A DNA stretch of 64,000 nt, taken from assembly GCF_002836255.1 (NCBI RefSeq), contig NZ_PJAU01000056.1, positions 1 to 64,000 on the forward strand, given 5' to 3'. Shown one piece after another: positions 1 through 64,000 of this stretch (position 1 is the stretch's first letter; every line of letters begins with the position of its first letter). Both the position numbers and the translations under genes were made by a program. The stretch is from Colwellia sp. 75C3 (GTDB taxonomy: Bacteria > Pseudomonadota > Gammaproteobacteria > Enterobacterales > Alteromonadaceae). A model generated the notes under the pieces. The model worked only from the letters and a program-made list of their open reading frames with translations, did no database searches and was not told the DNA's origin.

Positions 1-35
1 TTATGTTTCCTTGTAGAGTTCGGAGTTAAATTCAT

Positions 36-443
36 TTGGCGTGTACTGAAACTTATTCAACCTTGCTAATATTTTCGGAGGATATTACTCCGGATGTAAT
101 CAATAAATCATTAGGCTTCTTTGCTCATGATATTTGGGTAAAAGATCCCGAACATAAATATAAGCATCGCAGAGAACGTAATATTTGGAAATGGACGACT
201 CAGGATTTATGTAAAACCACCGATAATATCGAACATCTAAATCTTATTCTTAAACAACTAGAGGGTAAAGAAAGTATTCTTGAGGCTCTAAGGAATAAAG
301 GTTGTGAAACTAAGATTACAAATTTCTGGGATTCTACTGGACAAGGTGGACCATCCTTAACAGTTGAGTTAATGCGTAGACTTTCAGTATTAGGTTTGGA
401 TATACTTGGGGATATGTATTTCGATGATGAATCGGAAACATAA
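36..443 (+). CDS. DUF4279-like cassette protein
   Basis: A 135-residue soluble protein. The pattern (an early TLLIFSEDITPDVI segment, a WKWTTQDL segment near residue 51, an alternating helix region and a C-terminal LGLDILGDMYFDDE strand) resembles DUF4279 proteins, which are common in integrons and have no established function. No signal peptide or membrane segment is seen. A TTG start at 36 is chosen: an in-frame stop lies at 27-29 and a GGAG motif at 22-25 is suitably placed; ATT at 30 is a less likely alternative. The stop codon touches the first bases of the following attC, the normal compact cassette layout. Family assignment is by pattern recall only. Confidence 0.72.
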   Translation: MACTETYSTLLIFSEDITPDVINKSLGFFAHDIWVKDPEHKYKHRRERNIWKWTTQDLCKTTDNIEHLNLILKQLEGKESILEALRNKGCETKITNFWDSTGQGGPSLTVELMRRLSVLGLDILGDMYFDDESET

Positions 444-533
444 CAAGCTAATTAATAAGGACAAAAAACAGTTGACTGTTTTCGTTCCTCAACATTTTAG
501 TCAATAATTTTTTGCCCATTATTAGGGCGTTAG
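441..533 (+). repeat. attC site 1
   Basis: Begins TAACAAGC, has a left arm ACAGTTGACTG, a right arm TAGTCAATAATT and ends GGGCGTTAG. The two arms are complementary, giving the folded single strand recognised by integron integrases. Its first 60 bases match attC at 3131 at all but one position. Confidence 0.88.
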
Positions 534-551
534 CTGCTTTAGGAAATCGTT

Positions 552-1103
552 GTGATATTCTCCAAAATAACATCCGCAAAAGTAATTAGAGATAATATTG
601 CTGATGCACCTAAATCAGGAGGTGTTTACAAGCACTTTATCAATAAGGAAGGTTTAAAATACCTAAGCGGTGTTGACCCTACAGAGCAAGAAACAGCTGA
701 TGATGGAAGTACTGTATACCTCTTATATATTGGGTTAGCCAAGGATATACAATATCGGCTTAAGTGGCATTTAGGGATAGTTAATGTATCTCATTCGTGC
801 ATTGTTCATGGTACCTTATCTACGTTAAGGTTGAGCTATATGTCTAACCATGAAAATATCAACTGTTTATCAGAGCAAGAAAAGCTGAATGAGTTTTTAA
901 ATAAATATGTATACATGAGTTATTATGAAACTCCTGATTTTAAGTCGATTGAAAGTAGCCTCATAAGTAGTCACGACTTACCTTTGAATATAAAAGACAA
1001 TAAGCATTCATTTGTTCAAACAAACAAAGCTAGAAGAAAAGAAATGAAAGCTGCATATAAGCAGCTAACAAGCACTTCAAACGGAACAAAAACAGTTGGT
1101 TAG
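552..1103 (+). CDS. GIY-YIG domain protein (putative nuclease)
   Basis: 183 residues. Visible GIY-YIG elements: SGGVY near residue 22, YIG at 59-61, an arginine at about 69 and a histidine at about 73 in the R-x-x-W-H context, a downstream glutamate in SIESSLI, and a PLN-x-x-x-N segment near residue 144-150. This matches the order of motifs in GIY-YIG catalytic domains that cut DNA or RNA. No separate DNA-binding domain is obvious. The GTG start at 552 follows GGAAA. The last dozen codons lie inside the attC, so the recombination site encodes the tail. The substrate is unknown; it could be a defence or mobile-element enzyme, but that is inference. Confidence 0.78.
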   Translation: MIFSKITSAKVIRDNIADAPKSGGVYKHFINKEGLKYLSGVDPTEQETADDGSTVYLLYIGLAKDIQYRLKWHLGIVNVSHSCIVHGTLSTLRLSYMSNHENINCLSEQEKLNEFLNKYVYMSYYETPDFKSIESSLISSHDLPLNIKDNKHSFVQTNKARRKEMKAAYKQLTSTSNGTKTVG

Positions 1104-1160
1104 GTTCCGCTGCGCTTCACATTTTAACCAACAATTTTTGTCCGCTTAAGTGGGCGTTAT
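1066..1160 (+). repeat. attC site 2
   Basis: Begins TAACAAGCACTTCAAACGG, left arm AACAGTTGGTTA, right arm TAACCAACAATT, ends GGGCGTTAT. The arms are perfectly complementary over the core. The stop codon of the GIY-YIG gene lies inside it. Confidence 0.9.
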
Positions 1161-1187
1161 ATGCCCAAACGGAGTTCGTAGCATACT

Positions 1188-1607
1188 ATGGAGTTAACTA
1201 AACCTTTACCGCCGCAAGATGATGATATCGAAGCTTTAAGGACAGGCCTTACAACATTTAATGAGTCTTTTACTGGAACCGTATTCAGGGAGAAAGTTTC
1301 GTCCTTTATAAAAGATGACTCAGGTAAAATTGTTGGTGGTGTTCTAGGAGAAATAAATTGGAACTGGATGTATATTCAAGGCATCTGGATTGATGAAAGC
1401 ATCCGTAATGATGGTTGGGGACTTAAACTCCTATCTCAAATGGAAGAATATGCTTTATCCAAAACAACCACTAACATTCGGTTAGAAACAACGACGTTTC
1501 AGGCGTTAGGCTTTTATGTAAAAGCTGGTTATTCAGTTTTTGGTGAATTGGCTAATATGCCAGATGGACATACCTGTTACTTTCTACAGAAGCAACTGGG
1601 CATATAA
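1188..1607 (+). CDS. GNAT-family N-acetyltransferase
   Basis: 139 residues with the GNAT layout: a central strand GGVLGEINWNWMYIQGIWIDES (about residues 49-70), then the acetyl-CoA loop area R-N-D-G-W-G-L-K-L-L near 72-81, and a C-terminal ALGFYVKAGYSVFGEL segment typical of motif B. The usual R/Q-x-x-G-x-G/A loop is recognisable as RNDGWG. The acyl acceptor is unknown. The ATG start at 1188 follows a cassette leader of about 27 bp after attC 2 containing GGAG. Family is secure, substrate is not. Confidence 0.86.
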   Translation: MELTKPLPPQDDDIEALRTGLTTFNESFTGTVFREKVSSFIKDDSGKIVGGVLGEINWNWMYIQGIWIDESIRNDGWGLKLLSQMEEYALSKTTTNIRLETTTFQALGFYVKAGYSVFGELANMPDGHTCYFLQKQLGI

Positions 1608-1698
1608 CAAGCGTTTCAATCAGGACAAATAACAGTTGGTTTTGCTCCTGCGTCGCTTATTTTAACCAACTAATATTTGCCCATTATTTGGGCGTTAT
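1605..1698 (+). repeat. attC site 3
   Basis: Begins TAACAAGCG, left arm ACAGTTGGTT, right arm AACCAACTAA, ends GGGCGTTAT. Its middle part is almost the same as attC at 4535. Confidence 0.9.
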
Positions 1699-1718
1699 GT
1701 GTTTAGAAGAGTTAGTCG

Positions 1719-2186
1719 ATGTATCGAGATTTATTAAAAACAATAGTCCTATTATTTTTTCTTTCAGGCTGCGCTGAAAGAGTCATCGATATTAGTGATA
1801 AAGAAGGGAAAATTGTAGGTGGTTGTAATGCTGGTTTTGATTGGCATTTCTATGGCCTAGAAGATTCTATTGATTATGTGTTATATGAATGCGCAAAAGA
1901 TTCAATTGCTAAAGGTTACACAATATCAGATGAAAGATTGCTCACTATTGACTTTACACTACCAGCTCCTCCAAAAGGTCAGTCGTGGAATAAAAAGTTA
2001 GCGATGAGCCAATTTCATAGCGGTAAAATTACGGAAAGAAAACTAGGTTATATTCTTGCGGCAACAGAATTTCAATACATCAGAGTTATATGGGCAGCTG
2101 AAGGTGACTTGGCTAATGGAAAGATAACCGAAGCTGAGTTTAATGAAATTGACAAAACTGCCAAACTAAAATGGCTTGGTGAATAA
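1719..2186 (+). CDS. Cassette lipoprotein of unknown function
   Basis: 155 residues. A short basic N terminus and hydrophobic core are followed by a lipobox LSGC with the acylated cysteine at residue 18, so it should be an exported lipoprotein. The rest is soluble, with no recognised domain; the C-terminal half is helical and lysine/glutamate rich. ATG start at 1719. The protein family is not recognised. Confidence 0.8.
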   Translation: MYRDLLKTIVLLFFLSGCAERVIDISDKEGKIVGGCNAGFDWHFYGLEDSIDYVLYECAKDSIAKGYTISDERLLTIDFTLPAPPKGQSWNKKLAMSQFHSGKITERKLGYILAATEFQYIRVIWAAEGDLANGKITEAEFNEIDKTAKLKWLGE

Positions 2187-2191
2187 AACAC

Positions 2192-2284
2192 TATAAGTTA
2201 CTCAAACGGACGCGAAACAGCTTGCTAGCGCTCGTTTCTCGCACATTTTAGCAAACTATTTCGCGCCGCTTAGTAAGGCGTTAG
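2192..2284 (+). repeat. attC site 4 (variant left end)
   Basis: The left box is degenerate (TATAAGT), followed by CTCAAACGGACGCG, a left arm AACAGCTTGCTAGC, a right arm TTAGCAAACTATTT and a right end AGGCGTTAG. The arms still pair. Confidence 0.8.
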
Positions 2285-2291
2285 GTGTTTC

Positions 2292-2546
2292 GTGAGTGTA
2301 TCGATAAATCATTGTCCAATCTGCGGTTTTAAAGCTGATGAAAGTTATACATCGGTTTTAGAATTACGCTGTTCATATGATATTTGTGATTGTTGTGGCT
2401 GTGAGTATGGACATGATGATGATCTTAAGTTTTATGCTGATTGGGTAAAAGACGGATGCGTTTGGTTTGAGGCTAAAGCACAACCACAAGGTTGGACATT
2501 AGACGATCAAGTTAGAAACCAAATAAGACCTTGGCCACCTAAATAA
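2292..2546 (+). CDS. Small cysteine-rich (CPCC-like) putative zinc-binding protein
   Basis: 84 residues with CPIC near the N terminus (residues 8-11) and a second CDCCGC cluster near 33-38, followed by YGHDDD and a W-rich tail. Two cysteine pairs of this spacing suggest a small metal-binding ribbon; the YGxDD and WV-x-x-G features resemble the CPCC-type cysteine-rich family. No enzymatic motif is seen. The GTG start at 2292 lies eight bases after the attC end with only a weak upstream AGG. Function unknown. Confidence 0.7.
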   Translation: MSVSINHCPICGFKADESYTSVLELRCSYDICDCCGCEYGHDDDLKFYADWVKDGCVWFEAKAQPQGWTLDDQVRNQIRPWPPK

Positions 2547-2551
2547 ACACC

Positions 2552-2736
2552 TAACAAGGGTTTTCAAGTCGGACAAATTACAGTTGAATTTTTGTTCGTG
2601 CCTCACTTATTTTAGCCAACAGAAGCATGTTCCACCTAATATAATAGTAAGTTACTTTAGTCAATTAGGTGGCTTGGTCGAACTATAAGCAATTCAACGT
2701 GACACGCAACAGTTGGCCCGTTAATGTGGGCGTTAT
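2552..2736 (+). repeat. Composite, rearranged attC site 5
   Basis: A left attC half runs from TAACAAGG at 2552 to TTTTAGCCAAC ending at 2620 and stops abruptly. Unrelated sequence with a hairpin follows, then a second left-half fragment (AAGCAATTCAACGTGACACGC) and CAGTTGGC at about 2709-2717 joined directly to CCGTTAATGTGGGCGTTAT. The site reads as two attC sites fused by deletion. Confidence 0.65.
2632..2672. repeat. Nested inverted repeat inside composite attC 5
   Basis: CCACCTAAT at 2632-2640 pairs perfectly with ATTAGGTGG at 2664-2672; between them AGTAA-G-TTACT forms a second small palindrome. It is not part of the normal attC fold and no T tract follows, so a terminator role is doubtful. 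Confidence 0.6.
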
Positions 2737-2780
2737 ATCGCTTTTCAGAAAGTTGCACTCACTTAGGCATAAATTGAACA

Positions 2781-3119
2781 ATGGAATGTAATCACATGGA
2801 TAACGATCAGAAGCTATCAAAACTATTTAAAATTTTCTTTCCATCACTATTTATAATCAGCGTTATCTTTTATCAATGTTATCGTTACAGTATTGATACT
2901 ATCGAAATATATGTCGTCTCAAAAGATTCTGAGTGGGTTGAGCATTGCACTGAACATGGGTGTGTAGAAGCTCTTATGTTCACAATAAAAAGCAAAGATG
3001 AATCTTTTACAACGAGTGAAGGTATCTTTAATCAATTAGAACCTAAAAATAGTTACTTAGTGGGTTCTAAGGGTTGGAGTTCATTCGGAACAAATCGTAA
3101 GCTAACCCAAGTGTATTAG
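2781..3119 (+). CDS. Single-pass membrane-anchored cassette protein, unknown
   Basis: 112 residues with one hydrophobic segment near residues 17-33 (FKIFFPSLFIISVIFYQCY) and a polar C-terminal domain predicted outside the membrane. The domain contains two cysteines (HCTEHGC) that could form a disulfide. An alternative start is the second ATG at 2796, which removes five residues; the first has no clear ribosome binding site. Family not recognised. Confidence 0.7.
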   Translation: MECNHMDNDQKLSKLFKIFFPSLFIISVIFYQCYRYSIDTIEIYVVSKDSEWVEHCTEHGCVEALMFTIKSKDESFTTSEGIFNQLEPKNSYLVGSKGWSSFGTNRKLTQVY

Positions 3120-3130
3120 CTAAAGCGTTA

Positions 3131-3223
3131 TAACAAGCTAATTAATAAGGACAAAAAACAGTTGGCTGTTTTCGTTCCTCAACATTTTAGCAAACAATTT
3201 CCAGCCCCTTATTGGGGCGTTAT
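3131..3223 (+). repeat. attC site 6
   Basis: Begins TAACAAGC, left arm ACAGTTGGCTG, right half TTAGCAAACAATTTCC, ends GGGGCGTTAT. The left 60 bases match attC site 1 with one difference, pointing to a recent copy. Confidence 0.9.
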
Positions 3224-3390
3224 ATTTTTTGGTCGCGTCAGGTATATCTTACACACTTTCACATTTCCCCAACATTAATCGAACATTTTAAAATTTCAAC
3301 TCTAGTTATTATGCTCTAAGTTACTTAGCCAACAATTTTTAGCCGCTTAACAGGGGTGTTATATTTTTTAATCACAAAAAGGAAGGTAGA
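3224..3390 (+). other. Cassette remnant without a gene, with half attC
   Basis: No open reading frame of useful size exists on either strand between attC 6 and the next gene. From 3321 to 3362 only the right half of an attC is present (CTTAGCCAACAATTT ... GGGGTGTTAT), without its left half. The 95 bp before it is AT rich. This is a gene-less cassette or the residue of a deletion. A promoter role is possible but no convincing -35/-10 pair was found. Confidence 0.6.
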
Positions 3391-3966
3391 ATGCATAAAA
3401 TAATAAAAATAATGATGACAGGGATTGTTGCTATATATATTTCAGGTTGTTCTTCCAATACCTCAAAATATGGCGCATCATTTGAAAATATAGAAACACT
3501 TAAAAATTATAATGGTGTACAAGTTGCTGTTAAGCCATTTACATCAGTAAAGTCCGGACGAAGTGGAATAACTTGTAGAGGAGTAGGTTCAGTTGTAACT
3601 CCTAATAAAGAGTCTTTTGAAAGTTATATTCATAATGCATTCGTTTCAGAGCTAAAGGTTGCAGGAATATATAAAGAGCAATCTGAGATTACTTTAAATG
3701 CTCACTTTACCGAGATAGACTTCAATTCAAATGTTGGTAATGGAAAATGGATTTTTGAACTTACGGCATCATCAAATAATGATAAAACCCTACAAATATC
3801 GACCAGACATGAGTTTTCAACCAACTGGGTTGGCTCTACCGCCTGTCAGCAAATTGCTCAAGAATTTTCACCTGCTGTCCAGTTTTTAATTCGCGATTTA
3901 ATTACAAACCCTAAATTTAAAGAGTTAATTTCTCCTGTAAAAACAGAGTTGGTCACAAAAATATAA
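3391..3966 (+). CDS. Cassette lipoprotein of unknown function
   Basis: 191 residues. The N terminus has lysines, a hydrophobic core and lipobox ISGC with the modified cysteine at residue 20, so export and lipidation are expected. The mature part contains YNGVQVAVKPF and a later Q-x-FIRDL-like helix, giving a fold reminiscent of small periplasmic lipoproteins that begin with an LPP20-like or YajG-like strand; this is weak. The ATG at 3391 is well placed after AAAGGAAGG. The stop codon overlaps the next attC. Confidence 0.8.
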   Translation: MHKIIKIMMTGIVAIYISGCSSNTSKYGASFENIETLKNYNGVQVAVKPFTSVKSGRSGITCRGVGSVVTPNKESFESYIHNAFVSELKVAGIYKEQSEITLNAHFTEIDFNSNVGNGKWIFELTASSNNDKTLQISTRHEFSTNWVGSTACQQIAQEFSPAVQFLIRDLITNPKFKELISPVKTELVTKI

Positions 3967-4052
3967 CAAGCAAATTAACAGGACTAAAAACAGCAGGCTG
4001 TTCGCTTCGCTCCATTTTAGCCTACTATTTTAGCCCCTTATTTGGGCGTTAT
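3964..4052 (+). repeat. attC site 7
   Basis: Begins TAACAAGC, left arm ACAGCAGGCTG, right arm AGCCTACTATT, ends GGGCGTTATG. The arms carry matched changes relative to other sites (CAGGCTG with AGCCTA), so base pairing is kept. Confidence 0.88.
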
Positions 4053-4070
4053 GTGCAAAAGGAAAGTTGC

Positions 4071-4526
4071 GTGGATATAGCCAATGCCAAGTTACTATTT
4101 ATAGTTTTATTTGTTATCACAATTATATGTTGCTTGGTTTACTTAGTAGATTCTTCATTAAAAGGTACCAGTATCAAGAAACGACTACCTTTTAATACAA
4201 ATATTAATAGTGCTCGCTTTAAGAGAATTTTATTAATACATCTCAGCATTGTATTTTTAGTTTCATGTGTCGCGTTACTGTTTATGCTTCCCGCTTTATT
4301 ATTCGCTTATGCAGAAATACCTCAATGGTTAGAAGTATTCTTGATTTTTTTAAGTCCACTATATTCCACCTTAATGTGGCTGTTTCCTGAACAAATAAAT
4401 ATATTGGCAGGTATTTTTGCATTCAATTTATTAGACAGTGTTTTTACCGCATATATTATAGAATTAGTTATATCAAACACTTTACCGCTTAAAAATAAAG
4501 GTGATAATGGTAGCTTTAGTGCCTGA
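4071..4526 (+). CDS. Multi-pass membrane protein, unknown cassette
   Basis: About 151 residues with four probable membrane segments: one at the N terminus (LLFIVLFVITIICCLVYLV), two in the middle (LLIHLSIVFLVSCVALLFML and FLIFLSPLYSTLMWLF) and one near the C terminus. The GTG at 4071 is preferred: AAGGAAAG lies at 4059-4066, while the upstream in-frame GTG at 4053 sits at the attC end without a ribosome binding site. Family not recognised. Confidence 0.7.
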   Translation: MDIANAKLLFIVLFVITIICCLVYLVDSSLKGTSIKKRLPFNTNINSARFKRILLIHLSIVFLVSCVALLFMLPALLFAYAEIPQWLEVFLIFLSPLYSTLMWLFPEQINILAGIFAFNLLDSVFTAYIIELVISNTLPLKNKGDNGSFSA

Positions 4527-4534
4527 TTTGCACA

Positions 4535-4623
4535 TAACAATCAATCAGGACAAATAACAGTTGGTTTTGCTCCTGCGTCGCTTATTTTAACCAACAATTA
4601 TTTGCCTCTTAGTGAGGCGTTAT
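4535..4623 (+). repeat. attC site 8
   Basis: Begins TAACAATCAATCAGG, left arm ACAGTTGGTT, right arm AACCAACAATT, ends GAGGCGTTATG. It shares the loop segment TTTTGCTCCTGCGTCGCTTA with attC at 1605. Confidence 0.9.
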
Positions 4624-4660
4624 GTATTTTACCACTTTAGGTGTTTAAAAGGATTTATGG

Positions 4661-4897
4661 ATGTTCAAATTAATAGTTATTATTGTTTATTCTCTAGTAT
4701 TAGGCGGGTGTGCGTCGAGTTCTGATCTCTCAGAAATGTCTAAGAATAATGCTAAAGCTGGTCGTTACTATGAATCAATAGGACAGCCTCAAGCTGCGCA
4801 GAGAGAATATAAGGCAGCAGCTAAACATCAGAAACAATCTGAAGAAGGTGAAACCATTCTATTAGATATTTTATGGTCATTGCTTACGGGAAAATAA
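4661..4897 (+). CDS. Small lipoprotein with a helical repeat
   Basis: 78 residues with a signal sequence ending in lipobox LGGC (cysteine at residue 17). The mature part AKAGRYYESIGQPQAAQREYKAAAKHQ looks like a single tetratricopeptide-type helix pair. ATG at 4661, with AAAAGGA upstream at about 4647-4653. Probably an envelope-anchored adaptor; no partner is suggested by the context. Confidence 0.78.
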   Translation: MFKLIVIIVYSLVLGGCASSSDLSEMSKNNAKAGRYYESIGQPQAAQREYKAAAKHQKQSEEGETILLDILWSLLTGK

Positions 4898-4902
4898 ATA
4901 CA

Positions 4903-4994
4903 TAACAAGTAATCAACGTGACACGCAACAGTTGGCTGCGCTCATGTTTCGCTATCATAGCCAACTATTACTTAGCCTGTTATTTGGGCGTTAT
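4903..4994 (+). repeat. attC site 9
   Basis: Begins TAACAAGTAATCAACGTGAC, left arm AACAGTTGGCTG, right arm ATAGCCAACTATT, ends GGGCGTTATG. Confidence 0.9.
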
Positions 4995-5013
4995 GTCTCT
5001 CGGAGATTCTGTC

Positions 5014-5499
5014 ATGTCAATTAGTCCAATTAATGAAAACTCTTGGGATGGCATCGTAAAAATTCAGGAAGAGGCCTATACCGATATAGCTCCTGAAGAT
5101 GTAAAAGTTCTAAAAAGTAAATGGTATTCATCGCCACAAACCTGTGCCGTATTTACAGACCACAAAGGCAAAGTATTAGCTTACTTATTAGCACACCCAT
5201 GGGCGAGTGAAATCCCACCAAAGTTAAATGAAAAAATCCCTGTAATTAACAGCCCAATTTTATTTATTCATGATCTAGCATTAGCTATTGAAGGAAGAGG
5301 AAAAAACATAGGTAAAGAATTAGTGCAAAACCTAATTCATAATGCCAAAGCTAAAAGTTATGTAAAAATTTTATTAGTAGCTGTTCAAAACTCTACTGGA
5401 TTTTGGGCTAAGTTTGGTTTTATAAATATACCTAGTGAAGAAATTTGCTCAAATTATGGTGAAAACTCACAATTAATGGTGTTAGAGTTAGAGACATAA
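5014..5499 (+). CDS. GNAT-family N-acetyltransferase
   Basis: About 161 residues. GNAT features: a strand pair CAVFTDHKGKVLAYLLAHPW, a loop IEGRGKNIGKELVQNL holding the acetyl-CoA-binding R/G-x-x-I-G-K, and a C-terminal NSTGFWAKFGF. ATG 5014 is chosen because CGGAG at 5001-5005 is eight bases upstream. The longer frame opens inside attC 9 and is unlikely to be translated. The acceptor is unknown. The following attC is truncated, so this gene is effectively fused with the DUF805 gene in one unit. Confidence 0.85.
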   Translation: MSISPINENSWDGIVKIQEEAYTDIAPEDVKVLKSKWYSSPQTCAVFTDHKGKVLAYLLAHPWASEIPPKLNEKIPVINSPILFIHDLALAIEGRGKNIGKELVQNLIHNAKAKSYVKILLVAVQNSTGFWAKFGFINIPSEEICSNYGENSQLMVLELET

Positions 5500-5512
5500 C
5501 AAGCCAATAAGG
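5497..5512 (+). repeat. Truncated attC (left box only)
   Basis: Only TAACAAGCCAATAAGG is left after the GNAT stop; no right half exists before the next gene's ribosome binding site at about 5537. A deletion has joined two cassettes. Confidence 0.6.
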
Positions 5513-5549
5513 TTTTAAAAAGTTTATCAACAACAAGGAGAGTCCAACG

Positions 5550-5888
5550 ATGGATTATTTTATAGGCGCACTGAAAAAATATGCTGACTTTACTGGTCGA
5601 GCACGTAGGAAAGAGTACTGGATGTTCATGCTTATTTACCTGATTATCCAAGTCGTTTTATCAGTACTTGGTTTGAATCTGGTTCTTATGGTATTGGGTC
5701 TTGGGCTTCTAGTTCCAAGCCTTAGTATTGGAGCTAGAAGGTTGCATGATACAGGCCGCTCTGGATGGTGGCAGTTAATTTATTTAGTTCCACTTATCGG
5801 AATAATAGTCATGATTGTCTTTTTAGCTCAAGATAGCCATGATGAAAATGACTATGGCGTTAATCCTAAAGCTGGTGTTCCCGCATAA
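5550..5888 (+). CDS. DUF805 family membrane protein
   Basis: 112 residues matching the DUF805 pattern: an N-terminal ALKKYADFTGRARRKEYWMF, two or three membrane helices, the signature RRLHDTGRSGWW near residues 64-75, another helix and a tail ending NDYGVNP. DUF805 proteins are common small inner-membrane proteins of unknown function. ATG at 5550 with AAGGAGAG upstream. It shares a transposable unit with the preceding GNAT gene because the attC between them is deleted. Confidence 0.92.
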   Translation: MDYFIGALKKYADFTGRARRKEYWMFMLIYLIIQVVLSVLGLNLVLMVLGLGLLVPSLSIGARRLHDTGRSGWWQLIYLVPLIGIIVMIVFLAQDSHDENDYGVNPKAGVPA

Positions 5889-5892
5889 AATC

Positions 5893-5994
5893 TAACAAAG
5901 CACTCAAACGGGGGAAGATCACAAAAAACAGTTGGCTGTTTCACTCCGTTCACAATTTTAGCCAACAATTAAAAGCCTCTTAATGGGGTGTTAT
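5893..5994 (+). repeat. attC site 10
   Basis: Begins TAACAAAGCACTCAAACGGG, left arm AACAGTTGGCTG, right arm TAGCCAACAATT, ends GGGGTGTTAT (GT for GC in the right box). Slightly longer than its neighbours because of a GGGGAAGATC insertion on the left side. Confidence 0.87.
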
Positions 5995-6023
5995 GTATAA
6001 AACTTAAAGCGTAAGGAGTACGT

Positions 6024-6488
6024 TTGAATATCATCTATAAATCATCATTATTTTCTATTGTCTTAGCTCTTTCACCTCAGTCATTAGCTGACAATAATTA
6101 TACTTTGGGTCTTGGCGTTGGAACTATGTATGGTGGACTCGGCATGAATGCAGGAGTTCAGTCTGACGTTGACATAAAGTATGTTTCGGCTGGAATTTTG
6201 CAATTAAGCGGCAACAGTACCACCTACGGTTTGGGTCTTGGGTGGATAACTACAGACATGTTTGATTTTCAAAGTAAAAAACATGGTATAAACATATACG
6301 TTGGAGCAGTTGGCACTGAAAACTCTTTCGATGGCTACGATCCAATTTACGGTGGCGGATTAGGTTACTCTTACTTTTTTAGTGGTATTGACCAGTCGGG
6401 TTTCAATATTGGTTTTACTCTCCTAGCGGGAAAGGGAAGCAAAGAAAGTGACACAGGCGCTTTTATTCAGGCTGGTTATCAATTTTAA
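6024..6488 (+). CDS. Secreted outer-membrane-beta-barrel-like protein
   Basis: 154 residues. An N-terminal signal peptide (hydrophobic SSLFSIVLALSPQSLAD, cleavage likely after SLA at residue 22) precedes glycine-rich alternating strands such as YTLGLGVGTMYGGLG and ending in AFIQAGYQF, the terminal phenylalanine expected of an outer-membrane barrel. Eight short strands would fit. TTG start at 6024 with AAGGAG at 6013-6018. The family is not recognised beyond this fold guess. Confidence 0.72.
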   Translation: MNIIYKSSLFSIVLALSPQSLADNNYTLGLGVGTMYGGLGMNAGVQSDVDIKYVSAGILQLSGNSTTYGLGLGWITTDMFDFQSKKHGINIYVGAVGTENSFDGYDPIYGGGLGYSYFFSGIDQSGFNIGFTLLAGKGSKESDTGAFIQAGYQF

Positions 6489-6490
6489 AC

Positions 6491-6598
6491 ATAATAAGGT
6501 GCTTAAACGGAAAATGTGTCCGTTTTATCGGGGGTAGATCAGTTTGCTGGCGCTGCGCATTTTAGCCAACGGCATTTGTCCGCTTAGCTTGGCGTTAA
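6491..6598 (+). repeat. attC site 11 (extended)
   Basis: Begins ATAATAAGGTGCTTAAACGG (degenerate left box), carries an insert with GTCCGTTTTATCGGGGG, then CAGTTTGCTGGC, right part TTTTAGCCAACGG and right end TTGGCGTTAAAT. Longer than average. Confidence 0.75.
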
Positions 6599-6681
6599 AT
6601 GCCTACGCTTATTCAGCATTTAAACCTTTTAGCCACTTATAGCGTCTAAGTAGTGATTTTAATTATTTACAAAGGAAAACA

Positions 6682-7428
6682 ATGAGATTCTTAACCACTA
6701 TTATACTAATGACGGCTTTACTTACCACAAACGCATTAGCTGAACCATCTAAGAAAGTGCTAATCGTAGTATCGAATACAATAGATATGGGAGATCCTGA
6801 AAAGCATGATGCTAGAAATAATTTATGGGAATTCGCGCCTCCCTATCACGTTTTTGTTAGTCACGGCTTTGAAGTTGACTTTGTATCGCCTAAAGGTGGA
6901 AAAGTTGAGTTTATGATGGAACCACGAGGTATAAGTAGTTACACGATAAAGTATGAAAATTTCTTAGAAAAAGCGAACAGTTCATTCTCTCCTTCTCAAA
7001 TTGTTCCAGGCGATTATTGGGGCGTATTCATTGGTGGTGGGTATGGTGTAATGTTTGATGTTGCAGATAACAAAAGAATCCATTCAATCATCAGCAATGT
7101 ATACGAGTCAGGTGGTGTTGTAGGTGTTGGTGGTCATGGCTCTGCAGGTATTGTTAATGTGACATTATCTAACGGTGACTTTTTGGTGAAAGGAAAGAAA
7201 GTAGCTGGATTTCCGAACTCTACAGAAACATCTAAGCCGTGGGCAAAACAGGGGGAACTATTGCCTTTTCTTATAGAAAGTCAGCTTAATAAGAATGGTG
7301 CTATTGCTCAAAATAAGAAAACATTACAAGATAAACATACCGTGATCGAAGATCAACGTATTATCTCAACAATGTTTCTACCTTCAGCTGCACTTGTCGC
7401 AAAAGAAATGATAATTTCTAACAAATAG
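6682..7428 (+). CDS. Exported DJ-1/PfpI-like protein lacking the catalytic cysteine
   Basis: 248 residues. A signal peptide ends near residue 20 (TTNALAE). The mature part follows the DJ-1/PfpI class I glutamine-amidotransferase-like fold: KVLIVVSNTIDMG, the NNLWEFAPPYHVF segment, GFEVDFVSPKGG, the FIGGGYGVMFDV loop and the nucleophile-elbow region VGVGGHGSAGIVNV. In relatives such as Hsp31-type chaperones/glyoxalases that elbow contains a Cys-His-Gly; here residue 151 (codon GGT at 7132-7134) is glycine. It is thus probably not a cysteine hydrolase and may be a structural or binding paralogue. ATG at 6682 after AAAGGAAA. Confidence 0.85.
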   Translation: MRFLTTIILMTALLTTNALAEPSKKVLIVVSNTIDMGDPEKHDARNNLWEFAPPYHVFVSHGFEVDFVSPKGGKVEFMMEPRGISSYTIKYENFLEKANSSFSPSQIVPGDYWGVFIGGGYGVMFDVADNKRIHSIISNVYESGGVVGVGGHGSAGIVNVTLSNGDFLVKGKKVAGFPNSTETSKPWAKQGELLPFLIESQLNKNGAIAQNKKTLQDKHTVIEDQRIISTMFLPSAALVAKEMIISNK

Positions 7429-7438
7429 TAAATGCACC

Positions 7439-7527
7439 TAACAAGCACTTCAAACGGAACAAAAACAGTTGACTACGCTTCGCTTCATATTATAGCCACA
7501 ATTTTTGTTCGCTTATACAGGCGTTAG
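7439..7527 (+). repeat. attC site 12
   Basis: Begins TAACAAGCACTTCAAACGG, left arm AACAGTTGACTA, right arm TATAGCCACAATT, ends AGGCGTTAG. Left half closely matches attC 2. The right arm has lost a base. Confidence 0.87.
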
Positions 7528-7602
7528 CAGTACGCATGATTATGAGTACATATTTAACTTTTTGGGTTAGAATAAAATTTTATATTCAGTTAAGGAATTA
7601 CT

Positions 7603-7827
7603 ATGAATAATGATATTAAAGGGATTTGTCTTTTCTTGGGGCTAATAGGTTTAGGTTATGTTGCTTTATTAATACTTGTCGCGTTGCTAACTGGCGCTAA
7701 AATAATTAAAAGCATCATGTTTATTTCTATTTTTTCAACATTTCTAATTAGTTTAGGCTTAACTCCACAAGTTAAGAGTCGTTTGTCCAATTACCTCAAG
7801 TCATTAAATTATAAAAAGTTCGTGTAA
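7603..7827 (+). CDS. Small two-helix membrane protein, unknown cassette
   Basis: 74 residues with two hydrophobic helices (residues about 6-28 and 36-52) and a basic C-terminal tail (KSRLSNYLKSLNYKKF). ATG at 7603 with AAGGAAT upstream. The size and topology are compatible with many small membrane proteins, including type I toxins, but no antisense partner was identified. No family recognised. Confidence 0.65.
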   Translation: MNNDIKGICLFLGLIGLGYVALLILVALLTGAKIIKSIMFISIFSTFLISLGLTPQVKSRLSNYLKSLNYKKFV

Positions 7828-7835
7828 AGTACGGC

Positions 7836-7850
7836 TAACAAGGCGTTATA
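7836..7850 (+). repeat. Collapsed attC (outer boxes only)
   Basis: TAACAAGGCGTTATA: the left box TAACAAG is joined directly to the right box GCGTTAT. All the hairpin in between (about 75 bp) is missing, leaving a minimal imperfect palindrome. Confidence 0.7.
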
Positions 7851-7877
7851 TTTTACAAGCTGGCATCAGCATTTTAA

Positions 7878-8084
7878 ATCAAGAGTCTTTTTAATCTGGC
7901 AAGGTTAACAACCAGTGAAAAAGCAGAATTGGATAATTTCCCTAAAGATGAGCGCTTTTTATCTTGTGATACAGACTCTGAAGCTGAAAGGTTAATTGTT
8001 TTGCATTCTCTCAAAGATAAAGGTTATATCCGTTTTAAAGGTAATCAAGATCATTGTCAGTTTTTTGAGTTGGTAAAAAAGTAA
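7878..8084 (+). pseudogene. 5'-truncated open frame, 68 codons, no usual start
   Basis: An uninterrupted frame follows the stop at 7875-7877 and ends at 8084. It encodes a charged, cysteine-containing polypeptide with segments EKAELDNFPKDERFLSCD and DSEAERLIVLHSLKDKGYIRF. No ATG or GTG occurs in the frame; a CTG at 7896 and a TTG at 7929 lack ribosome binding sites. It lies directly after the collapsed attC and is best read as the 3' part of a cassette gene whose 5' end was deleted. Family not recognised. Confidence 0.5.
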
Positions 8085-8104
8085 AATATAACGAACGGAA
8101 TCAT

Positions 8105-8578
8105 ATGCGTCATCTAATCATAATTATTATCACCTTATTTATTCTAGGTTGTTCCGGCACAAAAAAAGATACTAATCAAAATCCAATAACTTTAGATCGG
8201 AATGTAATGAATAATGAAAATTCATTTAAAGGTTGGCTCTTTTACGGAATGGCATTGAAAATGTGGCCTGTTGAACTTGATCTACATGGAAATACTGACT
8301 TATATAAACGAGAAGTTTTTGCTCGTTCGAAAGTAGCACTTATTTGGCAAGAATTAAGACAGAAAAATAGTGTAACTCCTGATACAGATCTAGATGCCTT
8401 GGTATCAGTAAATGATGCGGGCTATATGAGGGAATATGTTTGGATATACATTCATAAAAGCATTAGTGGAATACCTAATGATTTAAGTTTAGATAAATTT
8501 GAACAATGGATGTCTATCAATTTACCCAAGCATGAAGCAATCATCGAACCTGGAGTAACGGTGCCAGTTTCGTCATAA
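8105..8578 (+). CDS. Cassette lipoprotein of unknown function
   Basis: 157 residues. A strongly hydrophobic IIIIIITLF core and lipobox LGCS (cysteine at residue 16) mark a lipoprotein. The mature protein is a mixed helix/strand domain with DLHGNTDLYKREVFARSKV and YVWIYIHKS segments; no known domain recognised. ATG at 8105. The stop codon overlaps the next attC. Confidence 0.78.
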   Translation: MRHLIIIIITLFILGCSGTKKDTNQNPITLDRNVMNNENSFKGWLFYGMALKMWPVELDLHGNTDLYKREVFARSKVALIWQELRQKNSVTPDTDLDALVSVNDAGYMREYVWIYIHKSISGIPNDLSLDKFEQWMSINLPKHEAIIEPGVTVPVSS

Positions 8579-8691
8579 CAAGAACATTAAACGGAAAAAA
8601 TACAGTTGGCTGTATTCACATGGATAGGTGTTTTATCAAATATTTAAGCTTATTTTAACCAACAATTATTTGCCCCTTAGTGGGGCGTTAT
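8576..8691 (+). repeat. attC site 13 (long)
   Basis: Begins TAACAAGAACATTAAACGG, left arm ACAGTTGGCTG, an extended loop, right arm TTAACCAACAATT and right end GGGGCGTTAT. About 116 bp, the longest complete site. Confidence 0.87.
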
Positions 8692-8711
8692 AACCCTTAA
8701 ACGAAGATATT

Positions 8712-9617
8712 ATGAACCTCAAAGATATATTTTTAGCATTATTGGTGGTTTTTATTTGGGGGATTAACTTTTCTTTTATCAAAATTGGTTTAGAAGAATT
8801 ACCACCGATACTTTTTTCTGCAATACGTTTTTCAATTGTAGCGATACCTGCTGTTTTCTTTATTCCATTTCCTAAAACTTCAATTTGGAATGTTATTGGA
8901 GTTGGCTTCTTTTTAGGTGTATTAAAATTTGGTTTGTTATTTGTTGCAATGAAATCAGATGCCTCTGCTGGTCTATCTTCACTTATACTTCAAGCTCAGG
9001 TGTTTTTTACCATTGGTTTAAGTATTTTGTTTTTTAAAGAATTAATCACTAAAACACAATTATTAGGAGTAAGTGTTGCAGCAATTGGTTTTAGCTTTTT
9101 CTTTTTTAATGCAGGTGGAAATATCACAACAACTGGTTTGGGGCTTATTTTACTTGCAGCTTTGTTCTGGGCAATCTCAAATATGATTATGAAGCAAATA
9201 AAACAAGTTAATCTGTTACATTTTATGGTTTGGGTTTGCTTAATACCTCCTATCCCCCTTCTAGGCTTATCGTTTATCATGGAAACTAATGATCCTTTAG
9301 GTGCCATTCTTTCAACATCCATAAAAACATGGGGAGCACTCACTTATGTGAGCTATATCTCGACATTGATTGCCTTTTCAATTTGGGGTTTTTTACTAAA
9401 AAGTTATTCTGCCGCTTTTGTAACGCCATTTGCACTATTAATTCCTGTTGTAGGTATAGTGACATCAAGTTTACTTTTAAATGAAACTTTAAACCCTCAT
9501 GAAATAACTGGTACTATTTTAATTATGCTGGGATTAGTGTTTTGTGTTGCTGGAAATAAGTTATTTAACCTTCTGTTCAATCAGGGTTATATCAAGAGAA
9601 TTAACAAGGACACGTAA
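8712..9617 (+). CDS. EamA/DMT-family permease
   Basis: 301 residues with about ten membrane helices in two EamA repeats (residues about 6-135 and 145-285). The start LLVVFIWGINFSFIKIGLEELPP is the typical EamA opening, and the second repeat ends in LNPHEITGTILIMLGL, the usual E-x-x-x-x-x-G-x-x-x-I-x-x-G pattern. It exports or imports small metabolites; substrate unknown. ATG at 8712. The C-terminal residues after YIKRINKD are encoded by the attC, since the stop lies in it. Confidence 0.92.
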   Translation: MNLKDIFLALLVVFIWGINFSFIKIGLEELPPILFSAIRFSIVAIPAVFFIPFPKTSIWNVIGVGFFLGVLKFGLLFVAMKSDASAGLSSLILQAQVFFTIGLSILFFKELITKTQLLGVSVAAIGFSFFFFNAGGNITTTGLGLILLAALFWAISNMIMKQIKQVNLLHFMVWVCLIPPIPLLGLSFIMETNDPLGAILSTSIKTWGALTYVSYISTLIAFSIWGFLLKSYSAAFVTPFALLIPVVGIVTSSLLLNETLNPHEITGTILIMLGLVFCVAGNKLFNLLFNQGYIKRINKDT

Positions 9618-9684
9618 CAGTTGGCTACGTCTCGCTTCTCTACACATTTTAGCAAACGATTATCAGCCCCTTAAATGGGCGTTA
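9602..9684 (+). repeat. attC site 14
   Basis: Begins TAACAAGGACACG, left arm AACAGTTGGCTA, right arm TTAGCAAACGATT, ends GGGCGTTAT. The right half resembles that of attC 6. Confidence 0.87.
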
Positions 9685-9710
9685 TAAGTTTTATCAAGGA
9701 TGGTGTTCAA

Positions 9711-10019
9711 TTGAAAAATTTACTTATTCTCATAGTTATTTGTGGCGCGGCATGGCAGTTCTATTTTAAAAATAGCTCTCTAGTCGAAACAACTCACAAA
9801 AAGGCGACATCTGAATTCTCAAATAGTGACGCCATGAAAACATTAGCTCAAGCTAAAGAAATAGCTAAGCCTAAAGTTACCTATAAATGCGATGGCAGAC
9901 AACATTGTTCTCAAATGAATTCATATGAAGAAGCAAAGTATTTTATCCGTTACTGTCCTAATACTGAAATGGACGGTGATGGAGATGGTATTCCGTGTGA
10001 AAGACAGTTTAATAGATAA
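9711..10019 (+). CDS. Membrane-anchored excalibur-domain protein
   Basis: About 102 residues. An N-terminal membrane helix (LLILIVICGAAWQFYF) is followed by a linker and a C-terminal excalibur domain: YKCDGRQHCSQM, then SYEEAKYFIRYCPN, and finally DGDGDGIPCE, the calcium-loop-like D-x-D-x-D-G signature with its four cysteines. TTG 9711 is chosen: AAGGA is at 9697-9701, and the longer frame opens inside attC 14. Excalibur domains occur in extracellular proteins and nuclease-associated proteins; here it stands alone, so its role is open. Confidence 0.85.
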   Translation: MKNLLILIVICGAAWQFYFKNSSLVETTHKKATSEFSNSDAMKTLAQAKEIAKPKVTYKCDGRQHCSQMNSYEEAKYFIRYCPNTEMDGDGDGIPCERQFNR

Positions 10020-10035
10020 AGTGCTTTCAAACTTC

Positions 10036-10092
10036 TAACAAGGCATTCAACATTTTAACCAACAATATTTTGCCGTTTAATGTGGCGTTATG
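10036..10092 (+). repeat. attC site 15 (short, left arm deleted)
   Basis: Begins TAACAAGGCATTCAAC, then directly the right half TTTTAACCAACAATATTTTGCCG and the end TGGCGTTATG. The CAGTTGG left arm and loop are missing; only 57 bp. Confidence 0.75.
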
Positions 10093-10109
10093 CCTCAAGG
10101 AGAGTTCAT

Positions 10110-10724
10110 TTGTCATCTGCAAGTTTGTTAGCACTTTTTGGAGCTATGTTAATCGTTGCTCTTGTACCTGGCCCTGCTGTATTTGCTGTAATTGCGCGTA
10201 CATTTTCATCTGGATTTAGCCGCGGTTTAATGATGATCGTAGGTATAACATTAGGTGACTTTATATTTATACTTCTTGCTTTGTTTGGCCTGTCTATAAT
10301 TTCTGAAATTATGGGAACTACTTTTCTTATAATTAAATACGCTAGTGCTGCATACCTTATTTGGTTAGGTATTAATTTAATAAAATCTAAAGCAACCTCT
10401 GAAGATATTAAAGCATCAAAAGAGTCTTCTTTAGTTGCAAGCTTAGCTACAGGGTTAATGATAAATTTAGGAAATCCAAAAGCAATTGTATTTTATATTG
10501 GTTTATTTCCTGCGTTTATAGATGTTAACCAAGTGGTTACAGTAGATGTACTGGCAATAATGGGAATTGCGACACTCGCTTTTGGTAGTGTCAATATTTG
10601 CTACGCGCTATTAGCTTTAAGAGCTAAGAGGGTGCTAAAGAGCCCTAATGCATTATCATTAATTAATAAAACAGCAGGCACCATTATGGTGTCGACTGGG
10701 GCGGTAGTCGCAATTAAGGCATAA
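10110..10724 (+). CDS. LysE/RhtB-family exporter
   Basis: 204 residues with six membrane helices. The N terminus LLALFGAMLIVALVPGPAVFAVIART carries the P-G-P motif of LysE/RhtB amino-acid exporters; the INLGNPKAIVFYIGLFPAF helix is typical of the C-terminal half. TTG 10110 is preferred because AAGGAGAG lies at 10097-10104; the extra upstream frame opens in the attC. The substrate may be an amino acid or derivative but cannot be told. The stop lies in the next attC. Confidence 0.92.
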   Translation: MSSASLLALFGAMLIVALVPGPAVFAVIARTFSSGFSRGLMMIVGITLGDFIFILLALFGLSIISEIMGTTFLIIKYASAAYLIWLGINLIKSKATSEDIKASKESSLVASLATGLMINLGNPKAIVFYIGLFPAFIDVNQVVTVDVLAIMGIATLAFGSVNICYALLALRAKRVLKSPNALSLINKTAGTIMVSTGAVVAIKA

Positions 10725-10814
10725 CAAGCGGTAAAACAAGGACAAAAATCGGTTGATTCTTGTCCTGCGCCGCTTGTTTTAACCAAGTGTTTTTCCCTCA
10801 TAGTGGGGCGTTAT
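10722..10814 (+). repeat. attC site 16
   Basis: Begins TAACAAGCGG, left arm AATCGGTTGATTC, right arm TTTTAACCAAGTG, ends GGGGCGTTAT. Loop GTCCTGCGCCGCTTG is close to that of attC 3 and 8. Confidence 0.88.
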
Positions 10815-10831
10815 AACTTACGGAGAGTATC

Positions 10832-11230
10832 GTGATAAACAAAGGCAGTTGCTTGTGTAATCAAGTCCAATATGAAATCGATGGTGAATTTGAAGATGTA
10901 CTAAATTGCCATTGTGGTATGTGTCGTAAATTACATGCGTCGGCATTCAGAACCAGAGCAAAAATTAAGACTGGAAGCTGGAAAACTATTCAGGGTGAAA
11001 AATTTATTAAGTTTTATGAATCATCTCCTGGTGAGCATAAAGGCTTTTGCTCTGAGTGTGGTTCTAGTTTATTTACTAAATTCGATTCTCATCCAAATAT
11101 ATTAGGTTTTCCATTCGGTACATTAGATACAGACCCTAAAGTAAAACCCACTCGTCATGTCTACGTTGGCAGTAAAGCTGCTTGGCATGAAATTACCGAT
11201 AACTTACCTCAACAACAAGAGTTTGAATAA
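10832..11230 (+). CDS. GFA-family (CENP-V/GFA domain) protein
   Basis: 132 residues with the zinc-ligand pattern of the GFA family: GSCLCNQVQYEI at the N terminus (C-x-C), NCHCGMCRKLHASAF near residues 24-40 (C-x-C-x-x-C), and FCSECGSSLF near 70-79 (C-x-x-C). The family is named for a glutathione-dependent formaldehyde-activating enzyme, but most members are uncharacterised. GTG start at 10832 with ACGGAGAG at 10820-10827. Another GFA-family gene lies at 14805 at the edge of the array. Confidence 0.9.
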   Translation: MINKGSCLCNQVQYEIDGEFEDVLNCHCGMCRKLHASAFRTRAKIKTGSWKTIQGEKFIKFYESSPGEHKGFCSECGSSLFTKFDSHPNILGFPFGTLDTDPKVKPTRHVYVGSKAAWHEITDNLPQQQEFE

Positions 11231-11239
11231 AGTAAGTTT

Positions 11240-11305
11240 TAACAAGTTGCTTAAACGGACAAACAACAGTTTTTTCGTGTTCCGCGCATGTTAGCAAAGC
11301 GTTAT
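11240..11305 (+). repeat. attC site 17 (short)
   Basis: Begins TAACAAGTTGCTTAAACGG, left arm AACAGTTTTTTCG, then GTTAGCAAAGCGTTAT: the right arm and the bases before the right box are deleted. 66 bp. Confidence 0.75.
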
Positions 11306-11319
11306 ATTTTGGAGTTTAA

Positions 11320-11742
11320 TTGAAGTTTTTTATTATTATCTGCGGTATCGCATCTTCAATTTTTTTACATAGTAATTCAATATTAATAGGCAGCCGTTCA
11401 TGGATGGAATTATTGCTTACGTTGGTTAATTTCAAAAATATGAATGAATGGGCTACAAATATAATTGCTAATGTTTGGTTACTTTTTCCTAAACTATTAA
11501 CTTTTACGTTAATCTGTTCATTTTTTGTCAATTATTTCGGGCATGCAAGGTACTATATTTATTCTGTACTAATAACTTCGTTTATTAGTTTTGTAGTAAT
11601 TCCTAACACTCCAATATTGGAGCATTTATTTTTGCTGCCTATGCAAGAAATTCGTTTTGTAAATATATTCATCAGTTTATTTATGTTTTTAATTTCTTTA
11701 CAATTATTCATGTATTTCACAAAAAATATAACAAGAAAATAA
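11320..11742 (+). CDS. Multi-pass membrane protein, unknown cassette
   Basis: 140 residues with about four hydrophobic segments (residues 2-20, 50-68, 78-95 and 113-133). TTG start at 11320 with TTGGAG at 11309-11314. The stop codon falls inside the following attC. No recognised family; isoleucine/phenylalanine rich, as for the other AT-rich cassettes. Confidence 0.68.
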   Translation: MKFFIIICGIASSIFLHSNSILIGSRSWMELLLTLVNFKNMNEWATNIIANVWLLFPKLLTFTLICSFFVNYFGHARYYIYSVLITSFISFVVIPNTPILEHLFLLPMQEIRFVNIFISLFMFLISLQLFMYFTKNITRK

Positions 11743-11827
11743 ACAAGGACACGTAAAAGTTGGTTACTTGTCGCTTCGCTATACAATTTTAGCCAACCAT
11801 TACTTAGCCTATTATTTATGGGTAACA
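11729..11827 (+). repeat. attC site 18 (decayed right box)
   Basis: Begins TAACAAGAAAATAAACAAGG, left arm AAAGTTGGTTA, right arm TTTAGCCAACCATT, but the right end reads ATGGGTAAC instead of GCGTTAT. Probably inactive. Confidence 0.68.
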
Positions 11828-11852
11828 CCAATTTTACAGGGATGTACGTTGT

Positions 11853-12143
11853 ATGAATTTCAAACAAATATTATTTAGTACTTTAATTTCTTTGTCTATT
11901 ACGGCGTGTGCATATCAACCATCAATTGCAACTAAACAGCCTTATTGTAAACGGGAAGCTTTTACCAATAAATTAACGTTAAAAGTAACCGAAATGGAAG
12001 ACATGGACATGTGTGATGATGGCGATTTTGGAGGATGTGTTGTGGCATTGGCACTGATAGGGCCTCTAAGCTTTATTGTATCAGGTAGTGTAGTGCTAAT
12101 AGGCAATACTTTGCATTGGTCAGAATATCAATTGAGTTGTTAA
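11853..12143 (+). CDS. Cysteine-rich cassette lipoprotein
   Basis: 96 residues. The N terminus ILFSTLISLSITAC ends in a lipobox with the lipidated cysteine at residue 19. The mature part has further cysteines, an acidic MEDMDMCDDGDFGGC stretch, then a hydrophobic segment VVALALIGPLSFIVSGSVVLIG (about residues 63-84) that could be a glycine-zipper-like membrane helix. No known family. ATG at 11853. Confidence 0.75.
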   Translation: MNFKQILFSTLISLSITACAYQPSIATKQPYCKREAFTNKLTLKVTEMEDMDMCDDGDFGGCVVALALIGPLSFIVSGSVVLIGNTLHWSEYQLSC

Positions 12144-12148
12144 AACAT

Positions 12149-12266
12149 AGTAAGAAAATACACAAGGATTCGTACCTGTTGTCTAGGTTTCGCTTCTCTG
12201 TTCAATGTTCAATGTTCAATGTTCAATGTTAGCGAACCATTACTTCACCAATTATATGGCCGTTAT
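12149..12266 (+). repeat. attC site 19 (decayed, with tandem repeat)
   Basis: Left box AGTAAGAAAATACACAAGG and right end TGGCCGTTAT are both degenerate. Left arm CCTGTTGTCTAGG, right half TTAGCGAACCATTACTTC. A four-copy 7 bp repeat sits in the loop. Confidence 0.65.
12199..12230 (+). repeat. Four tandem copies of TGTTCAA in an attC loop
   Basis: TGTTCAA occurs four times head to tail at 12199-12226, followed by a partial TGTT. The array sits where the attC loop would be and lengthens it. Confidence 0.95.
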
Positions 12267-12286
12267 ATCAAAGAGAATTTAGTTTT

Positions 12287-12862
12287 ATGCCTGAAGCCAA
12301 CCCAGAAAAAACAATGACTTTTGCATCGCCGGTAGATCTCGGTCGATGGCTCAAGGTAAATCACGCCATTGAAAGTGAATTGTGGGTAAAGATATTCAAG
12401 AAGAAAACTGGAATTGCTAGCGTGACTTGGGATGATGTCGTCGTTGAAATGTTGTGCTGGGGCTGGATTGATGGCATCAAGAAGTCCATCGATGACCAAG
12501 CCTATCTCCAGCGGGTCACACCAAGAAAAGCACGAAGCAACTGGTCTAAAAGGAACACAGAGCATGCGGAACGTTTGATAAGTGAGAACCGGATGATGGA
12601 ATCAGGGCTAGTACATATACGTGCGGCAAAAGCTGACGGTCGTTGGGAAAGCGCCTATGTGGTAAGTGAAATGGAAGTGCCCGAGGATTTTCTAGCTTCA
12701 CTGGAGAGTAAACCGAATGTTAAAGCGTTTTTTGAAACGCTCACTAAATCGAGTCGTTATATTATCGCGTACGGATTGATAAGTGCGAAGAAGCCCGAAA
12801 CTAGACTTAGGCGCTTTACAAAATTCATGGATATGCTTATTAACGAAGAAAAGCCTAAGTAA
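12287..12862 (+). CDS. YdeI/OmpD-associated-family protein
   Basis: 191 residues. The sequence matches the YdeI/OmpD-associated family: LGRWLKVNHAIESELWVKIFKK near the N terminus, the conserved WDDVVVEMLCWGWIDGIKKSID block (residues about 47-68), then QRVTPRKARSNWSKRN, and a C-terminal helical domain. These proteins occur widely in bacteria, sometimes annotated as bacteriocin-protection proteins; the activity is not established. The ATG at 12287 follows an AGAG. Codon use appears a little richer in G/C than neighbouring cassettes, compatible with recent acquisition. Confidence 0.88.
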   Translation: MPEANPEKTMTFASPVDLGRWLKVNHAIESELWVKIFKKKTGIASVTWDDVVVEMLCWGWIDGIKKSIDDQAYLQRVTPRKARSNWSKRNTEHAERLISENRMMESGLVHIRAAKADGRWESAYVVSEMEVPEDFLASLESKPNVKAFFETLTKSSRYIIAYGLISAKKPETRLRRFTKFMDMLINEEKPK

Positions 12863-12879
12863 GTATCTTGGTCAAACTA

Positions 12880-12968
12880 TTAGACGTTTAAAAGAACAAA
12901 AAAGTTAACTTTTCTTTCTTCTTTACTCATTTTACCTCACCATATTAGGCCTCTTAATGAGGCGTTAT
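12880..12968 (+). repeat. attC site 20 (degenerate)
   Basis: Only the right part is clear: TTTTACCTCACCATATTAGGCCTC ... TGAGGCGTTATG. Left box and left arm (AAAAAGTTAACTTTTC) are poorly conserved but still self-complementary. Confidence 0.6.
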
Positions 12969-12982
12969 GCCCCCTAGAAATT

Positions 12983-13594
12983 ATGAACATTAGCATGAAA
13001 AATAAATTATTAAATGGGCATCATCTGGCTCTTAATGACCAAATTAAGTTGTTGTCAGAATTTGTAATGACAATCGATGGGATCCCCCAAGTACTCGATG
13101 AAATTTGTAAACTGCCTGATGCATGGCTTGGTGCTGGAACAATATTTCAGAATGTATGGAATACAATGCATGGCTATGAGCTTAATACCCATATAAAGGA
13201 TATTGACATCTTATACTGGGATGATAAAGATTTAAGCTGGGAGTCAGAAAATAACTACATTACTTCACTCACTGAAGCCTTTCCAAATATTAACATTCCT
13301 TTTGATGTAAAAAATATTGCTAGAATACATTTATGGTATGAAGAGCGCTTTGGTATTCCTAAAACTGAATACTTTAGTGTTCAAGAATCTATTTCTACTT
13401 GGCCCGTTATTGGGGCTTGTATGGCTATGCGTATTAAGGATGGGAAATTGGAGTTTATTGCTCCACATGGGTTTCAAGACATGTTCTCTCTTCTCGTTAG
13501 GCCGAATAAAGTATTAGTAAACAAAAGCATTTATGAAGACAAAGCAACTAAGTGGAAAGAGCAGTGGCCAATGTTGTCAGTCGAAAATTGGTGA
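12983..13594 (+). CDS. Nucleotidyltransferase-like protein (COG3575 type)
   Basis: 203 residues. The segment AWLGAGTIFQNVWNTMHGYE followed by KDIDILYWDD (residues about 48-81) corresponds to the G-[G/A]-G and D-x-D pattern of the nucleotidyltransferase-like family formerly DUF925, in which an aspartate pair would bind metal. The tail has FIAPHGFQDMFSLLVRPN, also typical. Start at ATG 12983, or the second ATG at 12995. Whether it is enzymatically active is unknown. Confidence 0.82.
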   Translation: MNISMKNKLLNGHHLALNDQIKLLSEFVMTIDGIPQVLDEICKLPDAWLGAGTIFQNVWNTMHGYELNTHIKDIDILYWDDKDLSWESENNYITSLTEAFPNINIPFDVKNIARIHLWYEERFGIPKTEYFSVQESISTWPVIGACMAMRIKDGKLEFIAPHGFQDMFSLLVRPNKVLVNKSIYEDKATKWKEQWPMLSVENW

Positions 13595-13599
13595 TCGTA

Positions 13600-13734
13600 C
13601 ACAACGAGTAATCAATAAGGATGTTTATACATGATGAAACGATTACAATAACTTCAAACGGAACCAAACAATTGATTAGGCTCCGTTTCGCTATACTTTT
13701 AACCAACTATTGGGTCCACTTAAGTGGCCATTAT
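13600..13734 (+). repeat. Decayed attC sites 21
   Basis: A left-half fragment CAACGAGTAATCAATAAGGATG starts near 13602. A second more complete but degenerate site starts near 13643 (ACAATAACTTCAAACGG), with left arm ACAATTGATTAGG, right arm TTTAACCAACTATTGGG and right box GGCCATTAT instead of GGCGTTAT. Confidence 0.6.
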
Positions 13735-13754
13735 TTATTCGAGAGGTTTAAGAT

Positions 13755-14054
13755 TTGATACCCTATTTATTAGCCGGATTATCCGTATTAATTGCGGGTG
13801 GCGTTCACTGGAAGCTACCTAATTCATTTTGGAAAGCATCGATTAGTTCGACGCTAGCAATCGTTGTTTTATCACTTTTATTTATATTTGTGTTTCAGTC
13901 TAATTATTTAGGCTTAGATGATGAGAGCAGCCAACAGGGTAACATTGGCGAAGCTGTTTTATTTGTATCATCACTTGTTTCCTTCTTTGGTTTATTAGTG
14001 TCTTTACTGGTTGGTTATTTCTTAAAAGCAATTAAGCCACCAAACGTTAATTAG
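13755..14054 (+). CDS. Three-helix membrane protein, unknown
   Basis: 99 residues with probable membrane helices at about 2-17, 32-50 and 67-91 and an acidic loop LGLDDESSQQGN between the second and third. TTG start at 13755 with GAGAGG at 13741-13746. No recognised family. It is followed by an attC remnant with only GGCGTTAAG at 14066-14074 preserved. Confidence 0.68.
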   Translation: MIPYLLAGLSVLIAGGVHWKLPNSFWKASISSTLAIVVLSLLFIFVFQSNYLGLDDESSQQGNIGEAVLFVSSLVSFFGLLVSLLVGYFLKAIKPPNVN

Positions 14055-14076
14055 TCTGTGATTTTGGCGTTAAGCG
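14040..14076 (+). repeat. attC remnant
   Basis: AACGTTAATTAG near 14043 and GGCGTTAAG at 14066-14074 resemble the outer attC boxes; the hairpin arms are missing. Confidence 0.4.
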
Positions 14077-14118
14077 TACAGAATTATTTTCACCGATTTC
14101 AAGTGTTAAGTTATTATT

Positions 14119-14736
14119 ATGAAAAGTAAACGAATACATAGAATCATTGGATTACTGCTAGTTTTACCGGTGATTGGCTGGACTTTTACAGGAATAGTAT
14201 TCTTTATTAAACCTGGTTATCAAGCTGCATATGATCAGTTAGCAGTAAAAACGTATCCTTTAGAAAAGTCATTTATCATCCCCGAATCAAAAGAATGGAC
14301 AGAGGTCAGGCTTTTAAAAACAATACTTGGTTATCATTTACTTGTTAAAACAAAAAACGGCTTCGAGCATCTCGATCCTATTTCATTGCAATCAAAAGAA
14401 ATACCGGCAGGTGTCGCGCTTAACTCGCTTTTCAATGATTCATTTTTAAATAAATCAGACCGATATGGGCAAGTTATTTCTAGGAATAATTTTAAAGTTA
14501 TAACAAGTAAAGGCATTGAGGTATCGCTTAATTGGGAGCGATTAACACTGCGGCAAAAAGGTGAAGATACAAGGTTGATAAATACACTATATAAGATACA
14601 TTACTTACAATGGACTCCTTATAAAGGTATTAATCAGTATATGGGTATCATTGGGTTAATTCTGTTAATGACATTAACGCTTTTTGGTTTGAAAATATAT
14701 ATATCTGGTAGGCATAAAAATACGCCCATCAAGTAG
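14119..14736 (+). CDS. PepSY-like membrane protein
   Basis: 205 residues. An N-terminal RIHRIIGLLLVLPVIGWTFTGIVFF helix and a C-terminal KIHYLQWTPYKGINQYMGIIGLILLMTLTLFGLKIY helix flank a periplasmic domain of about 120 residues. This is the layout of PepSY-associated transmembrane proteins, where the first helix carries H-x-x-x-G and the last H-x-x-x-W-x-x-x-G. Function in the family is varied (iron-siderophore reduction, protease inhibition) and not decidable here. ATG at 14119. The following attC is only a fragment. Confidence 0.78.
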   Translation: MKSKRIHRIIGLLLVLPVIGWTFTGIVFFIKPGYQAAYDQLAVKTYPLEKSFIIPESKEWTEVRLLKTILGYHLLVKTKNGFEHLDPISLQSKEIPAGVALNSLFNDSFLNKSDRYGQVISRNNFKVITSKGIEVSLNWERLTLRQKGEDTRLINTLYKIHYLQWTPYKGINQYMGIIGLILLMTLTLFGLKIYISGRHKNTPIK

Positions 14737-14762
14737 GACTAAAACAGTTGGATGTTTCACAC
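14728..14762 (+). repeat. attC remnant (left half)
   Basis: CAAGTAGGACTAAAACAGTTGG followed by ATGTTTCAC resembles the left half of attC 7; no right half follows. Last clear attC trace. Confidence 0.5.
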
Positions 14763-14804
14763 TAAAAATAAGGTATATCATTAGACATCAAGGAGTATCA
14801 CTGA

Positions 14805-15167
14805 ATGATAGAAGCACGTTGTCACTGTGGGAATATCAAAATAACTGTTCCTGACAGTACTGAAACAGTCACCTGCTGTAACTGTTCTGCTTGTAGCAAG
14901 TATGCGTCTCTATGGGCTTATTTCTCCCCCCTGGAAGTTGAGATTGTCGCAAAAAAAGATACGATTTCTTCGTACAGCTGGGGTGATAAAACAATTAAAT
15001 TTCATCATTGTAATAACTGTGGTTGTTTAACTCATTACACACCAACTCAATTGGGCAATAAAGATAAAATGGCTGTCAATTTTCGCTTAGTAAATGCCAC
15101 TATTCTCAGCTCCCTTAACACTCGGTTTTTTGATGGTGCTGATACATGGTCAGAAATAAAGTCATAA
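14805..15167 (+). CDS. GFA-family (CENP-V/GFA domain) protein
   Basis: 120 residues with the same cysteine layout as the family: ARCHCGNIKI at the N terminus (C-x-C), TCCNCSACSKYASLW near residues 23-37, and FHHCNNCGCLTHY near 66-78. Sequence is only distantly similar to the cassette GFA protein at 10832. ATG at 14805, with AAGGAG at about 14790-14795. No attC follows; likely a fossil cassette. Enzymatic activity unknown. Confidence 0.87.
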   Translation: MIEARCHCGNIKITVPDSTETVTCCNCSACSKYASLWAYFSPLEVEIVAKKDTISSYSWGDKTIKFHHCNNCGCLTHYTPTQLGNKDKMAVNFRLVNATILSSLNTRFFDGADTWSEIKS

Positions 15168-15191
15168 ATGTCATTCACGTAAGGAGTATTT

Positions 15192-15593
15192 GTGAAAAAA
15201 GAAATAGATAAACTGGCTTGGTTATATATTCGAGATGGAAAGCTACTGAGCGCTCGTTCTAAAAACAAAGATTTATTTTATATTCCTGGTGGTAAGCGAG
15301 AAAAAGGTGAATCAGATGAACAAGCACTCGTACGTGAAATTCAAGAAGAAATATCTGTAGACTTAATTCCTAGTACAATCAAATATGCTGCAACGTTTAA
15401 AGCTCAAGCTGATGGAAAAAATAATGGAACAATGGTTAAGTTAACGTGTTATTACGCTGACTTTCAAGGAAATATTTCGCCTGATGCAGAGATAGAAGAA
15501 ATAGGTTTTATCGGTTATCAAGACAAACATCTTTGCTCTCTTGGTTCGATTCAAGCTATGGATTGGCTCAAGAGCAAAGGTTTATTAACGTAG
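15192..15593 (+). CDS. Nudix hydrolase
   Basis: 133 residues containing a Nudix box at about residues 34-56: G-G-K-R-E-K-G-E ... L-V-R-E-I-Q-E-E-I-S-V, i.e. G-x5-E-x7-R-E-U-x-E-E with serine replacing the usual glycine near the end. Nudix enzymes hydrolyse nucleoside diphosphates linked to another moiety; the substrate is not predictable. GTG start at 15192 with AAGGAG at 15181-15186. It sits 24 bp after the GFA gene stop and may be cotranscribed. Confidence 0.9.
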   Translation: MKKEIDKLAWLYIRDGKLLSARSKNKDLFYIPGGKREKGESDEQALVREIQEEISVDLIPSTIKYAATFKAQADGKNNGTMVKLTCYYADFQGNISPDAEIEEIGFIGYQDKHLCSLGSIQAMDWLKSKGLLT

Positions 15594-15632
15594 CCATTAG
15601 AGAACAATGTAACTATTGAGATCAGGGATAAC

Positions 15633-16109
15633 ATGATTACAAAACTTGAACATACAGATAAAGACGTAGCAAATCAGATTTTCAACATTTTTCAGAATTC
15701 TTATAAAATTGAAGCTCAACTTATAGGTACTCTTGATTTTCCTCCACTATTTCGAAGTGTTAAGGATATAGAAAGTTCAAGCACACAGTTTTATGGTTTT
15801 AGTAAAAATAAATGTCTCGCTGCGGTTATTGAGATCGTTATAGCAAATAAGCAGTTAAGTATTGATAGTTTAACTGTTGACCCTGCATATTTTAGGAAAG
15901 GTATCGCCGATAAATTGATAAACTATGTGCTAAATTCATTTGATATTGCTGAAGCGGTTGTAGAAACCGCAGTGGTAAATACACCTGCAATAAATTTATA
16001 TAAGAAACATGGTTTTGCTGAATTTAAAAGATGGACTCCATCTCATGGTATTGAAAAACTAGCAATGTCGGTTGAACATGGCGTAATCATTGATTACGCC
16101 ATTGCTTGA
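15633..16109 (+). CDS. GNAT-family N-acetyltransferase
   Basis: 158 residues with the GNAT core: LSIDSLTVDPAYFRKGIADKLINYVLNSF (residues about 71-99), in which R-K-G-I-A is the acetyl-CoA loop, and then the C-terminal NTPAINLYKKHGFAEFKRW. ATG at 15633. Acceptor unknown. A 19-base remnant resembling the left part of an attC (TAACAAAGTGTTCTAACGG) follows at 16110-16128, so this too was probably a cassette. Confidence 0.87.
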   Translation: MITKLEHTDKDVANQIFNIFQNSYKIEAQLIGTLDFPPLFRSVKDIESSSTQFYGFSKNKCLAAVIEIVIANKQLSIDSLTVDPAYFRKGIADKLINYVLNSFDIAEAVVETAVVNTPAINLYKKHGFAEFKRWTPSHGIEKLAMSVEHGVIIDYAIA

Positions 16110-16128
16110 TAACAAAGTGTTCTAACGG
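16110..16128 (+). repeat. Possible fossil attC left end
   Basis: TAACAAAGTGTTCTAACGG agrees at 15 of 19 positions with the start of attC 10 at 5893. No right half is found. Confidence 0.4.
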
Positions 16129-16145
16129 TATTTTTATAAGGATAT

Positions 16146-16547
16146 ATGAATATGAATTTAAGAATAGTTAAATTATCTCTTCTCAGTTTGATTGCTTTAG
16201 CTGGTTGTGAAGAAAAAACAACCAACGATGGGGATGTTATTGCTTGCACTGAGGAATTTTCACCAGCGCTTAGAATTAATGTATTTGATAAAGAAACTGG
16301 ATTTCCTAATGCATGTGGTGCAACAGTGAAAGTTCAGGATGGTGACTTTGTTGAAGAACTAACAAATGAAGCGGGTGAAAGCTGTACAGAAAATTTCACT
16401 TTTTCAGTCGCAGGAGAAAGAAAAGGAACATATGATATTACGGTTATCAAAGAAGATCATATAAATTGGGTTCAATACGATACCGTTGTTACCGCTAATA
16501 TCTGTCATGTAAATACCATTTCAGTTCAAGCTTATATGGATAAATAG
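16146..16547 (+). CDS. Lipoprotein with beta-sandwich-like domain
   Basis: 133 residues. Signal and lipobox LAGC (cysteine at residue 21). The mature domain, ALRINVFDKETGFPNACGATVKVQDG followed by GTYDITVIKEDHINW, is typical of carboxypeptidase-regulatory-like beta-sandwich folds with a repeated strand-turn pattern. It also has four further cysteines likely to form disulfides. ATG at 16146 (16152 alternative). Confidence 0.75.
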   Translation: MNMNLRIVKLSLLSLIALAGCEEKTTNDGDVIACTEEFSPALRINVFDKETGFPNACGATVKVQDGDFVEELTNEAGESCTENFTFSVAGERKGTYDITVIKEDHINWVQYDTVVTANICHVNTISVQAYMDK

Positions 16548-16597
16548 AACATAATGAGCTAGTCACGTATCAATGCTAATAGAAATATGGAGATATC

Positions 16598-16804
16598 ATG
16601 GAAGTTAAAATATTTACTAAGATTTTAAGACCGAAAATTGGTTTTTTACCTAAAACAGATACCGCTACGGATCATGGTTTACAAGGCGATATTAATATCT
16701 GGTTAGCCACTCAACCCAATATCAAAATTCAGAATATCACTCAATCTCAAAGTGGTGGTTCATTTCAAGCGTCAACAATCGTGATAAGTATTTGGTATAA
16801 ATAA
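16598..16804 (+). CDS. Small protein, unknown
   Basis: 68 residues with good ribosome binding site GGAGAT at about 16588-16593. The C-terminal region INIWLATQPNIKIQNITQSQSG ... STIVISIWYK looks like a small alpha/beta domain resembling short Cse60-like proteins, in which a helix N-x-W-L is followed by two strands. This is a loose resemblance; the function is unknown. It lies 17 bp ahead of the OsmC gene and may be in the same transcript. Confidence 0.6.
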   Translation: MEVKIFTKILRPKIGFLPKTDTATDHGLQGDINIWLATQPNIKIQNITQSQSGGSFQASTIVISIWYK

Positions 16805-16821
16805 AAGGAGAGATAGCTAAA

Positions 16822-17289
16822 ATGTCTGAATATTTCGCAAAAATCAATTGGCTTAGATCCGCTGATGAAAACTATATTGATAATAAATATAGTAGAGCAC
16901 ATGAATGGATATTTGACGGAGGCGCAATTGTACAAGCATCCTCTTCGCCCCACATTGTTGCCCTTCCCTATTCTGTTGAAGCGAATGTTGATCCTGAGGA
17001 AGCATTTGTTGCCTCACTATCTAGTTGTCACATGTTATTCTTTTTATCTATCGCTGCTAAAAGAAAATATATTGTAGACTCTTATGTCGATAATGCTGTC
17101 GGCATTATGGAAAAAGATGAACAAGGTAAAATGGCAATGACAAAAGTTACTTTAAGGCCACATGCGCTGTTTTCGAGTAATAAAGAACCAACACTATTAC
17201 AACTTGAAAAAATGCACCATCAAGCACATGAACAATGTTTTATCGCCAATTCAGTTAAAACTGAAATTGTCACTGAGATAATCAATTAA
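16822..17289 (+). CDS. OsmC/Ohr-family peroxiredoxin-like protein
   Basis: 155 residues. The two cysteines of OsmC-family proteins are visible: LSSCHMLFFLSIAAKR (about residue 69) on the central helix and HEQCFIANSV near the C terminus (about 140). These would form the reactive pair that reduces organic hydroperoxides. The domain order (N-terminal strands, PYSVEANVDPEEAFVASLSSCH helix) fits the OsmC rather than the Ohr branch. ATG at 16822 with AAAGGAGAG at 16804-16812. Confidence 0.9.
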   Translation: MSEYFAKINWLRSADENYIDNKYSRAHEWIFDGGAIVQASSSPHIVALPYSVEANVDPEEAFVASLSSCHMLFFLSIAAKRKYIVDSYVDNAVGIMEKDEQGKMAMTKVTLRPHALFSSNKEPTLLQLEKMHHQAHEQCFIANSVKTEIVTEIIN

Positions 17290-17312
17290 TAAGTTATTTA
17301 GGACGTTTTTAA

Positions 17313-17858
17313 ATGATAGAAGTCATTATTCTCGCGATAGCATTAAGTATGGATGCCTTTGCCGTTTCTATTGGTTTAGGTGCAACTAAACAGCACAGCA
17401 AAATAGCGCCCTTAGGCATAATAGTGGCAATCTACTTTGGAGTATTCCAAGGTGTTATGCCCATTATTGGATATTTGGGTGGTAAGGGCGTATTAACTTG
17501 GGTTGAATCGTATACGCCGTGGATTGCCTTTTTGTTGCTATTTCTTATAGGAGCAAAAATGATCTTTGACTCGTTCTCTGAAGGTATTGAAGAAGATATA
17601 AGTAAGATCACTCACCGTGTTTTATTGATTTTAGCCATTGCCACTAGTATTGATGCGATGGCCGCTGGATTTAGCTTAACGCTTTTACCGGTAAATCCAT
17701 TTCTTGCCTGTTTTATTATTGGTGTGATTACCTTTGCCTTTAGTTGGCTTGGTGTTTTAGTGGGAGCTAAAGGAGGAACGTGGTTGGAGAGTAAGGCTGA
17801 ATTTGTCGGTGGTCTCACTTTAATCGTGATGGCAATAAAAATACTTATTTCATCGTGA
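17313..17858 (+). CDS. mntP: Manganese efflux pump MntP
   Basis: 181 residues with six membrane helices in two inverted halves. The signature [17 protein letters not shown] occurs at the N terminus (aspartate in the first helix), and the second half has [13 protein letters not shown], both characteristic of MntP (DUF204). Family members export Mn2+. The gap from the preceding OsmC stop is only 23 bp, which leaves no room for the yybP-ykoY riboswitch that sits upstream of mntP in some bacteria. Confidence 0.95.
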
Positions 17859-17928
17859 ATAAAACCGAATAGGTATTAACGTTTACAGCATGACGGCTAA
17901 AATAGCAGTCAAAAAATAGGGATTTATT

Positions 17929-18648
17929 GTGCTAGAAAATATTTCAGAAAATTCAAAAGCATTATTTTTACGGGACTTAATGCAAAGTTATGTTGGTCAA
18001 CAAGGTTTAGGCTCTATGCCAAAAGCAGATCTTGATGCGCTCATTATTCATTTATACCTTAAATATTCGGGTACTCAAAAAGTAGATGTTTTTGCACTAT
18101 CGGAAACCTTCAAAATTAAAGAAAGCCGGGTAAAATCTTTGGTGGAAACCGGTTGGATAAAGTTTTCTGGTAAAGATGAAGTAGAGGTTTGGTTGGATAT
18201 AATTTCTTCATTGTCACGTGTATCTATCGAACTTGAAAGCTTAGAAAAAGGACAAGTACGTTTTAAGTTAGAAAACCCTGCGCATTTTCGTTATTTTCAA
18301 AAGCAAGTACGATTACTTGAAAGCACTGCCAGTTACTCCCCTTCTTCTGAACAAGTTGTCACGCAATTTGATGTATTTAATAAGGTGATAAATCGTGTTT
18401 ATCAATCTGTACTTAACGACTCTCAAGCGCAAGCTAATGATGCTATAAAAGCCATTTACAGAAGAATTCGTAATGATATTATTGGCCCTGAGCGATTTGA
18501 AAGTTACCGCACTGGTGAGCAGAAAAAATCGCCTTTAGGCAAGTCATTATCAAAAGCAGCTGAATTAGCGGGTATCGCTTCATTGGTTATTAGTGTCTTT
18601 GGCAGTAATCCTGTTAGTGCTGCAGTAGCACTTAAAGATATAAAATAA
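17929..18648 (+). CDS. Conserved-looking protein with helix-turn-helix-like segment, unknown
   Basis: 239 residues. The segment VDVFALSETFKIKESRVKSLVETGWIKFSG (about residues 51-80) looks like a helix-turn-helix. The middle is alpha/beta, and the C terminus (AAELAGIASLVISVFGSNPVSAAVALKDIK) is hydrophobic, perhaps a membrane-associated tail. GTG start at 17929 after AGGG. Family not recognised. It may be cotranscribed with the next gene, 24 bp downstream. Confidence 0.6.
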   Translation: MLENISENSKALFLRDLMQSYVGQQGLGSMPKADLDALIIHLYLKYSGTQKVDVFALSETFKIKESRVKSLVETGWIKFSGKDEVEVWLDIISSLSRVSIELESLEKGQVRFKLENPAHFRYFQKQVRLLESTASYSPSSEQVVTQFDVFNKVINRVYQSVLNDSQAQANDAIKAIYRRIRNDIIGPERFESYRTGEQKKSPLGKSLSKAAELAGIASLVISVFGSNPVSAAVALKDIK

Positions 18649-18672
18649 TCAAAGACGTAATGAGTAACCCTG

Positions 18673-19050
18673 ATGACCAAACAGTTTAGAGAAAATAAAT
18701 ATCTTAACGAATCAGGTTCTAAAACAGGCACTTGGTATCTCAACCGTCTCGATTATTTTCAGTTTTACGGTTACCCTAAAATAACACAGCATAAGGTATT
18801 GTCATTCGTTGTGGGGATTTTCGCTTTTATTCTATGTTTAAAATTACTCAGCAGCAGCCTTATTATATCTACGATACTTTTATACATAACTTATGTTGCT
18901 CTGCTAACCTTTATTTTATTAAAAAGCAGAGTTTGTCGCTATAAAGGCTACTTTATTTACCCAAAACGTTTTATCAAATATTTCAGGGAATTAGAGGTAA
19001 CGGTTGATTTAAATGACTTTGACTCTATCGCTACCCTAAACAAAAAGTAA
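18673..19050 (+). CDS. Two-helix membrane protein, unknown
   Basis: 125 residues with two hydrophobic segments in the middle (VLSFVVGIFAFILCLKLL and LIISTILLYITYVALLTFILL) and basic/aromatic flanks. ATG at 18673. Function unknown. The context (after a putative HTH protein) may mean a shared operon. Confidence 0.6.
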   Translation: MTKQFRENKYLNESGSKTGTWYLNRLDYFQFYGYPKITQHKVLSFVVGIFAFILCLKLLSSSLIISTILLYITYVALLTFILLKSRVCRYKGYFIYPKRFIKYFRELEVTVDLNDFDSIATLNKK

Positions 19051-19112
19051 AGCATTAAGCTATAGTTAGCATTGTTTCATTTAGTCTAAATAGCTATTAG
19101 GAGGGCTTAGTT

Positions 19113-19481
19113 ATGACACCCCGGGAAATGATTAATTATGTAGAATTGCCTGCAAAAAATATTCCTGCGACCAAAATCTTTTTTGAACGAGCCTTCGCTT
19201 GGTCGTTTATTGATTATGGTGAAGAGTATACTGCCTTTAGCAATTCAGGCATCGAAGGCGGTTTCTTTAAGTCTGAGCTTGTTTCAAATACAGCGAATGG
19301 CGCTTGTTTGTTGGTTTTACTTAGTGATGATTTAGAAGCAACCGAACGACGCGTTAGAAGCGCTGGTGGTACTATAAGCCAAGCTATTTTCTCTTTCCCT
19401 GGTGGACGTCGTTTTCACTTTACTGAGCCGAGTGGTAACGAGTTGGCCGTTTGGTCACCGGTGAAAGCCTATATTGCTTAA
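19113..19481 (+). CDS. VOC-superfamily (glyoxalase/dioxygenase fold) protein
   Basis: 122 residues with the beta-alpha-beta-beta-beta VOC pattern: INYVELPAKNIPATKIFFERAFAWSF at the N terminus and the C-terminal FHFTEPSGNELAVWSP, in which the glutamate of G-N-E-L-A is a normal metal ligand position. The usual first-strand histidine is replaced by glutamate (VELPA). Such proteins are annotated as lactoylglutathione-lyase-like or antibiotic-resistance-like; the substrate is unknown. ATG at 19113 with AGGAGGG at 19100-19106. Confidence 0.88.
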   Translation: MTPREMINYVELPAKNIPATKIFFERAFAWSFIDYGEEYTAFSNSGIEGGFFKSELVSNTANGACLLVLLSDDLEATERRVRSAGGTISQAIFSFPGGRRFHFTEPSGNELAVWSPVKAYIA

Positions 19482-19553
19482 CTTTATTGATTAACTTTTT
19501 AGCTTTGTTTTGTATCCCAACGTCAAAGCTAACTACATACGTTAATTATAACG

Positions 19554-19601
19554 AAAAAAGCCCCCGCATTTATTAAAACTAATTAATGCGAGGGCTTTTT
19601 T
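19554..19601. terminator. Bidirectional intrinsic terminator
   Basis: AAAAAAGCCCCCGCATT at 19554-19570 pairs with AATGCGAGGGCTTTTTT at 19585-19601 (one bulge). It sits between the VOC gene and the convergent rhodanese gene. Confidence 0.9.
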
Positions 19602-19620
19602 ATTTTAGATCCGTTTGGTA

Positions 19621-20022
19621 TTACTTACCTTTACTTATCGGTAGGTTATTACTGGTCCATTCATTAAAGTCACCAGATAAATGATCTAACTGATTAAAAC
19701 CACTTTTTACCAGTACTTGTTTGGCAACTTCTGCTCTTCTACCTGAACGGCAATAGATAACTACTTGCGTGTTTTTAGCACCAGACAATTCGGCTAATCG
19801 GGCTTCAAGCTGCTTATGTGGAATATTTACCGCATTAGGTATATGGCCTTGTTCGAATTCTTCAACCGTTCTAACATCGAGCACAATAACTTGTTGCTCA
19901 TTCTTCATAATCGTTTGTAATTGGCTTTGACTTATATCTTCAGCGGCAACTTGCCCGGTAGTAGTTAATGCCATAGCAAGTACAATAGTGGTGGCAATTT
20001 TTTTAACAAAACTATATTTCAT
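19621..20022 (-). CDS. Periplasmic single-domain rhodanese-like protein
   Basis: 133 residues. A signal peptide (KKIATTIVLAMALTTTGQVAAED) is followed by one rhodanese domain: VIVLDVRTVEEFEQGHIPNAVNIPH and the active-site loop VVIYCRSGRRAEVAKQVL with the catalytic cysteine at about residue 91. It should transfer sulfur or act as a sulfurtransferase-like module in the periplasm. ATG at 20022. Confidence 0.93.
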   Translation of the reverse strand: MKYSFVKKIATTIVLAMALTTTGQVAAEDISQSQLQTIMKNEQQVIVLDVRTVEEFEQGHIPNAVNIPHKQLEARLAELSGAKNTQVVIYCRSGRRAEVAKQVLVKSGFNQLDHLSGDFNEWTSNNLPISKGK

Positions 20023-20133
20023 CTGATGACCTTATCTATTATTTATTATTTGAGTGGCGTAATTTCAGCAACGTTAAATACTATACAGTACTCTACAGCA
20101 TTCTAAAGAAAAGTAGATTAGCTAAACGAAGTA

Positions 20134-20399
20134 ATACCAAATTGATTAAGTTCTTTCACACTCAGCGAGAGTTAAAGGGTTTAGAGGCAAGGCATTGATT
20201 GAAGAGAATGGTTATTCCCTTGTCAAAATCAATAACGCCGCATATGAACCCTTTAAACTCGCCCTATGGGAGCTTACTCAATGACCACTAACATCGTTAA
20301 ATTCATTTGGTTTAGAATGACCAGACCAAAACAAATTTTCCTTGTTATTGAACATTGAGTACAGCTCTGTGTTGGGAAGAAATTTAATCAAATTGGTAT
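20134..20399. mobile_element. MITE-like element family A, copy 1
   Basis: 266 bp with terminal inverted repeats: left ATACCAAATTGATTAAG, right end (reverse complement) ATACCAATTTGATTAAA, two differences. The inside holds GAGTTAAAGGGTTT pairing with AACCCTTTAAACTC, and GGCATTGATT pairing with AATCAATAACGCC. No protein is encoded. Same family as 25632-25896, whose core (CTCAGCGAGA ... GAGGCAAGGCATTGATTGA ... TTTAAACTCGCCC) is nearly the same. The MFS gene ends inside its right terminal repeat. Confidence 0.88.
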
Positions 20400-21593
20400 A
20401 ATTGATTTATTTTTAGTAAAAATCATAATGATAGCGCCAATTAATGCACTTGCCCCGGCCATAATAAACGTATTATCTGCACCTTGCCCGTCTAGCCAAA
20501 GTACACCCGTTAGATAAGCACCAATTGCTCCACCGACACCATACACGCCACCTAAATAAATCCCCTGCCCTCGACTTTGTTGTACCTTAGTAAAATGCGA
20601 AGAAATAAATTTCATACTCGCACTATGATAGATAGCAAAACTCGCCGCGTGTCCTAATTGTATTATCGAAAGCCACACAACTGAGTCAGCAACTACTGGT
20701 ATCATGAACCAACGTACGGCAGTAATGCCTAAGCTAAAGACTAATAAGGTGTTTAAGGAAAAGTGTTTAAATAGTGTGCCCATATAAATAAAGGCAATAA
20801 CTTCAGCAACCACGCCCAAAGAAATAATTAAGCCTACAGTCAATCCAGAATATTGGAGGTCTCGTAAAAACAGAGCAAAAAACCCGTAATAAGGCGCGAA
20901 GCTAACTTGTAATAATAAACCTGCGATAAAGAAACAAATAAAACGGCCATCAAGAATTTTATCAAGTATCGGAGCGGGTTCGTTGGCATTTTTATTTACT
21001 GACTTCACTGGTTCCCTGGCGGTTAAAAACAAGGTACTGATCAATAGGCAGACTAAAGTAATAACGCCTAATGTGGTAAAGGCTTGGTGTCCTAATGCAC
21101 TCATAGCCTCGCCGGCCACTACCGCTAAAACAATAAAGCCTAAACTCCCCCATAAGCGAACTCGGGCATAGATTTTACTGCTGTGCTTAATAGTGTTTAA
21201 CGTATGCACTTCTAATTGCGGTAAAATTGCTGTCCAGAATAAAGTAAAAAGTGCCAAACAAAAGGTGATTGGCCAATACTGGGTAAACCAATAAAGTAAG
21301 CTAAAACTAACTAGTGCTAACAATGCACCGAGTCGAATGATAAGTAGCGGTTTTGCTGTTATATCTGCAAGTGTTGCCCATAAGCTTGGTGCAACAATTT
21401 TTGTCGCGGTAATAATGGCAAGAATTTCGCCCACTTGACGAGAGCTAAACCCCTGTCCATCAAGGAAAATGGCTAAATAGGGTGAGATTAGGCCCAGTAA
21501 GGCAAAGTAGAAGAAGTAATTCGAAGATAAACGAACAAACATCACGTTAAAAAACACCAAGGGAGTAGCCTTATGATGATTGAAAATAGTCAT
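20388..21593 (-). CDS. MFS transporter (MFS_1-like, PPP-type)
   Basis: 401 residues with about twelve membrane helices. The region SSRQVGEILAIITATKIVAPSLWATLADITAK matches the loop 2-3 pattern of MFS_1-like members (3-phenylpropionate permease family), and R-x-R-x-W-G-S-L-G-F is near residue 145. Substrate unknown. An alternative start, M18 at 21542, precedes FVRLSSNYFFYF. The C-terminal two residues (PI) and the stop TGA lie inside MITE-like element A copy 1, so the original C terminus may have been longer. Confidence 0.88.
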   Translation of the reverse strand: MTIFNHHKATPLVFFNVMFVRLSSNYFFYFALLGLISPYLAIFLDGQGFSSRQVGEILAIITATKIVAPSLWATLADITAKPLLIIRLGALLALVSFSLLYWFTQYWPITFCLALFTLFWTAILPQLEVHTLNTIKHSSKIYARVRLWGSLGFIVLAVVAGEAMSALGHQAFTTLGVITLVCLLISTLFLTAREPVKSVNKNANEPAPILDKILDGRFICFFIAGLLLQVSFAPYYGFFALFLRDLQYSGLTVGLIISLGVVAEVIAFIYMGTLFKHFSLNTLLVFSLGITAVRWFMIPVVADSVVWLSIIQLGHAASFAIYHSASMKFISSHFTKVQQSRGQGIYLGGVYGVGGAIGAYLTGVLWLDGQGADNTFIMAGASALIGAIIMIFTKNKSIIPI

Positions 21594-21640
21594 TAATTTA
21601 CATGGCTATATAGTTAACTCAGGAGTTCGCTGTAAACGTC

Positions 21641-21665
21641 ATCTTCGAAGTATCTGATCGAAGAT
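21641..21665. repeat. Inverted repeat in spacer
   Basis: ATCTTCGA at 21641-21648 and TCGAAGAT at 21658-21665 are perfect inverted copies 9 bp apart, in the 170 bp between the MFS start and the aroC stop. The role is unclear; a second one, ACGTGCCT / AGGCACGT, lies at about 21714-21742. Confidence 0.7.
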
Positions 21666-21763
21666 CCATCACTTTATAATGACTGGATCCCCGATTAATA
21701 CACCACGGGGATGACGTGCCTGAGCCATGTGCATAGGCACGTTATTTTATGTTCTTTTTTTAT

Positions 21764-22885
21764 TTAAGCTTCAATGTTCGGTGTAATACATTGAACATCA
21801 GCATTTTGTCCACGATGACGTAAGAAATGATCCATTAATGTTAACGCTAACATCGCTTCAGCAATAGGTACAGCACGAATTCCAACACAAGGATCATGAC
21901 GACCTTTAGTGATAATGTCAGTCGCTTCACCGGTTAAATCAACCGTTTTACCACTTACGCCGATACTTGATGTCGGTTTAAGGGCTAAATGCGCAATGAT
22001 TTGCTGTCCTGAAGAAATACCACCTAAAACACCACCAGAATGGTTAGTTGAAAAACCTTCCGGGGTAAGTTCATCTCTATGCTCTGAGCCTTTTTGATTT
22101 ACCACTGCAAATCCATCACCAACTTCAACACCTTTAACTGCATTGATACTCATCAAACCATGGGCAATGTCAGCATCTAACCGGTCAAAGATAGGCTCGC
22201 CTAAACCAACAGGTACATTAGTTGCTACAACCGTTACTTTAGCGCCAATAGAGTCTTTTTCTTTGATGATGCCACGCAGGTATTCACCAAGCTGGTCAAT
22301 TTTAGTTTCATCGGGGAAGAAGAATGGGTTGTCTTCTACACTAGCCCAGTCAACAGTATTAACATCAAACGGTGCACCATTTGGACCACTGGCAACAATA
22401 TCACCTATTTGGGTAACACAGGCTTGGATGGTCATACCAAATTTGTCGGCTAAGTATTTCTTTGCTACCGCACCAGCAGCAACACGCATAGCAGTTTCAC
22501 GGGCAGAAGAACGACCACCACCTCGATAATCACGTAATCCATATTTTTGCCAATATGTATAATCTGCATGACCTGGACGGAAGCTTTGCGCAATATCTCC
22601 ATAGTCTTTTGAACGTTGGTCGGTGTTTTCAATCATTAAACCAATTGGCGTGCCGGTAGTTTTACCTTCGAATACGCCCGAAAGAATTTTTACTTCGTCG
22701 GCTTCTCGACGTGCTGTGGTATATCGAGATGTGCCTGGACGACGTCTGTCGAGATCAATTTGTAGATCAGCTTCAGATAATTCAAGCCCTGGTGGGCAAC
22801 CATCGATAATAGCGCCTAATCCTAAACCATGACTTTCACCAAATGAGGTGACTGTAAATAACTTTCCGAAGGTATTACCTGACAT
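21764..22885 (-). CDS. aroC: Chorismate synthase
   Basis: 373 residues, full length. It converts 5-enolpyruvylshikimate-3-phosphate to chorismate using reduced flavin, the last common step to aromatic amino acids. Diagnostic motifs: [19 protein letters not shown] at the N terminus, [19 protein letters not shown], the flavin-binding [16 protein letters not shown] and [22 protein letters not shown] at 22885. It follows prmB by 123 bp on the same strand, as in many gammaproteobacteria. Confidence 0.98.
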
Positions 22886-23008
22886 TGAACATTACCGCCT
22901 ATTAATTTATTTTTAAAGCTATGAGTACTAGCAATTTTTTGTACTATCTAGTTTCACTGTTTGTTTTTTGAACTGTCGCTGTAGATAGCTGCTAATTTTA
23001 CATTTATG

Positions 23009-23947
23009 TTATTTAAGTGCTGCTAAAAATGCTTCAGTGTGTTGTTCTAACTGCGCTTTATTTAGCATAAATACACCATGACCACCGCGTTCAAAGCTTA
23101 ACCAGGTAAAATCAACCTCTGGGTAGAGCGCTTCAACATGATACTGTGAATTACCTACTTCGCAGATGAGTATGCCATCATCATTGAGGTGCAGAGCACT
23201 CTCAGCCAAGATAACACGAACAATATCTAAACCATCTTCACCACAACCTAATCCCATTTTCGGTTCATGGGTAAACTCCGCCGGTAAGCTATCAATGTCT
23301 TCTTGATCAACATAAGGCGGATTAGTGACAATTAAATCATATTTTTGTGCAATAACCCCAGAGAAAACATCAGATTGAATTGGAATAACTTGTTCACTTA
23401 AACCATGGTTTTCAATATTAATTTGTGCAACATCCAACGCATCGATAGATAAATCGACAGCATCAACCTCTGCATTTGGAAAGTAACTCGCGCAGGCAAT
23501 AGCAATACAACCACTGCCGGTACACAAATCTAAAATGTTCTTCGGTGGATTTTTCTCACTGAAATAAGGAGAAAAGTGTTTTTCAATCAATTCACCAATA
23601 GGTGAACGAGGCACTAAAACACGATCGTCTACATAAAATGGTAATTGCGCAAAATAAGCAAGGTTAGTGATGTAGGCAACTGGTTGTTGTGTCTCAATAC
23701 GTTGCTCAAAGAGTGCTAGAATATTTTGCTTTTCAACTTCAACCAAACGACAAGTCATTACGTCTTGACTCATCTCCTCGGGCAAGGATAAAGCAAACAT
23801 CACTAAGGTAAGTGCTTCATTTAAAGCATTGTCATTTCCATGACCATAAAAAAGCTCAGCTTGGTTAAATAAACTAGCACCATAACGACAATAATCAGCA
23901 ATGGTGTGTAACTGCTCGGTAATCTCTGCGAAATTGGTATTACTCAA
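23009..23947 (-). CDS. prmB: Ribosomal protein L3 glutamine methyltransferase PrmB
   Basis: 312 residues. A HemK-like N5-glutamine methyltransferase: AdoMet-binding ILDLCTGSGCIAIACASYFP near residues 140-160, the NPPY motif in IVTNPPYVDQEDIDSLP near 207-222, and the YITNLAYFAQLPFYVDDRVLVPRSPIGELI segment before the Rossmann fold. It methylates the GGQ-like glutamine of ribosomal protein L3 in E. coli. ATG at 23947. Divergent from smrB, as in E. coli. Confidence 0.96.
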   Translation of the reverse strand: MSNTNFAEITEQLHTIADYCRYGASLFNQAELFYGHGNDNALNEALTLVMFALSLPEEMSQDVMTCRLVEVEKQNILALFEQRIETQQPVAYITNLAYFAQLPFYVDDRVLVPRSPIGELIEKHFSPYFSEKNPPKNILDLCTGSGCIAIACASYFPNAEVDAVDLSIDALDVAQINIENHGLSEQVIPIQSDVFSGVIAQKYDLIVTNPPYVDQEDIDSLPAEFTHEPKMGLGCGEDGLDIVRVILAESALHLNDDGILICEVGNSQYHVEALYPEVDFTWLSFERGGHGVFMLNKAQLEQHTEAFLAALK

Positions 23948-24099
23948 TGTATCTTCCTCAAAAGTGTTCTTATATTTTGCTGCATAAACTTGAAGTTTAA
24001 TTGTACAGCTTAACTGTGAAGCTCTTTTTGTATGTTACCTAAGGGGCTTAACAGCATTAATTGTTATGTATTGGCACTAAAATGTTTTACACTGCGCTG

Positions 24100-24789
24100 A
24101 TGAAAAACAGAGCCCTAAAATCCAAACTTTCTTCAATTAAAGCCAAAGTTCGCGCGAATATTGAAGCGACCGCGCAAAGCAAGATTCAACAAAATAAAAT
24201 GGCTGAGTCATTACGTAAAACTAATGCGTCAATTAACCCCGTATTAAACACAGTATTGCCTGATGAAAAGCAAATTTTTGCTGATGCTATCGGTCAAGTT
24301 AAGCCGTTGGTTATCGACACAGTTCGCTTAATTAAAAGAGGGCATAAGTCTAACACTTCCCTAAAAAATGACCAAGAGTATAACAAGGCAAATAAGGCCA
24401 TTGCTCAATTTCATTTTTCTGATGAATTTGAACCTAATTTAAATAAGCAAGGCCCAATGAAATATGTTCGTGAGGGTGTTGACAGTTTTGAAGTTAAAAA
24501 CTTACGCCGCGGCCATTATCGACCCGATCTTATTCTTGATTTACATGGTTTAGATCAGCACCAAGCGAAAAAGGAACTCGCTGCCCTACTCTTTGCCTGC
24601 CAAAAGGAACACGCCCAATGTATATGTGTTGTTCATGGTATAGGCTCACATATATTAAAGAATAAGGTGCCGCATTGGTTAGTACAGCATCCTGATGTTA
24701 TGGCATTTCATCAAGCACCGTTAGAATGGGGTGGTGATGGCGCTATTTTGGCGTTAATCGAACTAAAAGATAAATATAATCGAGATTAA
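24100..24789 (+). CDS. smrB: Smr-domain ribosome rescue nuclease SmrB
   Basis: About 229 residues from ATG 24100 (MKNRALKS), chosen over upstream TTG 24061 and ATG 24082 by comparison with relatives; no strong ribosome binding site supports any of them. The C-terminal Smr domain carries [21 protein letters not shown] and the H-G-I-G-S loop ([18 protein letters not shown]), the signature of Smr nucleases. In E. coli SmrB cleaves mRNA at collided ribosomes. The N-terminal 45 residues (basic, helical) are longer than in E. coli. Confidence 0.93.
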
Positions 24790-24808
24790 TAGATAGCTTG
24801 AACTGCAA

Positions 24809-25369
24809 TTAACACAGTTCTATCGGTGAGACCAGACGTTGCAAGGTTCCTTGCATTCGCTCAATATCATAATCAATGTGCGCAATGCCTGCTGTAGCAA
24901 AAATGGGGGCATTGTCCGATTGCGTTAATTGCGCTACTAAGTAGCTAACTAACGGCATGTGAGAAATGATTAGCAAGCTTGCTTCTTGATTAGTTGACTG
25001 TTGCTTAGTTGCCACTATATTAGTTATCTCTTGCTGACCTGAAGTGTTCAGTTCTAACACTGCTTGTTGCTCACTGCACCAACCATCAATAAAGTCATGT
25101 ACCTGTTTAGCATCACCTGAGGGTGTAATAAAATCTAGCGTGGTAATGGCACTTTTCATCATTTCCGTTGCAATAGCACAGGTTTGTTGAGCTCGAACAT
25201 AAGGGCTAACAAAAACATGTATTGGATTAATCTGCATTTTTTGCAACCAATTCGCCATCATTTTCGCTTCGGTTTTACCTTGTGCGGTTAACGCTCTTTG
25301 ACTGTCATCACGACTGCCCTGTGCAACAAAGTTTTGAGCTTCGCCATGCCGCATTATATAAACTTGCAT
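24809..25369 (-). CDS. sixA: Phosphohistidine phosphatase SixA
   Basis: 186 residues. Histidine-phosphatase fold: MRHGEAQ at residues 6-12 with the catalytic RHG, PYVRAQQTCAIATEM in the second region, and IISHMPLVSYLVAQLT holding the second active-site histidine. In E. coli SixA dephosphorylates a histidine in phosphotransferase-system and phosphorelay proteins. ATG at 25369. Convergent with smrB. Confidence 0.93.
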   Translation of the reverse strand: MQVYIMRHGEAQNFVAQGSRDDSQRALTAQGKTEAKMMANWLQKMQINPIHVFVSPYVRAQQTCAIATEMMKSAITTLDFITPSGDAKQVHDFIDGWCSEQQAVLELNTSGQQEITNIVATKQQSTNQEASLLIISHMPLVSYLVAQLTQSDNAPIFATAGIAHIDYDIERMQGTLQRLVSPIELC

Positions 25370-25631
25370 TAATTCTCTCGCCGACTACTTATAGATTATG
25401 TTCGCTGATTATTTCAATTTCAGCTTCTTTATAACTTTATTACAACTTTTATTAGCTAAAGTATTGAGTCTAAGTTATTTTTGCGGCTATAGTAATAGAA
25501 ATGAACTCGTATTAGTAACAACGGTTTAGAATAAATAGGCTTTTTTTATTCCTTTAAGTAATTAGGAATTGTTTTATCTCCCTGTGAAATTCAGAAACTA
25601 TCCATATTCCCGCAATACGCTTTGTTGTTAG

Positions 25632-25896
25632 ATACCAAGTCTATTAAGTTATTTTCCACTCAGCGAGAATTAAAAGGCTAAGAGGCAAGGCATTGATTGA
25701 TGATAATGGTTACTCCCTTATCAAAATAAATAACGCTGCATATAAGCCTTTTAAACTCGCCCTTTGGGAGTTTATTAGCAAACTGATAACAGCACAAAAT
25801 TAATGAAATATAGAATAACTATGTTTAACCAATTTTACTTATTATAAGCTCGCTAATATAGCTCTGAGTTGGAAATAAATTTAATAGAATTGGTAT
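25632..25896. mobile_element. MITE-like element family A, copy 2
   Basis: 265 bp. Left end ATACCAAGTCTATTAAG, right end (reverse complement) ATACCAATTCTATTAAA. The core CACTCAGCGAGAATTAAAAGG ... GAGGCAAGGCATTGATTGA matches copy 1 at 20134. Where the two copies differ in the terminal repeats, both ends of a copy changed together. It fills most of the spacer between sixA and the protease gene. Confidence 0.88.
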
Positions 25897-25899
25897 AAT
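25894..25899 (+). promoter_or_regulatory. Possible -10 box made by the MITE right end
   Basis: TATAAT spans the boundary of the element (TTGGTATA) and the flank (ATG). TTGGAA at 25869-25874 could be a -35, but the 19 bp spacing is long. Confidence 0.35.
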
Positions 25900-25917
25900 G
25901 TGTTCTTAGGAGCCTTA

Positions 25918-28728
25918 ATGTTGAAGCAAAGTCCCAATGATTCAAAAGAATATCAGGCAATTACGCTAAGCAATGGTTTACGCGTACTACTTATTCATAA
26001 CAATGAAACAGCTAAGTCGGCTGCTGCTTTGGCAGTAAATGTCGGTCATTTTAATGATCCAAGAGATAGACAAGGTTTAGCGCACTTTTTAGAGCATATG
26101 CTATTTTTAGGGACAAAGAATTTCCCTGATGGCAGTGAATATCAAAAATTTATTAGCCAGCATGGCGGTAATCATAATGCCTGGACTGGCACAGAACATA
26201 CCTGTTTTTTCTTTGATATTACCGCAACACACTTTTCGTCGGCATTAGAGCGTTTTAGTGAGTTTTTTATTGCCCCTTTACTTGCGGATGATTTTGTCGT
26301 TAAAGAGCGTGAAAATATCGATGCTGAATTCACCTTAAAATTAAAAGATGATATCAGACGTTTATATGATGTTCACAAAGATACCATTAACCCTAAACAC
26401 CCTTTCTCTCAATTTTCAGTGGGTAACTTAGATACCTTAGCTGACCGGTGTGGTAAAAATATAAGCAAAGAAGTACAAGCCTTTTTTCAACAGTTTTATC
26501 GCGCAGAGTATATGACGTTAGCGATTGAAGGACCGCAAGACTTAGATGAACTTAAATGTCTCGCTGAGCAACTGTTCACTCCAATCAAGTCAGCTGAATC
26601 ACCACTACCAGCAGTTACTCAACCTTTATATTTACCCATGCATCAAAAAATTAAAATTGATGTATGCCCGGTTAAAAATGATCATCAGTTGATTATCAGT
26701 TTTGCTATGGAAAGTATTGATAAATATTATCTAGATAAGCCCGAGTCTATCCTTGCTTATTTATTAGGCCATGAAGGTGAAGGTAGTGTTTTATCATTAC
26801 TGAAAAAACATCAATGGGCGTTAGCATTGACCGCAGGCTCAGGTATTAATGGCTCTAATTTTAAAGATTTTAATATCAGCATCGCCTTAACGGAATTAGG
26901 TGAAGAACATATTAATGAGGTAGTCGATATAGTATTTGCTTATATTGCTCTGCTCAAAAATAGTGAAATAGCGGAACACTATTACCAAGAAAAGCAAAAG
27001 ATTAGTAACCTCGCTTTTATTTACCATGAAAAAACTCGACCACTCGACAGTGTTAGTCAATTAGTCATCAACATGCAGTATTACCCTGAAGAAGATTATA
27101 TTTTTGGTGATTATGTGATGTCTGGTATGTCTAGAGACAATATCAGCAAGTTACTCAGTTATTTACAGGTAGATAATATGCGACTCATGCATGTTAGCCA
27201 GCAAAATAGTTTTTCTAAGAATAGCTTTTGGTACCAAGTGCCTTATCATGTAACGCCCATTTCTGAACCACAATTAGTTCACTGGCGCGATATTGAATCC
27301 ACAGATAAGGATCACATACAAGGTTTGTATTTACCTGATCAAAATCCTTATATTGTTGAAGAGCCAACAATATATAACAGTGAAAAGAGTCAAGAATCAA
27401 CGCAGGAAAGAGCAGTACTTCCAACAAAAATAGTGAATCAAAATGGACTGGTGGCTTGGTATAAACAAGATCACACATTTAAGGTTCCCAAAGGTTACTT
27501 ATATATAGGTATTGATTCCCCCTTTGTTGTCGCCAGTGTCGCTAATATCGCCATGACACGCTTATTTGTCGATTTATATACAGATACTGTCATTGAAGAG
27601 AACTACGAAGCAGAATTAGCAGGTATCCATTATCATTTGTACGCCCATCAAGGTGGCGTGACGGTACAACTCTCTGGATATAGTGAAAACCAACATTTGT
27701 TGTTAAGTAAACTGTTAAAGCGATTACATAGTCATCAGGTAACTGAAGAACACTTTGATTTGTTCAAAAAACAGTTGGTTAAACATTGGAATAATAATGA
27801 AAAAAGTAAATCTATTTCGCAATTATTCGCTACCCTTAGCTCGGTAATGCAACCTAATAATCCTCCGAGCAAAGCATTAGCGCAAGCGCTTGGTCAGGTT
27901 AGTTTTAGTCAATATCAGCACTTTACTACGCAACTATTTCAACAAGTGACATTAGAAGTGCTTATACATGGTAATTGGTTGATTGGACATGCCCAACAAT
28001 TATGCGAGACCATTGAAAAAGCTTTCCAAGGTAATGTTGACGAAAAGTATGCCATGTTGTGCCCTGTAACCGATATGACGAGCAAAGGAACACTATTATT
28101 GCCTATTAGCTTACCTGAACACGATCATGCTTGTGTTATCTATACGACGTTTGAACACAAAGATGATAACTCAGTAGCGCTTGCGATGATCACTAGCCAC
28201 ATCTTATCACCTTTATTCTTTCAACAAATGCGCACAGAAAAACAATATGGTTATTTAGTCGGGGTCGGTTATGTACCTATTAACAGCTACCCAGGTATCG
28301 CTTTTTATATTCAGTCGCCCCATTGTGATGCTTTTACCTTAGCGCAAGCTATGGATGAATTTATTAGCGATAGTGTTAGTGTGCTCGATGATATTAGCGA
28401 TGATCAATGGCAACATTTAATGCAGGGTTTAGCGAGTCAATTACAAGAAAAAGACCACAACTTACGCATTAAAAGTCAGCGTTTTTGGGCGGCTATTTGT
28501 AATAAAGATGAAGAGTTTACCCACAAAGAAAATTTACTGGAGGCGGTTTTAAATTTAACGCTAGCGCAAGTAAAAACCTTTGTTAAAAACAGTTTAGTTA
28601 ATGCTTGTCAGCCTGATCGATTTATTCTGTATTCGCAAAGTGATTTGCTAGAACAAGCACAAAAACCCAGCGGTGAAATAATTACAGATATGAAAGCTTT
28701 TGTTAAAGGCAGTCCGATAAAGTACTAA
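25918..28728 (+). CDS. M16-family insulinase-like metalloprotease
   Basis: 936 residues. The zinc-binding inverted motif H-x-x-E-H appears as HFLEHMLFLGT near residues 55-65, followed by the downstream glutamate in the ENIDAEF region (about residue 135). The length equals that of the two-lobed insulysin/pitrilysin family. Unlike E. coli pitrilysin no signal peptide is present (MLKQSPNDSKEYQ), so it may be cytoplasmic. ATG 25918 is chosen: TAGGAG lies at 25907-25912; the GTG at 25900 is not needed. Flanked upstream by MITE copy 2. Confidence 0.94.
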   Translation: MLKQSPNDSKEYQAITLSNGLRVLLIHNNETAKSAAALAVNVGHFNDPRDRQGLAHFLEHMLFLGTKNFPDGSEYQKFISQHGGNHNAWTGTEHTCFFFDITATHFSSALERFSEFFIAPLLADDFVVKERENIDAEFTLKLKDDIRRLYDVHKDTINPKHPFSQFSVGNLDTLADRCGKNISKEVQAFFQQFYRAEYMTLAIEGPQDLDELKCLAEQLFTPIKSAESPLPAVTQPLYLPMHQKIKIDVCPVKNDHQLIISFAMESIDKYYLDKPESILAYLLGHEGEGSVLSLLKKHQWALALTAGSGINGSNFKDFNISIALTELGEEHINEVVDIVFAYIALLKNSEIAEHYYQEKQKISNLAFIYHEKTRPLDSVSQLVINMQYYPEEDYIFGDYVMSGMSRDNISKLLSYLQVDNMRLMHVSQQNSFSKNSFWYQVPYHVTPISEPQLVHWRDIESTDKDHIQGLYLPDQNPYIVEEPTIYNSEKSQESTQERAVLPTKIVNQNGLVAWYKQDHTFKVPKGYLYIGIDSPFVVASVANIAMTRLFVDLYTDTVIEENYEAELAGIHYHLYAHQGGVTVQLSGYSENQHLLLSKLLKRLHSHQVTEEHFDLFKKQLVKHWNNNEKSKSISQLFATLSSVMQPNNPPSKALAQALGQVSFSQYQHFTTQLFQQVTLEVLIHGNWLIGHAQQLCETIEKAFQGNVDEKYAMLCPVTDMTSKGTLLLPISLPEHDHACVIYTTFEHKDDNSVALAMITSHILSPLFFQQMRTEKQYGYLVGVGYVPINSYPGIAFYIQSPHCDAFTLAQAMDEFISDSVSVLDDISDDQWQHLMQGLASQLQEKDHNLRIKSQRFWAAICNKDEEFTHKENLLEAVLNLTLAQVKTFVKNSLVNACQPDRFILYSQSDLLEQAQKPSGEIITDMKAFVKGSPIKY

Positions 28729-28740
28729 CGATTAAAGATC

Positions 28741-28800
28741 AAAAAAGGCTGTTGATATTAATTAAACGATTACGTTTAAAAAGTCTCAACAGCCTTTTTT
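28741..28800. terminator. Bidirectional intrinsic terminator
   Basis: AAAAAAGGCTGTTGA at 28741-28755 pairs with TCAACAGCCTTTTTT at 28786-28800. It lies between the protease and the convergent fadJ gene. Confidence 0.9.
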
Positions 28801-28840
28801 ATTCTTTTTTGATTAAACTATACGCCCTTATTACTTGAAA

Positions 28841-31180
28841 CTAAGCGTAATAGCTTTGATCATTTTCTGCCATAGTCACTAAAGCTTCACATGGAGTATA
28901 ACGTTCACCATGTTGTGCTGCCCATTGACTTAATTGCGCAACAACTGACTTAGCGCCAATTTTATCAATATAGCGTAACGGTCCACCTAAGAAGGGTGGA
29001 AAACCAATACCGAAGATAGCACCAATATCGCCATCTCTAGCATTGCGCACTATGCCTTCATCAACACAGCGTGCCGCTTCATTTAGCATCATGTATGTAC
29101 AACGTTTACTAATTTCTGCTGCTGATAAACTTCCCATAGGCTTAATACTTAATAAGTCATAGATAGTCTCATCTACTTGCTTTTGTCCCGACTTAATACC
29201 TTTAAGAGTATTTTGTAAGGTTTTAGCTAAGCTGTTCTTTTGATATTGATAAAAGCCTTTACGTGCTTTTTTACCTAAACGACCATCAGCAAGTAACTTA
29301 TCAAACGCCGGTGGAGGAGAAAAACGATCACCTAAATCAGCTTGTAAGATTGGACCAATTTTAGCGCCAACATCAATACCTACTTCATCAAGTAATTGCA
29401 TCGGTCCTACAGGGAAACCAAATTTAACCAGCGCTTTATCAATCTTATCAATTGGCTCACCATCAAGCAGCAAAATAGCCGCTTCATTCATATAAGGCGC
29501 TAAGATACGATTGACATAAAAACCCGCTTTGTCTTTAACAACGATAGGTGTTTTACCCTGTTTCTTAGCAAAAGCTACCGTATTTGAAATCGTTTGATCT
29601 GATGTTGTCTCATGGGGAATTATTTCCACTAACGGCATTTTATCAACCGGAGAAAAGTAATGTAATCCGATAACATTTTCAGGTCGTTTCGCCTTAGCAG
29701 CAATATTCCCTATGGGTAAGCTAGAAGTATTACTGGCAAAAATAGTTTTATCATTACCGTGGGCTTCAACTTCAGCCACCATTTTTTGTTTCAAAGTTAA
29801 ATCTTCAAAAACGGCTTCAACAACAATATCAAGGGCTTTAAAACCAGTGTATTCAACACTACCTGTGATCATTGCTAACTGTTTTTGCATTTCACTGTTA
29901 AGTAAAAATCGACGTTTAACTTTTTTATTCAGTATTTGATAGCTGTATTTTAATGCTTGGCTAATACCATTGTGGCTAATATCCTTAACTCTTACCGGAA
30001 TATTAGCTTTAGTAGCTGTGACAAAAGCAATGCCGCCGCCCATTAAACCGCCACCTAAAACACCTGCTTTTGCTATTTTTTCTGGCATCACATCAGCAAC
30101 GCCCTGCTCTTTCTTCATTGCCGTTGTTGCAAAAAATAGCTGACGTAATTGTGCAGACTCATCACTCATCACCAAATCAGCAAAATGCTCGGCTTCTAAC
30201 TTATAGCCATTCTCAGGGGAAAATTCGATACCTGTGCGAATACAATCAATGATTTTAGCGGGTGCTGGATAATTGCCTTGGGTTTTTGCTAGTACCGTTT
30301 TCTGTGCTTGTTGATAAACAATGTTTCGACCAACCGCATTATTTTCTAACAACTTATCCATTAAGCCTTGCTTACGCCCAGTAGATTTTTTACCGCGCTG
30401 GTGCAAAGATATAGCCAATTGCTCTGCCACGTTAAGCAAAACACTGCTTGGCACAACATCGTCAACTAGACCTGATTTTAGTGCTTGTTTAGCGCGTAAT
30501 TGTTTACCGGTAAGCATCATGTCTAACGCTTTTTGTAAGCCAACTAACTTAGGTAAACGTTGCGTACCACCACTACCTGGTAATAAGCCCAGTTGTACTT
30601 CAGGTAAACCCAGCGCTGTTTTAGGATTATCGCTACAAACTCGGGCATGACATGCCATAGCTAGCTCTAAACCACCACCTAAACAGGTACCATCAATAGC
30701 CGCAACAATCGGAATAGGCAGTTGCTCTAGCAGAGAAAAGATTCGTTGTCCTTGACGAGATAAGGCAACAACTTCTTCACGGCTTTGACACGCATCAAGC
30801 ATATTGATGTCAGCGCCAGCAACAAAAGAGTTTTTCTTACCGCTACATAACACAATGCCAGTAATCGATTTATCAGCTTTAATTTCAGCTAATACCGCAT
30901 TAATTTGCTCAGAAAACTCCGCTTTAAGCGTATTAACATTTTCGCCAACAACATCAATCACCAAATGAGCGATACCATTATCATGGCGAACTAAAGTAAA
31001 GGCACTGTCGGTTGATTCAACAGAAGTAGCTTCCGTAACCCCATTACTTTCAACATTCACAGCTACCTGCTCAGCAATGTTTATTGCTTCGCTAGTTACT
31101 TCAGTGTTTGCCTCTGTGCTTACTTCGGTATTATCGATGGTATTGTCTTCACTATTATTTGAATTTGTTTTTTCAGTCAT
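28841..31180 (-). CDS. fadJ: Fatty-acid oxidation complex alpha subunit FadJ
   Basis: 779 residues. Bifunctional enoyl-CoA hydratase/3-hydroxyacyl-CoA dehydrogenase. The crotonase part has GLELAMACHARV near residue 165; the dehydrogenase Rossmann motif is GVLGGGLMGGGIAFV near 370, followed by ASNTSSLPI and HYFSPVDKMPLVEII. It is longer than E. coli FadJ (about 714 residues): the first 55 residues form an acidic threonine/asparagine-rich tail with EVSTEANTEVTSEA before the hydratase domain. ATG 31180 overlaps the fadI stop by one base (TAATG), so the two are translationally coupled. Confidence 0.96.
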   Translation of the reverse strand: MTEKTNSNNSEDNTIDNTEVSTEANTEVTSEAINIAEQVAVNVESNGVTEATSVESTDSAFTLVRHDNGIAHLVIDVVGENVNTLKAEFSEQINAVLAEIKADKSITGIVLCSGKKNSFVAGADINMLDACQSREEVVALSRQGQRIFSLLEQLPIPIVAAIDGTCLGGGLELAMACHARVCSDNPKTALGLPEVQLGLLPGSGGTQRLPKLVGLQKALDMMLTGKQLRAKQALKSGLVDDVVPSSVLLNVAEQLAISLHQRGKKSTGRKQGLMDKLLENNAVGRNIVYQQAQKTVLAKTQGNYPAPAKIIDCIRTGIEFSPENGYKLEAEHFADLVMSDESAQLRQLFFATTAMKKEQGVADVMPEKIAKAGVLGGGLMGGGIAFVTATKANIPVRVKDISHNGISQALKYSYQILNKKVKRRFLLNSEMQKQLAMITGSVEYTGFKALDIVVEAVFEDLTLKQKMVAEVEAHGNDKTIFASNTSSLPIGNIAAKAKRPENVIGLHYFSPVDKMPLVEIIPHETTSDQTISNTVAFAKKQGKTPIVVKDKAGFYVNRILAPYMNEAAILLLDGEPIDKIDKALVKFGFPVGPMQLLDEVGIDVGAKIGPILQADLGDRFSPPPAFDKLLADGRLGKKARKGFYQYQKNSLAKTLQNTLKGIKSGQKQVDETIYDLLSIKPMGSLSAAEISKRCTYMMLNEAARCVDEGIVRNARDGDIGAIFGIGFPPFLGGPLRYIDKIGAKSVVAQLSQWAAQHGERYTPCEALVTMAENDQSYYA

Positions 31181-32487
31181 TAATCTGTCTCCACAATCAT
31201 TGCTGCGCCTAAACCACCTGCAGCACAAGCCGTAGTTAAACCAACACCACCGCCACGACGATTTAATTCATTAAGGGTTTGGGTAATAAGTCTAGCGCCC
31301 GTTGCCGCAAAAGGATGCCCATAAGCTAACGAGCCGCCCATAACATTAAACTTATCCATATCAATATCACCAATAGCTTGATCACGACCAAGATGTTCTT
31401 GCGCAAATTTTCTACTTGCAAACATTTTCATATTCGCTAATGCTTGCGCAGCGAATGCTTCATGCATTTCAATTAAATCTAAGTCTGCTAAGTTCATACC
31501 CGCACGTTGCAAGGCAATTGGCGTAGCATAACTTGGGCCCATCAGCATATCTTGCCAAACATCAATGGCGGCAAAACCAAAACTACGAATGTAACCTAAT
31601 GGTTTATAACCTAACTCTTTCGCTCGGCCTTCACGCATTAATAAAATAGCCGCGCCACCATCGGTTAATGGCGTACTTGTTGCTGCGGTCACTGTGCCAT
31701 GTTTGCGATCAAATACGGGTTTTAATTTAGCATAACTTTCTAAAACTGAGTTTTCTCGAATACAGTTATCTTTATCAATAAAGTTTTTATAAGGTTCTGC
31801 ATGTACCGCCATTACTTCAGCGGCTAATTTACCTTCTTGCCAGTTCTGTGTCGCTAACGTGTGTGATCTATGCGCTAAAGCATCTTGATCTTGACGAGAT
31901 ATATTATACGTTTTCGCCATTTGCTCTGCGGTTTGTCCCATAGAGATACCAGTAGAGTATTCTGCTACTGCTGGCGAAACGGGTAATAAATCTTTTAAAC
32001 CAAGACGGCTAAGTAATGAAAGCTTTTGACCAAAGGTTCTTGCTTTGGTTAAATCAACTAACGTGCGAGCAAGATTTTTAGAAACGCCTATAGGTGCTAC
32101 TGATGAAGAATCAGCGCCACCAGCAATACCTACATCAACGTGGCCAGCCATAATAGACTCAGCAACATTAACCGTTGATTGAAAACTCGTCGCACAGGCG
32201 CGAGAAACACTGTAAGCATCAGTATTAACATTCATGCCGGTACCCAAAACGATTTCACGCGCAATGTTTGGCGCTTCCGGCATTTGCACTACTTGACCAA
32301 AAACTAGCTGATCGATTATGCCTGGGTCAATGTCGTGTTTTTGCAATAATTCGTTAACAACGATTTTGCCCAAATCAACTGCTGGTACACCATGAAAAGC
32401 CGTTGCTTGTTTAGCAAACGGAGTACGCAAGCCTGCAACGATTGCTATGCGCTCACCCGTAGAAGTTGTTAGTCTTTTTATTGTCAT
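31180..32487 (-). CDS. fadI: 3-ketoacyl-CoA thiolase FadI
   Basis: 435 residues. Beta-oxidation thiolase: the nucleophilic cysteine in [15 protein letters not shown] (about residue 97), the [14 protein letters not shown] segment with the catalytic histidine, and the second active cysteine in [15 protein letters not shown] near the C terminus. Partner of FadJ in the trifunctional-type complex. ATG at 32487. The fadI-fadJ order is the same as in E. coli (with sixA nearby). Confidence 0.97.
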
Positions 32488-32535
32488 TTATTACTCCACT
32501 CACTCAGTATCTATAATTCAAATATATTCAAAACC

Positions 32536-32552
32536 AAGAGGTCTGACCTCTT
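32536..32552. promoter_or_regulatory. FadR-like operator upstream of fadI
   Basis: AAGAGGTCTGACCTCTT is a perfect 17 bp palindrome whose centre GGTC-T-GACC matches the FadR recognition core of gammaproteobacteria. It lies about 50 bp upstream of the fadI start codon, where it could block transcription. Binding by FadR is inferred. Confidence 0.65.
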
Positions 32553-32828
32553 GAAACTATCTTGATTCTAACTAACTTTCGGAAAAATTCAATCATTACC
32601 TGATATCAAAAAAGACTAATCACCACTTTTTACGCTTTATGGATCTGAATATCAGATAAATTTTGTTACGTATCACTTGTTTTCTTTTATAAAAACCTTA
32701 TATAAAATATCATATTAACTTTTACCTTAGTATAACGGTTAGATAAAATAGTGCTGCTAGAGAGTGGCAAGATTAAGTTATCGCTAAGTTTCATCTTTCA
32801 ACGACCAATATTATAAGAATTTATTCGC

Positions 32829-33818
32829 ATGGCAATTGAACATTTTTCTACCTTAAAACAACATTTATCTTCACAAATTATTGGTCAAGAAGCGTTAGTT
32901 GAAAATTTGCTTATTGCCCTATTAGCTAATGGTCACTTAATTGTTGAAGGACCTCCAGGTTTAGCAAAAACACGTGCTGTTAATGCCTTAGCGCAAGGAT
33001 TAGAAGCTGATTTTCATAGAATACAGTTTACCCCTGATTTATTACCTGCAGATTTAACCGGTACCGATATTTATCGTCCTGAAGATGGCACCTTCGTATT
33101 TCAACCGGGTCCTTTGTTTCAAAATTTAGTGCTTGCCGATGAAATTAACCGTGCCCCTGCTAAAGTTCAGTCAGCTTTATTAGAAGCAATGGCAGAAGGA
33201 CAAATAACTGTTGGTCGTAAAACCTATGACTTACCAGAATTATTTTTAGTGATGGCCACGCAAAACCCGATTGAACAAGAAGGCACTTATCCGCTGCCTG
33301 AAGCACAATTAGACCGTTTCTTAATGCACATTGAAATAGGTTACCCTGACGCTGAAAGTGAGTTAGCAATACTTAAATTAAACCGTGGTGAAGCGTTAAA
33401 ATCAAATGCGAGTCATGGTGATAAGACAACAGATGAAAAAGAAAATAGTTTACGTACCTTAAGTCAAAGCGAAATCTTTGCTGCACGTGAACAAGTATTG
33501 AACATACATATGGCGCCTTCTTTAGAAAACTATATCGTTGATTTGATTATGGCAACTCGTCAACCTGAAAAGTATGACGATAAGTTAGCGAGCTGGCTTG
33601 CCTATGGTGCTAGCCCTCGTGCAACTATCGCTTTAGATCGCTGTGCCCGAGCCCGTGCTTGGTTGCATAATCGTGATTTTGTCAGCCCTGAAGATATTCA
33701 AGCAGTTTTCCACAATGCCCTTAGACATAGAATTTTACTCAGCTATCAAGCTGAAGCAGAAGGTATTACGTCGAATCAAGTACTTGACCATATTTTAACC
33801 CAAGTTGCTGTTGCTTAA
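32829..33818 (+). CDS. MoxR-family AAA+ ATPase
   Basis: 329 residues. Walker A GPPGLAKT at about residues 40-47, Walker B LVLADEINRAPAKVQSALLEAM near 106-127, sensor 1 ATQNPIEQEGTYPLPEAQLDRF near 142-163, all typical of MoxR ATPases. These act as chaperone-like partners of VWA proteins. ATG at 32829. It heads the Bat-type operon (DUF58, DUF4381, two VWA proteins, BatD). Confidence 0.95.
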   Translation: MAIEHFSTLKQHLSSQIIGQEALVENLLIALLANGHLIVEGPPGLAKTRAVNALAQGLEADFHRIQFTPDLLPADLTGTDIYRPEDGTFVFQPGPLFQNLVLADEINRAPAKVQSALLEAMAEGQITVGRKTYDLPELFLVMATQNPIEQEGTYPLPEAQLDRFLMHIEIGYPDAESELAILKLNRGEALKSNASHGDKTTDEKENSLRTLSQSEIFAAREQVLNIHMAPSLENYIVDLIMATRQPEKYDDKLASWLAYGASPRATIALDRCARARAWLHNRDFVSPEDIQAVFHNALRHRILLSYQAEAEGITSNQVLDHILTQVAVA

Positions 33819-33925
33819 TTGATAGCTAATTGAAAGTGTTTAGCCGTTATAACCTAGTTGTTGTAACGCTAATGACTTTCCATCGCTGCACTTTAAAAAA
33901 TAAAATGAGCAAGTAGAGTTACTTT

Positions 33926-35011
33926 ATGTGGTTTAATCGTCAAAAAACATCTTCTTCAAATAGTGTGAATAATGAGGCTGCTCAATCTTTACTTGCGGGC
34001 TTATATAGTAATGGCATAGATTTATCGATGCAGGAACTATTACAGTACCAAAGTAAGAGTCGTTTGATTGACTTGGCTGGTAAAAAGAATATTCGTGGTA
34101 AACAATCGGGTAATTACTTATCCCGTAGTAAAGGCCGTGGCATGGAGTTTGATGAAGTTCGTCATTACCAAACGGGTGATGATGTGCGTGCCATTGACTG
34201 GCGCGTCACTGCGCGAACAGGAAAAACCCATACAAAACTGTTTAGAGAAGAAATAGAAAGACCGGTATTGATTGCCACTGACTTGAGCCAAAATATGCAT
34301 TTTGGCAGCAAACTCCTTTTTAAATCAGTACAAGCTGCCCATGTAGCGGCGCTGGTTGCTTGGCATGCAAAAAGTCGTGGTGATCGTATAGGTGGCCTAG
34401 TCTTTTGTGATGAACAGCATATAGAATTAAAACCGCGTAGCCGTAAAGCCGGGGTATTGCATTATTTACATGCGTTAACTACGTTAAATAATCACAAAAA
34501 ACAAAAAGCGGTGGAGGTAAGTAACTCTGCCCTGCATGATGAAAAAGAGCCAATAGATGACGTTACCTCAGCTCAAAAAAGTCATTCTTTCGGTCAGTCC
34601 CATTTCGAACAGCATTGTGCTCGATTACGACATCTTGCTAAACCCGGCTCTCTTGTTTATTTGATAACCGATGGACATGCACTTCGCGATGAAAAAAACT
34701 GTGCACATGCTTTAAGACATTTGAGCCAAATTAGTAAACATTGTGAATTAGTCATTTGTCTCATTAGTGATCCCCTAGAGCAAGAGTTGCCTGACAGTAC
34801 GCTAAAATTAGCGGTAACCATTACTGATGGTCACAGCCGTCAACAGCTAACATTAGGCGATACAAATACTGCCGTTCAGTACCAACAGCAAGCCTTTGAA
34901 CAAAGTGAACAAATGCAGTCACTGTTGCAGTCAGCAGGTGCTCGCGTAATTCACTTTAGTGCTGGCGACACCCTTGAGCAGCAATTAAAATATAGTGGGG
35001 CCTCTTTATAA
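33926..35011 (+). CDS. DUF58 protein
   Basis: 361 residues. Conserved DUF58 core: GRGMEFDEVRHYQTGDDVRAIDWRVTARTGKTHTKLFREEIERPVLIATDLSQNM near residues 71-125, the last part being a VWA-like MIDAS aspartate (D-L-S-Q-N). DUF58 proteins accompany MoxR in nearly all such operons and are thought to bridge the ATPase and VWA proteins. ATG at 33926, 107 bp after moxR. Confidence 0.94.
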   Translation: MWFNRQKTSSSNSVNNEAAQSLLAGLYSNGIDLSMQELLQYQSKSRLIDLAGKKNIRGKQSGNYLSRSKGRGMEFDEVRHYQTGDDVRAIDWRVTARTGKTHTKLFREEIERPVLIATDLSQNMHFGSKLLFKSVQAAHVAALVAWHAKSRGDRIGGLVFCDEQHIELKPRSRKAGVLHYLHALTTLNNHKKQKAVEVSNSALHDEKEPIDDVTSAQKSHSFGQSHFEQHCARLRHLAKPGSLVYLITDGHALRDEKNCAHALRHLSQISKHCELVICLISDPLEQELPDSTLKLAVTITDGHSRQQLTLGDTNTAVQYQQQAFEQSEQMQSLLQSAGARVIHFSAGDTLEQQLKYSGASL

Positions 35012-35622
35012 TGGCTATGACAAACTCTCCTACCTCGCCTGGTCAACCTCCGTCAGGCCAAACAGTACAATTACATGATATTCATCTACCCGAGCAAGTA
35101 AGCAATTACCCTATCGCACCTGGTTGGTGGTTATTGTTAGCACTCATTGTTATTAGCGCTGTATGGTCTTATAAGAAATTCAAAAAAAGTAAACGCTTGA
35201 ATGCCAGTAAACAACAGGCGTTAAGCATGCTAGATAATAATCCATCAATAAACGCAAAAGAATGCCTTACTTTATTGAAATGGGCGGCATTGCAGTACGT
35301 TAATCGTCAACAATTAGCCAAGTTATACGGCGATAATTTTCAAGACTTTTTAATGAAAAAATTACCTGAAAAACATCAAGCAAGCTTTATTAAGTTAAGC
35401 AATGCCGCTTTTAAAGCGCAATATCAAGCTTCGACAACCACAGTAGAATCAGAAGTCACAAGCGAAATTGATAGTGATTGCTTGCAAGCCACTAAACTTT
35501 GGCTAACCCATGCACTTCCTATTATAAAACCACTCATTGTTGATGAGCCTTTACCCGTTAATCAATCACTAGACGCTAATAAATTGGTTTCCCCGCAGCA
35601 AGAAAAGGAGTTAAGCGCATGA
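35011..35622 (+). CDS. DUF4381 membrane protein
   Basis: 203 residues. A short N-terminal proline-rich segment, one membrane helix (PGWWLLLALIVISAVWSYK) near residues 39-55, and a cytoplasmic helical domain with LLKWAALQYVNRQQLAKLYGDNFQDFLM, the DUF4381 pattern. ATG 35011 overlaps the upstream stop (TAATG). Structural role in the Bat complex is inferred from context. Confidence 0.9.
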   Translation: MAMTNSPTSPGQPPSGQTVQLHDIHLPEQVSNYPIAPGWWLLLALIVISAVWSYKKFKKSKRLNASKQQALSMLDNNPSINAKECLTLLKWAALQYVNRQQLAKLYGDNFQDFLMKKLPEKHQASFIKLSNAAFKAQYQASTTTVESEVTSEIDSDCLQATKLWLTHALPIIKPLIVDEPLPVNQSLDANKLVSPQQEKELSA

Positions 35623-36662
35623 TAAGCTTTGCTTGGCCCTGGTTGATTGCCCTATTACCACTACCACTAATTATCTATTTTTTACCCGCTAAAAAAAGTA
35701 CGAACCAACAAAGCGCACTGATCATGCCTGTACTTATTAATATATCCGCTAATTCGGTGAGCGATCAGCAAAAACGTAAAGCACCGCTAATTGTTTTATC
35801 ACTTTGTTGGATTTTTCTAGTGATGGCGATTAGTAGACCGCAATGGCTTGGTGAAGCAATTGATATACCGAGTGAAGGTCGAGAAATGATGATTGCTGTC
35901 GATCTTTCCGGCAGTATGGAAATTGAGGATATGAGCCTTAATGGTCGTAATGTAAACCGTTTACAAATGCTTAAAGTTGTTCTCGGTGATTTCATCGAGC
36001 GCCGTGTGAGCGATCGTCTTGGTTTAATATTATTTGCCGATGATGCTTATATGCAAACACCGATGACCTTTGATAGAAAAACAGTAAAACAAATGTTAGA
36101 TGAAAGTGAACTCAACCTCGTCGGTAGAAAAACAGCTATTGGTGATGCTATTGCGCTGGCAGTAAAACGTTTTGATGCAAAAAAAGAATCGAACAAAGTC
36201 TTGTTATTATTGACTGATGGTCAGAACACCGCCGGCAAGATTACTCCTGAGCAAGCATTAGAATTAGCGGTTGCAAAAGGGATTACGATTTACACAGTCG
36301 GTATTGGCGCCGATGTCATGTTGCAACGGTCACTGTGGGGAACACAACGTATTAATCCTTCAGGTGACTTAGACGAGCAAAGTTTAGCCAATATTGCCGA
36401 GAAAACAGGTGGTCAATATTTTCGTGCCCGCGATAGCCAAGGCATGAGTGAAATATATAGTTTATTAGATAAACTTGAGCCAATTGAGCAAGAGCAGCAA
36501 CAAATGCGCCCGCTTAGCGCTTTATATTATTGGCCGCTGGCTTTCGCTGCCCTACTTTGTTTTGGTTATTTGCTCAGCTTACATTTCAGTTTTTTACTGC
36601 CCGCTAAAAGCACAAAAAAAAGCATGAATAAAAATGATGTTCACGCTATGGGGGGCAAATAA
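35619..36662 (+). CDS. BatA-type VWA-domain membrane protein
   Basis: 347 residues. N-terminal helices (residues about 2-20 and 55-75), then a von Willebrand A domain with the MIDAS motif D-L-S-G-S (residues about 92-96, in MIAVDLSGSMEIEDM) and LLLLTDGQNTAGKITPEQAL, and a C-terminal membrane helix near 307-328. Coupled to the previous gene by an ATGA overlap. BatA-type proteins are metal-dependent adhesion/complex scaffolds in the inner membrane. Confidence 0.94.
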   Translation: MISFAWPWLIALLPLPLIIYFLPAKKSTNQQSALIMPVLINISANSVSDQQKRKAPLIVLSLCWIFLVMAISRPQWLGEAIDIPSEGREMMIAVDLSGSMEIEDMSLNGRNVNRLQMLKVVLGDFIERRVSDRLGLILFADDAYMQTPMTFDRKTVKQMLDESELNLVGRKTAIGDAIALAVKRFDAKKESNKVLLLLTDGQNTAGKITPEQALELAVAKGITIYTVGIGADVMLQRSLWGTQRINPSGDLDEQSLANIAEKTGGQYFRARDSQGMSEIYSLLDKLEPIEQEQQQMRPLSALYYWPLAFAALLCFGYLLSLHFSFLLPAKSTKKSMNKNDVHAMGGK

Positions 36663-36663
36663 T

Positions 36664-38790
36664 ATGTCAGCTCAACAGACAAATATATTCACTGACTTCA
36701 TCCAGGCAGTTAGCGACTTCACTTTTCAAGGCTTTAGCTTCGAAGGGTTAGTCAACAATTTCCACTTTATTCGACCTTGGTGGTTATTGGCCTTTTTCGC
36801 GTTATTTTTAGTATTATTTTTATTGAAAAAAATTCGCTATTACCAATCACCTTGGCAGCATTTTTTACCTAGTCACTTAACCAATGCTTTGTTGGAAAAC
36901 TCGCACAGTCAATCATGCCAAACAGTTCAATCATCACAAACACGTTATTTGTTAAAGCCAAGCGTTATTGGCGGTTGCATTATTTTCGCCCTTGCAGGAC
37001 CTGCTTGGCAAAAGTTACCACAACCGGTTTATCAACTAGAACGTGGCGCTGTGCTTATCATGGATATGTCTTATTCCATGTATGCAACAGATGTGAAACC
37101 TAATAGATTAACCCGCGCCCGTTATAAAGCTATCGATTTACTTAAAAAAATCAACGAGGGTGATGTTGGCTTAATCGCCTATGCTGGTGATGCTTTTATT
37201 ATTAGCCCGTTAACGCAGGATGTAAAAAATATAGAATTACTTTTACCCTCACTGTCACCTGATATTATGCCTGTGCCTGGAGCGAATGCTTTGGTGGCAC
37301 TGATGTTAGCTGATCAAACATTGAAGAATGCGGGTCATATTAGCGGCGACATTTATTGGTTTACTGATGATATTGATAATGAAGAAATGTCAGATGTTTA
37401 TGACTGGGCAAACGATAATAACCATAAAGTGAATATTTTAGGGGTTGGTAGTAAAACTGGCGCGCCAATAAAGCTAACTAGCGGTAAGTTACTTAAAGAT
37501 AATAGAGGAGCTATCGTCATACCAAAATTACCTGAAAGTAGATTGTCGGCCATTGCTCAACGTGGCCGAGGTGTTTATCAAACCATGACAAATGATGACT
37601 CAGATATTAAAGCATTAACGGCTCATTTAAGCATTAACCTTGATGACAGCCTAGACTCGCAGGCATCAAATGAATCAAAAAGTAAACAAGCAATGCAAGG
37701 AGATCAATATCAAGAGCAAGGTCCTTGGTTATTACTTATCATTTTGCCATTACTGTTAAGCTATTTTCGACGCGGCACCAGTATCTTAGCAATAAGCTGG
37801 CTTATGCCACTGACCTTGTTGTTTAGTTTCACAACATTTAGCCCTAACAGCTATGCCGCTGAGCCTAATAGTTCACAAAACGCTGCACAGTCTGCTGCTG
37901 AAACCGCTAATACCAAAGCTACTGAGGAGACTAACGGTGAGCTTAGCGCTGAGTCTACCGTTAGCAGCGCTAGCCAACTGTGGCAGAATTTATGGCAAAC
38001 GTCAGACCAACAAGCACAACAGCACTACCAACAAAAAGACTATCAACAAGCAGCTAAGCAATTTGAAGACAGTCAATGGCAAGGCAGTGCCCACTATAAA
38101 GCTGGTGATTATGAGCAAGCATTACAAGCTTTTCAACAGGGTGACAGCGCTCAAGCACTTTATAACCAAGGAAATTCTCTAGCGCAGCTACAAAAAATTG
38201 ATGAAGCGATTGAAGCCTATAAAAAAGCGCTGGTAAAAAATCCTAACTTAGACGATGCCAAAGACAATTTAGCAAAGCTAGAAGCGCTTAAAAAACAGCA
38301 AGAACAAGAACAGCAATCGCAAGGTGACCAAGAAAATCAGGACTCTGAAGATCAATCAAAAGATGATCCGCAAGAGCAAAAAGATAAAGAAGGTGAACAG
38401 AAAAGTCAGGATGGTCAAAAACAATCTGAAGATCAGTCCAAAGATGATCCGCAATCAGATGACCAGCAGCAAGGTAATCCTGAAGAAAAAGAAGGTGAAC
38501 AACAAGACGACCAAAAATCACAAGAAGCTAAACAAAAAGAGCAAGAGCAAAAAGAAAAAGAAGAACAAGCGGCTCAAGCCAAAGAATCTGATGAAGACCA
38601 GCAAGGCGAAGAAAAATCCCTAGCTCAACAAGCTATTGACAGCAAAGCCCAAGAAACAGAACAGAAACATCAACAACTATTAAATAAGGTAACAGATGAC
38701 CCTTATTTATTATTACGAAACAAAATGCGCCTCGAATACCAAAAACGCCGAAATGAGGGTGCGTCCCAAGGAGTAACTAAAAAGTGGTAA
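36664..38790 (+). CDS. BatB-type VWA protein with TPR and long charged tail
   Basis: 708 residues from ATG 36664 (the frame also opens 30 bp upstream, inside the BatA gene). VWA domain with MIDAS D-M-S-Y-S near residue 127, a second membrane helix region (about 360-395), then TPR-like repeats from QHYQQKDYQQAAKQFEDSQW to LAKLEALKKQQEQ (about 450-540). The tail is strongly Q/D/E/K rich with two copies of EDQSKDDPQ. It appears to be a fusion of BatB with a BatC-like TPR protein. Confidence 0.93.
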   Translation: MSAQQTNIFTDFIQAVSDFTFQGFSFEGLVNNFHFIRPWWLLAFFALFLVLFLLKKIRYYQSPWQHFLPSHLTNALLENSHSQSCQTVQSSQTRYLLKPSVIGGCIIFALAGPAWQKLPQPVYQLERGAVLIMDMSYSMYATDVKPNRLTRARYKAIDLLKKINEGDVGLIAYAGDAFIISPLTQDVKNIELLLPSLSPDIMPVPGANALVALMLADQTLKNAGHISGDIYWFTDDIDNEEMSDVYDWANDNNHKVNILGVGSKTGAPIKLTSGKLLKDNRGAIVIPKLPESRLSAIAQRGRGVYQTMTNDDSDIKALTAHLSINLDDSLDSQASNESKSKQAMQGDQYQEQGPWLLLIILPLLLSYFRRGTSILAISWLMPLTLLFSFTTFSPNSYAAEPNSSQNAAQSAAETANTKATEETNGELSAESTVSSASQLWQNLWQTSDQQAQQHYQQKDYQQAAKQFEDSQWQGSAHYKAGDYEQALQAFQQGDSAQALYNQGNSLAQLQKIDEAIEAYKKALVKNPNLDDAKDNLAKLEALKKQQEQEQQSQGDQENQDSEDQSKDDPQEQKDKEGEQKSQDGQKQSEDQSKDDPQSDDQQQGNPEEKEGEQQDDQKSQEAKQKEQEQKEKEEQAAQAKESDEDQQGEEKSLAQQAIDSKAQETEQKHQQLLNKVTDDPYLLLRNKMRLEYQKRRNEGASQGVTKKW

Positions 38791-40613
38791 GAAATTTTTC
38801 AATGCAATTCACAGCTAAATTGTCATATTTATCCCTGCAGAGCATTATGCTAGCGCTGTTAATTATCACTACCTTTTTATTAAGTAATAATGCCTACGCT
38901 TTATCAAAAATTACGGCAGTAGTTGATAAAAATCCTGCGATGATTAATGAGTCGATATTATTAACCGTTACTGCTGATGACGATGTTAATCGTAATGCTT
39001 TGGATACCAGCCCATTGCTTAGTGACTTTATTGTCGGTCAGACGTCAGTTAGCTCACAAACCAGTATGGTCAATTTTAAAACTACCCGTACTACTAAGTG
39101 GCAGGTCGTTTTAATTGCACGTAATGCCGGACAATTTGTCATTCCTGCGCTTAGCATTGCAAATCAACAAAGCGATCCGATAGAGCTGACTATTGTTGCA
39201 ACGAAAGAATCTGGCAGCGATGCTCAAACTGATATTTTTGTGACCAGTGAATTATCCAGTAATGAAGTTTACGTGCAGCAGTTGTTGACCTTATCAATAA
39301 AACTACACTTTGCTGTTGAGCTTAAAAGTGGCAACTTAACAGAGCCAAGCTTAACCGGCGCTACTATTGAAAAGATAGGTCAAGACAAGCAGTCTGATAA
39401 TATTATCAACGGTAAGCGTTACCGTGTCATTGAACAAACTTATGCCATAACACCAGAACAAAGTGGTGAGTTTACCTTAAAAGCGCCACTATTTTCTGGT
39501 GAGATATTACAAGAATCTAAACGGCGCTCAAGTTTTTTAAGCTTTGCCCAAACTAAGCCCGTGAGTATTTTAGGTGAGGAACTAAAGATTTCAGTTTTAC
39601 CTATACCAGCAAACTACCCAAGTAATGCCCAATGGTTACCTACCGACATACTTACCCTGCATCAAGAATGGCAGACTGGTGACAAAAAATTTACCGTTGG
39701 CGAGCCTATCACACGTACTATAACGTTAACTGCAGCAGGTCTTTCAAAAGCACAATTACCAAAGCTTGAAATGAATAGTAGCCGAGGTTTGAAAATTTAT
39801 CCTGATCAAGCAGAACTACACGCTAACTTAAGTAATGACCGATTAGTCAGCCAAAAAGTGCAAAACTTTGCCTTAGTACCGAGTGCAGCTGGCGAGTTTT
39901 TATTACCAGAAATGAGTGTTAGTTGGTTTAATACCATAACCAATAGAATCGAACAGGCGACTTTGCCATCACAGACTATTTCAGTACAAGCTGCAGAAGC
40001 AAGCTTTGCCGATAATTCTGCTAATGACTTTAATGCTGCAACCAATAAAATGGCTAACTCTACAAATAATTCAGCTAACAGTGTTAACGCGAGTAATAAT
40101 CCTGAAAATTCAGCTGGGCAGCTTCCTGCTTTAGGTACACTCACCTCTGTTCAAGATAAACGTCTACAATGGCTCTTCCTTAGCTTATGGTTATTAACGA
40201 GTTTCGCATGGTTTGTTCACATGATTTATTTGAAGAAAAATAATCAGGCGATTAATAAATCTCAGACTAATCACTTAACGAATAACAATAATCACTATCT
40301 TGCCCTTTTAGCCGCTTGTAAGAAAAATAATGCTGAACAAGCATTAAATTTAGTATTACCTTGGTTAAAAGTATTACTTAGTCGTGATAACTCAGCATTA
40401 GAAATAAATAATATTGCCCAAGCTCAAGCTGTTGTGCAGGAGCAAAGCTTTGCCACCGCTCTTAATGATTTACAGCAACATCTCTATGGAAAAAGCGCGA
40501 TAAATGGTGCACCTTCATGGCAAGGGCTTGCCTTATTAACGGCTATTCAAATGGTTGAAAAGCAACAAAGTACTAAAGTTAAAAACCATCAGATATCCCC
40601 ACTTAACCCTTAA
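38784..40613 (+). CDS. BatD-like protein (oxygen-tolerance operon)
   Basis: 609 residues. A signal segment (LALLIITTFLLSNNAYALSK) is followed by beta-rich repeats (ITAVVDKNPAMINESILLTVTADDDV) and, near residue 460, a membrane helix WLFLSLWLLTSFAWFVHMIYL; a helical cytoplasmic tail follows. This order matches BatD. GTG 38784 overlaps the upstream stop codon; ATG 38802 is an alternative start. Completes the operon with moxR. Confidence 0.9.
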   Translation: MVRNFSMQFTAKLSYLSLQSIMLALLIITTFLLSNNAYALSKITAVVDKNPAMINESILLTVTADDDVNRNALDTSPLLSDFIVGQTSVSSQTSMVNFKTTRTTKWQVVLIARNAGQFVIPALSIANQQSDPIELTIVATKESGSDAQTDIFVTSELSSNEVYVQQLLTLSIKLHFAVELKSGNLTEPSLTGATIEKIGQDKQSDNIINGKRYRVIEQTYAITPEQSGEFTLKAPLFSGEILQESKRRSSFLSFAQTKPVSILGEELKISVLPIPANYPSNAQWLPTDILTLHQEWQTGDKKFTVGEPITRTITLTAAGLSKAQLPKLEMNSSRGLKIYPDQAELHANLSNDRLVSQKVQNFALVPSAAGEFLLPEMSVSWFNTITNRIEQATLPSQTISVQAAEASFADNSANDFNAATNKMANSTNNSANSVNASNNPENSAGQLPALGTLTSVQDKRLQWLFLSLWLLTSFAWFVHMIYLKKNNQAINKSQTNHLTNNNNHYLALLAACKKNNAEQALNLVLPWLKVLLSRDNSALEINNIAQAQAVVQEQSFATALNDLQQHLYGKSAINGAPSWQGLALLTAIQMVEKQQSTKVKNHQISPLNP

Positions 40614-40640
40614 TCCTCCCCTTAAAGATTGAGACCTATC

Positions 40641-40905
40641 TATACCCGTTACCATTCAAAGTGCAGGATGTCAGTGGGAATTAAAATGCCCTTTAGGCAA
40701 GGTTGATAATTAAAGCATAGTCATTCTATGGTTTGATTATTAACCGACGTATAAAGTCATTTTAAACCCATCGTAGAAGCGCTTGAGCAACATCACTTCA
40801 TCGTTGCTATGATTTATAAGGGAATAACCCTTATTTCATCACAGCGCCTTGAATTGAAATTGCTCAAGCACTCTGAAACATGCATCTTGGATGGTAACGG
40901 GTATA
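40641..40905. mobile_element. MITE-like element family B
   Basis: 265 bp bounded by terminal inverted repeats: left TATACCCGTTACCATTCAA, right end (reverse complement) TATACCCGTTACCATCCAA; 21 of 24 bases match. Inside, GCTTGAGCAA at 40781-40790 pairs with TTGCTCAAGC at 40860-40869, and CATAG/CTATG flank a short loop near 40720. No gene is inside. Unrelated in sequence to family A. Fills most of the gap between batD and the ECF gene. Confidence 0.8.
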
Positions 40906-41023
40906 TACTCTATTAACATCCTTATTTACTGTTCACGGGACAGTAAATAAGGATGCTTAATAACTATTCTATTAAATAATGACTAAGCATTTATTCGATA
41001 ATCACTAAATAATCACTCCCCTT

Positions 41024-41053
41024 TGAAATAAATTTCCTCATGCTAGGGTCTAT
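41024..41053 (+). promoter_or_regulatory. Possible ECF-type promoter before the sigma gene
   Basis: TGAAAT at 41024-41029 and GTCTAT at 41048-41053 are 18 bp apart, just upstream of the sigma-gene start. Resembles an ECF promoter loosely; autoregulation is only a guess. Confidence 0.25.
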
Positions 41054-41059
41054 AAACAT

Positions 41060-41575
41060 ATGATGACAAAACAAGTTAGATATGAAGCGCTAGTAAAGGC
41101 GCTACACGGTGATTTATATCGCTACGCCTATTGGCTCACCCATGAAAAACAGGTGGCTGAAGACTTAGTGCAAGAAACCTTTTTACGTGCTTGGCGAGCT
41201 CTTGACTCATTAAAAGATGAAAAGGCTGCTAAGTCATGGTTAATCACTATTTTAAGACGAGAGAATGCCAGACGTTTTGAGAGAAAGCGTTTTGAGATGA
41301 GTGAATATGAAGAAGCGACCATAACCGATACTAAATCAGTGACCACTGAACAAGAATTAGAAAATCACTGGTTAAGAGAGAAAATATCACAACTACCGCC
41401 AGAATACTCTGAGCCCCTTGTTCTACAAGTACTTGGTGGTTTTAGCGGTGAAGATATAGCCTCTATGTTAGATCTAAATAAAAACACTGTGATGACACGT
41501 TTATTTAGAGCGAGAAATCAACTTAAAGAAGCTTTAGAAGCAGAGCCCGTAAAACGAGGTACTTACAATGGATGA
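41060..41575 (+). CDS. ECF-family RNA polymerase sigma factor
   Basis: 171 residues. Region 2 (LYRYAYWLTHEKQVAEDLVQETFLRAWRALDSLKDEKAAKSWLITILR) and region 4 (LPPEYSEPLVLQVLGGFSGEDIASMLDLNKNTVMTRLFRARNQLKEAL) are clear, with no C-terminal extra domain. The stop overlaps the next gene by eight bases, so the pair is one operon. ATG 41060 (41063 alternative), with AGGG 41045-41048 as a weak ribosome binding site. Confidence 0.95.
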   Translation: MMTKQVRYEALVKALHGDLYRYAYWLTHEKQVAEDLVQETFLRAWRALDSLKDEKAAKSWLITILRRENARRFERKRFEMSEYEEATITDTKSVTTEQELENHWLREKISQLPPEYSEPLVLQVLGGFSGEDIASMLDLNKNTVMTRLFRARNQLKEALEAEPVKRGTYNG

Positions 41576-42281
41576 TTTGCAATTTAGACGTGCTATATAT
41601 GCCGATCCTAATAATCAAGATGCTGACACTGTCGCAGCGCAAAAAGAAGATCCAAGCAAAAAACAATTTGCCCAAGAAATTTCGAAATTGGATGAAAGAA
41701 TTAAACAAGCACTACACGTACCTGTGCCTGATGACTTATGTAATAAACTGATTTTACGTCAAACGTTAGCAAGTCACCAAGTACACAAACGAAAAAATCG
41801 TGTGCATTTAGCGTTAGCCGCATCTGTCGCTATTGTCGGTGGCTTAATGCTTAACTTTTTACAGTTTTCCAGTGCTTATAGCAATTTAGGTGATTATGCC
41901 CTAGCCCATGTTTACCATGAACAAGGTAGTATTACTAACAATGCTAGTAGCCAAGTTACCTTAACGTCATTGAATAAGAAAATGGCTGCATTTGATGGTA
42001 ACTTCAGTGAATCTTTAGGCAAGTTGTTATTTGCTGATTACTGTCGATTTGATGGTATGAAGAGTCTGCATTTAGTTTATCAAGGCAAAACTAGCCCTGT
42101 CACTGTCTTTGTTGTGCCTAAAAACGAACAACTCAGCTTTAGTAATGCCTTTAATGATAAGCAGTACTTTGGGAGCTCTATTGAGTTTAACCACAGTAAT
42201 ATCATTGTTGTCGCCGATAAGAATGAGTCTTTAGGACAATGGCAACAAAACATCAGTGAAACGGTATCTTGGTCTATTTAG
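41568..42281 (+). CDS. DUF3379 protein, likely anti-sigma factor
   Basis: 237 residues. A hydrophilic N-terminal cytoplasmic part (residues 1-75, containing FAQEISKLDERIKQALHVPVPDDL), one membrane helix (LALAASVAIVGGLMLNFLQF, about 79-98) and a periplasmic domain. This is the DUF3379 layout and is always found with an ECF sigma factor. It is likely to hold the sigma factor at the membrane until an envelope signal arrives. Overlap with the sigma gene supports this. Confidence 0.9.
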   Translation: MDDLQFRRAIYADPNNQDADTVAAQKEDPSKKQFAQEISKLDERIKQALHVPVPDDLCNKLILRQTLASHQVHKRKNRVHLALAASVAIVGGLMLNFLQFSSAYSNLGDYALAHVYHEQGSITNNASSQVTLTSLNKKMAAFDGNFSESLGKLLFADYCRFDGMKSLHLVYQGKTSPVTVFVVPKNEQLSFSNAFNDKQYFGSSIEFNHSNIIVVADKNESLGQWQQNISETVSWSI

Positions 42282-42345
42282 GTATGCTATTTAGAAGTAA
42301 TACATAAGAGCATCACAGCAAAAGATTTTACCTCATCATAAAAAC

Positions 42346-42395
42346 AAAAAGCCCTGATATCACTGTTAACACAGTATCTATCAGGGCTTTTTTAT
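42346..42395. terminator. Bidirectional intrinsic terminator
   Basis: AAAAAGCCCTGATA at 42346-42359 pairs with TATCAGGGCTTTTTT at 42379-42393. It ends the sigma/anti-sigma operon and the convergent peptidase gene. Confidence 0.88.
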
Positions 42396-42465
42396 TTTTA
42401 TTGTATTAATCAAAATATCAGTTCTTACCTTATAAAACAGGGAAAAAACTGATATTTATATTCGC

Positions 42466-44937
42466 TTATAAATTATTTTCAAATAACTTGTAAATACGAC
42501 GGTATTCATCTAACCATGAACTAGGTTGTACAAAACCGTGCGGCTCTACTGGGTAAATTGCCGTTTCAAAATCTTGCTTTTCAAGCTCAATTAAACGTTG
42601 AACAAGTCGTACCGTATCTTCAAAAAACACATTATCATCAACCATAGGTGCATTGATTAATAATGGATTTTTAAGCCCTTGTGCAAAATAAATTGGTGAA
42701 CTGCGTTCGTACGCAATAGCATCATCTTCAGGAGTGTTTAAAATATTGGAAGTGTAACCATGATTATAATAAGCCCAGTCAGACACTAAACGTATTGCAG
42801 AGCCCGAAGCAAACAAATCAGGATCGGTGAACATTGACATTAATGTTAAGAAACCACCGTAAGAGCCACCATAAGTACCAACACGTTTCGCATCAACATT
42901 AGCGTTTTCAACTAACCATTCAACGCCATCACGCATATCTTCTACTTCAGGTTTACCCATGTGACGGTAAATAGCAGTACGCCAGTCACGTCCGTAGCCA
43001 GCCGATGCACGGTAGTCCATATCAATAACTACGTATCCTTGTTGAACTAACATAGAGTTGAACATAAATTCACGGAAATACCCTGACCAACCTAAATGAG
43101 AGTTTTGAAGATACCCTGCTCCATGAGTAAACATAACCGCACGATTTTTAGTTAATGTATTATCAAAGTTTTTAGGGAAATATACTTTTGAATAAATAGG
43201 CTCTTTTTGCTTGCTTGATGGAATAGCCACAACAGTAGGTGCAGTCCAAGGCATTGCTAGAAACTGATCTGATACAGTATGAGTAATTCTTTTCGCTGTA
43301 TCAGTGCCTGCTAAACTCTTTACATAAAGTTCAGGAGGCATAGTAACGGTGGAGTGCTGAATTAATAACTTTGATTCATCAGGGCTGATCGCGTAATCGT
43401 TTTTACCGCCTAAATCAGTCAGTGCAGTTAAGTTTTTAGCTAAATCAACTTGATAGATTTCATAAATACCCGGGTGCTTTTTATTAGCCTTAAAAATAAA
43501 GCGCTGGTTATCTTGCATTACGGTAACACTGCTTACTTCAAACTTACCAGACGTTAACTTAACAGCTTTGCTGTTTAAGTCTTTATGGTACAAATGAGAA
43601 TAACCTGACTCTTCAGATAAGTAATAAAGGCTTGCGTCCTTTCGAGTAGTACCATTAGCAGCTAACCAATCAAACTCATTAAAGCTCCAGTTAATCCATG
43701 CATCATCATGTAATTTATGTTGAGTAACAAGTTCATTGTTATCAAAATCAACCGTTGTTAACCAGCGAGTTTTGTTATCCCATGCTTCTAACATTAACGC
43801 TAGATGCTGACCATCGCTACTCCACTTAATAGGATTGTACATTTGCAGCACATGAATATTACGTGCCTTTTTCTCTGACTTATATGTTTTACCTTCACGA
43901 GCAAAGTTTTCAGCTTTAACGCTCGCTAAAACATCTTTATCAAAGCTTGGCAGACTGTCATAACTTAACGCTTGTTGTGTGCCTGTAGTTAAATCAAGTA
44001 AAAACAATTGCTCTTGATATTGTCTGTTGTTCGCAACACGAGCACGTACTTTCTCTGCAGCGATGATGCCATCTTTAGTAATGTAGTTAGGCATAATATC
44101 TGTTTTATCACGACTAGATTTTGCTGACGCTATGCTAACTAATAGTTTATCGCCCATTGGGGATAAGCTTGCGTGCGCTACGCGGTTGTCTTTGCCAAAG
44201 TAAAAATTTCTATCATTCACAAAAGTATTTTCTGCTGCAAGACGTTCTTTTTTCGTTTGTTTTAATTTAGTATTTCGCTGCTGTAAAGCAATATAGTCAA
44301 TTAACTTATGCTGCTCTTTTTCTAAGTAACTTTTAGGTGCAGTAACGCCTGCAGGTTTTGCTGACATTTGTAAACTTGCCAACTCTTTAATTTGACCTGT
44401 TTGTAAATTATGGGCATAAAAAACATTCGCTATTTGGTAAGCAATATCACCATTAGTCAGAAATAGCGCATTACGCTCGTTATTTGAGGTAAAGGTAAGC
44501 TGTTTTATGACATTACTGGCGAGTGTTTTTACAAATACATCACCATTGAAAGTATAAACTTTATGAGTTCTAGCTTGATTAAGTAGCCCGTTTTGATCCG
44601 CAACCTTATGCTTATTCGACAACGCAACCTGTGTGGTCTTATTGCTATTTGATAGGTCCAGGGAATACAAATCACGTAGTGGGTTACCTAATTGCTTTTG
44701 CTGATAATAGACAGTGTTACTGTCATCACCCCAATACCAAGACTCTGGCGAACGACCGAACCAATCTGGGTCTGCCATTATTTGCTCTAAAGTAATAATA
44801 TCGATTGATTGTGCATTAGTAGCAACAGCACCTTGAACTTTATCTGGCACACTAGTATTAAGTTTTTCATTAAGCTGAGTATTACTACAGGCAACTAATG
44901 ATAAACTGAGTGCAGCGGCAATGAGTTGTATTTTCAT
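42466..44937 (-). CDS. S9-family prolyl oligopeptidase-like lipoprotein
   Basis: 823 residues. A lipobox LVAC (cysteine at residue 17) suggests lipidation at the envelope. The N-terminal two thirds are beta-propeller-like repeats; the C-terminal alpha/beta hydrolase has the nucleophile GGSYGGFLTLMSMF, a catalytic aspartate in APMVDDNVFFEDT and histidine in EPHGFVQPSSW. It should cleave proline-containing or dipeptidyl peptides; substrate unknown. ATG at 44937. Confidence 0.94.
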   Translation of the reverse strand: MKIQLIAAALSLSLVACSNTQLNEKLNTSVPDKVQGAVATNAQSIDIITLEQIMADPDWFGRSPESWYWGDDSNTVYYQQKQLGNPLRDLYSLDLSNSNKTTQVALSNKHKVADQNGLLNQARTHKVYTFNGDVFVKTLASNVIKQLTFTSNNERNALFLTNGDIAYQIANVFYAHNLQTGQIKELASLQMSAKPAGVTAPKSYLEKEQHKLIDYIALQQRNTKLKQTKKERLAAENTFVNDRNFYFGKDNRVAHASLSPMGDKLLVSIASAKSSRDKTDIMPNYITKDGIIAAEKVRARVANNRQYQEQLFLLDLTTGTQQALSYDSLPSFDKDVLASVKAENFAREGKTYKSEKKARNIHVLQMYNPIKWSSDGQHLALMLEAWDNKTRWLTTVDFDNNELVTQHKLHDDAWINWSFNEFDWLAANGTTRKDASLYYLSEESGYSHLYHKDLNSKAVKLTSGKFEVSSVTVMQDNQRFIFKANKKHPGIYEIYQVDLAKNLTALTDLGGKNDYAISPDESKLLIQHSTVTMPPELYVKSLAGTDTAKRITHTVSDQFLAMPWTAPTVVAIPSSKQKEPIYSKVYFPKNFDNTLTKNRAVMFTHGAGYLQNSHLGWSGYFREFMFNSMLVQQGYVVIDMDYRASAGYGRDWRTAIYRHMGKPEVEDMRDGVEWLVENANVDAKRVGTYGGSYGGFLTLMSMFTDPDLFASGSAIRLVSDWAYYNHGYTSNILNTPEDDAIAYERSSPIYFAQGLKNPLLINAPMVDDNVFFEDTVRLVQRLIELEKQDFETAIYPVEPHGFVQPSSWLDEYRRIYKLFENNL

Positions 44938-45255
44938 AAAATAAATTCTTATGTTGAGTTCTTTTATTCTTTTACTCTTTTATTAAAGAAAAAAAGAATG
45001 AATGAGGAGTCGCCAAGCAATACCAATTAAATTGCTATTACTCACTAATACTAGCGGCTCTTGAGAATGTAATTAACCCGTTATCCTAATCGAATTGATA
45101 AATAATGTGTTAAAGAAAACGACCAATAGTGCTTTATCTGCGTTAAAAACACGGTAAAATAAAACGGTTTACACTTAATACCAATCGGGCTAACTTCTTG
45201 ATCAATTAGCGAGCATTAATCCGTCGGGTATAATATCATCATTGGACATATTATT

Positions 45256-45753
45256 ATGCTTTGCCCTTGCGGTTCTACCCTATTATTTAATACTTGCTGC
45301 CAACTTTTTATTACACAAAAACAATCACCCAGCACTCCTGAACAATTAATGCGATCGCGCTTTAGTGCCTATGCAACAAAAGCCGGGCAGTATATTTTTG
45401 ATACCTACGGTGCAATGCCTCAATTAGAGCAATCAGTTAATGACATTCAGACATGGGCTGATGAATGCCTGTGGTTAGCATTAGTTATACATAAATCGAC
45501 AGAAAGTACGGTTGAATTTTCAGCTTATTACATCGTTGACAATACTTTATACGAATTACGAGAGAAATCTAACTTCACCCTTGAAAAAGGCCAGTGGCGC
45601 TATATTGATGGCGATATTACTGCGCATAACGAACTCACGTTCAATAATGGTACTAGCACTATTAAACGCAATGATATTTGCCCATGTAACAAATTTCCAA
45701 CGGCGTGGTCGGCAAAGAAAGGTAAAAAATTCAAAAATTGCTGTGCTAGGTGA
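45256..45753 (+). CDS. YchJ-family protein (SEC-C zinc motifs at both ends)
   Basis: 165 residues. Two cysteine-rich ends: LCPCGSTLLFNTCCQ at the N terminus and ICPCNKFPTAWSAKKGKKFKNCCAR at the C terminus, both of SEC-C type, around a compact alpha/beta core with SRFSAYATKAGQYIFDTYG. This is the YchJ (UPF0225) architecture. The function is not well established. ATG at 45256. Confidence 0.93.
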   Translation: MLCPCGSTLLFNTCCQLFITQKQSPSTPEQLMRSRFSAYATKAGQYIFDTYGAMPQLEQSVNDIQTWADECLWLALVIHKSTESTVEFSAYYIVDNTLYELREKSNFTLEKGQWRYIDGDITAHNELTFNNGTSTIKRNDICPCNKFPTAWSAKKGKKFKNCCAR

Positions 45754-45773
45754 ACCGCTATCTGCGGCTAGAT

Positions 45774-46454
45774 TTAGTTAAGCAGTGGTGCTTTAACTAA
45801 AGATTGTTGGATACCATCTAACCAGGCATTGGCATTAAAGCTTAAAGGCTGGCTAAGTTGTTTATCCACAGTACTGGCTAGTTGCTTTTCTTGCGCTTGA
45901 TTTACTTGTAACTGATTGTTGTGTAGTTGGCTTACTTCTACCGCTTGTTTATGTTTGAGCTGAGTAAATAAGCTAGTATTGAGTAACACTTGGCTTTCGA
46001 TATATTTTTTGTCATCTCGAAATGCCAAAGGTTTAGGCATCATAGCGTTAGTAAGATGTATATTAGCGAGATCGTTATCAACAATAGATTGTACTTGGTT
46101 AAATTGGTTAACGTCATCGGAGCTGGTTAATGCTAATGCCGCTTTTTCTGGTAGGTTAAATTGTTTTCTCAACGCGATGTTTGTAACATCAGCAACTGTC
46201 GCCTCTTCATCTTGTGGCAATAGAAATTGGCTTTGTTCACGAACATCTTCCGTTAACATAGCCAGCATCAAGGAAAAATCCGCACGACGCGCTTGTATTA
46301 CACTTTCATTTAGCTGATCACCAAGCTGTAACTCATGAAGTAATACACTAGCGGATGAAAAGTCAGTGGCTAATTGTCCAGCACTGTCCTTTACCACGTC
46401 ATTACTTTGTGAGGTATTAGTTGTTGAAAACAGTTGTGAAAGCTCTACCGCCAA
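45774..46454 (-). CDS. VC2046/SO_2500-like conserved protein
   Basis: 226 residues without signal or membrane helix. The segment LQLGDQLNESVIQARRADFSLMLAMLTEDVREQSQF near residues 42-77 recalls a conserved family of Vibrio/Shewanella (VC2046/SO_2500). The C-terminal half is Q/N-rich and low complexity. The match is from memory and unverified. ATG at 46454. Confidence 0.6.
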   Translation of the reverse strand: MAVELSQLFSTTNTSQSNDVVKDSAGQLATDFSSASVLLHELQLGDQLNESVIQARRADFSLMLAMLTEDVREQSQFLLPQDEEATVADVTNIALRKQFNLPEKAALALTSSDDVNQFNQVQSIVDNDLANIHLTNAMMPKPLAFRDDKKYIESQVLLNTSLFTQLKHKQAVEVSQLHNNQLQVNQAQEKQLASTVDKQLSQPLSFNANAWLDGIQQSLVKAPLLN

Positions 46455-46492
46455 TGCCCTATCTCTTATTTATCTATGTCTTGATAAATAAG

Positions 46493-46527
46493 TTATCGGC
46501 TAAAAGTAAAAAACATTTAGCCGATAA
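46493..46527. repeat. Perfect 12 bp stem-loop
   Basis: TTATCGGCTAAA at 46493-46504 and TTTAGCCGATAA at 46516-46527 pair exactly with an 11-base loop. It lies in the 194 bp between the histidine kinase and the VC2046-like gene (both leftward). It lacks a clear T tract, so it may be an mRNA-end structure or a weak terminator. Confidence 0.6.
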
Positions 46528-46648
46528 GACAATAAATATAAAATAATTTTATAAAGTTACTGTCTTATCGACTGTTAACTTAAATAAATGAACTAAGTCA
46601 GCTTAGTGACTACCTGATTCAGTTACCCTACTAAATTAGCTTATGACA

Positions 46649-47941
46649 TTAACTCTCTAGTTTTACTGGCCAAGTCAGTGTGAAAGATGCACCACCCAAT
46701 TCACTATCTCCAATAGATGCCTGCCCTTGATGCCATTCCATTATACGAGCTACAATGGCTAAGCCGAGACCAAAACCACCTGTTTCACGGTTTCTCGATT
46801 GATCGCCACGTGAAAAAGCATCAAAGATAACTTGTTTAAATTCATCAGAGACACCGTCGCCATTATCTTCAACACAAATATTACATTGATCATCTACTAA
46901 CGAAAGTGTGACCCTAACTTTATCGTTACCATATTTAATGGCATTACTAATAAAGTTATTAACAGCACGGTCCATAAAGTGACTGTCGCAACAAACATAA
47001 TCGTCAGGCAACTTATTAACAAACTCTACCGAACTAACAAATTGATCATGACTGGCTATTTGTAAGGTGACTAAATTACTCAAATTAGTGCGGGTAAAAT
47101 TAAGTTCCGGTTTATCACTATCAAAAGCGGCATAAATTAGCATTTCATTGATCAGTTCTTCTAATTCACACACATCATTTTTTATTTGGAGCTCATATTT
47201 CGCTCTTTTCTCATCATCTTTGATGGAACCAAGCATCTGTAAGGCAAACTTTGTTCGTGCTAGTGGCGTCCTCAGCTCATGTGAAACCGCATTGGTTAAT
47301 TCTTTATGGGCTTCAATTAGCCGCCTTATTCTGGCTGCCATCATATTAAATGAGGCAATCATCGGCGCTATCATGGTTGATTTAGCCGCAGGAGCCTTAC
47401 TATCGAACTGTCCTTGACCAAAGGCACGTGTCGCCTTTTTAAGCTGCTCTAAGTCTCGTGACATTGGCCACAACCAAATAAAGATAACCAGACCAAAAGT
47501 AGCAAGTATCAAAACACGGTAAGTTGATTTCACTCTGGGCCTGGTTGGCATTTTCACAGGACCTAAGGTAATAACTGATTCCGAATCTTCAAGTAAATAA
47601 TGAATAACTACTTGATCATCGAAATGATAAATATGGGCATTGGAGTGTGATAGAACATGATGTTCGCTGTGATCAATAGCTTCAACTTCAGCTAAAGAGA
47701 CTAAATTTAACTGTAATCCCCAGCGCTTGCCCGCGCTCGCGATTATCTTTTCCCAGTCTTCTTCCGGGTGTTTTTGAACATAATCTCCGGTAGCCATCAT
47801 TAACGTTTTATAACCGGTATAGGATTCAATATCTTGCTCGAGATACGAAGTCCACACTTCATCAAGAGCCCAAGAAAAAATGATGAATGTGGAAATAATA
47901 AAGAAATAAAGATTAAAAAACGAACGGCCTAATTTCATCAA
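46649..47941 (-). CDS. rstB: RstB-like sensor histidine kinase
   Basis: 430 residues. N-terminal helix (SFFNLYFFIISTFIIFSWAL), a periplasmic sensor region of about 105 residues, a second helix (YRVLILATFGLVIFIWLWPM), HAMP-like region, then the phosphoacceptor histidine in NAVSHELRTPLARTKFAL and the ATPase N box (FISNAIKYGND) and G boxes (DNGDGVSDEFK, GFGLGLAI). ATG at 47941. The response regulator is upstream, separated by 127 bp including a terminator-like hairpin. The RstAB name is by resemblance. Confidence 0.9.
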   Translation of the reverse strand: MMKLGRSFFNLYFFIISTFIIFSWALDEVWTSYLEQDIESYTGYKTLMMATGDYVQKHPEEDWEKIIASAGKRWGLQLNLVSLAEVEAIDHSEHHVLSHSNAHIYHFDDQVVIHYLLEDSESVITLGPVKMPTRPRVKSTYRVLILATFGLVIFIWLWPMSRDLEQLKKATRAFGQGQFDSKAPAAKSTMIAPMIASFNMMAARIRRLIEAHKELTNAVSHELRTPLARTKFALQMLGSIKDDEKRAKYELQIKNDVCELEELINEMLIYAAFDSDKPELNFTRTNLSNLVTLQIASHDQFVSSVEFVNKLPDDYVCCDSHFMDRAVNNFISNAIKYGNDKVRVTLSLVDDQCNICVEDNGDGVSDEFKQVIFDAFSRGDQSRNRETGGFGLGLAIVARIMEWHQGQASIGDSELGGASFTLTWPVKLES

Positions 47942-47973
47942 GGTACCTTATTGGCAATGTAAAATGAACTTAA

Positions 47974-48012
47974 TAAAAAGGCTTTGTAACTGCGAAAAGT
48001 AAACAAAGCCTT
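47974..48012 (-). terminator. Terminator-like hairpin between the regulator and kinase genes
   Basis: On the minus strand AAGGCTTTGT and ACAAAGCCTT form a 10 bp stem (plus-strand arms near 47979-47988 and 48003-48012) followed by TTTTTATT. It may reduce expression of the kinase relative to the regulator. Confidence 0.72.
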
Positions 48013-48068
48013 GGTATATTTAGTACTGTAAAATCAAAGTAGCGTTACAGCGCTATAACTGAATGAGC

Positions 48069-48791
48069 CTAGCTCCATGCATCTGGAACGAACAAGTAAC
48101 CTTGGCCCCAAATAGTTTTGATTCTAAAAGGTGTATCAGTGCTATCGTGCAATTTTTTACGTAAGCGAGATATACGAACATCAACACTTCTGTCTAAACC
48201 ATCATATTCGCGACCAATTACCGCTTTATAAATATAATCACGGTTTTGTACTTCACCAGACTTACTAGCAAGTAACCATAACAAATCAAATTCTTGACTG
48301 GTTAAGTCAATATTTTCTTCTTGTAAAGTCACTTTACGTGAAGCTTTATTAATAAATAAGCCACCGCAAGTAATTTCACCTTTTTCTTCACTTTGATTAG
48401 GTAAATCACCGCGACGTAATAAAGCGTTTACGCGTGCTAGTAATACGCGAGGCTCAACTGGCTTGATTACATAATCATCAGCACCAATTTCTAAACCAAG
48501 CACCTGATCAAAGTCAGTACTTTTTGCTGTAAGCATTAATACTGGACCATTAAATTCTGGACGCAAATCACGACAAACACCGAAACCATCTTTACCAGGT
48601 AACATGACATCTAAAATAATAAGGTCTGGAGAGAAAAGCTTTACACGTTTCGCTACAGTGTCACCACGAAACTCTTGTTTCACATGGAAACCTTCACTCG
48701 TTAAGAAGTCGGTAACTAAATCTGACAATTGGCGGTCATCTTCAACCAATAATATTTTTTTTACGTTTGCATTACTATCTGGCATGTTCAT
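48069..48791 (-). CDS. rstA: RstA-like OmpR-family response regulator
   Basis: 240 residues. Receiver domain: VKKILLVEDDRQLSDLV at the N terminus, phosphoacceptor aspartate in LIILDVMLPGKDGF (about residue 59), and the switch lysine in DDYVIKPVEPRVLLARV. The C-terminal winged helix DNA-binding domain has LTSQEFDLLWLLASKSGEV and the RSVDVRISRLRKKLHD recognition helix. ATG at 48791 (M1 or M3). Partner of the kinase downstream. Confidence 0.93.
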   Translation of the reverse strand: MNMPDSNANVKKILLVEDDRQLSDLVTDFLTSEGFHVKQEFRGDTVAKRVKLFSPDLIILDVMLPGKDGFGVCRDLRPEFNGPVLMLTAKSTDFDQVLGLEIGADDYVIKPVEPRVLLARVNALLRRGDLPNQSEEKGEITCGGLFINKASRKVTLQEENIDLTSQEFDLLWLLASKSGEVQNRDYIYKAVIGREYDGLDRSVDVRISRLRKKLHDSTDTPFRIKTIWGQGYLFVPDAWS

Positions 48792-48918
48792 TTCCTTATT
48801 TATTACACGGTACTAATATTGTAATGATAGATGACTGCAGTAACAGTTTTCTATATTGTATTGCTCATTTAGGGTTAGCTTAAACAAGTTATTACGGTTA
48901 AACAATAGGTTCTACTAG

Positions 48919-48946
48919 TTGTTACGATTAAATTACACTTTATAAC
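48919..48946 (+). promoter_or_regulatory. Candidate sigma-70 promoter for xthA
   Basis: TTGTTA at 48919-48924 and TATAAC at 48941-48946, spaced 16 bp, upstream of xthA. Confidence 0.4.
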
Positions 48947-49056
48947 AGGATGTGAGAAATAAAACTTGCGAGACGATAGATAAACACGCAAGATCATTGC
49001 CTTTATTTACCACGCAATACATGACGATATTGTTGCTAAAAATCTTTAGGAATTCT

Positions 49057-49863
49057 ATGAAAATTATCTCTTTTAATATTAACGGCCTTCGTGCTCGTCT
49101 TCACCAATTACAAGCGATTATCGACAAGCATCAGCCCGATATTATTGGCTTACAAGAAATTAAAGTTCATGATGAAGTTTTTCCATTAGAAGCAGTTGAA
49201 GCAATGGGTTACCACGTATATTTTCATGGTCAAAAAGCTCATTATGGCGTAGCCATGTTATGTAAGAAAGAAGCTGATGTGGTACAAAAAGGTTTCCCTA
49301 GTGACGATGATGAAGCGCAAAAACGCATGATTATGGTAACTACTACCAATGAGAAAGGCGAAAAAGTGACTGTCTTAAATGGCTATTTCCCACAAGGGGA
49401 AAACATCAGTCACGAAACTAAATATCCTTATAAACGTCAGTTTTATAAAGATTTGATGACTTACCTTAACGATAACCACACAAATGATGAAAATGTCGTT
49501 GTAATGGGCGATATTAATATTTCTCCACAAGACTTAGATATTGGTATTGGTGACGTAAACAGCAAGCGCTGGTTGAAAAGCGGAAAATGTTCTTTCCAAC
49601 CGGAAGAAAGAGAATGGTTAACAAGGTTAATGGATTGGGGATTTGTAGATACCTTCCGTATGCTGCACCCTGAAACGACTGAGCGTTACTCGTGGTTTGA
49701 TTATCGCTCACGTGGTTTTGATGATAACCGTGGTCTTCGTATTGATGTTGTACTAGCGACAAAAGAGATGGCCGCACAATGTATTGAAGCCGATATTGAT
49801 TATGAATTACGCGGTATTGAAAAGCCTTCAGATCATGCACCTATTTGGTCAACATTTTCATAA
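49057..49863 (+). CDS. xthA: Exodeoxyribonuclease III
   Basis: 268 residues, the same length as E. coli ExoIII. DNA repair AP endonuclease/3'-5' exonuclease. Conserved: [46 protein letters not shown] and the final PSDHAPIW with the catalytic histidine. ATG 49057 after TTTAGGAATTC; the upstream in-frame codons lack a binding site and do not look conserved. Confidence 0.96.
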
Positions 49864-49875
49864 GGTTTATTGTTA

Positions 49876-50718
49876 ATGCATACTGACATGTCTAATAACG
49901 TCGCGAGTAAAAAATTAGCCCAATACCGTTGCCCTCTTTGTCAGCAAGCTTTATTACTTGTTGAAAAGAGTTACCGTTGTGAAAATAACCATAGCTTTGA
50001 TCAAGCAAAACAAGGTTATGTTAATTTATTACCCGTCCAGTTTAAACACTCAAAGGAACCAGGCGATAATAAAGCAATGGTACAAGCTAGGCGCGCTTTT
50101 TTAGATAAAGGCTATTACCAGCCTTTACTTGACAGTATGTTGGCGTTATATCAAAAGTATGGTGATAAAAACCTAGCTGTTTTTGATGCTGGCTGTGGTG
50201 AAGGTTTTTATACACATCAACATAAAACTGACAACAACAGTGTCTACGGTGTTGATATTGCTAAAGAGACCATAAAGATTGCGGCAAAACGTTATCAAGA
50301 TTGCTTTTTTAGCGTAGCAACGCTTTCTGACTTGCCTTTTGCTAATAAACATTTTGGTTGGCTTTATAGTGTTTATGCACCCATCTTAGAAAATGAGTTT
50401 ACCCGCATCTTACAAGATAAAGGCTATTTATTGACGGTTACCCCCGCCGATAATCATTTGTTTGAGCTTAAATCACTGATATATCGACAAGCAAATAAAC
50501 ATGATACGGCTAAGCAAGTAATTGAAGAGTTAACCTTGGTTGAAGAACAACGCTTGAACTATCCAATGAACTTTTCTGATAGTGACGATGTACTGAACTT
50601 ATTGGCAATGACGCCTTTTGCCTTTAAAGCCAGTGAAACGTTAATTAGCGAGTTAAAGCAACAAAAAGAATTTAGTTGCCAAGCTGATTTTGTATTACGT
50701 TTGTATCAGAAGACATAA
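49876..50718 (+). CDS. rlmA: 23S rRNA (guanine-745-N1)-methyltransferase RlmA
   Basis: About 280 residues. The N-terminal zinc-binding motif YRCPLCQQALLLVEKSYRCENNHSFDQAKQGYVNLL is diagnostic, followed by the SAM-binding VFDAGCGEGFYTHQ and the later YSVYAPILENEFTRIL. ATG 49876, with AAGG at 49863 nine bases ahead. It starts 12 bp after the xthA stop, so the two may be cotranscribed. Confidence 0.95.
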   Translation: MHTDMSNNVASKKLAQYRCPLCQQALLLVEKSYRCENNHSFDQAKQGYVNLLPVQFKHSKEPGDNKAMVQARRAFLDKGYYQPLLDSMLALYQKYGDKNLAVFDAGCGEGFYTHQHKTDNNSVYGVDIAKETIKIAAKRYQDCFFSVATLSDLPFANKHFGWLYSVYAPILENEFTRILQDKGYLLTVTPADNHLFELKSLIYRQANKHDTAKQVIEELTLVEEQRLNYPMNFSDSDDVLNLLAMTPFAFKASETLISELKQQKEFSCQADFVLRLYQKT

Positions 50719-50751
50719 TGCTCTAAAGACAGAGTAACCAAATAACGCGCG

Positions 50752-51252
50752 TTACTCTGTTCTTGCATAAGTTAATTGTAAAAGTTGCGCCAGATCGATA
50801 TAGCGGGGTTTATACGTTGTTAGCTTAGCGATAGCATTATCATTTCTGTGACCATTGCTATGCTTCCCTTGTTCGATAAATTGTTGTTTTACCTTTTCTA
50901 CACCACTGTGATACCAAGAAGCCAGCGAAGGTGGTAATAACTTATCTGCTTTAACACCTGAAAAAACTAATGCTTGTACCGGCAGGCTTAATAAAAACAA
51001 ACCATAAACAAGTGCTTGAGGTAGTGCATTGATTGCATTACTTATAGAGCCTTGACCTAGAGGATAACCTGAGGCGACATAAAGCTGCATAACGACAGTA
51101 AACATGGCTAACGCAGGAAAATATCGACAAACAAAGCGCGCGCTTTGCACACCTCGATAATCTTCGAAATAGTGAGTTAACTCTGGCTTATCGGGCCAAA
51201 GAGATAAGTATTTTTTACCCAAATAAATGAGTTGTACAACGGAGATATTCAT
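50752..51252 (-). CDS. yfbV: UPF0208 membrane protein YfbV
   Basis: 166 residues from ATG 51252 (MNISVVQL); the longer frame adds 13 residues without a ribosome binding site. Two membrane helices (FPALAMFTVVMQLYVASGYPLG near 58-79 and LVYGLFLLSLPVQALVFSG near 90-108) and the YLGKKYLSLWPDKPELTHYFEDYRGVQSARFVCRYFPALAMFT opening are typical. Function unknown. It sits divergently next to ackA as in E. coli. Confidence 0.92.
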   Translation of the reverse strand: MNISVVQLIYLGKKYLSLWPDKPELTHYFEDYRGVQSARFVCRYFPALAMFTVVMQLYVASGYPLGQGSISNAINALPQALVYGLFLLSLPVQALVFSGVKADKLLPPSLASWYHSGVEKVKQQFIEQGKHSNGHRNDNAIAKLTTYKPRYIDLAQLLQLTYARTE

Positions 51253-51291
51253 ACTTCTACTATAGCAGCTAGTCCCTATACTCGCTAGCAA

Positions 51292-51525
51292 TCAAACTGC
51301 TCTATAAGTCATGTGTTTTAATGTTCGCAAGTATATAACAACAATCGAATACACTTCCCTATTACGAATAGAAATCATTAAAAACACAATTAAACACGAT
51401 TTTATTGTATTGCATCAATATATATTCGCCAGTCAAGCGCTATAATAGTTGCAACGTTATTTTGCATCTAATTATTTTTGCAACTAATTATTCGATATAT
51501 TTCACTTTTTTAAAAGACAACAGAC
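51292..51525. promoter_or_regulatory. Intergenic region between yfbV and ackA
   Basis: 234 bp of AT-rich sequence between divergent genes. TATAAT at 51441-51446 is a candidate -10 for ackA-pta; no -35 with ideal spacing is evident. No strong operator seen. Confidence 0.4.
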
Positions 51526-52764
51526 ATGACTCAACAAAAACTTCAGAGTAAAGACTCTGTTAATACTGATGCTATTTTAGTGATAAACTGTGGCAGCTCT
51601 TCTATTAAATTTTGTTTAATAAAGCCAGCGACCGGTGAAACATTATTATCGGGTTTAGCCGAATGTTTACTTAGCCCTGAAGCAAAAATCACTATCAAAC
51701 GTGATGGTGAAAAACAAAGCTATAAATTACCTGATGCTTTTGATCATCAAACAGCACTCTCTGTATTGGTGGAGCAATTACAACAACTTAACTTGGTCAA
51801 AGATATCAGTGCAATTGGGCATAGAGTTGTTCATGGTGGTGAACATTATTCACAACCAACATTAATTACTACCGAGGTAGAGCAAAGCATTAGTCAATTG
51901 GCAAAACTAGCGCCATTGCATAATCCAGCCCATCTCATCGGTATAAAAGCATGCCAAGAAGCCTTTGAAAACTTACCGCAAGTAGCCGTGTTTGATACCG
52001 CATTTCATCAGAGCATACCTGAAAAAGCCTACATCTATGGTCTGCCCTATTCTTTGTATAAAGACCATGCAATAAGACGTTACGGCTTTCACGGAACTAG
52101 TCATTATTTTGTCGCGAAACAAGCAGCTAAGCAATTAAAGAAACCACTAGCGCAATGTAACTTAATCAGTGCACATTTAGGTAATGGTTGTAGTGTTACC
52201 GTTATTAAAAATGGTGAAAGTGTTGATACCAGCATGGGCATGACACCTGGCGAAGGCGTAATGATGGGTACTCGCTGTGGCGATATTGATGCCGGTATTA
52301 TCTTTCATCTAGTCGATAATTTAGGTTACTCCATCGCAGATGTTAATAAATTACTCAATAAAGAAAGTGGTTTATTAGGTGTTTCAGGCCTGAGCAATGA
52401 CTGTCGTACTCTAGAAAATGCCATGTTAGAAGATAACCATGTTCAAGCGACATTAGCACTGACGGTATTTTGTTACCGTATAGCCAAAAGCATTGCCTCT
52501 TATAGCGCCAGCTTAACGCAATTAGATGGTTTAATCTTTACCGGTGGTATTGGTGAAAATTCAAGTTGGATACGCGCTGAAATAGTTAAACAGTTAGGTT
52601 TATTGAATTTCTCACTCGATGAAGAAAAGAACCAAGCTACTCGCTTTGGCGCCTCAGGTAATATCGCGACTAAAAGCTCAAGAGCTTGTTTAGTTATTGC
52701 CACCAATGAAGAATGGGTCATTGCCGAGCAATCAGCTCAGTTATTAACAAATTTAGCTAAATAG
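51526..52764 (+). CDS. ackA: Acetate kinase
   Basis: 412 residues. Converts acetyl phosphate and ADP to acetate and ATP. Motifs: VINCGSSSIKFCL near residue 19, IGHRVVHGGEHY near 95-106, YGFHGTSHYFVA near 186, SAHLGNGCSVTVI, and LIFTGGIGENSSWIR near 335. ATG at 51526. Followed 33 bp downstream by pta, forming the usual operon. Confidence 0.97.
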   Translation: MTQQKLQSKDSVNTDAILVINCGSSSIKFCLIKPATGETLLSGLAECLLSPEAKITIKRDGEKQSYKLPDAFDHQTALSVLVEQLQQLNLVKDISAIGHRVVHGGEHYSQPTLITTEVEQSISQLAKLAPLHNPAHLIGIKACQEAFENLPQVAVFDTAFHQSIPEKAYIYGLPYSLYKDHAIRRYGFHGTSHYFVAKQAAKQLKKPLAQCNLISAHLGNGCSVTVIKNGESVDTSMGMTPGEGVMMGTRCGDIDAGIIFHLVDNLGYSIADVNKLLNKESGLLGVSGLSNDCRTLENAMLEDNHVQATLALTVFCYRIAKSIASYSASLTQLDGLIFTGGIGENSSWIRAEIVKQLGLLNFSLDEEKNQATRFGASGNIATKSSRACLVIATNEEWVIAEQSAQLLTNLAK

Positions 52765-52797
52765 CGCTTCAAATAAAGAATATATAGGATTTGATTT

Positions 52798-54918
52798 ATG
52801 CCACATAGAATTATGCTAATCCCTGTTGGCTCAGGCGTAGGCTTAACCAGCGTATCGTTAGGTTTATTGCATGCTTGTCAGCAAAAAGGAATAAAAGTAG
52901 GACACTTTAAACCTATTAGCCAACCCTCACGTAATAGCTTAGCTAAAAAGAATAAAACCATTGAAGCAATTAGCTTATCTCAAAATAGTACTAGCGTATC
53001 GCTTAGCTATGTAGAAGGAAAAATGGGCGATGGTCTTCATGATGTTGTACTAGAAGAAATTGTTGCTAACTTTAATGCTTTTAAAAAAGATCACGACGTT
53101 ATCATTATTGAAGGTTTAGTGCCAACACCTAGACAACCTTATGCGGGTCGCATTAACCGTGATGTAGCTCAAGCACTTGGGGCAAATATTGTATTAGTTG
53201 CCAGCCCTGGTGATGACAGCGCAGAAGAATTTGAAGACAGACTTGAAGTCAGCGCAGAAACCTATGGAGGCATAAAAAACAAACACCTCATTGGTTGTGT
53301 TATCAACAAGCTCAATTGCCCAGATCAAGAAGAATATGGTTTATTGCCCAAAGAAGAAGAAATAGAAAGTGATTTTAATCTAAACCATTGGTTAGATTTA
53401 TCTATTTTTAAAGACCGACACTTTGATTTACTCGGCACAGTAATGTGGGACATCGATCTAATCGCTCCACGTGTGTGTGATATTAGTAACTACCTTGAAG
53501 CTAAAGTGCTTAACGCGGGTGATATGGCACATCGCCGTTTTCGCAGTGTTGCTTTTTGTGCTAGAACCGTATCAAATTTGGTCAGTTACTTAGTACCAGG
53601 TCGTCTTATTGTTACCCCTGGTGATCGCACTGACATTATTATTGCCACCTGCTTATCGGCGTTGAATGGTACAAAATTAGGCGGCTTAATTTTAACTAAT
53701 GGTTTTGAACCTTCCGAGCAGGTGTGGGATTTATGTCAGCAAGCCCTTGATGCTGGCTTACCTGTTCTGTCTGTCCCCTGGGATACTTGGCAAACATCGC
53801 GTCATATCATGGGCTTTAACCCAGAAATACCCAAAGACGATATTCAGCGACAAGACAAAGTAAAACAACATGTTGCTGATAATTTAAGTAGTGATTGGCT
53901 AGAAAGCTTAACCTCTAAGAACAATAGTTATAACTTATTATCACCGCCGGCTTTTAGACATAAATTAACCGAGCTTGCTCGCCAAGCAAATAAGTTAATC
54001 GTTTTACCTGAAGGCACAGATATACGCACTATTAAAGCAGCAGCAATTTGCTGTGAACGTAACATCGCTCGCTGTCAATTGATTGGTAACAAAGAAGAAA
54101 TTCTGCAAATTGCCGAACATCAAGGTATTCAGCTACCTGATAATTTAATCATAACAGACCCCGATTCTATTAGAGATAATTACGTTGGGCCTATGGTCGA
54201 GCTACGTAAAAATAAAGGTCTAACGGATGTTATTGCACTAGAGAACTTAAAAGACAATGTTGTTTTGGCCACTATGATGTTACAACTCGGTCAAGTTGAT
54301 GGCCTTGTTTCTGGCGCTGTTAATACCACTGCAAACACTATAAGACCTGCTTTACAGCTGATTAAAACTGCGCCTGATAGCTCTTTGGTTTCATCAATTT
54401 TCTTTATGTTGTTACCTGATCAAGTGCTTGTGTATGGCGATTGTGCTATTAACCCTGAGCCTAATGCCGAGCAGTTAGCTGATATCGCTATCCAATCTGC
54501 CGACTCTGCTAGAGCCTTTGATATTGAACCAAGAGTTGCCATGATCAGTTACAGTACCGGCAGATCTGGTCAAGGTGCTGATGTAGAAAAAGTCGCTAGA
54601 GCCACTGAAATAGCCAAAGCTAAGCGACCTGATCTAATTATTGATGGACCACTTCAATATGATGCAGCCATTATGGAAAACGTCGCCAAGAAAAAAGCGC
54701 CTAATAGTCCGGTAGCGGGTAAAGCGACAGTGTTTATCTTCCCTGACTTAAATACGGGTAACACCACCTATAAAGCGGTACAGCGTTCGGCTGACTTAGT
54801 CAGCATAGGTCCTATGTTACAAGGGATGAACAAACCGGTTAATGATTTATCTCGCGGTGCATTAGTCGATGATATTGTTTATACCATTGCACTAACAGCA
54901 ATACAGGCGACGATGTAG
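52798..54918 (+). CDS. pta: Phosphate acetyltransferase
   Basis: 706 residues, the long gammaproteobacterial form. N-terminal P-loop-like domain (MLIPVGSGVGLTSVSLGLLHACQQKG), middle DRTGG domain with TPGDRTDIIIATCLSALNGTKLGGLILTNG, and C-terminal transacetylase with LPEGTDIRTIKAAAICCER, MISYSTGRSGQG and NTTYKAVQRS. Converts acetyl-CoA and phosphate to acetyl phosphate. ATG at 52798. Confidence 0.97.
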   Translation: MPHRIMLIPVGSGVGLTSVSLGLLHACQQKGIKVGHFKPISQPSRNSLAKKNKTIEAISLSQNSTSVSLSYVEGKMGDGLHDVVLEEIVANFNAFKKDHDVIIIEGLVPTPRQPYAGRINRDVAQALGANIVLVASPGDDSAEEFEDRLEVSAETYGGIKNKHLIGCVINKLNCPDQEEYGLLPKEEEIESDFNLNHWLDLSIFKDRHFDLLGTVMWDIDLIAPRVCDISNYLEAKVLNAGDMAHRRFRSVAFCARTVSNLVSYLVPGRLIVTPGDRTDIIIATCLSALNGTKLGGLILTNGFEPSEQVWDLCQQALDAGLPVLSVPWDTWQTSRHIMGFNPEIPKDDIQRQDKVKQHVADNLSSDWLESLTSKNNSYNLLSPPAFRHKLTELARQANKLIVLPEGTDIRTIKAAAICCERNIARCQLIGNKEEILQIAEHQGIQLPDNLIITDPDSIRDNYVGPMVELRKNKGLTDVIALENLKDNVVLATMMLQLGQVDGLVSGAVNTTANTIRPALQLIKTAPDSSLVSSIFFMLLPDQVLVYGDCAINPEPNAEQLADIAIQSADSARAFDIEPRVAMISYSTGRSGQGADVEKVARATEIAKAKRPDLIIDGPLQYDAAIMENVAKKKAPNSPVAGKATVFIFPDLNTGNTTYKAVQRSADLVSIGPMLQGMNKPVNDLSRGALVDDIVYTIALTAIQATM

Positions 54919-54986
54919 CATCACATAGGTTTATTGGCTGAAATAAAGTAATAATCTTGGTTCTTTATTGGACATAATTAAATAAC

Positions 54987-55033
54987 AAGACGGTTAAACG
55001 CATTTTTTGATAAGTTTAACCGTCTTAAAACTT
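54987..55033 (+). terminator. Intrinsic terminator after pta
   Basis: AAGACGGTTAAAC at 54987-54999 pairs with GTTTAACCGTCTT at 55014-55026, followed by a modest T-containing stretch. Ends the ackA-pta transcript. Confidence 0.75.
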
Positions 55034-55180
55034 TACTTATATAGATAAAAGAACCCAACAGTGTATTTTGATGACTTATCCACTTTATTAGTATTTAAAC
55101 CCTAGCTAGTCAAAAAACGTACAACTGTTATTTCCCTTTTATTTCAATGTGATATACAGTTAACAACGTATTACGCACAA

Positions 55181-55207
55181 TTCTATCCACAGGTTTTGTG
55201 GATAGAA
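55181..55207. repeat. Inverted DnaA-box-like pair
   Basis: TTCTATCCACA at 55181-55191 and TGTGGATAGAA at 55197-55207 form a perfect 11 bp inverted repeat with a 5-base centre. Each arm contains CTATCCACA, one base from the DnaA box TTATCCACA. It lies in the 546 bp between pta and the ACT-domain gene, which has no gene and is otherwise AT rich. Confidence 0.7.
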
Positions 55208-55464
55208 AACCCTAAGGCAACTATTAATATTTCCGATAAATAACCGAGTAAAACTTTCGTAAACAAACCTTTTAGATAACTTCCCCCTAAATGTAGCTAT
55301 TTTCAATGCGCAGACATTGATCGAGTCTATGATAATCTCAACACATTAAACAACACAGCAAGTAACTAGTGCTATAGTTATACCCACGCCCCCCGAGATT
55401 CAGTTTGATGTGTCATGGGAATATACTAAGAATATTAATCAAATAGATAGCTTTAAGGACATTA

Positions 55465-55845
55465 ATGGCACAGTTAACGCTTAGACTTATTAACGAACAA
55501 TTCGCCATCCACAGTTTATCCGAGAGTGCGACTATTCCGGGGGAAGTATTTAGCGCAAGTATGTTTTTTATTGCAAAGACTTTTGACGAAATATCCATTG
55601 TTTTACCACAAAGCATTATGATTGAAAGTGATGAAGTCGAGTTAAACTGGCATGCATTAGAAGTCGTTGGCCCGCTTGCTTTTACTATGACAGGGATTTT
55701 GTCGAATATCTCTACTGTATTGGCGAATGAAAAAATTAGCATCTTCGCCATTTCTACCTTTGACACAGATTACATCCTGGTAAAAGAAGAATGTATGAAT
55801 ACAGCCATTGAAGCACTACGCGCTAACCAATATTTGGTGATATAG
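55465..55845 (+). CDS. ACT-domain protein
   Basis: 126 residues. The C-terminal part (LNWHALEVVGPLAFTMTGILSNISTVLANEKISIFAISTFDTDYILVKEECMNTAIEAL) is a canonical ACT fold with the small-molecule-binding G-x-L loop; the N-terminal part is a second related half (FFIAKTFDEISIVLPQ). Belongs to the COG3603/CASTOR-like ACT family; ligand unknown. ATG at 55465 with AAGGAC upstream. Confidence 0.88.
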   Translation: MAQLTLRLINEQFAIHSLSESATIPGEVFSASMFFIAKTFDEISIVLPQSIMIESDEVELNWHALEVVGPLAFTMTGILSNISTVLANEKISIFAISTFDTDYILVKEECMNTAIEALRANQYLVI

Positions 55846-56000
55846 TGACAAAGCTATTCTTTTTCTTTTGATAATAATCAGCCGGTAAGCTAAGTAATTT
55901 AGACACAGTGGCGGTAGTCAGCCTCTTTAGTATGACCAGAACTACGTTAGGTTTTGCTGATCTAACGGTCCTGATCAGAAAAGTATAGTCGACGCCTTTC

Positions 56001-56936
56001 TTACGAATCCTGCTGAATTTCCAATGATTTTTGTTTAATAAAGTCGATAAACACGCGGTTTTTATTAGGCATATATTTACTTTGCACATACTGCAAACAA
56101 ATATCACCGTGGTAACTGCATTGTAAATGCCAATCTTTCAATAACGGAATTAGTTTTCCCGCTTCAATCCCTTTTTGCGCGGTGTAATCAGGTAAAGAAC
56201 CGACACCAAAGCCTTGTTCAATGGCATCTCGACGCATTTCACTATGGTTAAGTAAATACGATCCTGTTACTTCTACAGTTGTTTTTTGATTTTTATTACT
56301 AAATCGCCAACGATTATCTGTCATATTTTCGCCTAAGCAAATACACGGTAAATATTTTAAATCATCGGGGTGTGTTGGCAGAGTATGGTTCGCGAGGAAA
56401 TCAGGACTGGCACATAATACCTGTTCAACACGACCAATTTTAACATTTACCAACGCTTCAATTGGATAGTCATTAATATGAATTAAGAAATCAACGCCGT
56501 CATGAATAGGATCTAAAATACGGTCGGTTACTTTTAAATGTAACTGAATGTCCGGATAGCATTTTAAAAACTCAACAAAGAGTGGACGTAATACCTGATT
56601 CGCTAGTGATTTTGGTGCAGCCACTCTCAGTAAACCACTAACCGTCGATGTTGCAGAGCGACTGGCATTCACTGCTTGCTCAGCAGATTCAACCATCTGT
56701 TTGCAATAATCAAACGTTATTTTCCCTGACTCAGTTAATGCCAATTGTCTTGTCGTTCGCTGTAATAATTTGATACCTAACGCATCTTCTAATCGACTAA
56801 TTTGTCGGCTAACTGCCGAGGGAGTAATTCCTAGTTTCCTTGCCGCTTTACTAAAGTTCCCCTGCTCAACCACAGTAACCAAAATAGCCATGTCAGCTAA
56901 TAAAGGCATTAGTTTATTTGTGTCCATGAGGCACAA
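56001..56936 (-). CDS. LysR-family transcriptional regulator
   Basis: 311 residues. N-terminal helix-turn-helix: FSKAARKLGITPSAVSRQISRLEDALGIKLLQRTTRQLALTESG (about residues 28-71). The C-terminal domain is the usual periplasmic-binding-like co-inducer fold with LRVAAPKSLANQVLRPLFVEFL. Start is M1 at 56936 or M4 (MDTNKLMPLLADM). Divergent from the LysE-type exporter gene at 57042, its probable target. Confidence 0.93.
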   Translation of the reverse strand: MCLMDTNKLMPLLADMAILVTVVEQGNFSKAARKLGITPSAVSRQISRLEDALGIKLLQRTTRQLALTESGKITFDYCKQMVESAEQAVNASRSATSTVSGLLRVAAPKSLANQVLRPLFVEFLKCYPDIQLHLKVTDRILDPIHDGVDFLIHINDYPIEALVNVKIGRVEQVLCASPDFLANHTLPTHPDDLKYLPCICLGENMTDNRWRFSNKNQKTTVEVTGSYLLNHSEMRRDAIEQGFGVGSLPDYTAQKGIEAGKLIPLLKDWHLQCSYHGDICLQYVQSKYMPNKNRVFIDFIKQKSLEIQQDS

Positions 56937-57041
56937 GTCCTTTTACAAATGTGTGTATTGTTTTAAATATCTCATAGATTAACATAGTTGTTGGATAATA
57001 AGCGGCTTGCTTGAACAGACTTCACATTGTAAGAGGAAAAT

Positions 57042-57683
57042 ATGGAAGCACTAATAAATACGTATATGGCAGAAATTATTGCGGTAAGTACAATCGCTAT
57101 TTTTATGGCTATGTTACCAGGAGCTGATTTTGTGATGGTGACGCGTACCAGTATCTACAATGGTCGTTTAGCCGGTTTATATATGAGCTTAGGCATGTGT
57201 TTATCTGTTTGTATTCATGCCAGTTATTCAATTGCAGGATTAGCCGTAATTATTGCAAATTCGCCATGGTTATTTACGGCCATTAAATACTTAGGTGCCG
57301 CGTATCTTATTTATATTGCCTGGCAGTTATTAACAACACCTGCTCTTTTAAATAAAGATAAAAACAATAAAACAGCCCGGATGTCAGCTTTTAAGGCATT
57401 ACGTTTAGGCTTTACTTGCAATATATTAAACCCCAAAACATCTATCTTTTTCTTGAGTATTTTTACCCAAGTTGTGTCGGTAGATACGCCCTTAATAATG
57501 CAAATAACTTATGGATTGATCATTATGTTGGCACATTTCATCTGGTACAGCGGTATTGCTTTATTATTATCACACCCAAATATTTTGCCTCGCTTCAATA
57601 GACAAAAACAGAAAATTGATAAAGTGTCGGGGTTTGTCTTAATGATAATTGCTATAAAACTCACCTTAGTAAATTCTATTTAA
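57042..57683 (+). CDS. LysE/RhtB-family exporter
   Basis: 213 residues with six membrane helices. N-terminal IAIFMAMLPGADFVMVTRTSIYNGRLAGLYMSLGMC contains the P-G-A/P motif of RhtB/LysE proteins; the later NILNPKTSIFFLSIFTQV helix is typical. Exports an amino acid or related compound. Unrelated in position to the cassette LysE at 10110. Divergent from the LysR gene, which probably controls it. Confidence 0.92.
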   Translation: MEALINTYMAEIIAVSTIAIFMAMLPGADFVMVTRTSIYNGRLAGLYMSLGMCLSVCIHASYSIAGLAVIIANSPWLFTAIKYLGAAYLIYIAWQLLTTPALLNKDKNNKTARMSAFKALRLGFTCNILNPKTSIFFLSIFTQVVSVDTPLIMQITYGLIIMLAHFIWYSGIALLLSHPNILPRFNRQKQKIDKVSGFVLMIIAIKLTLVNSI

Positions 57684-57871
57684 GTAAAAGTCTGTTTCAT
57701 ATTTCGATTTGGACAATAAATTTACTACCGAAATAGCACAGGTTATCGATATTAAAGAGCCATAGCATCTCTGGTGATTAGGCATTCAGCTATCCGAAGA
57801 AAAGCGGATATAGCCTATCGTTTCTGATATCATATTAAGCCTTGATTATTAGACATTGGAAACGCTCAGAG

Positions 57872-58222
57872 ATGATTATCTTATACGGCATAAAAAATTG
57901 CGATACCGTGAGAAAGGCCACTAAATGGCTTGAAGCAAATGACATTGCACATCAGCTTTATGACTTTAAAAAGCAACCGTTAACCGCCGAGTTATTAACA
58001 GAATTTGTTAGCCAAAGTGATTGGTCTTTATTATTAAACAAGCGCAGCACAACCTTTCGTAATCTGCCTGATGAGATAAAAAACAACTTAACAGATGAAG
58101 TTATATTTGCCACCGTGCTTGAGCAACCTACACTGCTTAAAAGACCGCTATTGCCATTAAATGGTGAACTCAACCTTGGTTTTAAAGTAGATCAGTACCA
58201 AACTCTTTTCGCTAATAAATAA
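57872..58222 (+). CDS. ArsC/Spx-family protein (YffB-like)
   Basis: 116 residues from ATG 57872 (MIILYGIKNCDTVRKATKWLE); the upstream start adds ten unconserved residues. Thioredoxin-like fold with a single cysteine in G-I-K-N-C-D-T and the RP of FATVLEQPTLLKRPLL, as in YffB-type Spx/ArsC-like proteins. In E. coli the homologue also sits next to dapE. Not a true arsenate reductase by this evidence. Confidence 0.9.
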   Translation: MIILYGIKNCDTVRKATKWLEANDIAHQLYDFKKQPLTAELLTEFVSQSDWSLLLNKRSTTFRNLPDEIKNNLTDEVIFATVLEQPTLLKRPLLPLNGELNLGFKVDQYQTLFANK

Positions 58223-58288
58223 TTAATTTTTTCGATTAAAAATACGTCACTAAAACCACTTCATTGTAATTAAGTAAAGGTAGTCCTT

Positions 58289-59488
58289 GTGAGTCAAATT
58301 GAACAAAAAAATCAAAGCGCTGTTATCGAGTTGGCAATAGATCTAATGTCTAGAGCTTCAGTTACCCCTGAAGATGCTGGTTGTCAAAAACTGATGGCAC
58401 AGCGATTAGCAAAGCTCGGATTTACTAATGAAAGTATGATTTTTGCTGATACCACAAATCTTTGGTCTCGTCGTGATAGCACTGAAACCAAGAAAGAAAA
58501 CGATGTAGTGTTTTGTTTTGCTGGTCACACAGATGTGGTGCCTGCCGGTAATCTTGAATTATGGAATACGCCGCCATTTGAACCAACAATTATCGATGGT
58601 ATGTTATATGGCCGCGGTGCGTCGGACATGAAAGGTAGTCTGGCGGCAATGATAGTAGCGACAGAGCGCTTTGTTCAAGACCACCCAGATCATCAAGGTT
58701 CAATTGCTTATTTAATAACAAGTGATGAAGAAGGGCCATTTATCAATGGCACCACTAAAGTTATTGATACCTTAGAAGCACGTAATGAAAAAATAACTTA
58801 CTGTATTGTTGGTGAGCCTTCAAGTACTCACTCTGTCGGCGATATTGTCAAAAATGGTCGTCGTGGTTCGATTTCAGCTGAGGTAGATATTAAAGGTAAA
58901 CAAGGCCATGTTGCCTACCCTGAGCATGTGAGAAATCCCATTCACTTAGCTATGCCTGCGTTAACCGAATTAAGTTTAGTTGAATGGGACCAAGGTAATG
59001 ATTATTTCCCTGCTACCAGCTTTCAACTGTCTAATATTAATGCCGGTACTGGTGCAACAAATGTTGTACCTGGCCATATCAATGCCTTATTTAACTTACG
59101 TTACAGCACTGAATTAACAGACCAAATTATTGTAAAACAAGTAGAGTCTATCCTTGATAAACACCAACTTGATTATGATATAAAGTGGACCTTTAATGGT
59201 AAGCCATTTATTACTGAACATGTTGCATCAGAGCACGGTTTTTTAAACGCTGTTAGCCAAGCAATATTGTCGGTTACCGGTAAAGAGACGCAGTTATCTA
59301 CGTCTGGTGGCACTTCAGATGGTCGATTTATCGCGCCAACAGGGGCACAAGTTATTGAACTTGGACCCTGTAACGCCACTATCCATCAAGTAAATGAGTC
59401 GGTTTGTTGTGATGATTTAGAAAAGCTCGTTGATATTTACTATCATTGTTTAGTTAATGTTCTATGTACGCATAAAACAAATACTTAG
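58289..59488 (+). CDS. dapE: Succinyl-diaminopimelate desuccinylase
   Basis: 399 residues. Zinc peptidase-family enzyme of lysine/diaminopimelate biosynthesis. Metal ligands: [11 protein letters not shown] near residue 74-84, [27 protein letters not shown] with the catalytic glutamate, and the later [12 protein letters not shown] and [17 protein letters not shown] start at 58289 after AAAGGTAG. Confidence 0.96.
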
Positions 59489-59540
59489 TTCTTTCTTTAG
59501 TTAATTCTCTATTTAATTAGTCATAAGGGTTAATTTAGCT

Positions 59541-60254
59541 ATGCTAACGAGCAAGCACATCAATCCAGCTCAATTACTGGGTCAAACCGACGTTCACTTA
59601 CACTATGTAAATGAACGAGTTGCCATTCATAAAGAGATGAAAGCCACTTTTGATGTGATGGTGGCAGCGGCTAAAGGTGATGGCATCGAGCTAGAAATTG
59701 CCAGTGGATTTCGCTCATTTGATCGACAACTTATGTTATGGAATAACAAGTTTTCGGGGAAAACATCGATTAAAGATAGTGACGGAGAAGTAGTTTCTCT
59801 AGGAGACTTATCTCCTCTTGAACTAACTCACAGTATTTTACTTTATTCTGCCCTACCTGGGGCAAGCCGCCATCATTGGGGTTGTGACATTGATGTGTAC
59901 GCGCCAAATCTATTAGCTGAAGATTATCAATTACAACTTGAACCATGGGAATACAGTGAACAAGGACCATTAGCAAAGTTATCAGCTTGGCTTGGTCAAT
60001 ACGCGCACCAGTTTGGCTTTTATTTCCCTTACGCACGCTTTCAAGGTGGTGTTGCCAAAGAGCCTTGGCATTTATCATACCTGCCATTAGCTCAACAATA
60101 CCAACAAGCATTTGATGTAGAACTATTAACACAAGCACTAAAAAACAGCGCTATATTAGGTAAAGATGTCATTATTGAAAATATAGATGACATAGCAAAT
60201 CGTTATATTAACAATGTTTGTGATGCACCAAGCAATGTTATACTGGCTAAATAG
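59541..60254 (+). CDS. M15B D-alanyl-D-alanine carboxypeptidase (VanY-like)
   Basis: 237 residues, no signal peptide seen. Zinc-binding triad pattern: SRHHWGCDIDVY (H-x6-D) near residue 111-122 and EPWHLSYLPL near the end with the second histidine; ASGFRSFDRQLMLW is the arginine-containing substrate region. This is the VanY/LdcB type. It would trim peptidoglycan peptides, though the lack of a signal peptide leaves the location open. ATG at 59541. Confidence 0.92.
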   Translation: MLTSKHINPAQLLGQTDVHLHYVNERVAIHKEMKATFDVMVAAAKGDGIELEIASGFRSFDRQLMLWNNKFSGKTSIKDSDGEVVSLGDLSPLELTHSILLYSALPGASRHHWGCDIDVYAPNLLAEDYQLQLEPWEYSEQGPLAKLSAWLGQYAHQFGFYFPYARFQGGVAKEPWHLSYLPLAQQYQQAFDVELLTQALKNSAILGKDVIIENIDDIANRYINNVCDAPSNVILAK

Positions 60255-60312
60255 TCATCGAAGGTACTAATTTTAGCGAATTAACTCCACCAACTTACCA
60301 AGAGGCAGCCCA

Positions 60313-60504
60313 ATGGACAATTGGTTAGCTATTTTTATGATAGTAATAACAGTCGTTATTATCATAGGAAATTTGAGCACATTTCAAAAAAGCTCAAAAC
60401 AAAGAATGCGTAAAAAAAGTTTAAACGACCGAGAAGAGACACTACCTAGAACAAATAAAAGTGCTCATAAAATGAAACCTGTCGAGAAAAACCCTCTGAA
60501 ATAA
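60313..60504 (+). CDS. DUF2897 small membrane protein
   Basis: 63 residues: one N-terminal membrane helix (WLAIFMIVITVVIIIGNLSTF) and a basic hydrophilic tail. Matches the short DUF2897 pattern in Alteromonadales. ATG at 60313 with AGAGG just upstream. Function unknown. Confidence 0.82.
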   Translation: MDNWLAIFMIVITVVIIIGNLSTFQKSSKQRMRKKSLNDREETLPRTNKSAHKMKPVEKNPLK

Positions 60505-60522
60505 ACAGCAAAATTCAGACAT

Positions 60523-60551
60523 AAAAAAACTCCAACTATCGGAGTTTTTTT
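60523..60551. terminator. Bidirectional intrinsic terminator
   Basis: AAAAAAACTCC and GGAGTTTTTTT flank AACTATC, with A and T tracts on both sides. Separates the rightward DUF2897 gene from leftward bamC. Confidence 0.9.
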
Positions 60552-60623
60552 ATGTCTGTAAAGTTATATCCCCAAGCCTCACAAACCAGTTTAGGGATAT
60601 ACTTTACTTAGATCAATCTAACG

Positions 60624-61793
60624 TTAGAAAACATCTCTAAACGATAAACCTTTTTCTATTACTGGGAATATTCTTTCTAATGTTTCAAGTGGTAATGGCT
60701 CACCTGCAGCATTATAAATAGTTACTGATGTCTTATGGTTAAGTTCGTCAAGCGGCGCTAATACAAATTGATAATTAGCATCATTAACATCGACTACTGG
60801 CGCATCATCACCCCAGATACTGTCCCATATACTTGTATCCGGTTGAACGAAGTCTACATAATAAATCTTTTTATCTTCATTAAGATCGTTAATAGTAAAG
60901 CCATTGTTTTCGAAGAATAATGGCATGTTACCCCATAAATCCTCTAAGCCCATTTCAACCACATAAGCAGGCTCTTCTTCAATATTTTTACCTAGGGTTA
61001 CTAATTTTTGATTCGCACGAGTTAAACGATCTGCACGTTGTTGAACACGATAGTTATAATCAACGGCGGCTATTAACTCATTAAGCATCGCTTTTTCGGC
61101 GCGTTGCTTATCAATAGGATCCATTGTTTTGCTACCACCTGTTTCATCCGTTTGAATGAAATCGATTAATGAAACACGTAATGAAACACTACGACCATGC
61201 GGTTTAGCAAGTAATTGGTAACGAAAGCGCAAACTCTTAGAGAATTGAATGTCAGTGAAGATCCAACCAGCATCAATTTCATTATGATACCAATCAGACT
61301 CAATTATAGCCGTTTTAATACCTTCACGTTTGATACTGGTTTCTTTTAAACTGGTCGATCCTTCAATAACTTTACTTAAGGTTACTTCCGTATCTTCTTC
61401 AACGTAGTTATAGGTAATTTCGTCTTCCGTTAACTGTTCTTTGACCACCTTTTCGATAAATTCTAATAAATCTTTGTCTTCCAATACCTTATCAAACCAA
61501 ATGATGGCGATATTTGATTCATCAACAACACGTGAAGACGCAGCAACAGGCATAACTAAAGAAGGTGCTCGAATATCCATGTCCTTTCCGACAGGACCTT
61601 GATGGTTTATCTTATTTGTGATAAAAAAATCTTTAGTTTGCTTTGGTTTATTCAAATTAGCAGGAATAACGAGATCGTTAGCTTCAGGCTTATGCTGATA
61701 ATCAAAACTACCTTGTGCTTGTTTATTATTAACAGATCCACAAGCTGTTAGTGACAAGGCTAACAGTGATAAATAAAATGCTCTACAACTCAT
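60624..61793 (-). CDS. bamC: Outer membrane assembly lipoprotein BamC
   Basis: 389 residues. Lipobox LTAC at the N terminus (cysteine about residue 18). BamC features: a flexible N-terminal stretch with DLVIPANLNKP and the two helix-grip-like domains including SLRFRYQLLAKPHGRSVSLRVSLIDFIQTDETGG and GLEDLWGNMPLFFENNGFTINDLNEDKKIYYVDFV. Part of the Bam complex folding outer-membrane proteins. Longer than the E. coli protein (about 344). The usual upstream dapA gene is not here: gcvR follows directly in the divergent direction. Confidence 0.93.
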   Translation of the reverse strand: MSCRAFYLSLLALSLTACGSVNNKQAQGSFDYQHKPEANDLVIPANLNKPKQTKDFFITNKINHQGPVGKDMDIRAPSLVMPVAASSRVVDESNIAIIWFDKVLEDKDLLEFIEKVVKEQLTEDEITYNYVEEDTEVTLSKVIEGSTSLKETSIKREGIKTAIIESDWYHNEIDAGWIFTDIQFSKSLRFRYQLLAKPHGRSVSLRVSLIDFIQTDETGGSKTMDPIDKQRAEKAMLNELIAAVDYNYRVQQRADRLTRANQKLVTLGKNIEEEPAYVVEMGLEDLWGNMPLFFENNGFTINDLNEDKKIYYVDFVQPDTSIWDSIWGDDAPVVDVNDANYQFVLAPLDELNHKTSVTIYNAAGEPLPLETLERIFPVIEKGLSFRDVF

Positions 61794-62010
61794 TAAAACT
61801 CCTGTGGCTTAGGTTATTGATAGTCAAAACCCTCTAAGCTCACTAAAAAATACTAAAAATAATTCGATATAATACAGGGCAAATACAGCGCCCCATGGTA
61901 CTTGGCTGATTTTACAAACACAAGTTATATGACCACAAAAATGTAAGATGATTCCAACTTTAATCATGATCAGTTACAATACGCCTTTCATGACAACATA
62001 GGCGCAATGA

Positions 62011-62538
62011 ATGTCAAAGTATTTAGTACTAACAGCGATGGGATCGGACAGAACTGGTTGTGTTAGTGAATTAACTAAATTAGCAAGTGAATGCGAATGT
62101 AATATATTAGACAGCCGAATGGCCATTTTCGGCTCTGAATTTACCTTTATTATGTTGCTTACTGGTGATACCAGAGCGATTAATAAGATTGAAGCTAGAA
62201 TTCCGAAACTTGCGCATAGTTTGGATTTAATCACTATGATGAAACGCACCTCTGGTCACAGAACTTTTGATTTAGTAAAACATTACCAAGCCGAATATTC
62301 AGGTATCGACCAACCAGGCATTCTAAAATCAATGACCGCCTTCTTTGCCACACGTAAAATAGACATCTCTTCGTTAAAGTCAGAAATAGATCCGAAAACC
62401 AACCATATGAGCGCCAATATCTTGTTTGCTCTAACTGAAAAAATTAGTATTGATGAGCTAGAGCGTGATTTCCTAGAGCTCTGTCAGCAAACCGACGTAC
62501 AAGGTTGTATCAAAAAAGCCAATACTAACTTATTGTAG
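62011..62538 (+). CDS. gcvR: Glycine cleavage system repressor GcvR
   Basis: 175 residues made of two ACT domains: SKYLVLTAMGSDRTGCVSELTKLASECECNILDSRMAIFGSEFTFIMLL at the N terminus and YSGIDQPGILKSMTAFFATRKIDISSLKSEI at the C terminus. GcvR has no DNA-binding domain; it regulates by acting on GcvA. ATG at 62011. Followed by bcp, as in E. coli. Confidence 0.92.
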   Translation: MSKYLVLTAMGSDRTGCVSELTKLASECECNILDSRMAIFGSEFTFIMLLTGDTRAINKIEARIPKLAHSLDLITMMKRTSGHRTFDLVKHYQAEYSGIDQPGILKSMTAFFATRKIDISSLKSEIDPKTNHMSANILFALTEKISIDELERDFLELCQQTDVQGCIKKANTNLL

Positions 62539-62586
62539 CTCTCAGCAATAATAACTTTAAAATAAACGAATAAAAGTGACCTTATT

Positions 62587-63060
62587 ATGAATACTCTAAA
62601 CGTTGGTGATACCGCACCACTATTTACCCTAAACAATGAAAATGATGAGTCAATCTCATTGGCTGACTATATTGGTAAACAGCAAGTACTGGTATATTTT
62701 TACCCTAAAGCGATGACTCCAGGTTGTACCGTTCAGGCGCAAGGGTTACGCGATATAAAGGCGGAACTTGCCGCCTTAAATACGGTTGTTTTTGGTATCA
62801 GTCCTGATGAAGTAAAACGCCTAACTAAATTTTGCGAACGTGATAGCTTAAACTTTTCACTTTTATCTGATGTTGATCACCAAGTAGCCGATGAATTTGG
62901 TGTTTGGGGTTTAAAGAAATTTATGGGTAAAGAATACGATGGTATTCATCGTTTAAGCTTCCTAATTGGCGTTGATGGAAAAATCAGCCATGTTTTCAAT
63001 AAATTTAAAACGAAAGAACATCATGATGTTGTTTTAGCTGTTTTAAATGAATTGAGTTAG
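62587..63060 (+). CDS. bcp: Thioredoxin-dependent thiol peroxidase (Bcp/PrxQ)
   Basis: 157 residues. Peroxidatic cysteine Cys47 in PKAMTPGCTVQAQGLRD. The second cysteine of E. coli Bcp (five residues later, C-T-V-Q-A-C) is glutamine here. A cysteine at residue 83 (RLTKFCERDSL) corresponds in position to the resolving cysteine of PrxQ proteins with a Cys47/Cys83 pair. So it reduces hydroperoxides using thioredoxin, likely by the longer-range disulfide. ATG at 62587 with AAAAGTGACC. Confidence 0.95.
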   Translation: MNTLNVGDTAPLFTLNNENDESISLADYIGKQQVLVYFYPKAMTPGCTVQAQGLRDIKAELAALNTVVFGISPDEVKRLTKFCERDSLNFSLLSDVDHQVADEFGVWGLKKFMGKEYDGIHRLSFLIGVDGKISHVFNKFKTKEHHDVVLAVLNELS

Positions 63061-63107
63061 TCGCTTAATAAGTATTTACAAGTGGCTAACTCAGCACTAA
63101 AAGAACA

Positions 63108-63151
63108 AATAAAAAGCCCTAAGCTAGGTAATATTAGCTTAGGGCTTTTTT
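63108..63151. terminator. Bidirectional intrinsic terminator
   Basis: AAAAAGCCCTAAGCTA and TTAGCTTAGGGCTTTTTTA form a strong stem. It ends bcp transcription and, from the other side, mgsA. Confidence 0.9.
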
Positions 63152-63256
63152 ACTTTATATACCCGCTCTACTTGAAGATGCTCAGGTTTCTCCAAAGGGC
63201 TGGTATATATGAGCGACAGGAACTGATTAGGTCACTTTACTTATCACAGGTTGATT

Positions 63257-63721
63257 TTACTTCGTACGCTCAGTTAGGTAAGCAGCATAATCTGGAATTT
63301 CAATAAAACTTTCTTGTGTCATCAACTCTGAGTCCATTAGAAAGTTGGCCGTTGATTTATTGGTCGCTACGGGAATATTCCATACGGCAGCTAATCTTAA
63401 CAACGCTTTTACATCGGGATCATGGGGTACCGCATCTAACGGATCCCAGAAAAAAATCATCACATCAATCTCGCCTTCCGCGATTAATGCACCTAACTGT
63501 TGATCACCACCCATTGGGCCAGAGAATAAACACTTTACCGGTAGGCCAATAGCCGTACTTAATAAGGTTCCTGTGGTGCCGGTAGCGAATAAATGGTGAT
63601 ACTTTAAATCATCACTTCGCTTCTGTGCCCAAGCGATCAGATCAGCTTTTTTATTATCATGAGCAACAAGTGCCATACGCTTATGTGCTGGCATCAGTCT
63701 TTGGGTGTACGTTAATTCCAT
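63257..63721 (-). CDS. mgsA: Methylglyoxal synthase
   Basis: 154 residues. Converts dihydroxyacetone phosphate to methylglyoxal. Motifs: [22 protein letters not shown] at the N terminus, [60 protein letters not shown] with the catalytic aspartate, and [11 protein letters not shown] at the end. ATG at 63721. Confidence 0.97.
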
Positions 63722-63753
63722 ATTAGCTCCATGTTACTTGCTTTATAACTCGA

Positions 63754-64000
63754 CTATGATTGGGCTTCACTTGTACTTTCCGTATCCGGTATTGTCGGCC
63801 AAGCATTAATTACCGCCTTCACTAGGGTTGCTAGCGGAATGGCAAAAAATACGCCCCAAAAGCCCCATAAACCACCAAAAAATATTACTGCGATAATGAT
63901 AAGAACAGGATGTAAATTAACCGCTTCAGAAAAAAGTAACGGTACAATAACATTGCCATCCACGGCTTGAATTATTCCGTAAGCAAGCATAACGTAGCCA
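63754..64000 (-). CDS. AI-2E/PerM-family transporter, 3' end only (cut by window edge)
   Basis: The visible 82 residues are the last quarter of a PerM-like membrane protein: [58 protein letters not shown], with the N-L-H-P and G-x-W-G-x-x-G segments seen in the AI-2E exporter family. The frame is open up to base 64000, so the gene continues out of the window and its start is not here. E. coli perM also lies beside bcp. Confidence 0.9.

Follow-up and report, generated by a model that had tools for sequence, protein, structure and literature searches.

The question raised by this locus is whether the run of short genes at its left end is an integron cassette array and, if so, to which integrase that array belongs. 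The preliminary description of the window, by which we mean the whole 64-kb stretch of DNA analysed, had proposed a one-way array of about 24 cassettes at 1-14,760, with no integrase in view, extending further to the left. We found that positions 1-14,758 are a one-way integron cassette array, and divided its 14.76 kb into about 25 cassette units, in keeping with that proposal.

An attC profile built only from 19 sites of two other Colwellia genomes identified 23 attC sites in the window at E ≤ 0.01, all on the plus strand and lying between 438 and 14,758. The same outside-genome profile gave no match in the remaining 49 kb of the window, and none in any of 10 dinucleotide shuffles. A covariance model made from 30 attC sites, partly circular because 11 of these were taken from the window itself, returned 21 plus-strand matches at E ≤ 0.01, all inside 435-13,739, and four minus-strand matches, each overlying plus-strand ones. 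An Rfam scan at gathering thresholds gave no match.

Folding of the bottom-strand DNA, compared with 100 mononucleotide shuffles, reached z ≤ -2.5 in 11 of the 23 sites. The decayed sites did not reach this value, and neither did the site at 5890-5997, despite its good score. Folding energies of the top strands are about equally low, so that folding reveals no strand preference. Repeats that arose by chance or belong to an unrelated intergenic family would account for the several degenerate sites, for those whose folding is matched by shuffled sequence and for the near equality of the two strands in folding. We consider this reading scarcely credible against 23 sites on one strand, their absence from the rest of the window and from the shuffles, and the complementarity found at the predicted cassette boundaries.

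The first bases of a cassette are expected to pair with the R″ of the same cassette. Seventeen sites in which both ends are readable were compared in this way, six degenerate sites being left out. R″ matched its own 5′ end over 9-12 nt in seven of the 17, while among mismatched 5′/R″ pairs 8 nt was reached in 2.2% and the maximum was 10 (permutation p about 1e-5). The test failed at the other ten sites, which counts against the integron reading.

In the following, cassettes are described from left to right; all are on the plus strand. Cassette 1 (1-529) carries a DUF4279 gene (PF14106; 36-443) and an attC at 438-536 (71 bits), its own 5′/R″ match being 11 nt if an assumed G is counted. Cassettes 2 (530-1156; ORF 552-1103, GIY_YIG_2, PF20815, 1.8e-17; attC 1063-1163) and 3 (1157-1694; ORF 1188-1607, GNAT acetyltransferase, PF00583; attC 1601-1701) have own matches of 11 and 12 nt. 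Cassette 4 (1695-2280; attC 2192-2288, 59 bits) encodes a lipoprotein-like product of no family (1719-2186), and its own pairing fails (3 nt). Cassette 5 (2281-2732) has a Cys-rich ORF without family (2292-2546) and a rearranged attC, part of which lies at 2548-2621; cassette 6 (2733-3219; ORF 2781-3119, no family; attC 3129-3225, 79 bits) has an own match of only 6 nt. Remnant 7 (3220-3358) is without an ORF and ends in a partial attC (3325-3362, 22 bits). Own matches of 11, 12 and 11 nt are found in cassettes 8 (3359-4048; ORF 3391-3966, lipoprotein-like, no family above cut-off; attC 3961-4055), 9 (4049-4619; ORF 4053-4526, a membrane protein by eye; attC 4532-4625, 80 bits) and 10 (4620-4990; ORF 4661-4897, small and lipoprotein-like, with NCBIfam matches below cut-off only; attC 4900-4996).

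Cassette 11 (4991-5990) holds two genes, a GNAT acetyltransferase (PF00583; 5014-5499) and a DUF805 protein (PF05656; 5550-5888), ahead of the attC at 5890-5996. It is followed by cassettes 12 (5991-6594; ORF 6024-6488, no family; attC 6488-6601) and 13 (6595-7523; ORF 6682-7428, DJ-1/PfpI, PF01965, 28.3 bits with a cut-off of 26.6; attC 7435-7530). In cassette 14 (7524-7845; ORF 7603-7827, no family) the attC consists of fused ends, detected by the covariance model at E 0.4 only. Cassette 15 (7846-8687) has two ORFs of no family (7929-8084, 8105-8578) and an attC at 8573-8691 (59 bits), cassette 16 (8688-9681) an EamA transporter (PF00892, 6e-34; 8712-9617) with attC 9588-9688, and cassette 17 (9682-10,087) an Excalibur domain (PF05901) in an ORF ending at 10,019, with a partial attC at 10,043-10,093. 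A LysE-type exporter (PF01810; ORF ending at 10,724) is encoded by cassette 18 (10,088-10,810; attC 10,719-10,815; own match 9 nt) and a GFA family protein (PF04828; 10,832-11,230) by cassette 19 (10,811-11,301), whose attC at 11,240-11,304 is truncated (25 bits). Cassettes 20 and 21 share 11,302-12,262 (ORFs 11,320-11,742 and 11,853-12,143), with attC sites at 11,726-11,818 (51 bits), in which R′ is not recognisable, and 12,146-12,267 (19 bits). Cassettes 22 (12,263-12,964; ORF 12,287-12,862, YdeI/OmdA, PF13376; attC 12,882-12,969) and 23 (12,965-13,730; ORF 12,983-13,594, NTP_transf_6, PF06042, 5e-50; attC 13,642-13,735) precede cassettes 24-25 (13,731-14,760; ORFs 13,755-14,054 and 14,119-14,736, the latter matching PepSY_TM below cut-off), where attC is lost or partial (14,720-14,758, 16 bits).

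The cargo was judged by profile scans and two homologue searches. Profile methods place 12 of the 26 array ORFs in Pfam families above cut-off. PADLOC defence models match none of the 20 cassette proteins tested, and the two unnamed proteins searched have 14 (cassette 8) and 124 (cassette 4) homologues. These figures do not bear out the expectation that the array is the most likely source of new systems in the window; the string of captured genes is real but ordinary, with cargo typical for its kind.

The attC score drops with distance to the right (Spearman -0.64, p 0.001, n 23), and the proposed right limit at 14,760 falls short. The segment 14,761-16,560 is probably the decayed tail of the array, former cassettes thus continuing to about 16.5 kb. 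Its plus-strand ORFs encode GFA (14,805-15,167) and NUDIX (15,192-15,593) proteins by profile scan, an acetyltransferase-like protein by eye (15,633-16,109) and a protein of no family (16,146-16,547). These genes were not found at the same locus in the relatives compared, and 15,597-16,076 has 81% nucleotide identity to sequence within the intI-side attC region of genome G044. The right boundary (16,598-17,858, plus strand) is formed by chromosomal genes. That at 16,598-16,804 has the same place in G023 (C. piezophila), G044 and the array-free G002, and that at 17,313-17,858 (MntP-like by eye) in G023 and G044; the sequence between them at 16,822-17,289 is absent from all relatives compared.

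At the left end, bases 1-10, preceded by an assumed G, find their match in the R″ at 434-444, so that a cassette begins at base 1, just past the crossover. Base 1 is also the first base of contig C3. The array extends further left, as had been supposed, and its assignment to Colwellia also holds. As cut, the window is an attC cluster with no intI nearby, but it begins at a contig end: the lack of an integrase is true of the window and is an effect of the assembly, since an integron-integrase match exists on contig C21. No end of C16 or C21 joins C3, none of 16 contig-end pairs overlapping. The exact start of C3 on a crossover base may point to a sequenced culture in which cassette 1 had more than one left neighbour.

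The C21 match is the only one in the genome above the family cut-off (382 bits). Near profile position 274-280 the intI reading passes from one frame to another that overlaps it, the frame breaking before the C-terminal end; this frameshift could be a sequencing error. An IS1595-type element is inserted in the LexA-box-like promoter sequence of intI. The end of C21 and the start of C16 are the two sides of this one insertion in the intI-attI region, and the IS junctions carry a 10-bp duplication. Past the IS, the start of C16 continues the region and contains attI, with CATATTAAACTG|TTATATG; this was recognised by eye, an automated pattern match there being different and spurious. On C21, intI adjoins a DUF885-like gene (named by eye), and the two also lie side by side in 5 of the 13 relatives that have an orthologue of that gene of at least 74%.

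Comparison with other Colwellia genomes, which the preliminary description had recommended, bears on where the window array belongs. In G023 a single contig carries, in order, the DUF885-like gene, intI, an array (52 attC), the window genes 16598 and 17313, and aroC; window gene 20388 is on it as well. Four window cassettes occur in the C. piezophila array with their order kept: 3, 11 (DUF805), 17 and 22, at 95%, 84%, 84% and 80% amino acid identity. That only four window ORFs are common to it counts against the placement. Cassette 22 has an 82% nucleotide match in G044, and cassette 23 occurs in the aroC-side array of G044 (76% amino acid identity). No contig shows the join, and it is this synteny that assigns the window array to the aroC-side end of the integron of the C21 intI, to which we infer a physical link. 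The window array might instead be an independent CALIN (a cluster of attC sites lacking an integrase) seeded in place, outside the intI locus. The genome has 101 attC matches on 10 contigs, so that separate clusters do exist in it, and in the closed G044 roughly 1 Mb separates the aroC-side array from the DUF885-side attC region. Further, a pfa-like block comes after the C16 array but is missing from the corresponding place in G023, so the locus has been rearranged. Against an independent origin stand the G023 flank order from the DUF885-like gene to aroC, the four cassettes in order, and the lack of an attI-B element (described below) at the window array (best window match 15 bits, at 31.3 kb). 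We regard such an origin as improbable. Very likely the array belongs to a sedentary chromosomal integron of Colwellia and forms its distal end, on the aroC side.

Like sedentary integrons of the Vibrio superintegron type, this one has intI, a LexA-box-like promoter sequence, attI, and a long one-way attC-bounded array with mostly unnamed cargo and decay away from intI. Unlike them, it has attC clusters over several contigs, a broken integrase reading and an IS in the promoter. Circular cassettes would have been captured singly at attI beside intI, left of the window on other contigs, and older ones pushed towards aroC, where attC sites would decay and genes become fixed. In this genome the platform looks disabled: the intI frame does not run through to the C-terminal end, and the LexA-box-like promoter sequence carries the IS1595-type insertion. 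We infer an order of cassette capture along the array, silence of the distal cassettes and a loss of integrase activity.

Outside the window, a noncoding element of roughly 310 bp (attI-B), one end of which matches attI, is found at many integrase-free sites in Colwellia genomes and also adjoins a second Colwellia integrase lineage; there are 1 to 21 matches per genome across 14 genomes. Its attI-like core, AATAAGCTGTT, is exact in 10 of 15 aligned copies, the remaining five differing at one base at least. AATAA(A/G)NTGTTA is present in 13 of the 14 intI loci listed, the exception being a Shewanella locus. A cassette starts exactly at the element end in 10 of 15 copies tested, versus 3 of 210 mismatched pairs, and fails to do so in five. 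The element would comprise attI and the probable promoter region of the second integrase lineage, together with a conserved 62-bp head; the integrase-free copies are read as putative free-standing attI platforms. A dif/Xer reading of GTGCGC in the head was considered by eye.

Other views of the element were discarded. We first took it for an unrelated MITE lying close to attC clusters and gave this up once its end proved to match the attI core; the idea of a cassette was set aside because the left end is not a regular G|TT. Three sites were rejected as empty-site proof for isolated cassettes. At C23:189.8k the insert is missing from relatives, yet their genes and promoters follow a different order and the case is not a clean single insertion. 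At C23:226.7k both flanks are on one contig in 8 of 12 relatives, about 0.1-0.4 kb apart in G001, G002, G019, G023 and G044 versus 1.5 kb here, and further apart in G004, G005 and G015; these figures are flank spacings. At C33 strong flank matches exist on one side only.

The CALINs of Xanthomonas (PMC12444791) and of Shewanella (PMC9229058) resemble the present clusters in being found at several places on the chromosome, apart from intI; they differ in that many Colwellia clusters begin with a shared attI-like element, which the window array is without. In Shewanella prophage M16-3 (PMC9892861, section 3.3) an attI precedes an integron and also a CALIN. There too attI heads an integrase-free cluster; it is a single prophage case with attI as in the neighbouring integron, whereas Colwellia has many copies per genome.

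It seems to us about evenly balanced whether Colwellia attI has been split from its integrase, multiplied chromosome-wide and served in trans. If so, a single integrase could build arrays at many chromosomal sites, and the window array would be where the first integrase of such a multi-site system originally collected its cassettes. As a further example of a natural chromosomal integron, the window array shows a decay gradient and a platform that looks disabled; of greater importance are the dispersed attI-like elements. Cassette clusters without an integrase are common and may start by insertion at attG sites, by intI loss or by rearrangement. A repeated, integrase-free attI with exact cassette starts may offer a further, concrete and testable answer to the origin of such clusters, namely that the acceptor site itself spreads.

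A profile was constructed from 19 attC sites of the relatives G015 and G023. It identified 23 attC sites at E ≤ 0.01 in the 64 kb, all on the plus strand between 438 and 14,758 and none in the remainder, and the same profile found none in 10 dinucleotide-preserving shuffles of the window. The one-direction array of the preliminary description is thereby borne out. A covariance model trained on 30 sites, 11 of them from the window itself, gave 21 plus-strand sites at E ≤ 0.01; its four minus-strand matches overlie plus-strand ones. The repeats had been expected to fold as attC, which held in part: bottom-strand DNA folding beats shuffled sequence (z ≤ −2.5) at 11 of the 23 sites and not at the remaining 12, among which are sites cut short, decayed or interrupted. 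Folding is about equally good on the top strands and by itself therefore reveals no strand preference. The site at 5890–5997 combines a good sequence score with poor folding.

Cassettes are captured in circular form, and the first bases of each are therefore expected to pair with the end region (R″) of its own attC. Among the 17 sites with both ends readable (six degenerate sites being left out), the own 5′ end matches the own R″ by 9–12 nt in seven and fails to do so in ten. The adjoining next cassette matches R″ by at most 7 nt, and 2.2% of mismatched cassette-end/R″ pairs reach 8 nt, with a maximum of 10 (permutation p about 1e-5). At least seven of these units are therefore cassettes recombined at their predicted boundaries, and the pairing, together with the comparison of the profile with shuffles, shows the integron array to be real. 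At 2640–2700 a segment containing an inverted repeat (CCACCTAAT...ATTAGGTGG) splits an attC, and a short tandem repeat of CAATGTT-like units lies in an attC loop at 12202–12232.

The window begins where contig C3 begins; the genome, 5.4 Mb in size, is assembled in 60 contigs. Bases 1–10, with an assumed preceding G, match R″ of the first cassette; base 1 thus directly follows a crossover and the array once continued leftwards, as had been proposed. Four further contig ends lie inside attC sites (C55 left, L042; C9 left, L046; C55 right, L045; C11 left, L049), which indicates that the assembly was broken at attC repeats; C55 left and C9 left start with an almost identical attC half. Rightwards, attC score drops with distance (Spearman −0.64, p 0.001, n 23). 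No attC was recognised for the ORFs at 14,805–16,547, none of which was found at this locus in the compared relatives; the segment 15,597–16,076 shares 81% identity with part of the attC region on the DUF885 side in the relative G044. The small gene at 16598–16804 is found at the corresponding position in G023, G044 and G002, the last showing no attC at this locus. From these observations we infer that the right edge of the array is near 16.5 kb.

The array had also been regarded as the most likely source of new systems in the window. Twelve of the 26 ORFs in 1–14,760 scored above the curated Pfam cut-off, with the families DUF4279, GIY_YIG_2, two GNAT, DUF805, DJ-1/PfpI, EamA, Excalibur, LysE, GFA, OmdA and NTP_transf_6. 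PADLOC gave no match for the 20 of the 26 ORFs tested, and NCBIfam none above cut-off for 10 window proteins. Two unnamed cassette proteins have 14 and 124 homologues, those named being mostly from marine gammaproteobacteria, e.g. Pseudoalteromonas, Colwellia and Thalassotalea. By these tests no window cassette is conspicuous as a new system, and that expectation found no support.

Integron-integrase was detected at 1e-20 in 38 of 39 genomes of the genus, and above the family cut-off in 31. The host genome has one match above cut-off, on the 7.9-kb contig C21 (382 bits); four further matches, elsewhere in the genome, are weak. Profile positions 1–280 of the C21 intI fall in one frame and 274–314 in another; its open frame from ATG encodes 293 amino acids and stops short of the final portion of the domain, where the catalytic tyrosine lies. 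The frame break is possibly a sequencing error. An IS carrying part of a DDE_Tnp_IS1595 transposase (L007 7524–7913; L047 1–56) is inserted approximately 30 bp before the intI start within a LexA-box-like sequence; its uninterrupted counterpart in the relative 12G3 is CTGTATATACATACAG. Contig C16 starts on the opposite side of this insertion, the two junctions sharing a 10-bp duplication, and continues into an attI-type region with, by eye, the core CATATTAAACTG↓TTATATG (arrow, crossover point), followed by an array. The order of intI, attI and first array is therefore C21-IS-C16. At the right end of C16 (right end of L048) the terminal repeat is preceded by a similar CTGTACATACATA sequence, so that the IS1595-type element may prefer boxes of this kind. 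On contig C6 (L008 8399–10340) a broken integrase-like gene with weak TIGR02249 matches adjoins a 399-aa transposase-like gene. The statement that no integrase is in view stands for the window, which starts at a contig end, and not for the genome: the probable integrase of the array is the C21 gene, off contig and disabled-looking.

Thirteen relatives have an orthologue (≥74%) of the DUF885-like gene that lies left of intI, and in five of them intI adjoins it. A single contig of G023 carries the DUF885-like gene, intI and 52 attC sites, followed by the genes of window positions 16598, 17313 and 20388 and aroC. Comparison with other Colwellia genomes, as had been suggested, showed that the window cassettes at 1188, 5550, 9675 and 12287 also occur in the G023 array, in the same order and with 80–95% amino acid identity. 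In the closed genome of G044 (5,373,180 bp) about 1 Mb separates the two integron flanks (L066, L028), each with attC nearby, as if a rearrangement had broken within the array. A block named by eye as pfa-like (L047 16.7 kb to L048 19 kb), resembling a polyunsaturated fatty acid synthase cluster, comes after the C16 array in this genome; in G044 such a block stands before the array on the aroC side. No contig shows a join of C16 or C21 to C3. The simplest reading of the gene order is that one ancestral integron was later split by rearrangement, which would have left the window as its aroC-side end. The window array is real and ordinary in kind, and is most likely the end of a chromosomal integron, large and in decay.

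The host genome has at least 101 attC matches on at least 10 contigs (E ≤ 0.01), and many loci carry attC in G044 (at least 78), G047 (at least 54), G010 (at least 43) and G009 (at least 15; all E ≤ 0.001), these counts being lower bounds because scoring covered 150 candidates per genome out of several thousand. Outside the window, many attC clusters away from intI start with a noncoding element of approximately 310 bp (attI-B), followed by the first cassette. Its commonest end is ...GGACATTACTGAGAAGTCTCCATAATAAGCTG↓TTA and its internal repeats are TTACTGAGAAGTCTCAGTAA. Copies with this attI-like end head integrase-free cassette clusters in the host (L050 8606–8915, L052 3700–4011, L053 2755–2958, L056 1670–1977) and in G044 (L057–L075); the element is lacking in the window array. 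A protein of 221–243 residues lies upstream of the element in two genomes (L061 4283–4948, L051 10363–11028, L074 10049–10780), the L061 copy having no Pfam match.

Upstream of intI, AATAA(A/G)NTG↓TTA is present at 13 of 14 loci inspected, the exception being one Shewanella, and at 11 of 19 further loci in this or a looser form; four of the remaining eight belong to a third integrase group with, by eye, CTATTAAGCTG↓TTA. Fifteen of 18 listed element copies were aligned (three, cut or unclear, were left out), and AATAAGCTGTT is exact in ten. Counted from the element end, the 5′ end of the first cassette matches its own R″ by 8–12 nt in 10 of the 15 copies and fails in five, against 3 of 210 mismatched pairs; in those ten, cassettes therefore recombined exactly at the element end. 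From position 62–64 of the attI-B profile onward, the same sequence lies beside intact intI at L138, L140 and L126, and beside broken intI at L141 and L149. The three intact genes group in a single clade (support 0.995), distinct from the C21 integrase. The element was not found at the other named intI loci fetched (L077–L115).

With 150 candidates scored per genome, the attI-B end was found at E ≤ 0.001 in all 14 genomes searched, with at least 21 matches in G044, 14 in G015, 11 in G023, 10 in the host and 1–10 in each of the others. Within 2.5 kb, 29 of 40 copies examined have a same-strand attC downstream and three have any opposite-strand attC; 11 have no cassette in reach. The same-strand proportion is 11 of 20 for copies fetched regardless of attC and 18 of 20 in loci fetched for attC. 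In the host, 5 of the 9 copies examined (of at least 10) head attC, as do 14 of the 16 examined in G044 (of at least 21). Own-pairing could be scored in five of the 20 unbiased copies and reached 9–12 nt in three. A 62-bp head (GTGCGCATT...) is frequent away from intI (8 of the 20 unbiased copies) and present in none of five copies beside intI. This shared head may point to an intI-free form that spread, rather than to intI having been lost repeatedly, a reading that is only suggestive because six intI-free copies were the basis of the attI-B profile.

A 2024 study by Loot et al. is said to concern attG. Published reports describe CALINs at several loci in Xanthomonas (PMC12444791), CALINs at several loci plus single orphan cassettes in Shewanella (PMC9229058), an attI preceding both an integron and a CALIN in a Shewanella prophage (PMC9892861, section 3.3), and, for the Vibrio cholerae integron, leading-strand orientation and integrase loss (PMC11023631). 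The literature searched, whose coverage excludes most subscription journals, yielded no paper devoted to integrons of Colwellia, nor one describing attI copies that are dispersed and integrase-free. Judged from sequence, attI-B, which lies outside the window, would be a more interesting lead than the window array.
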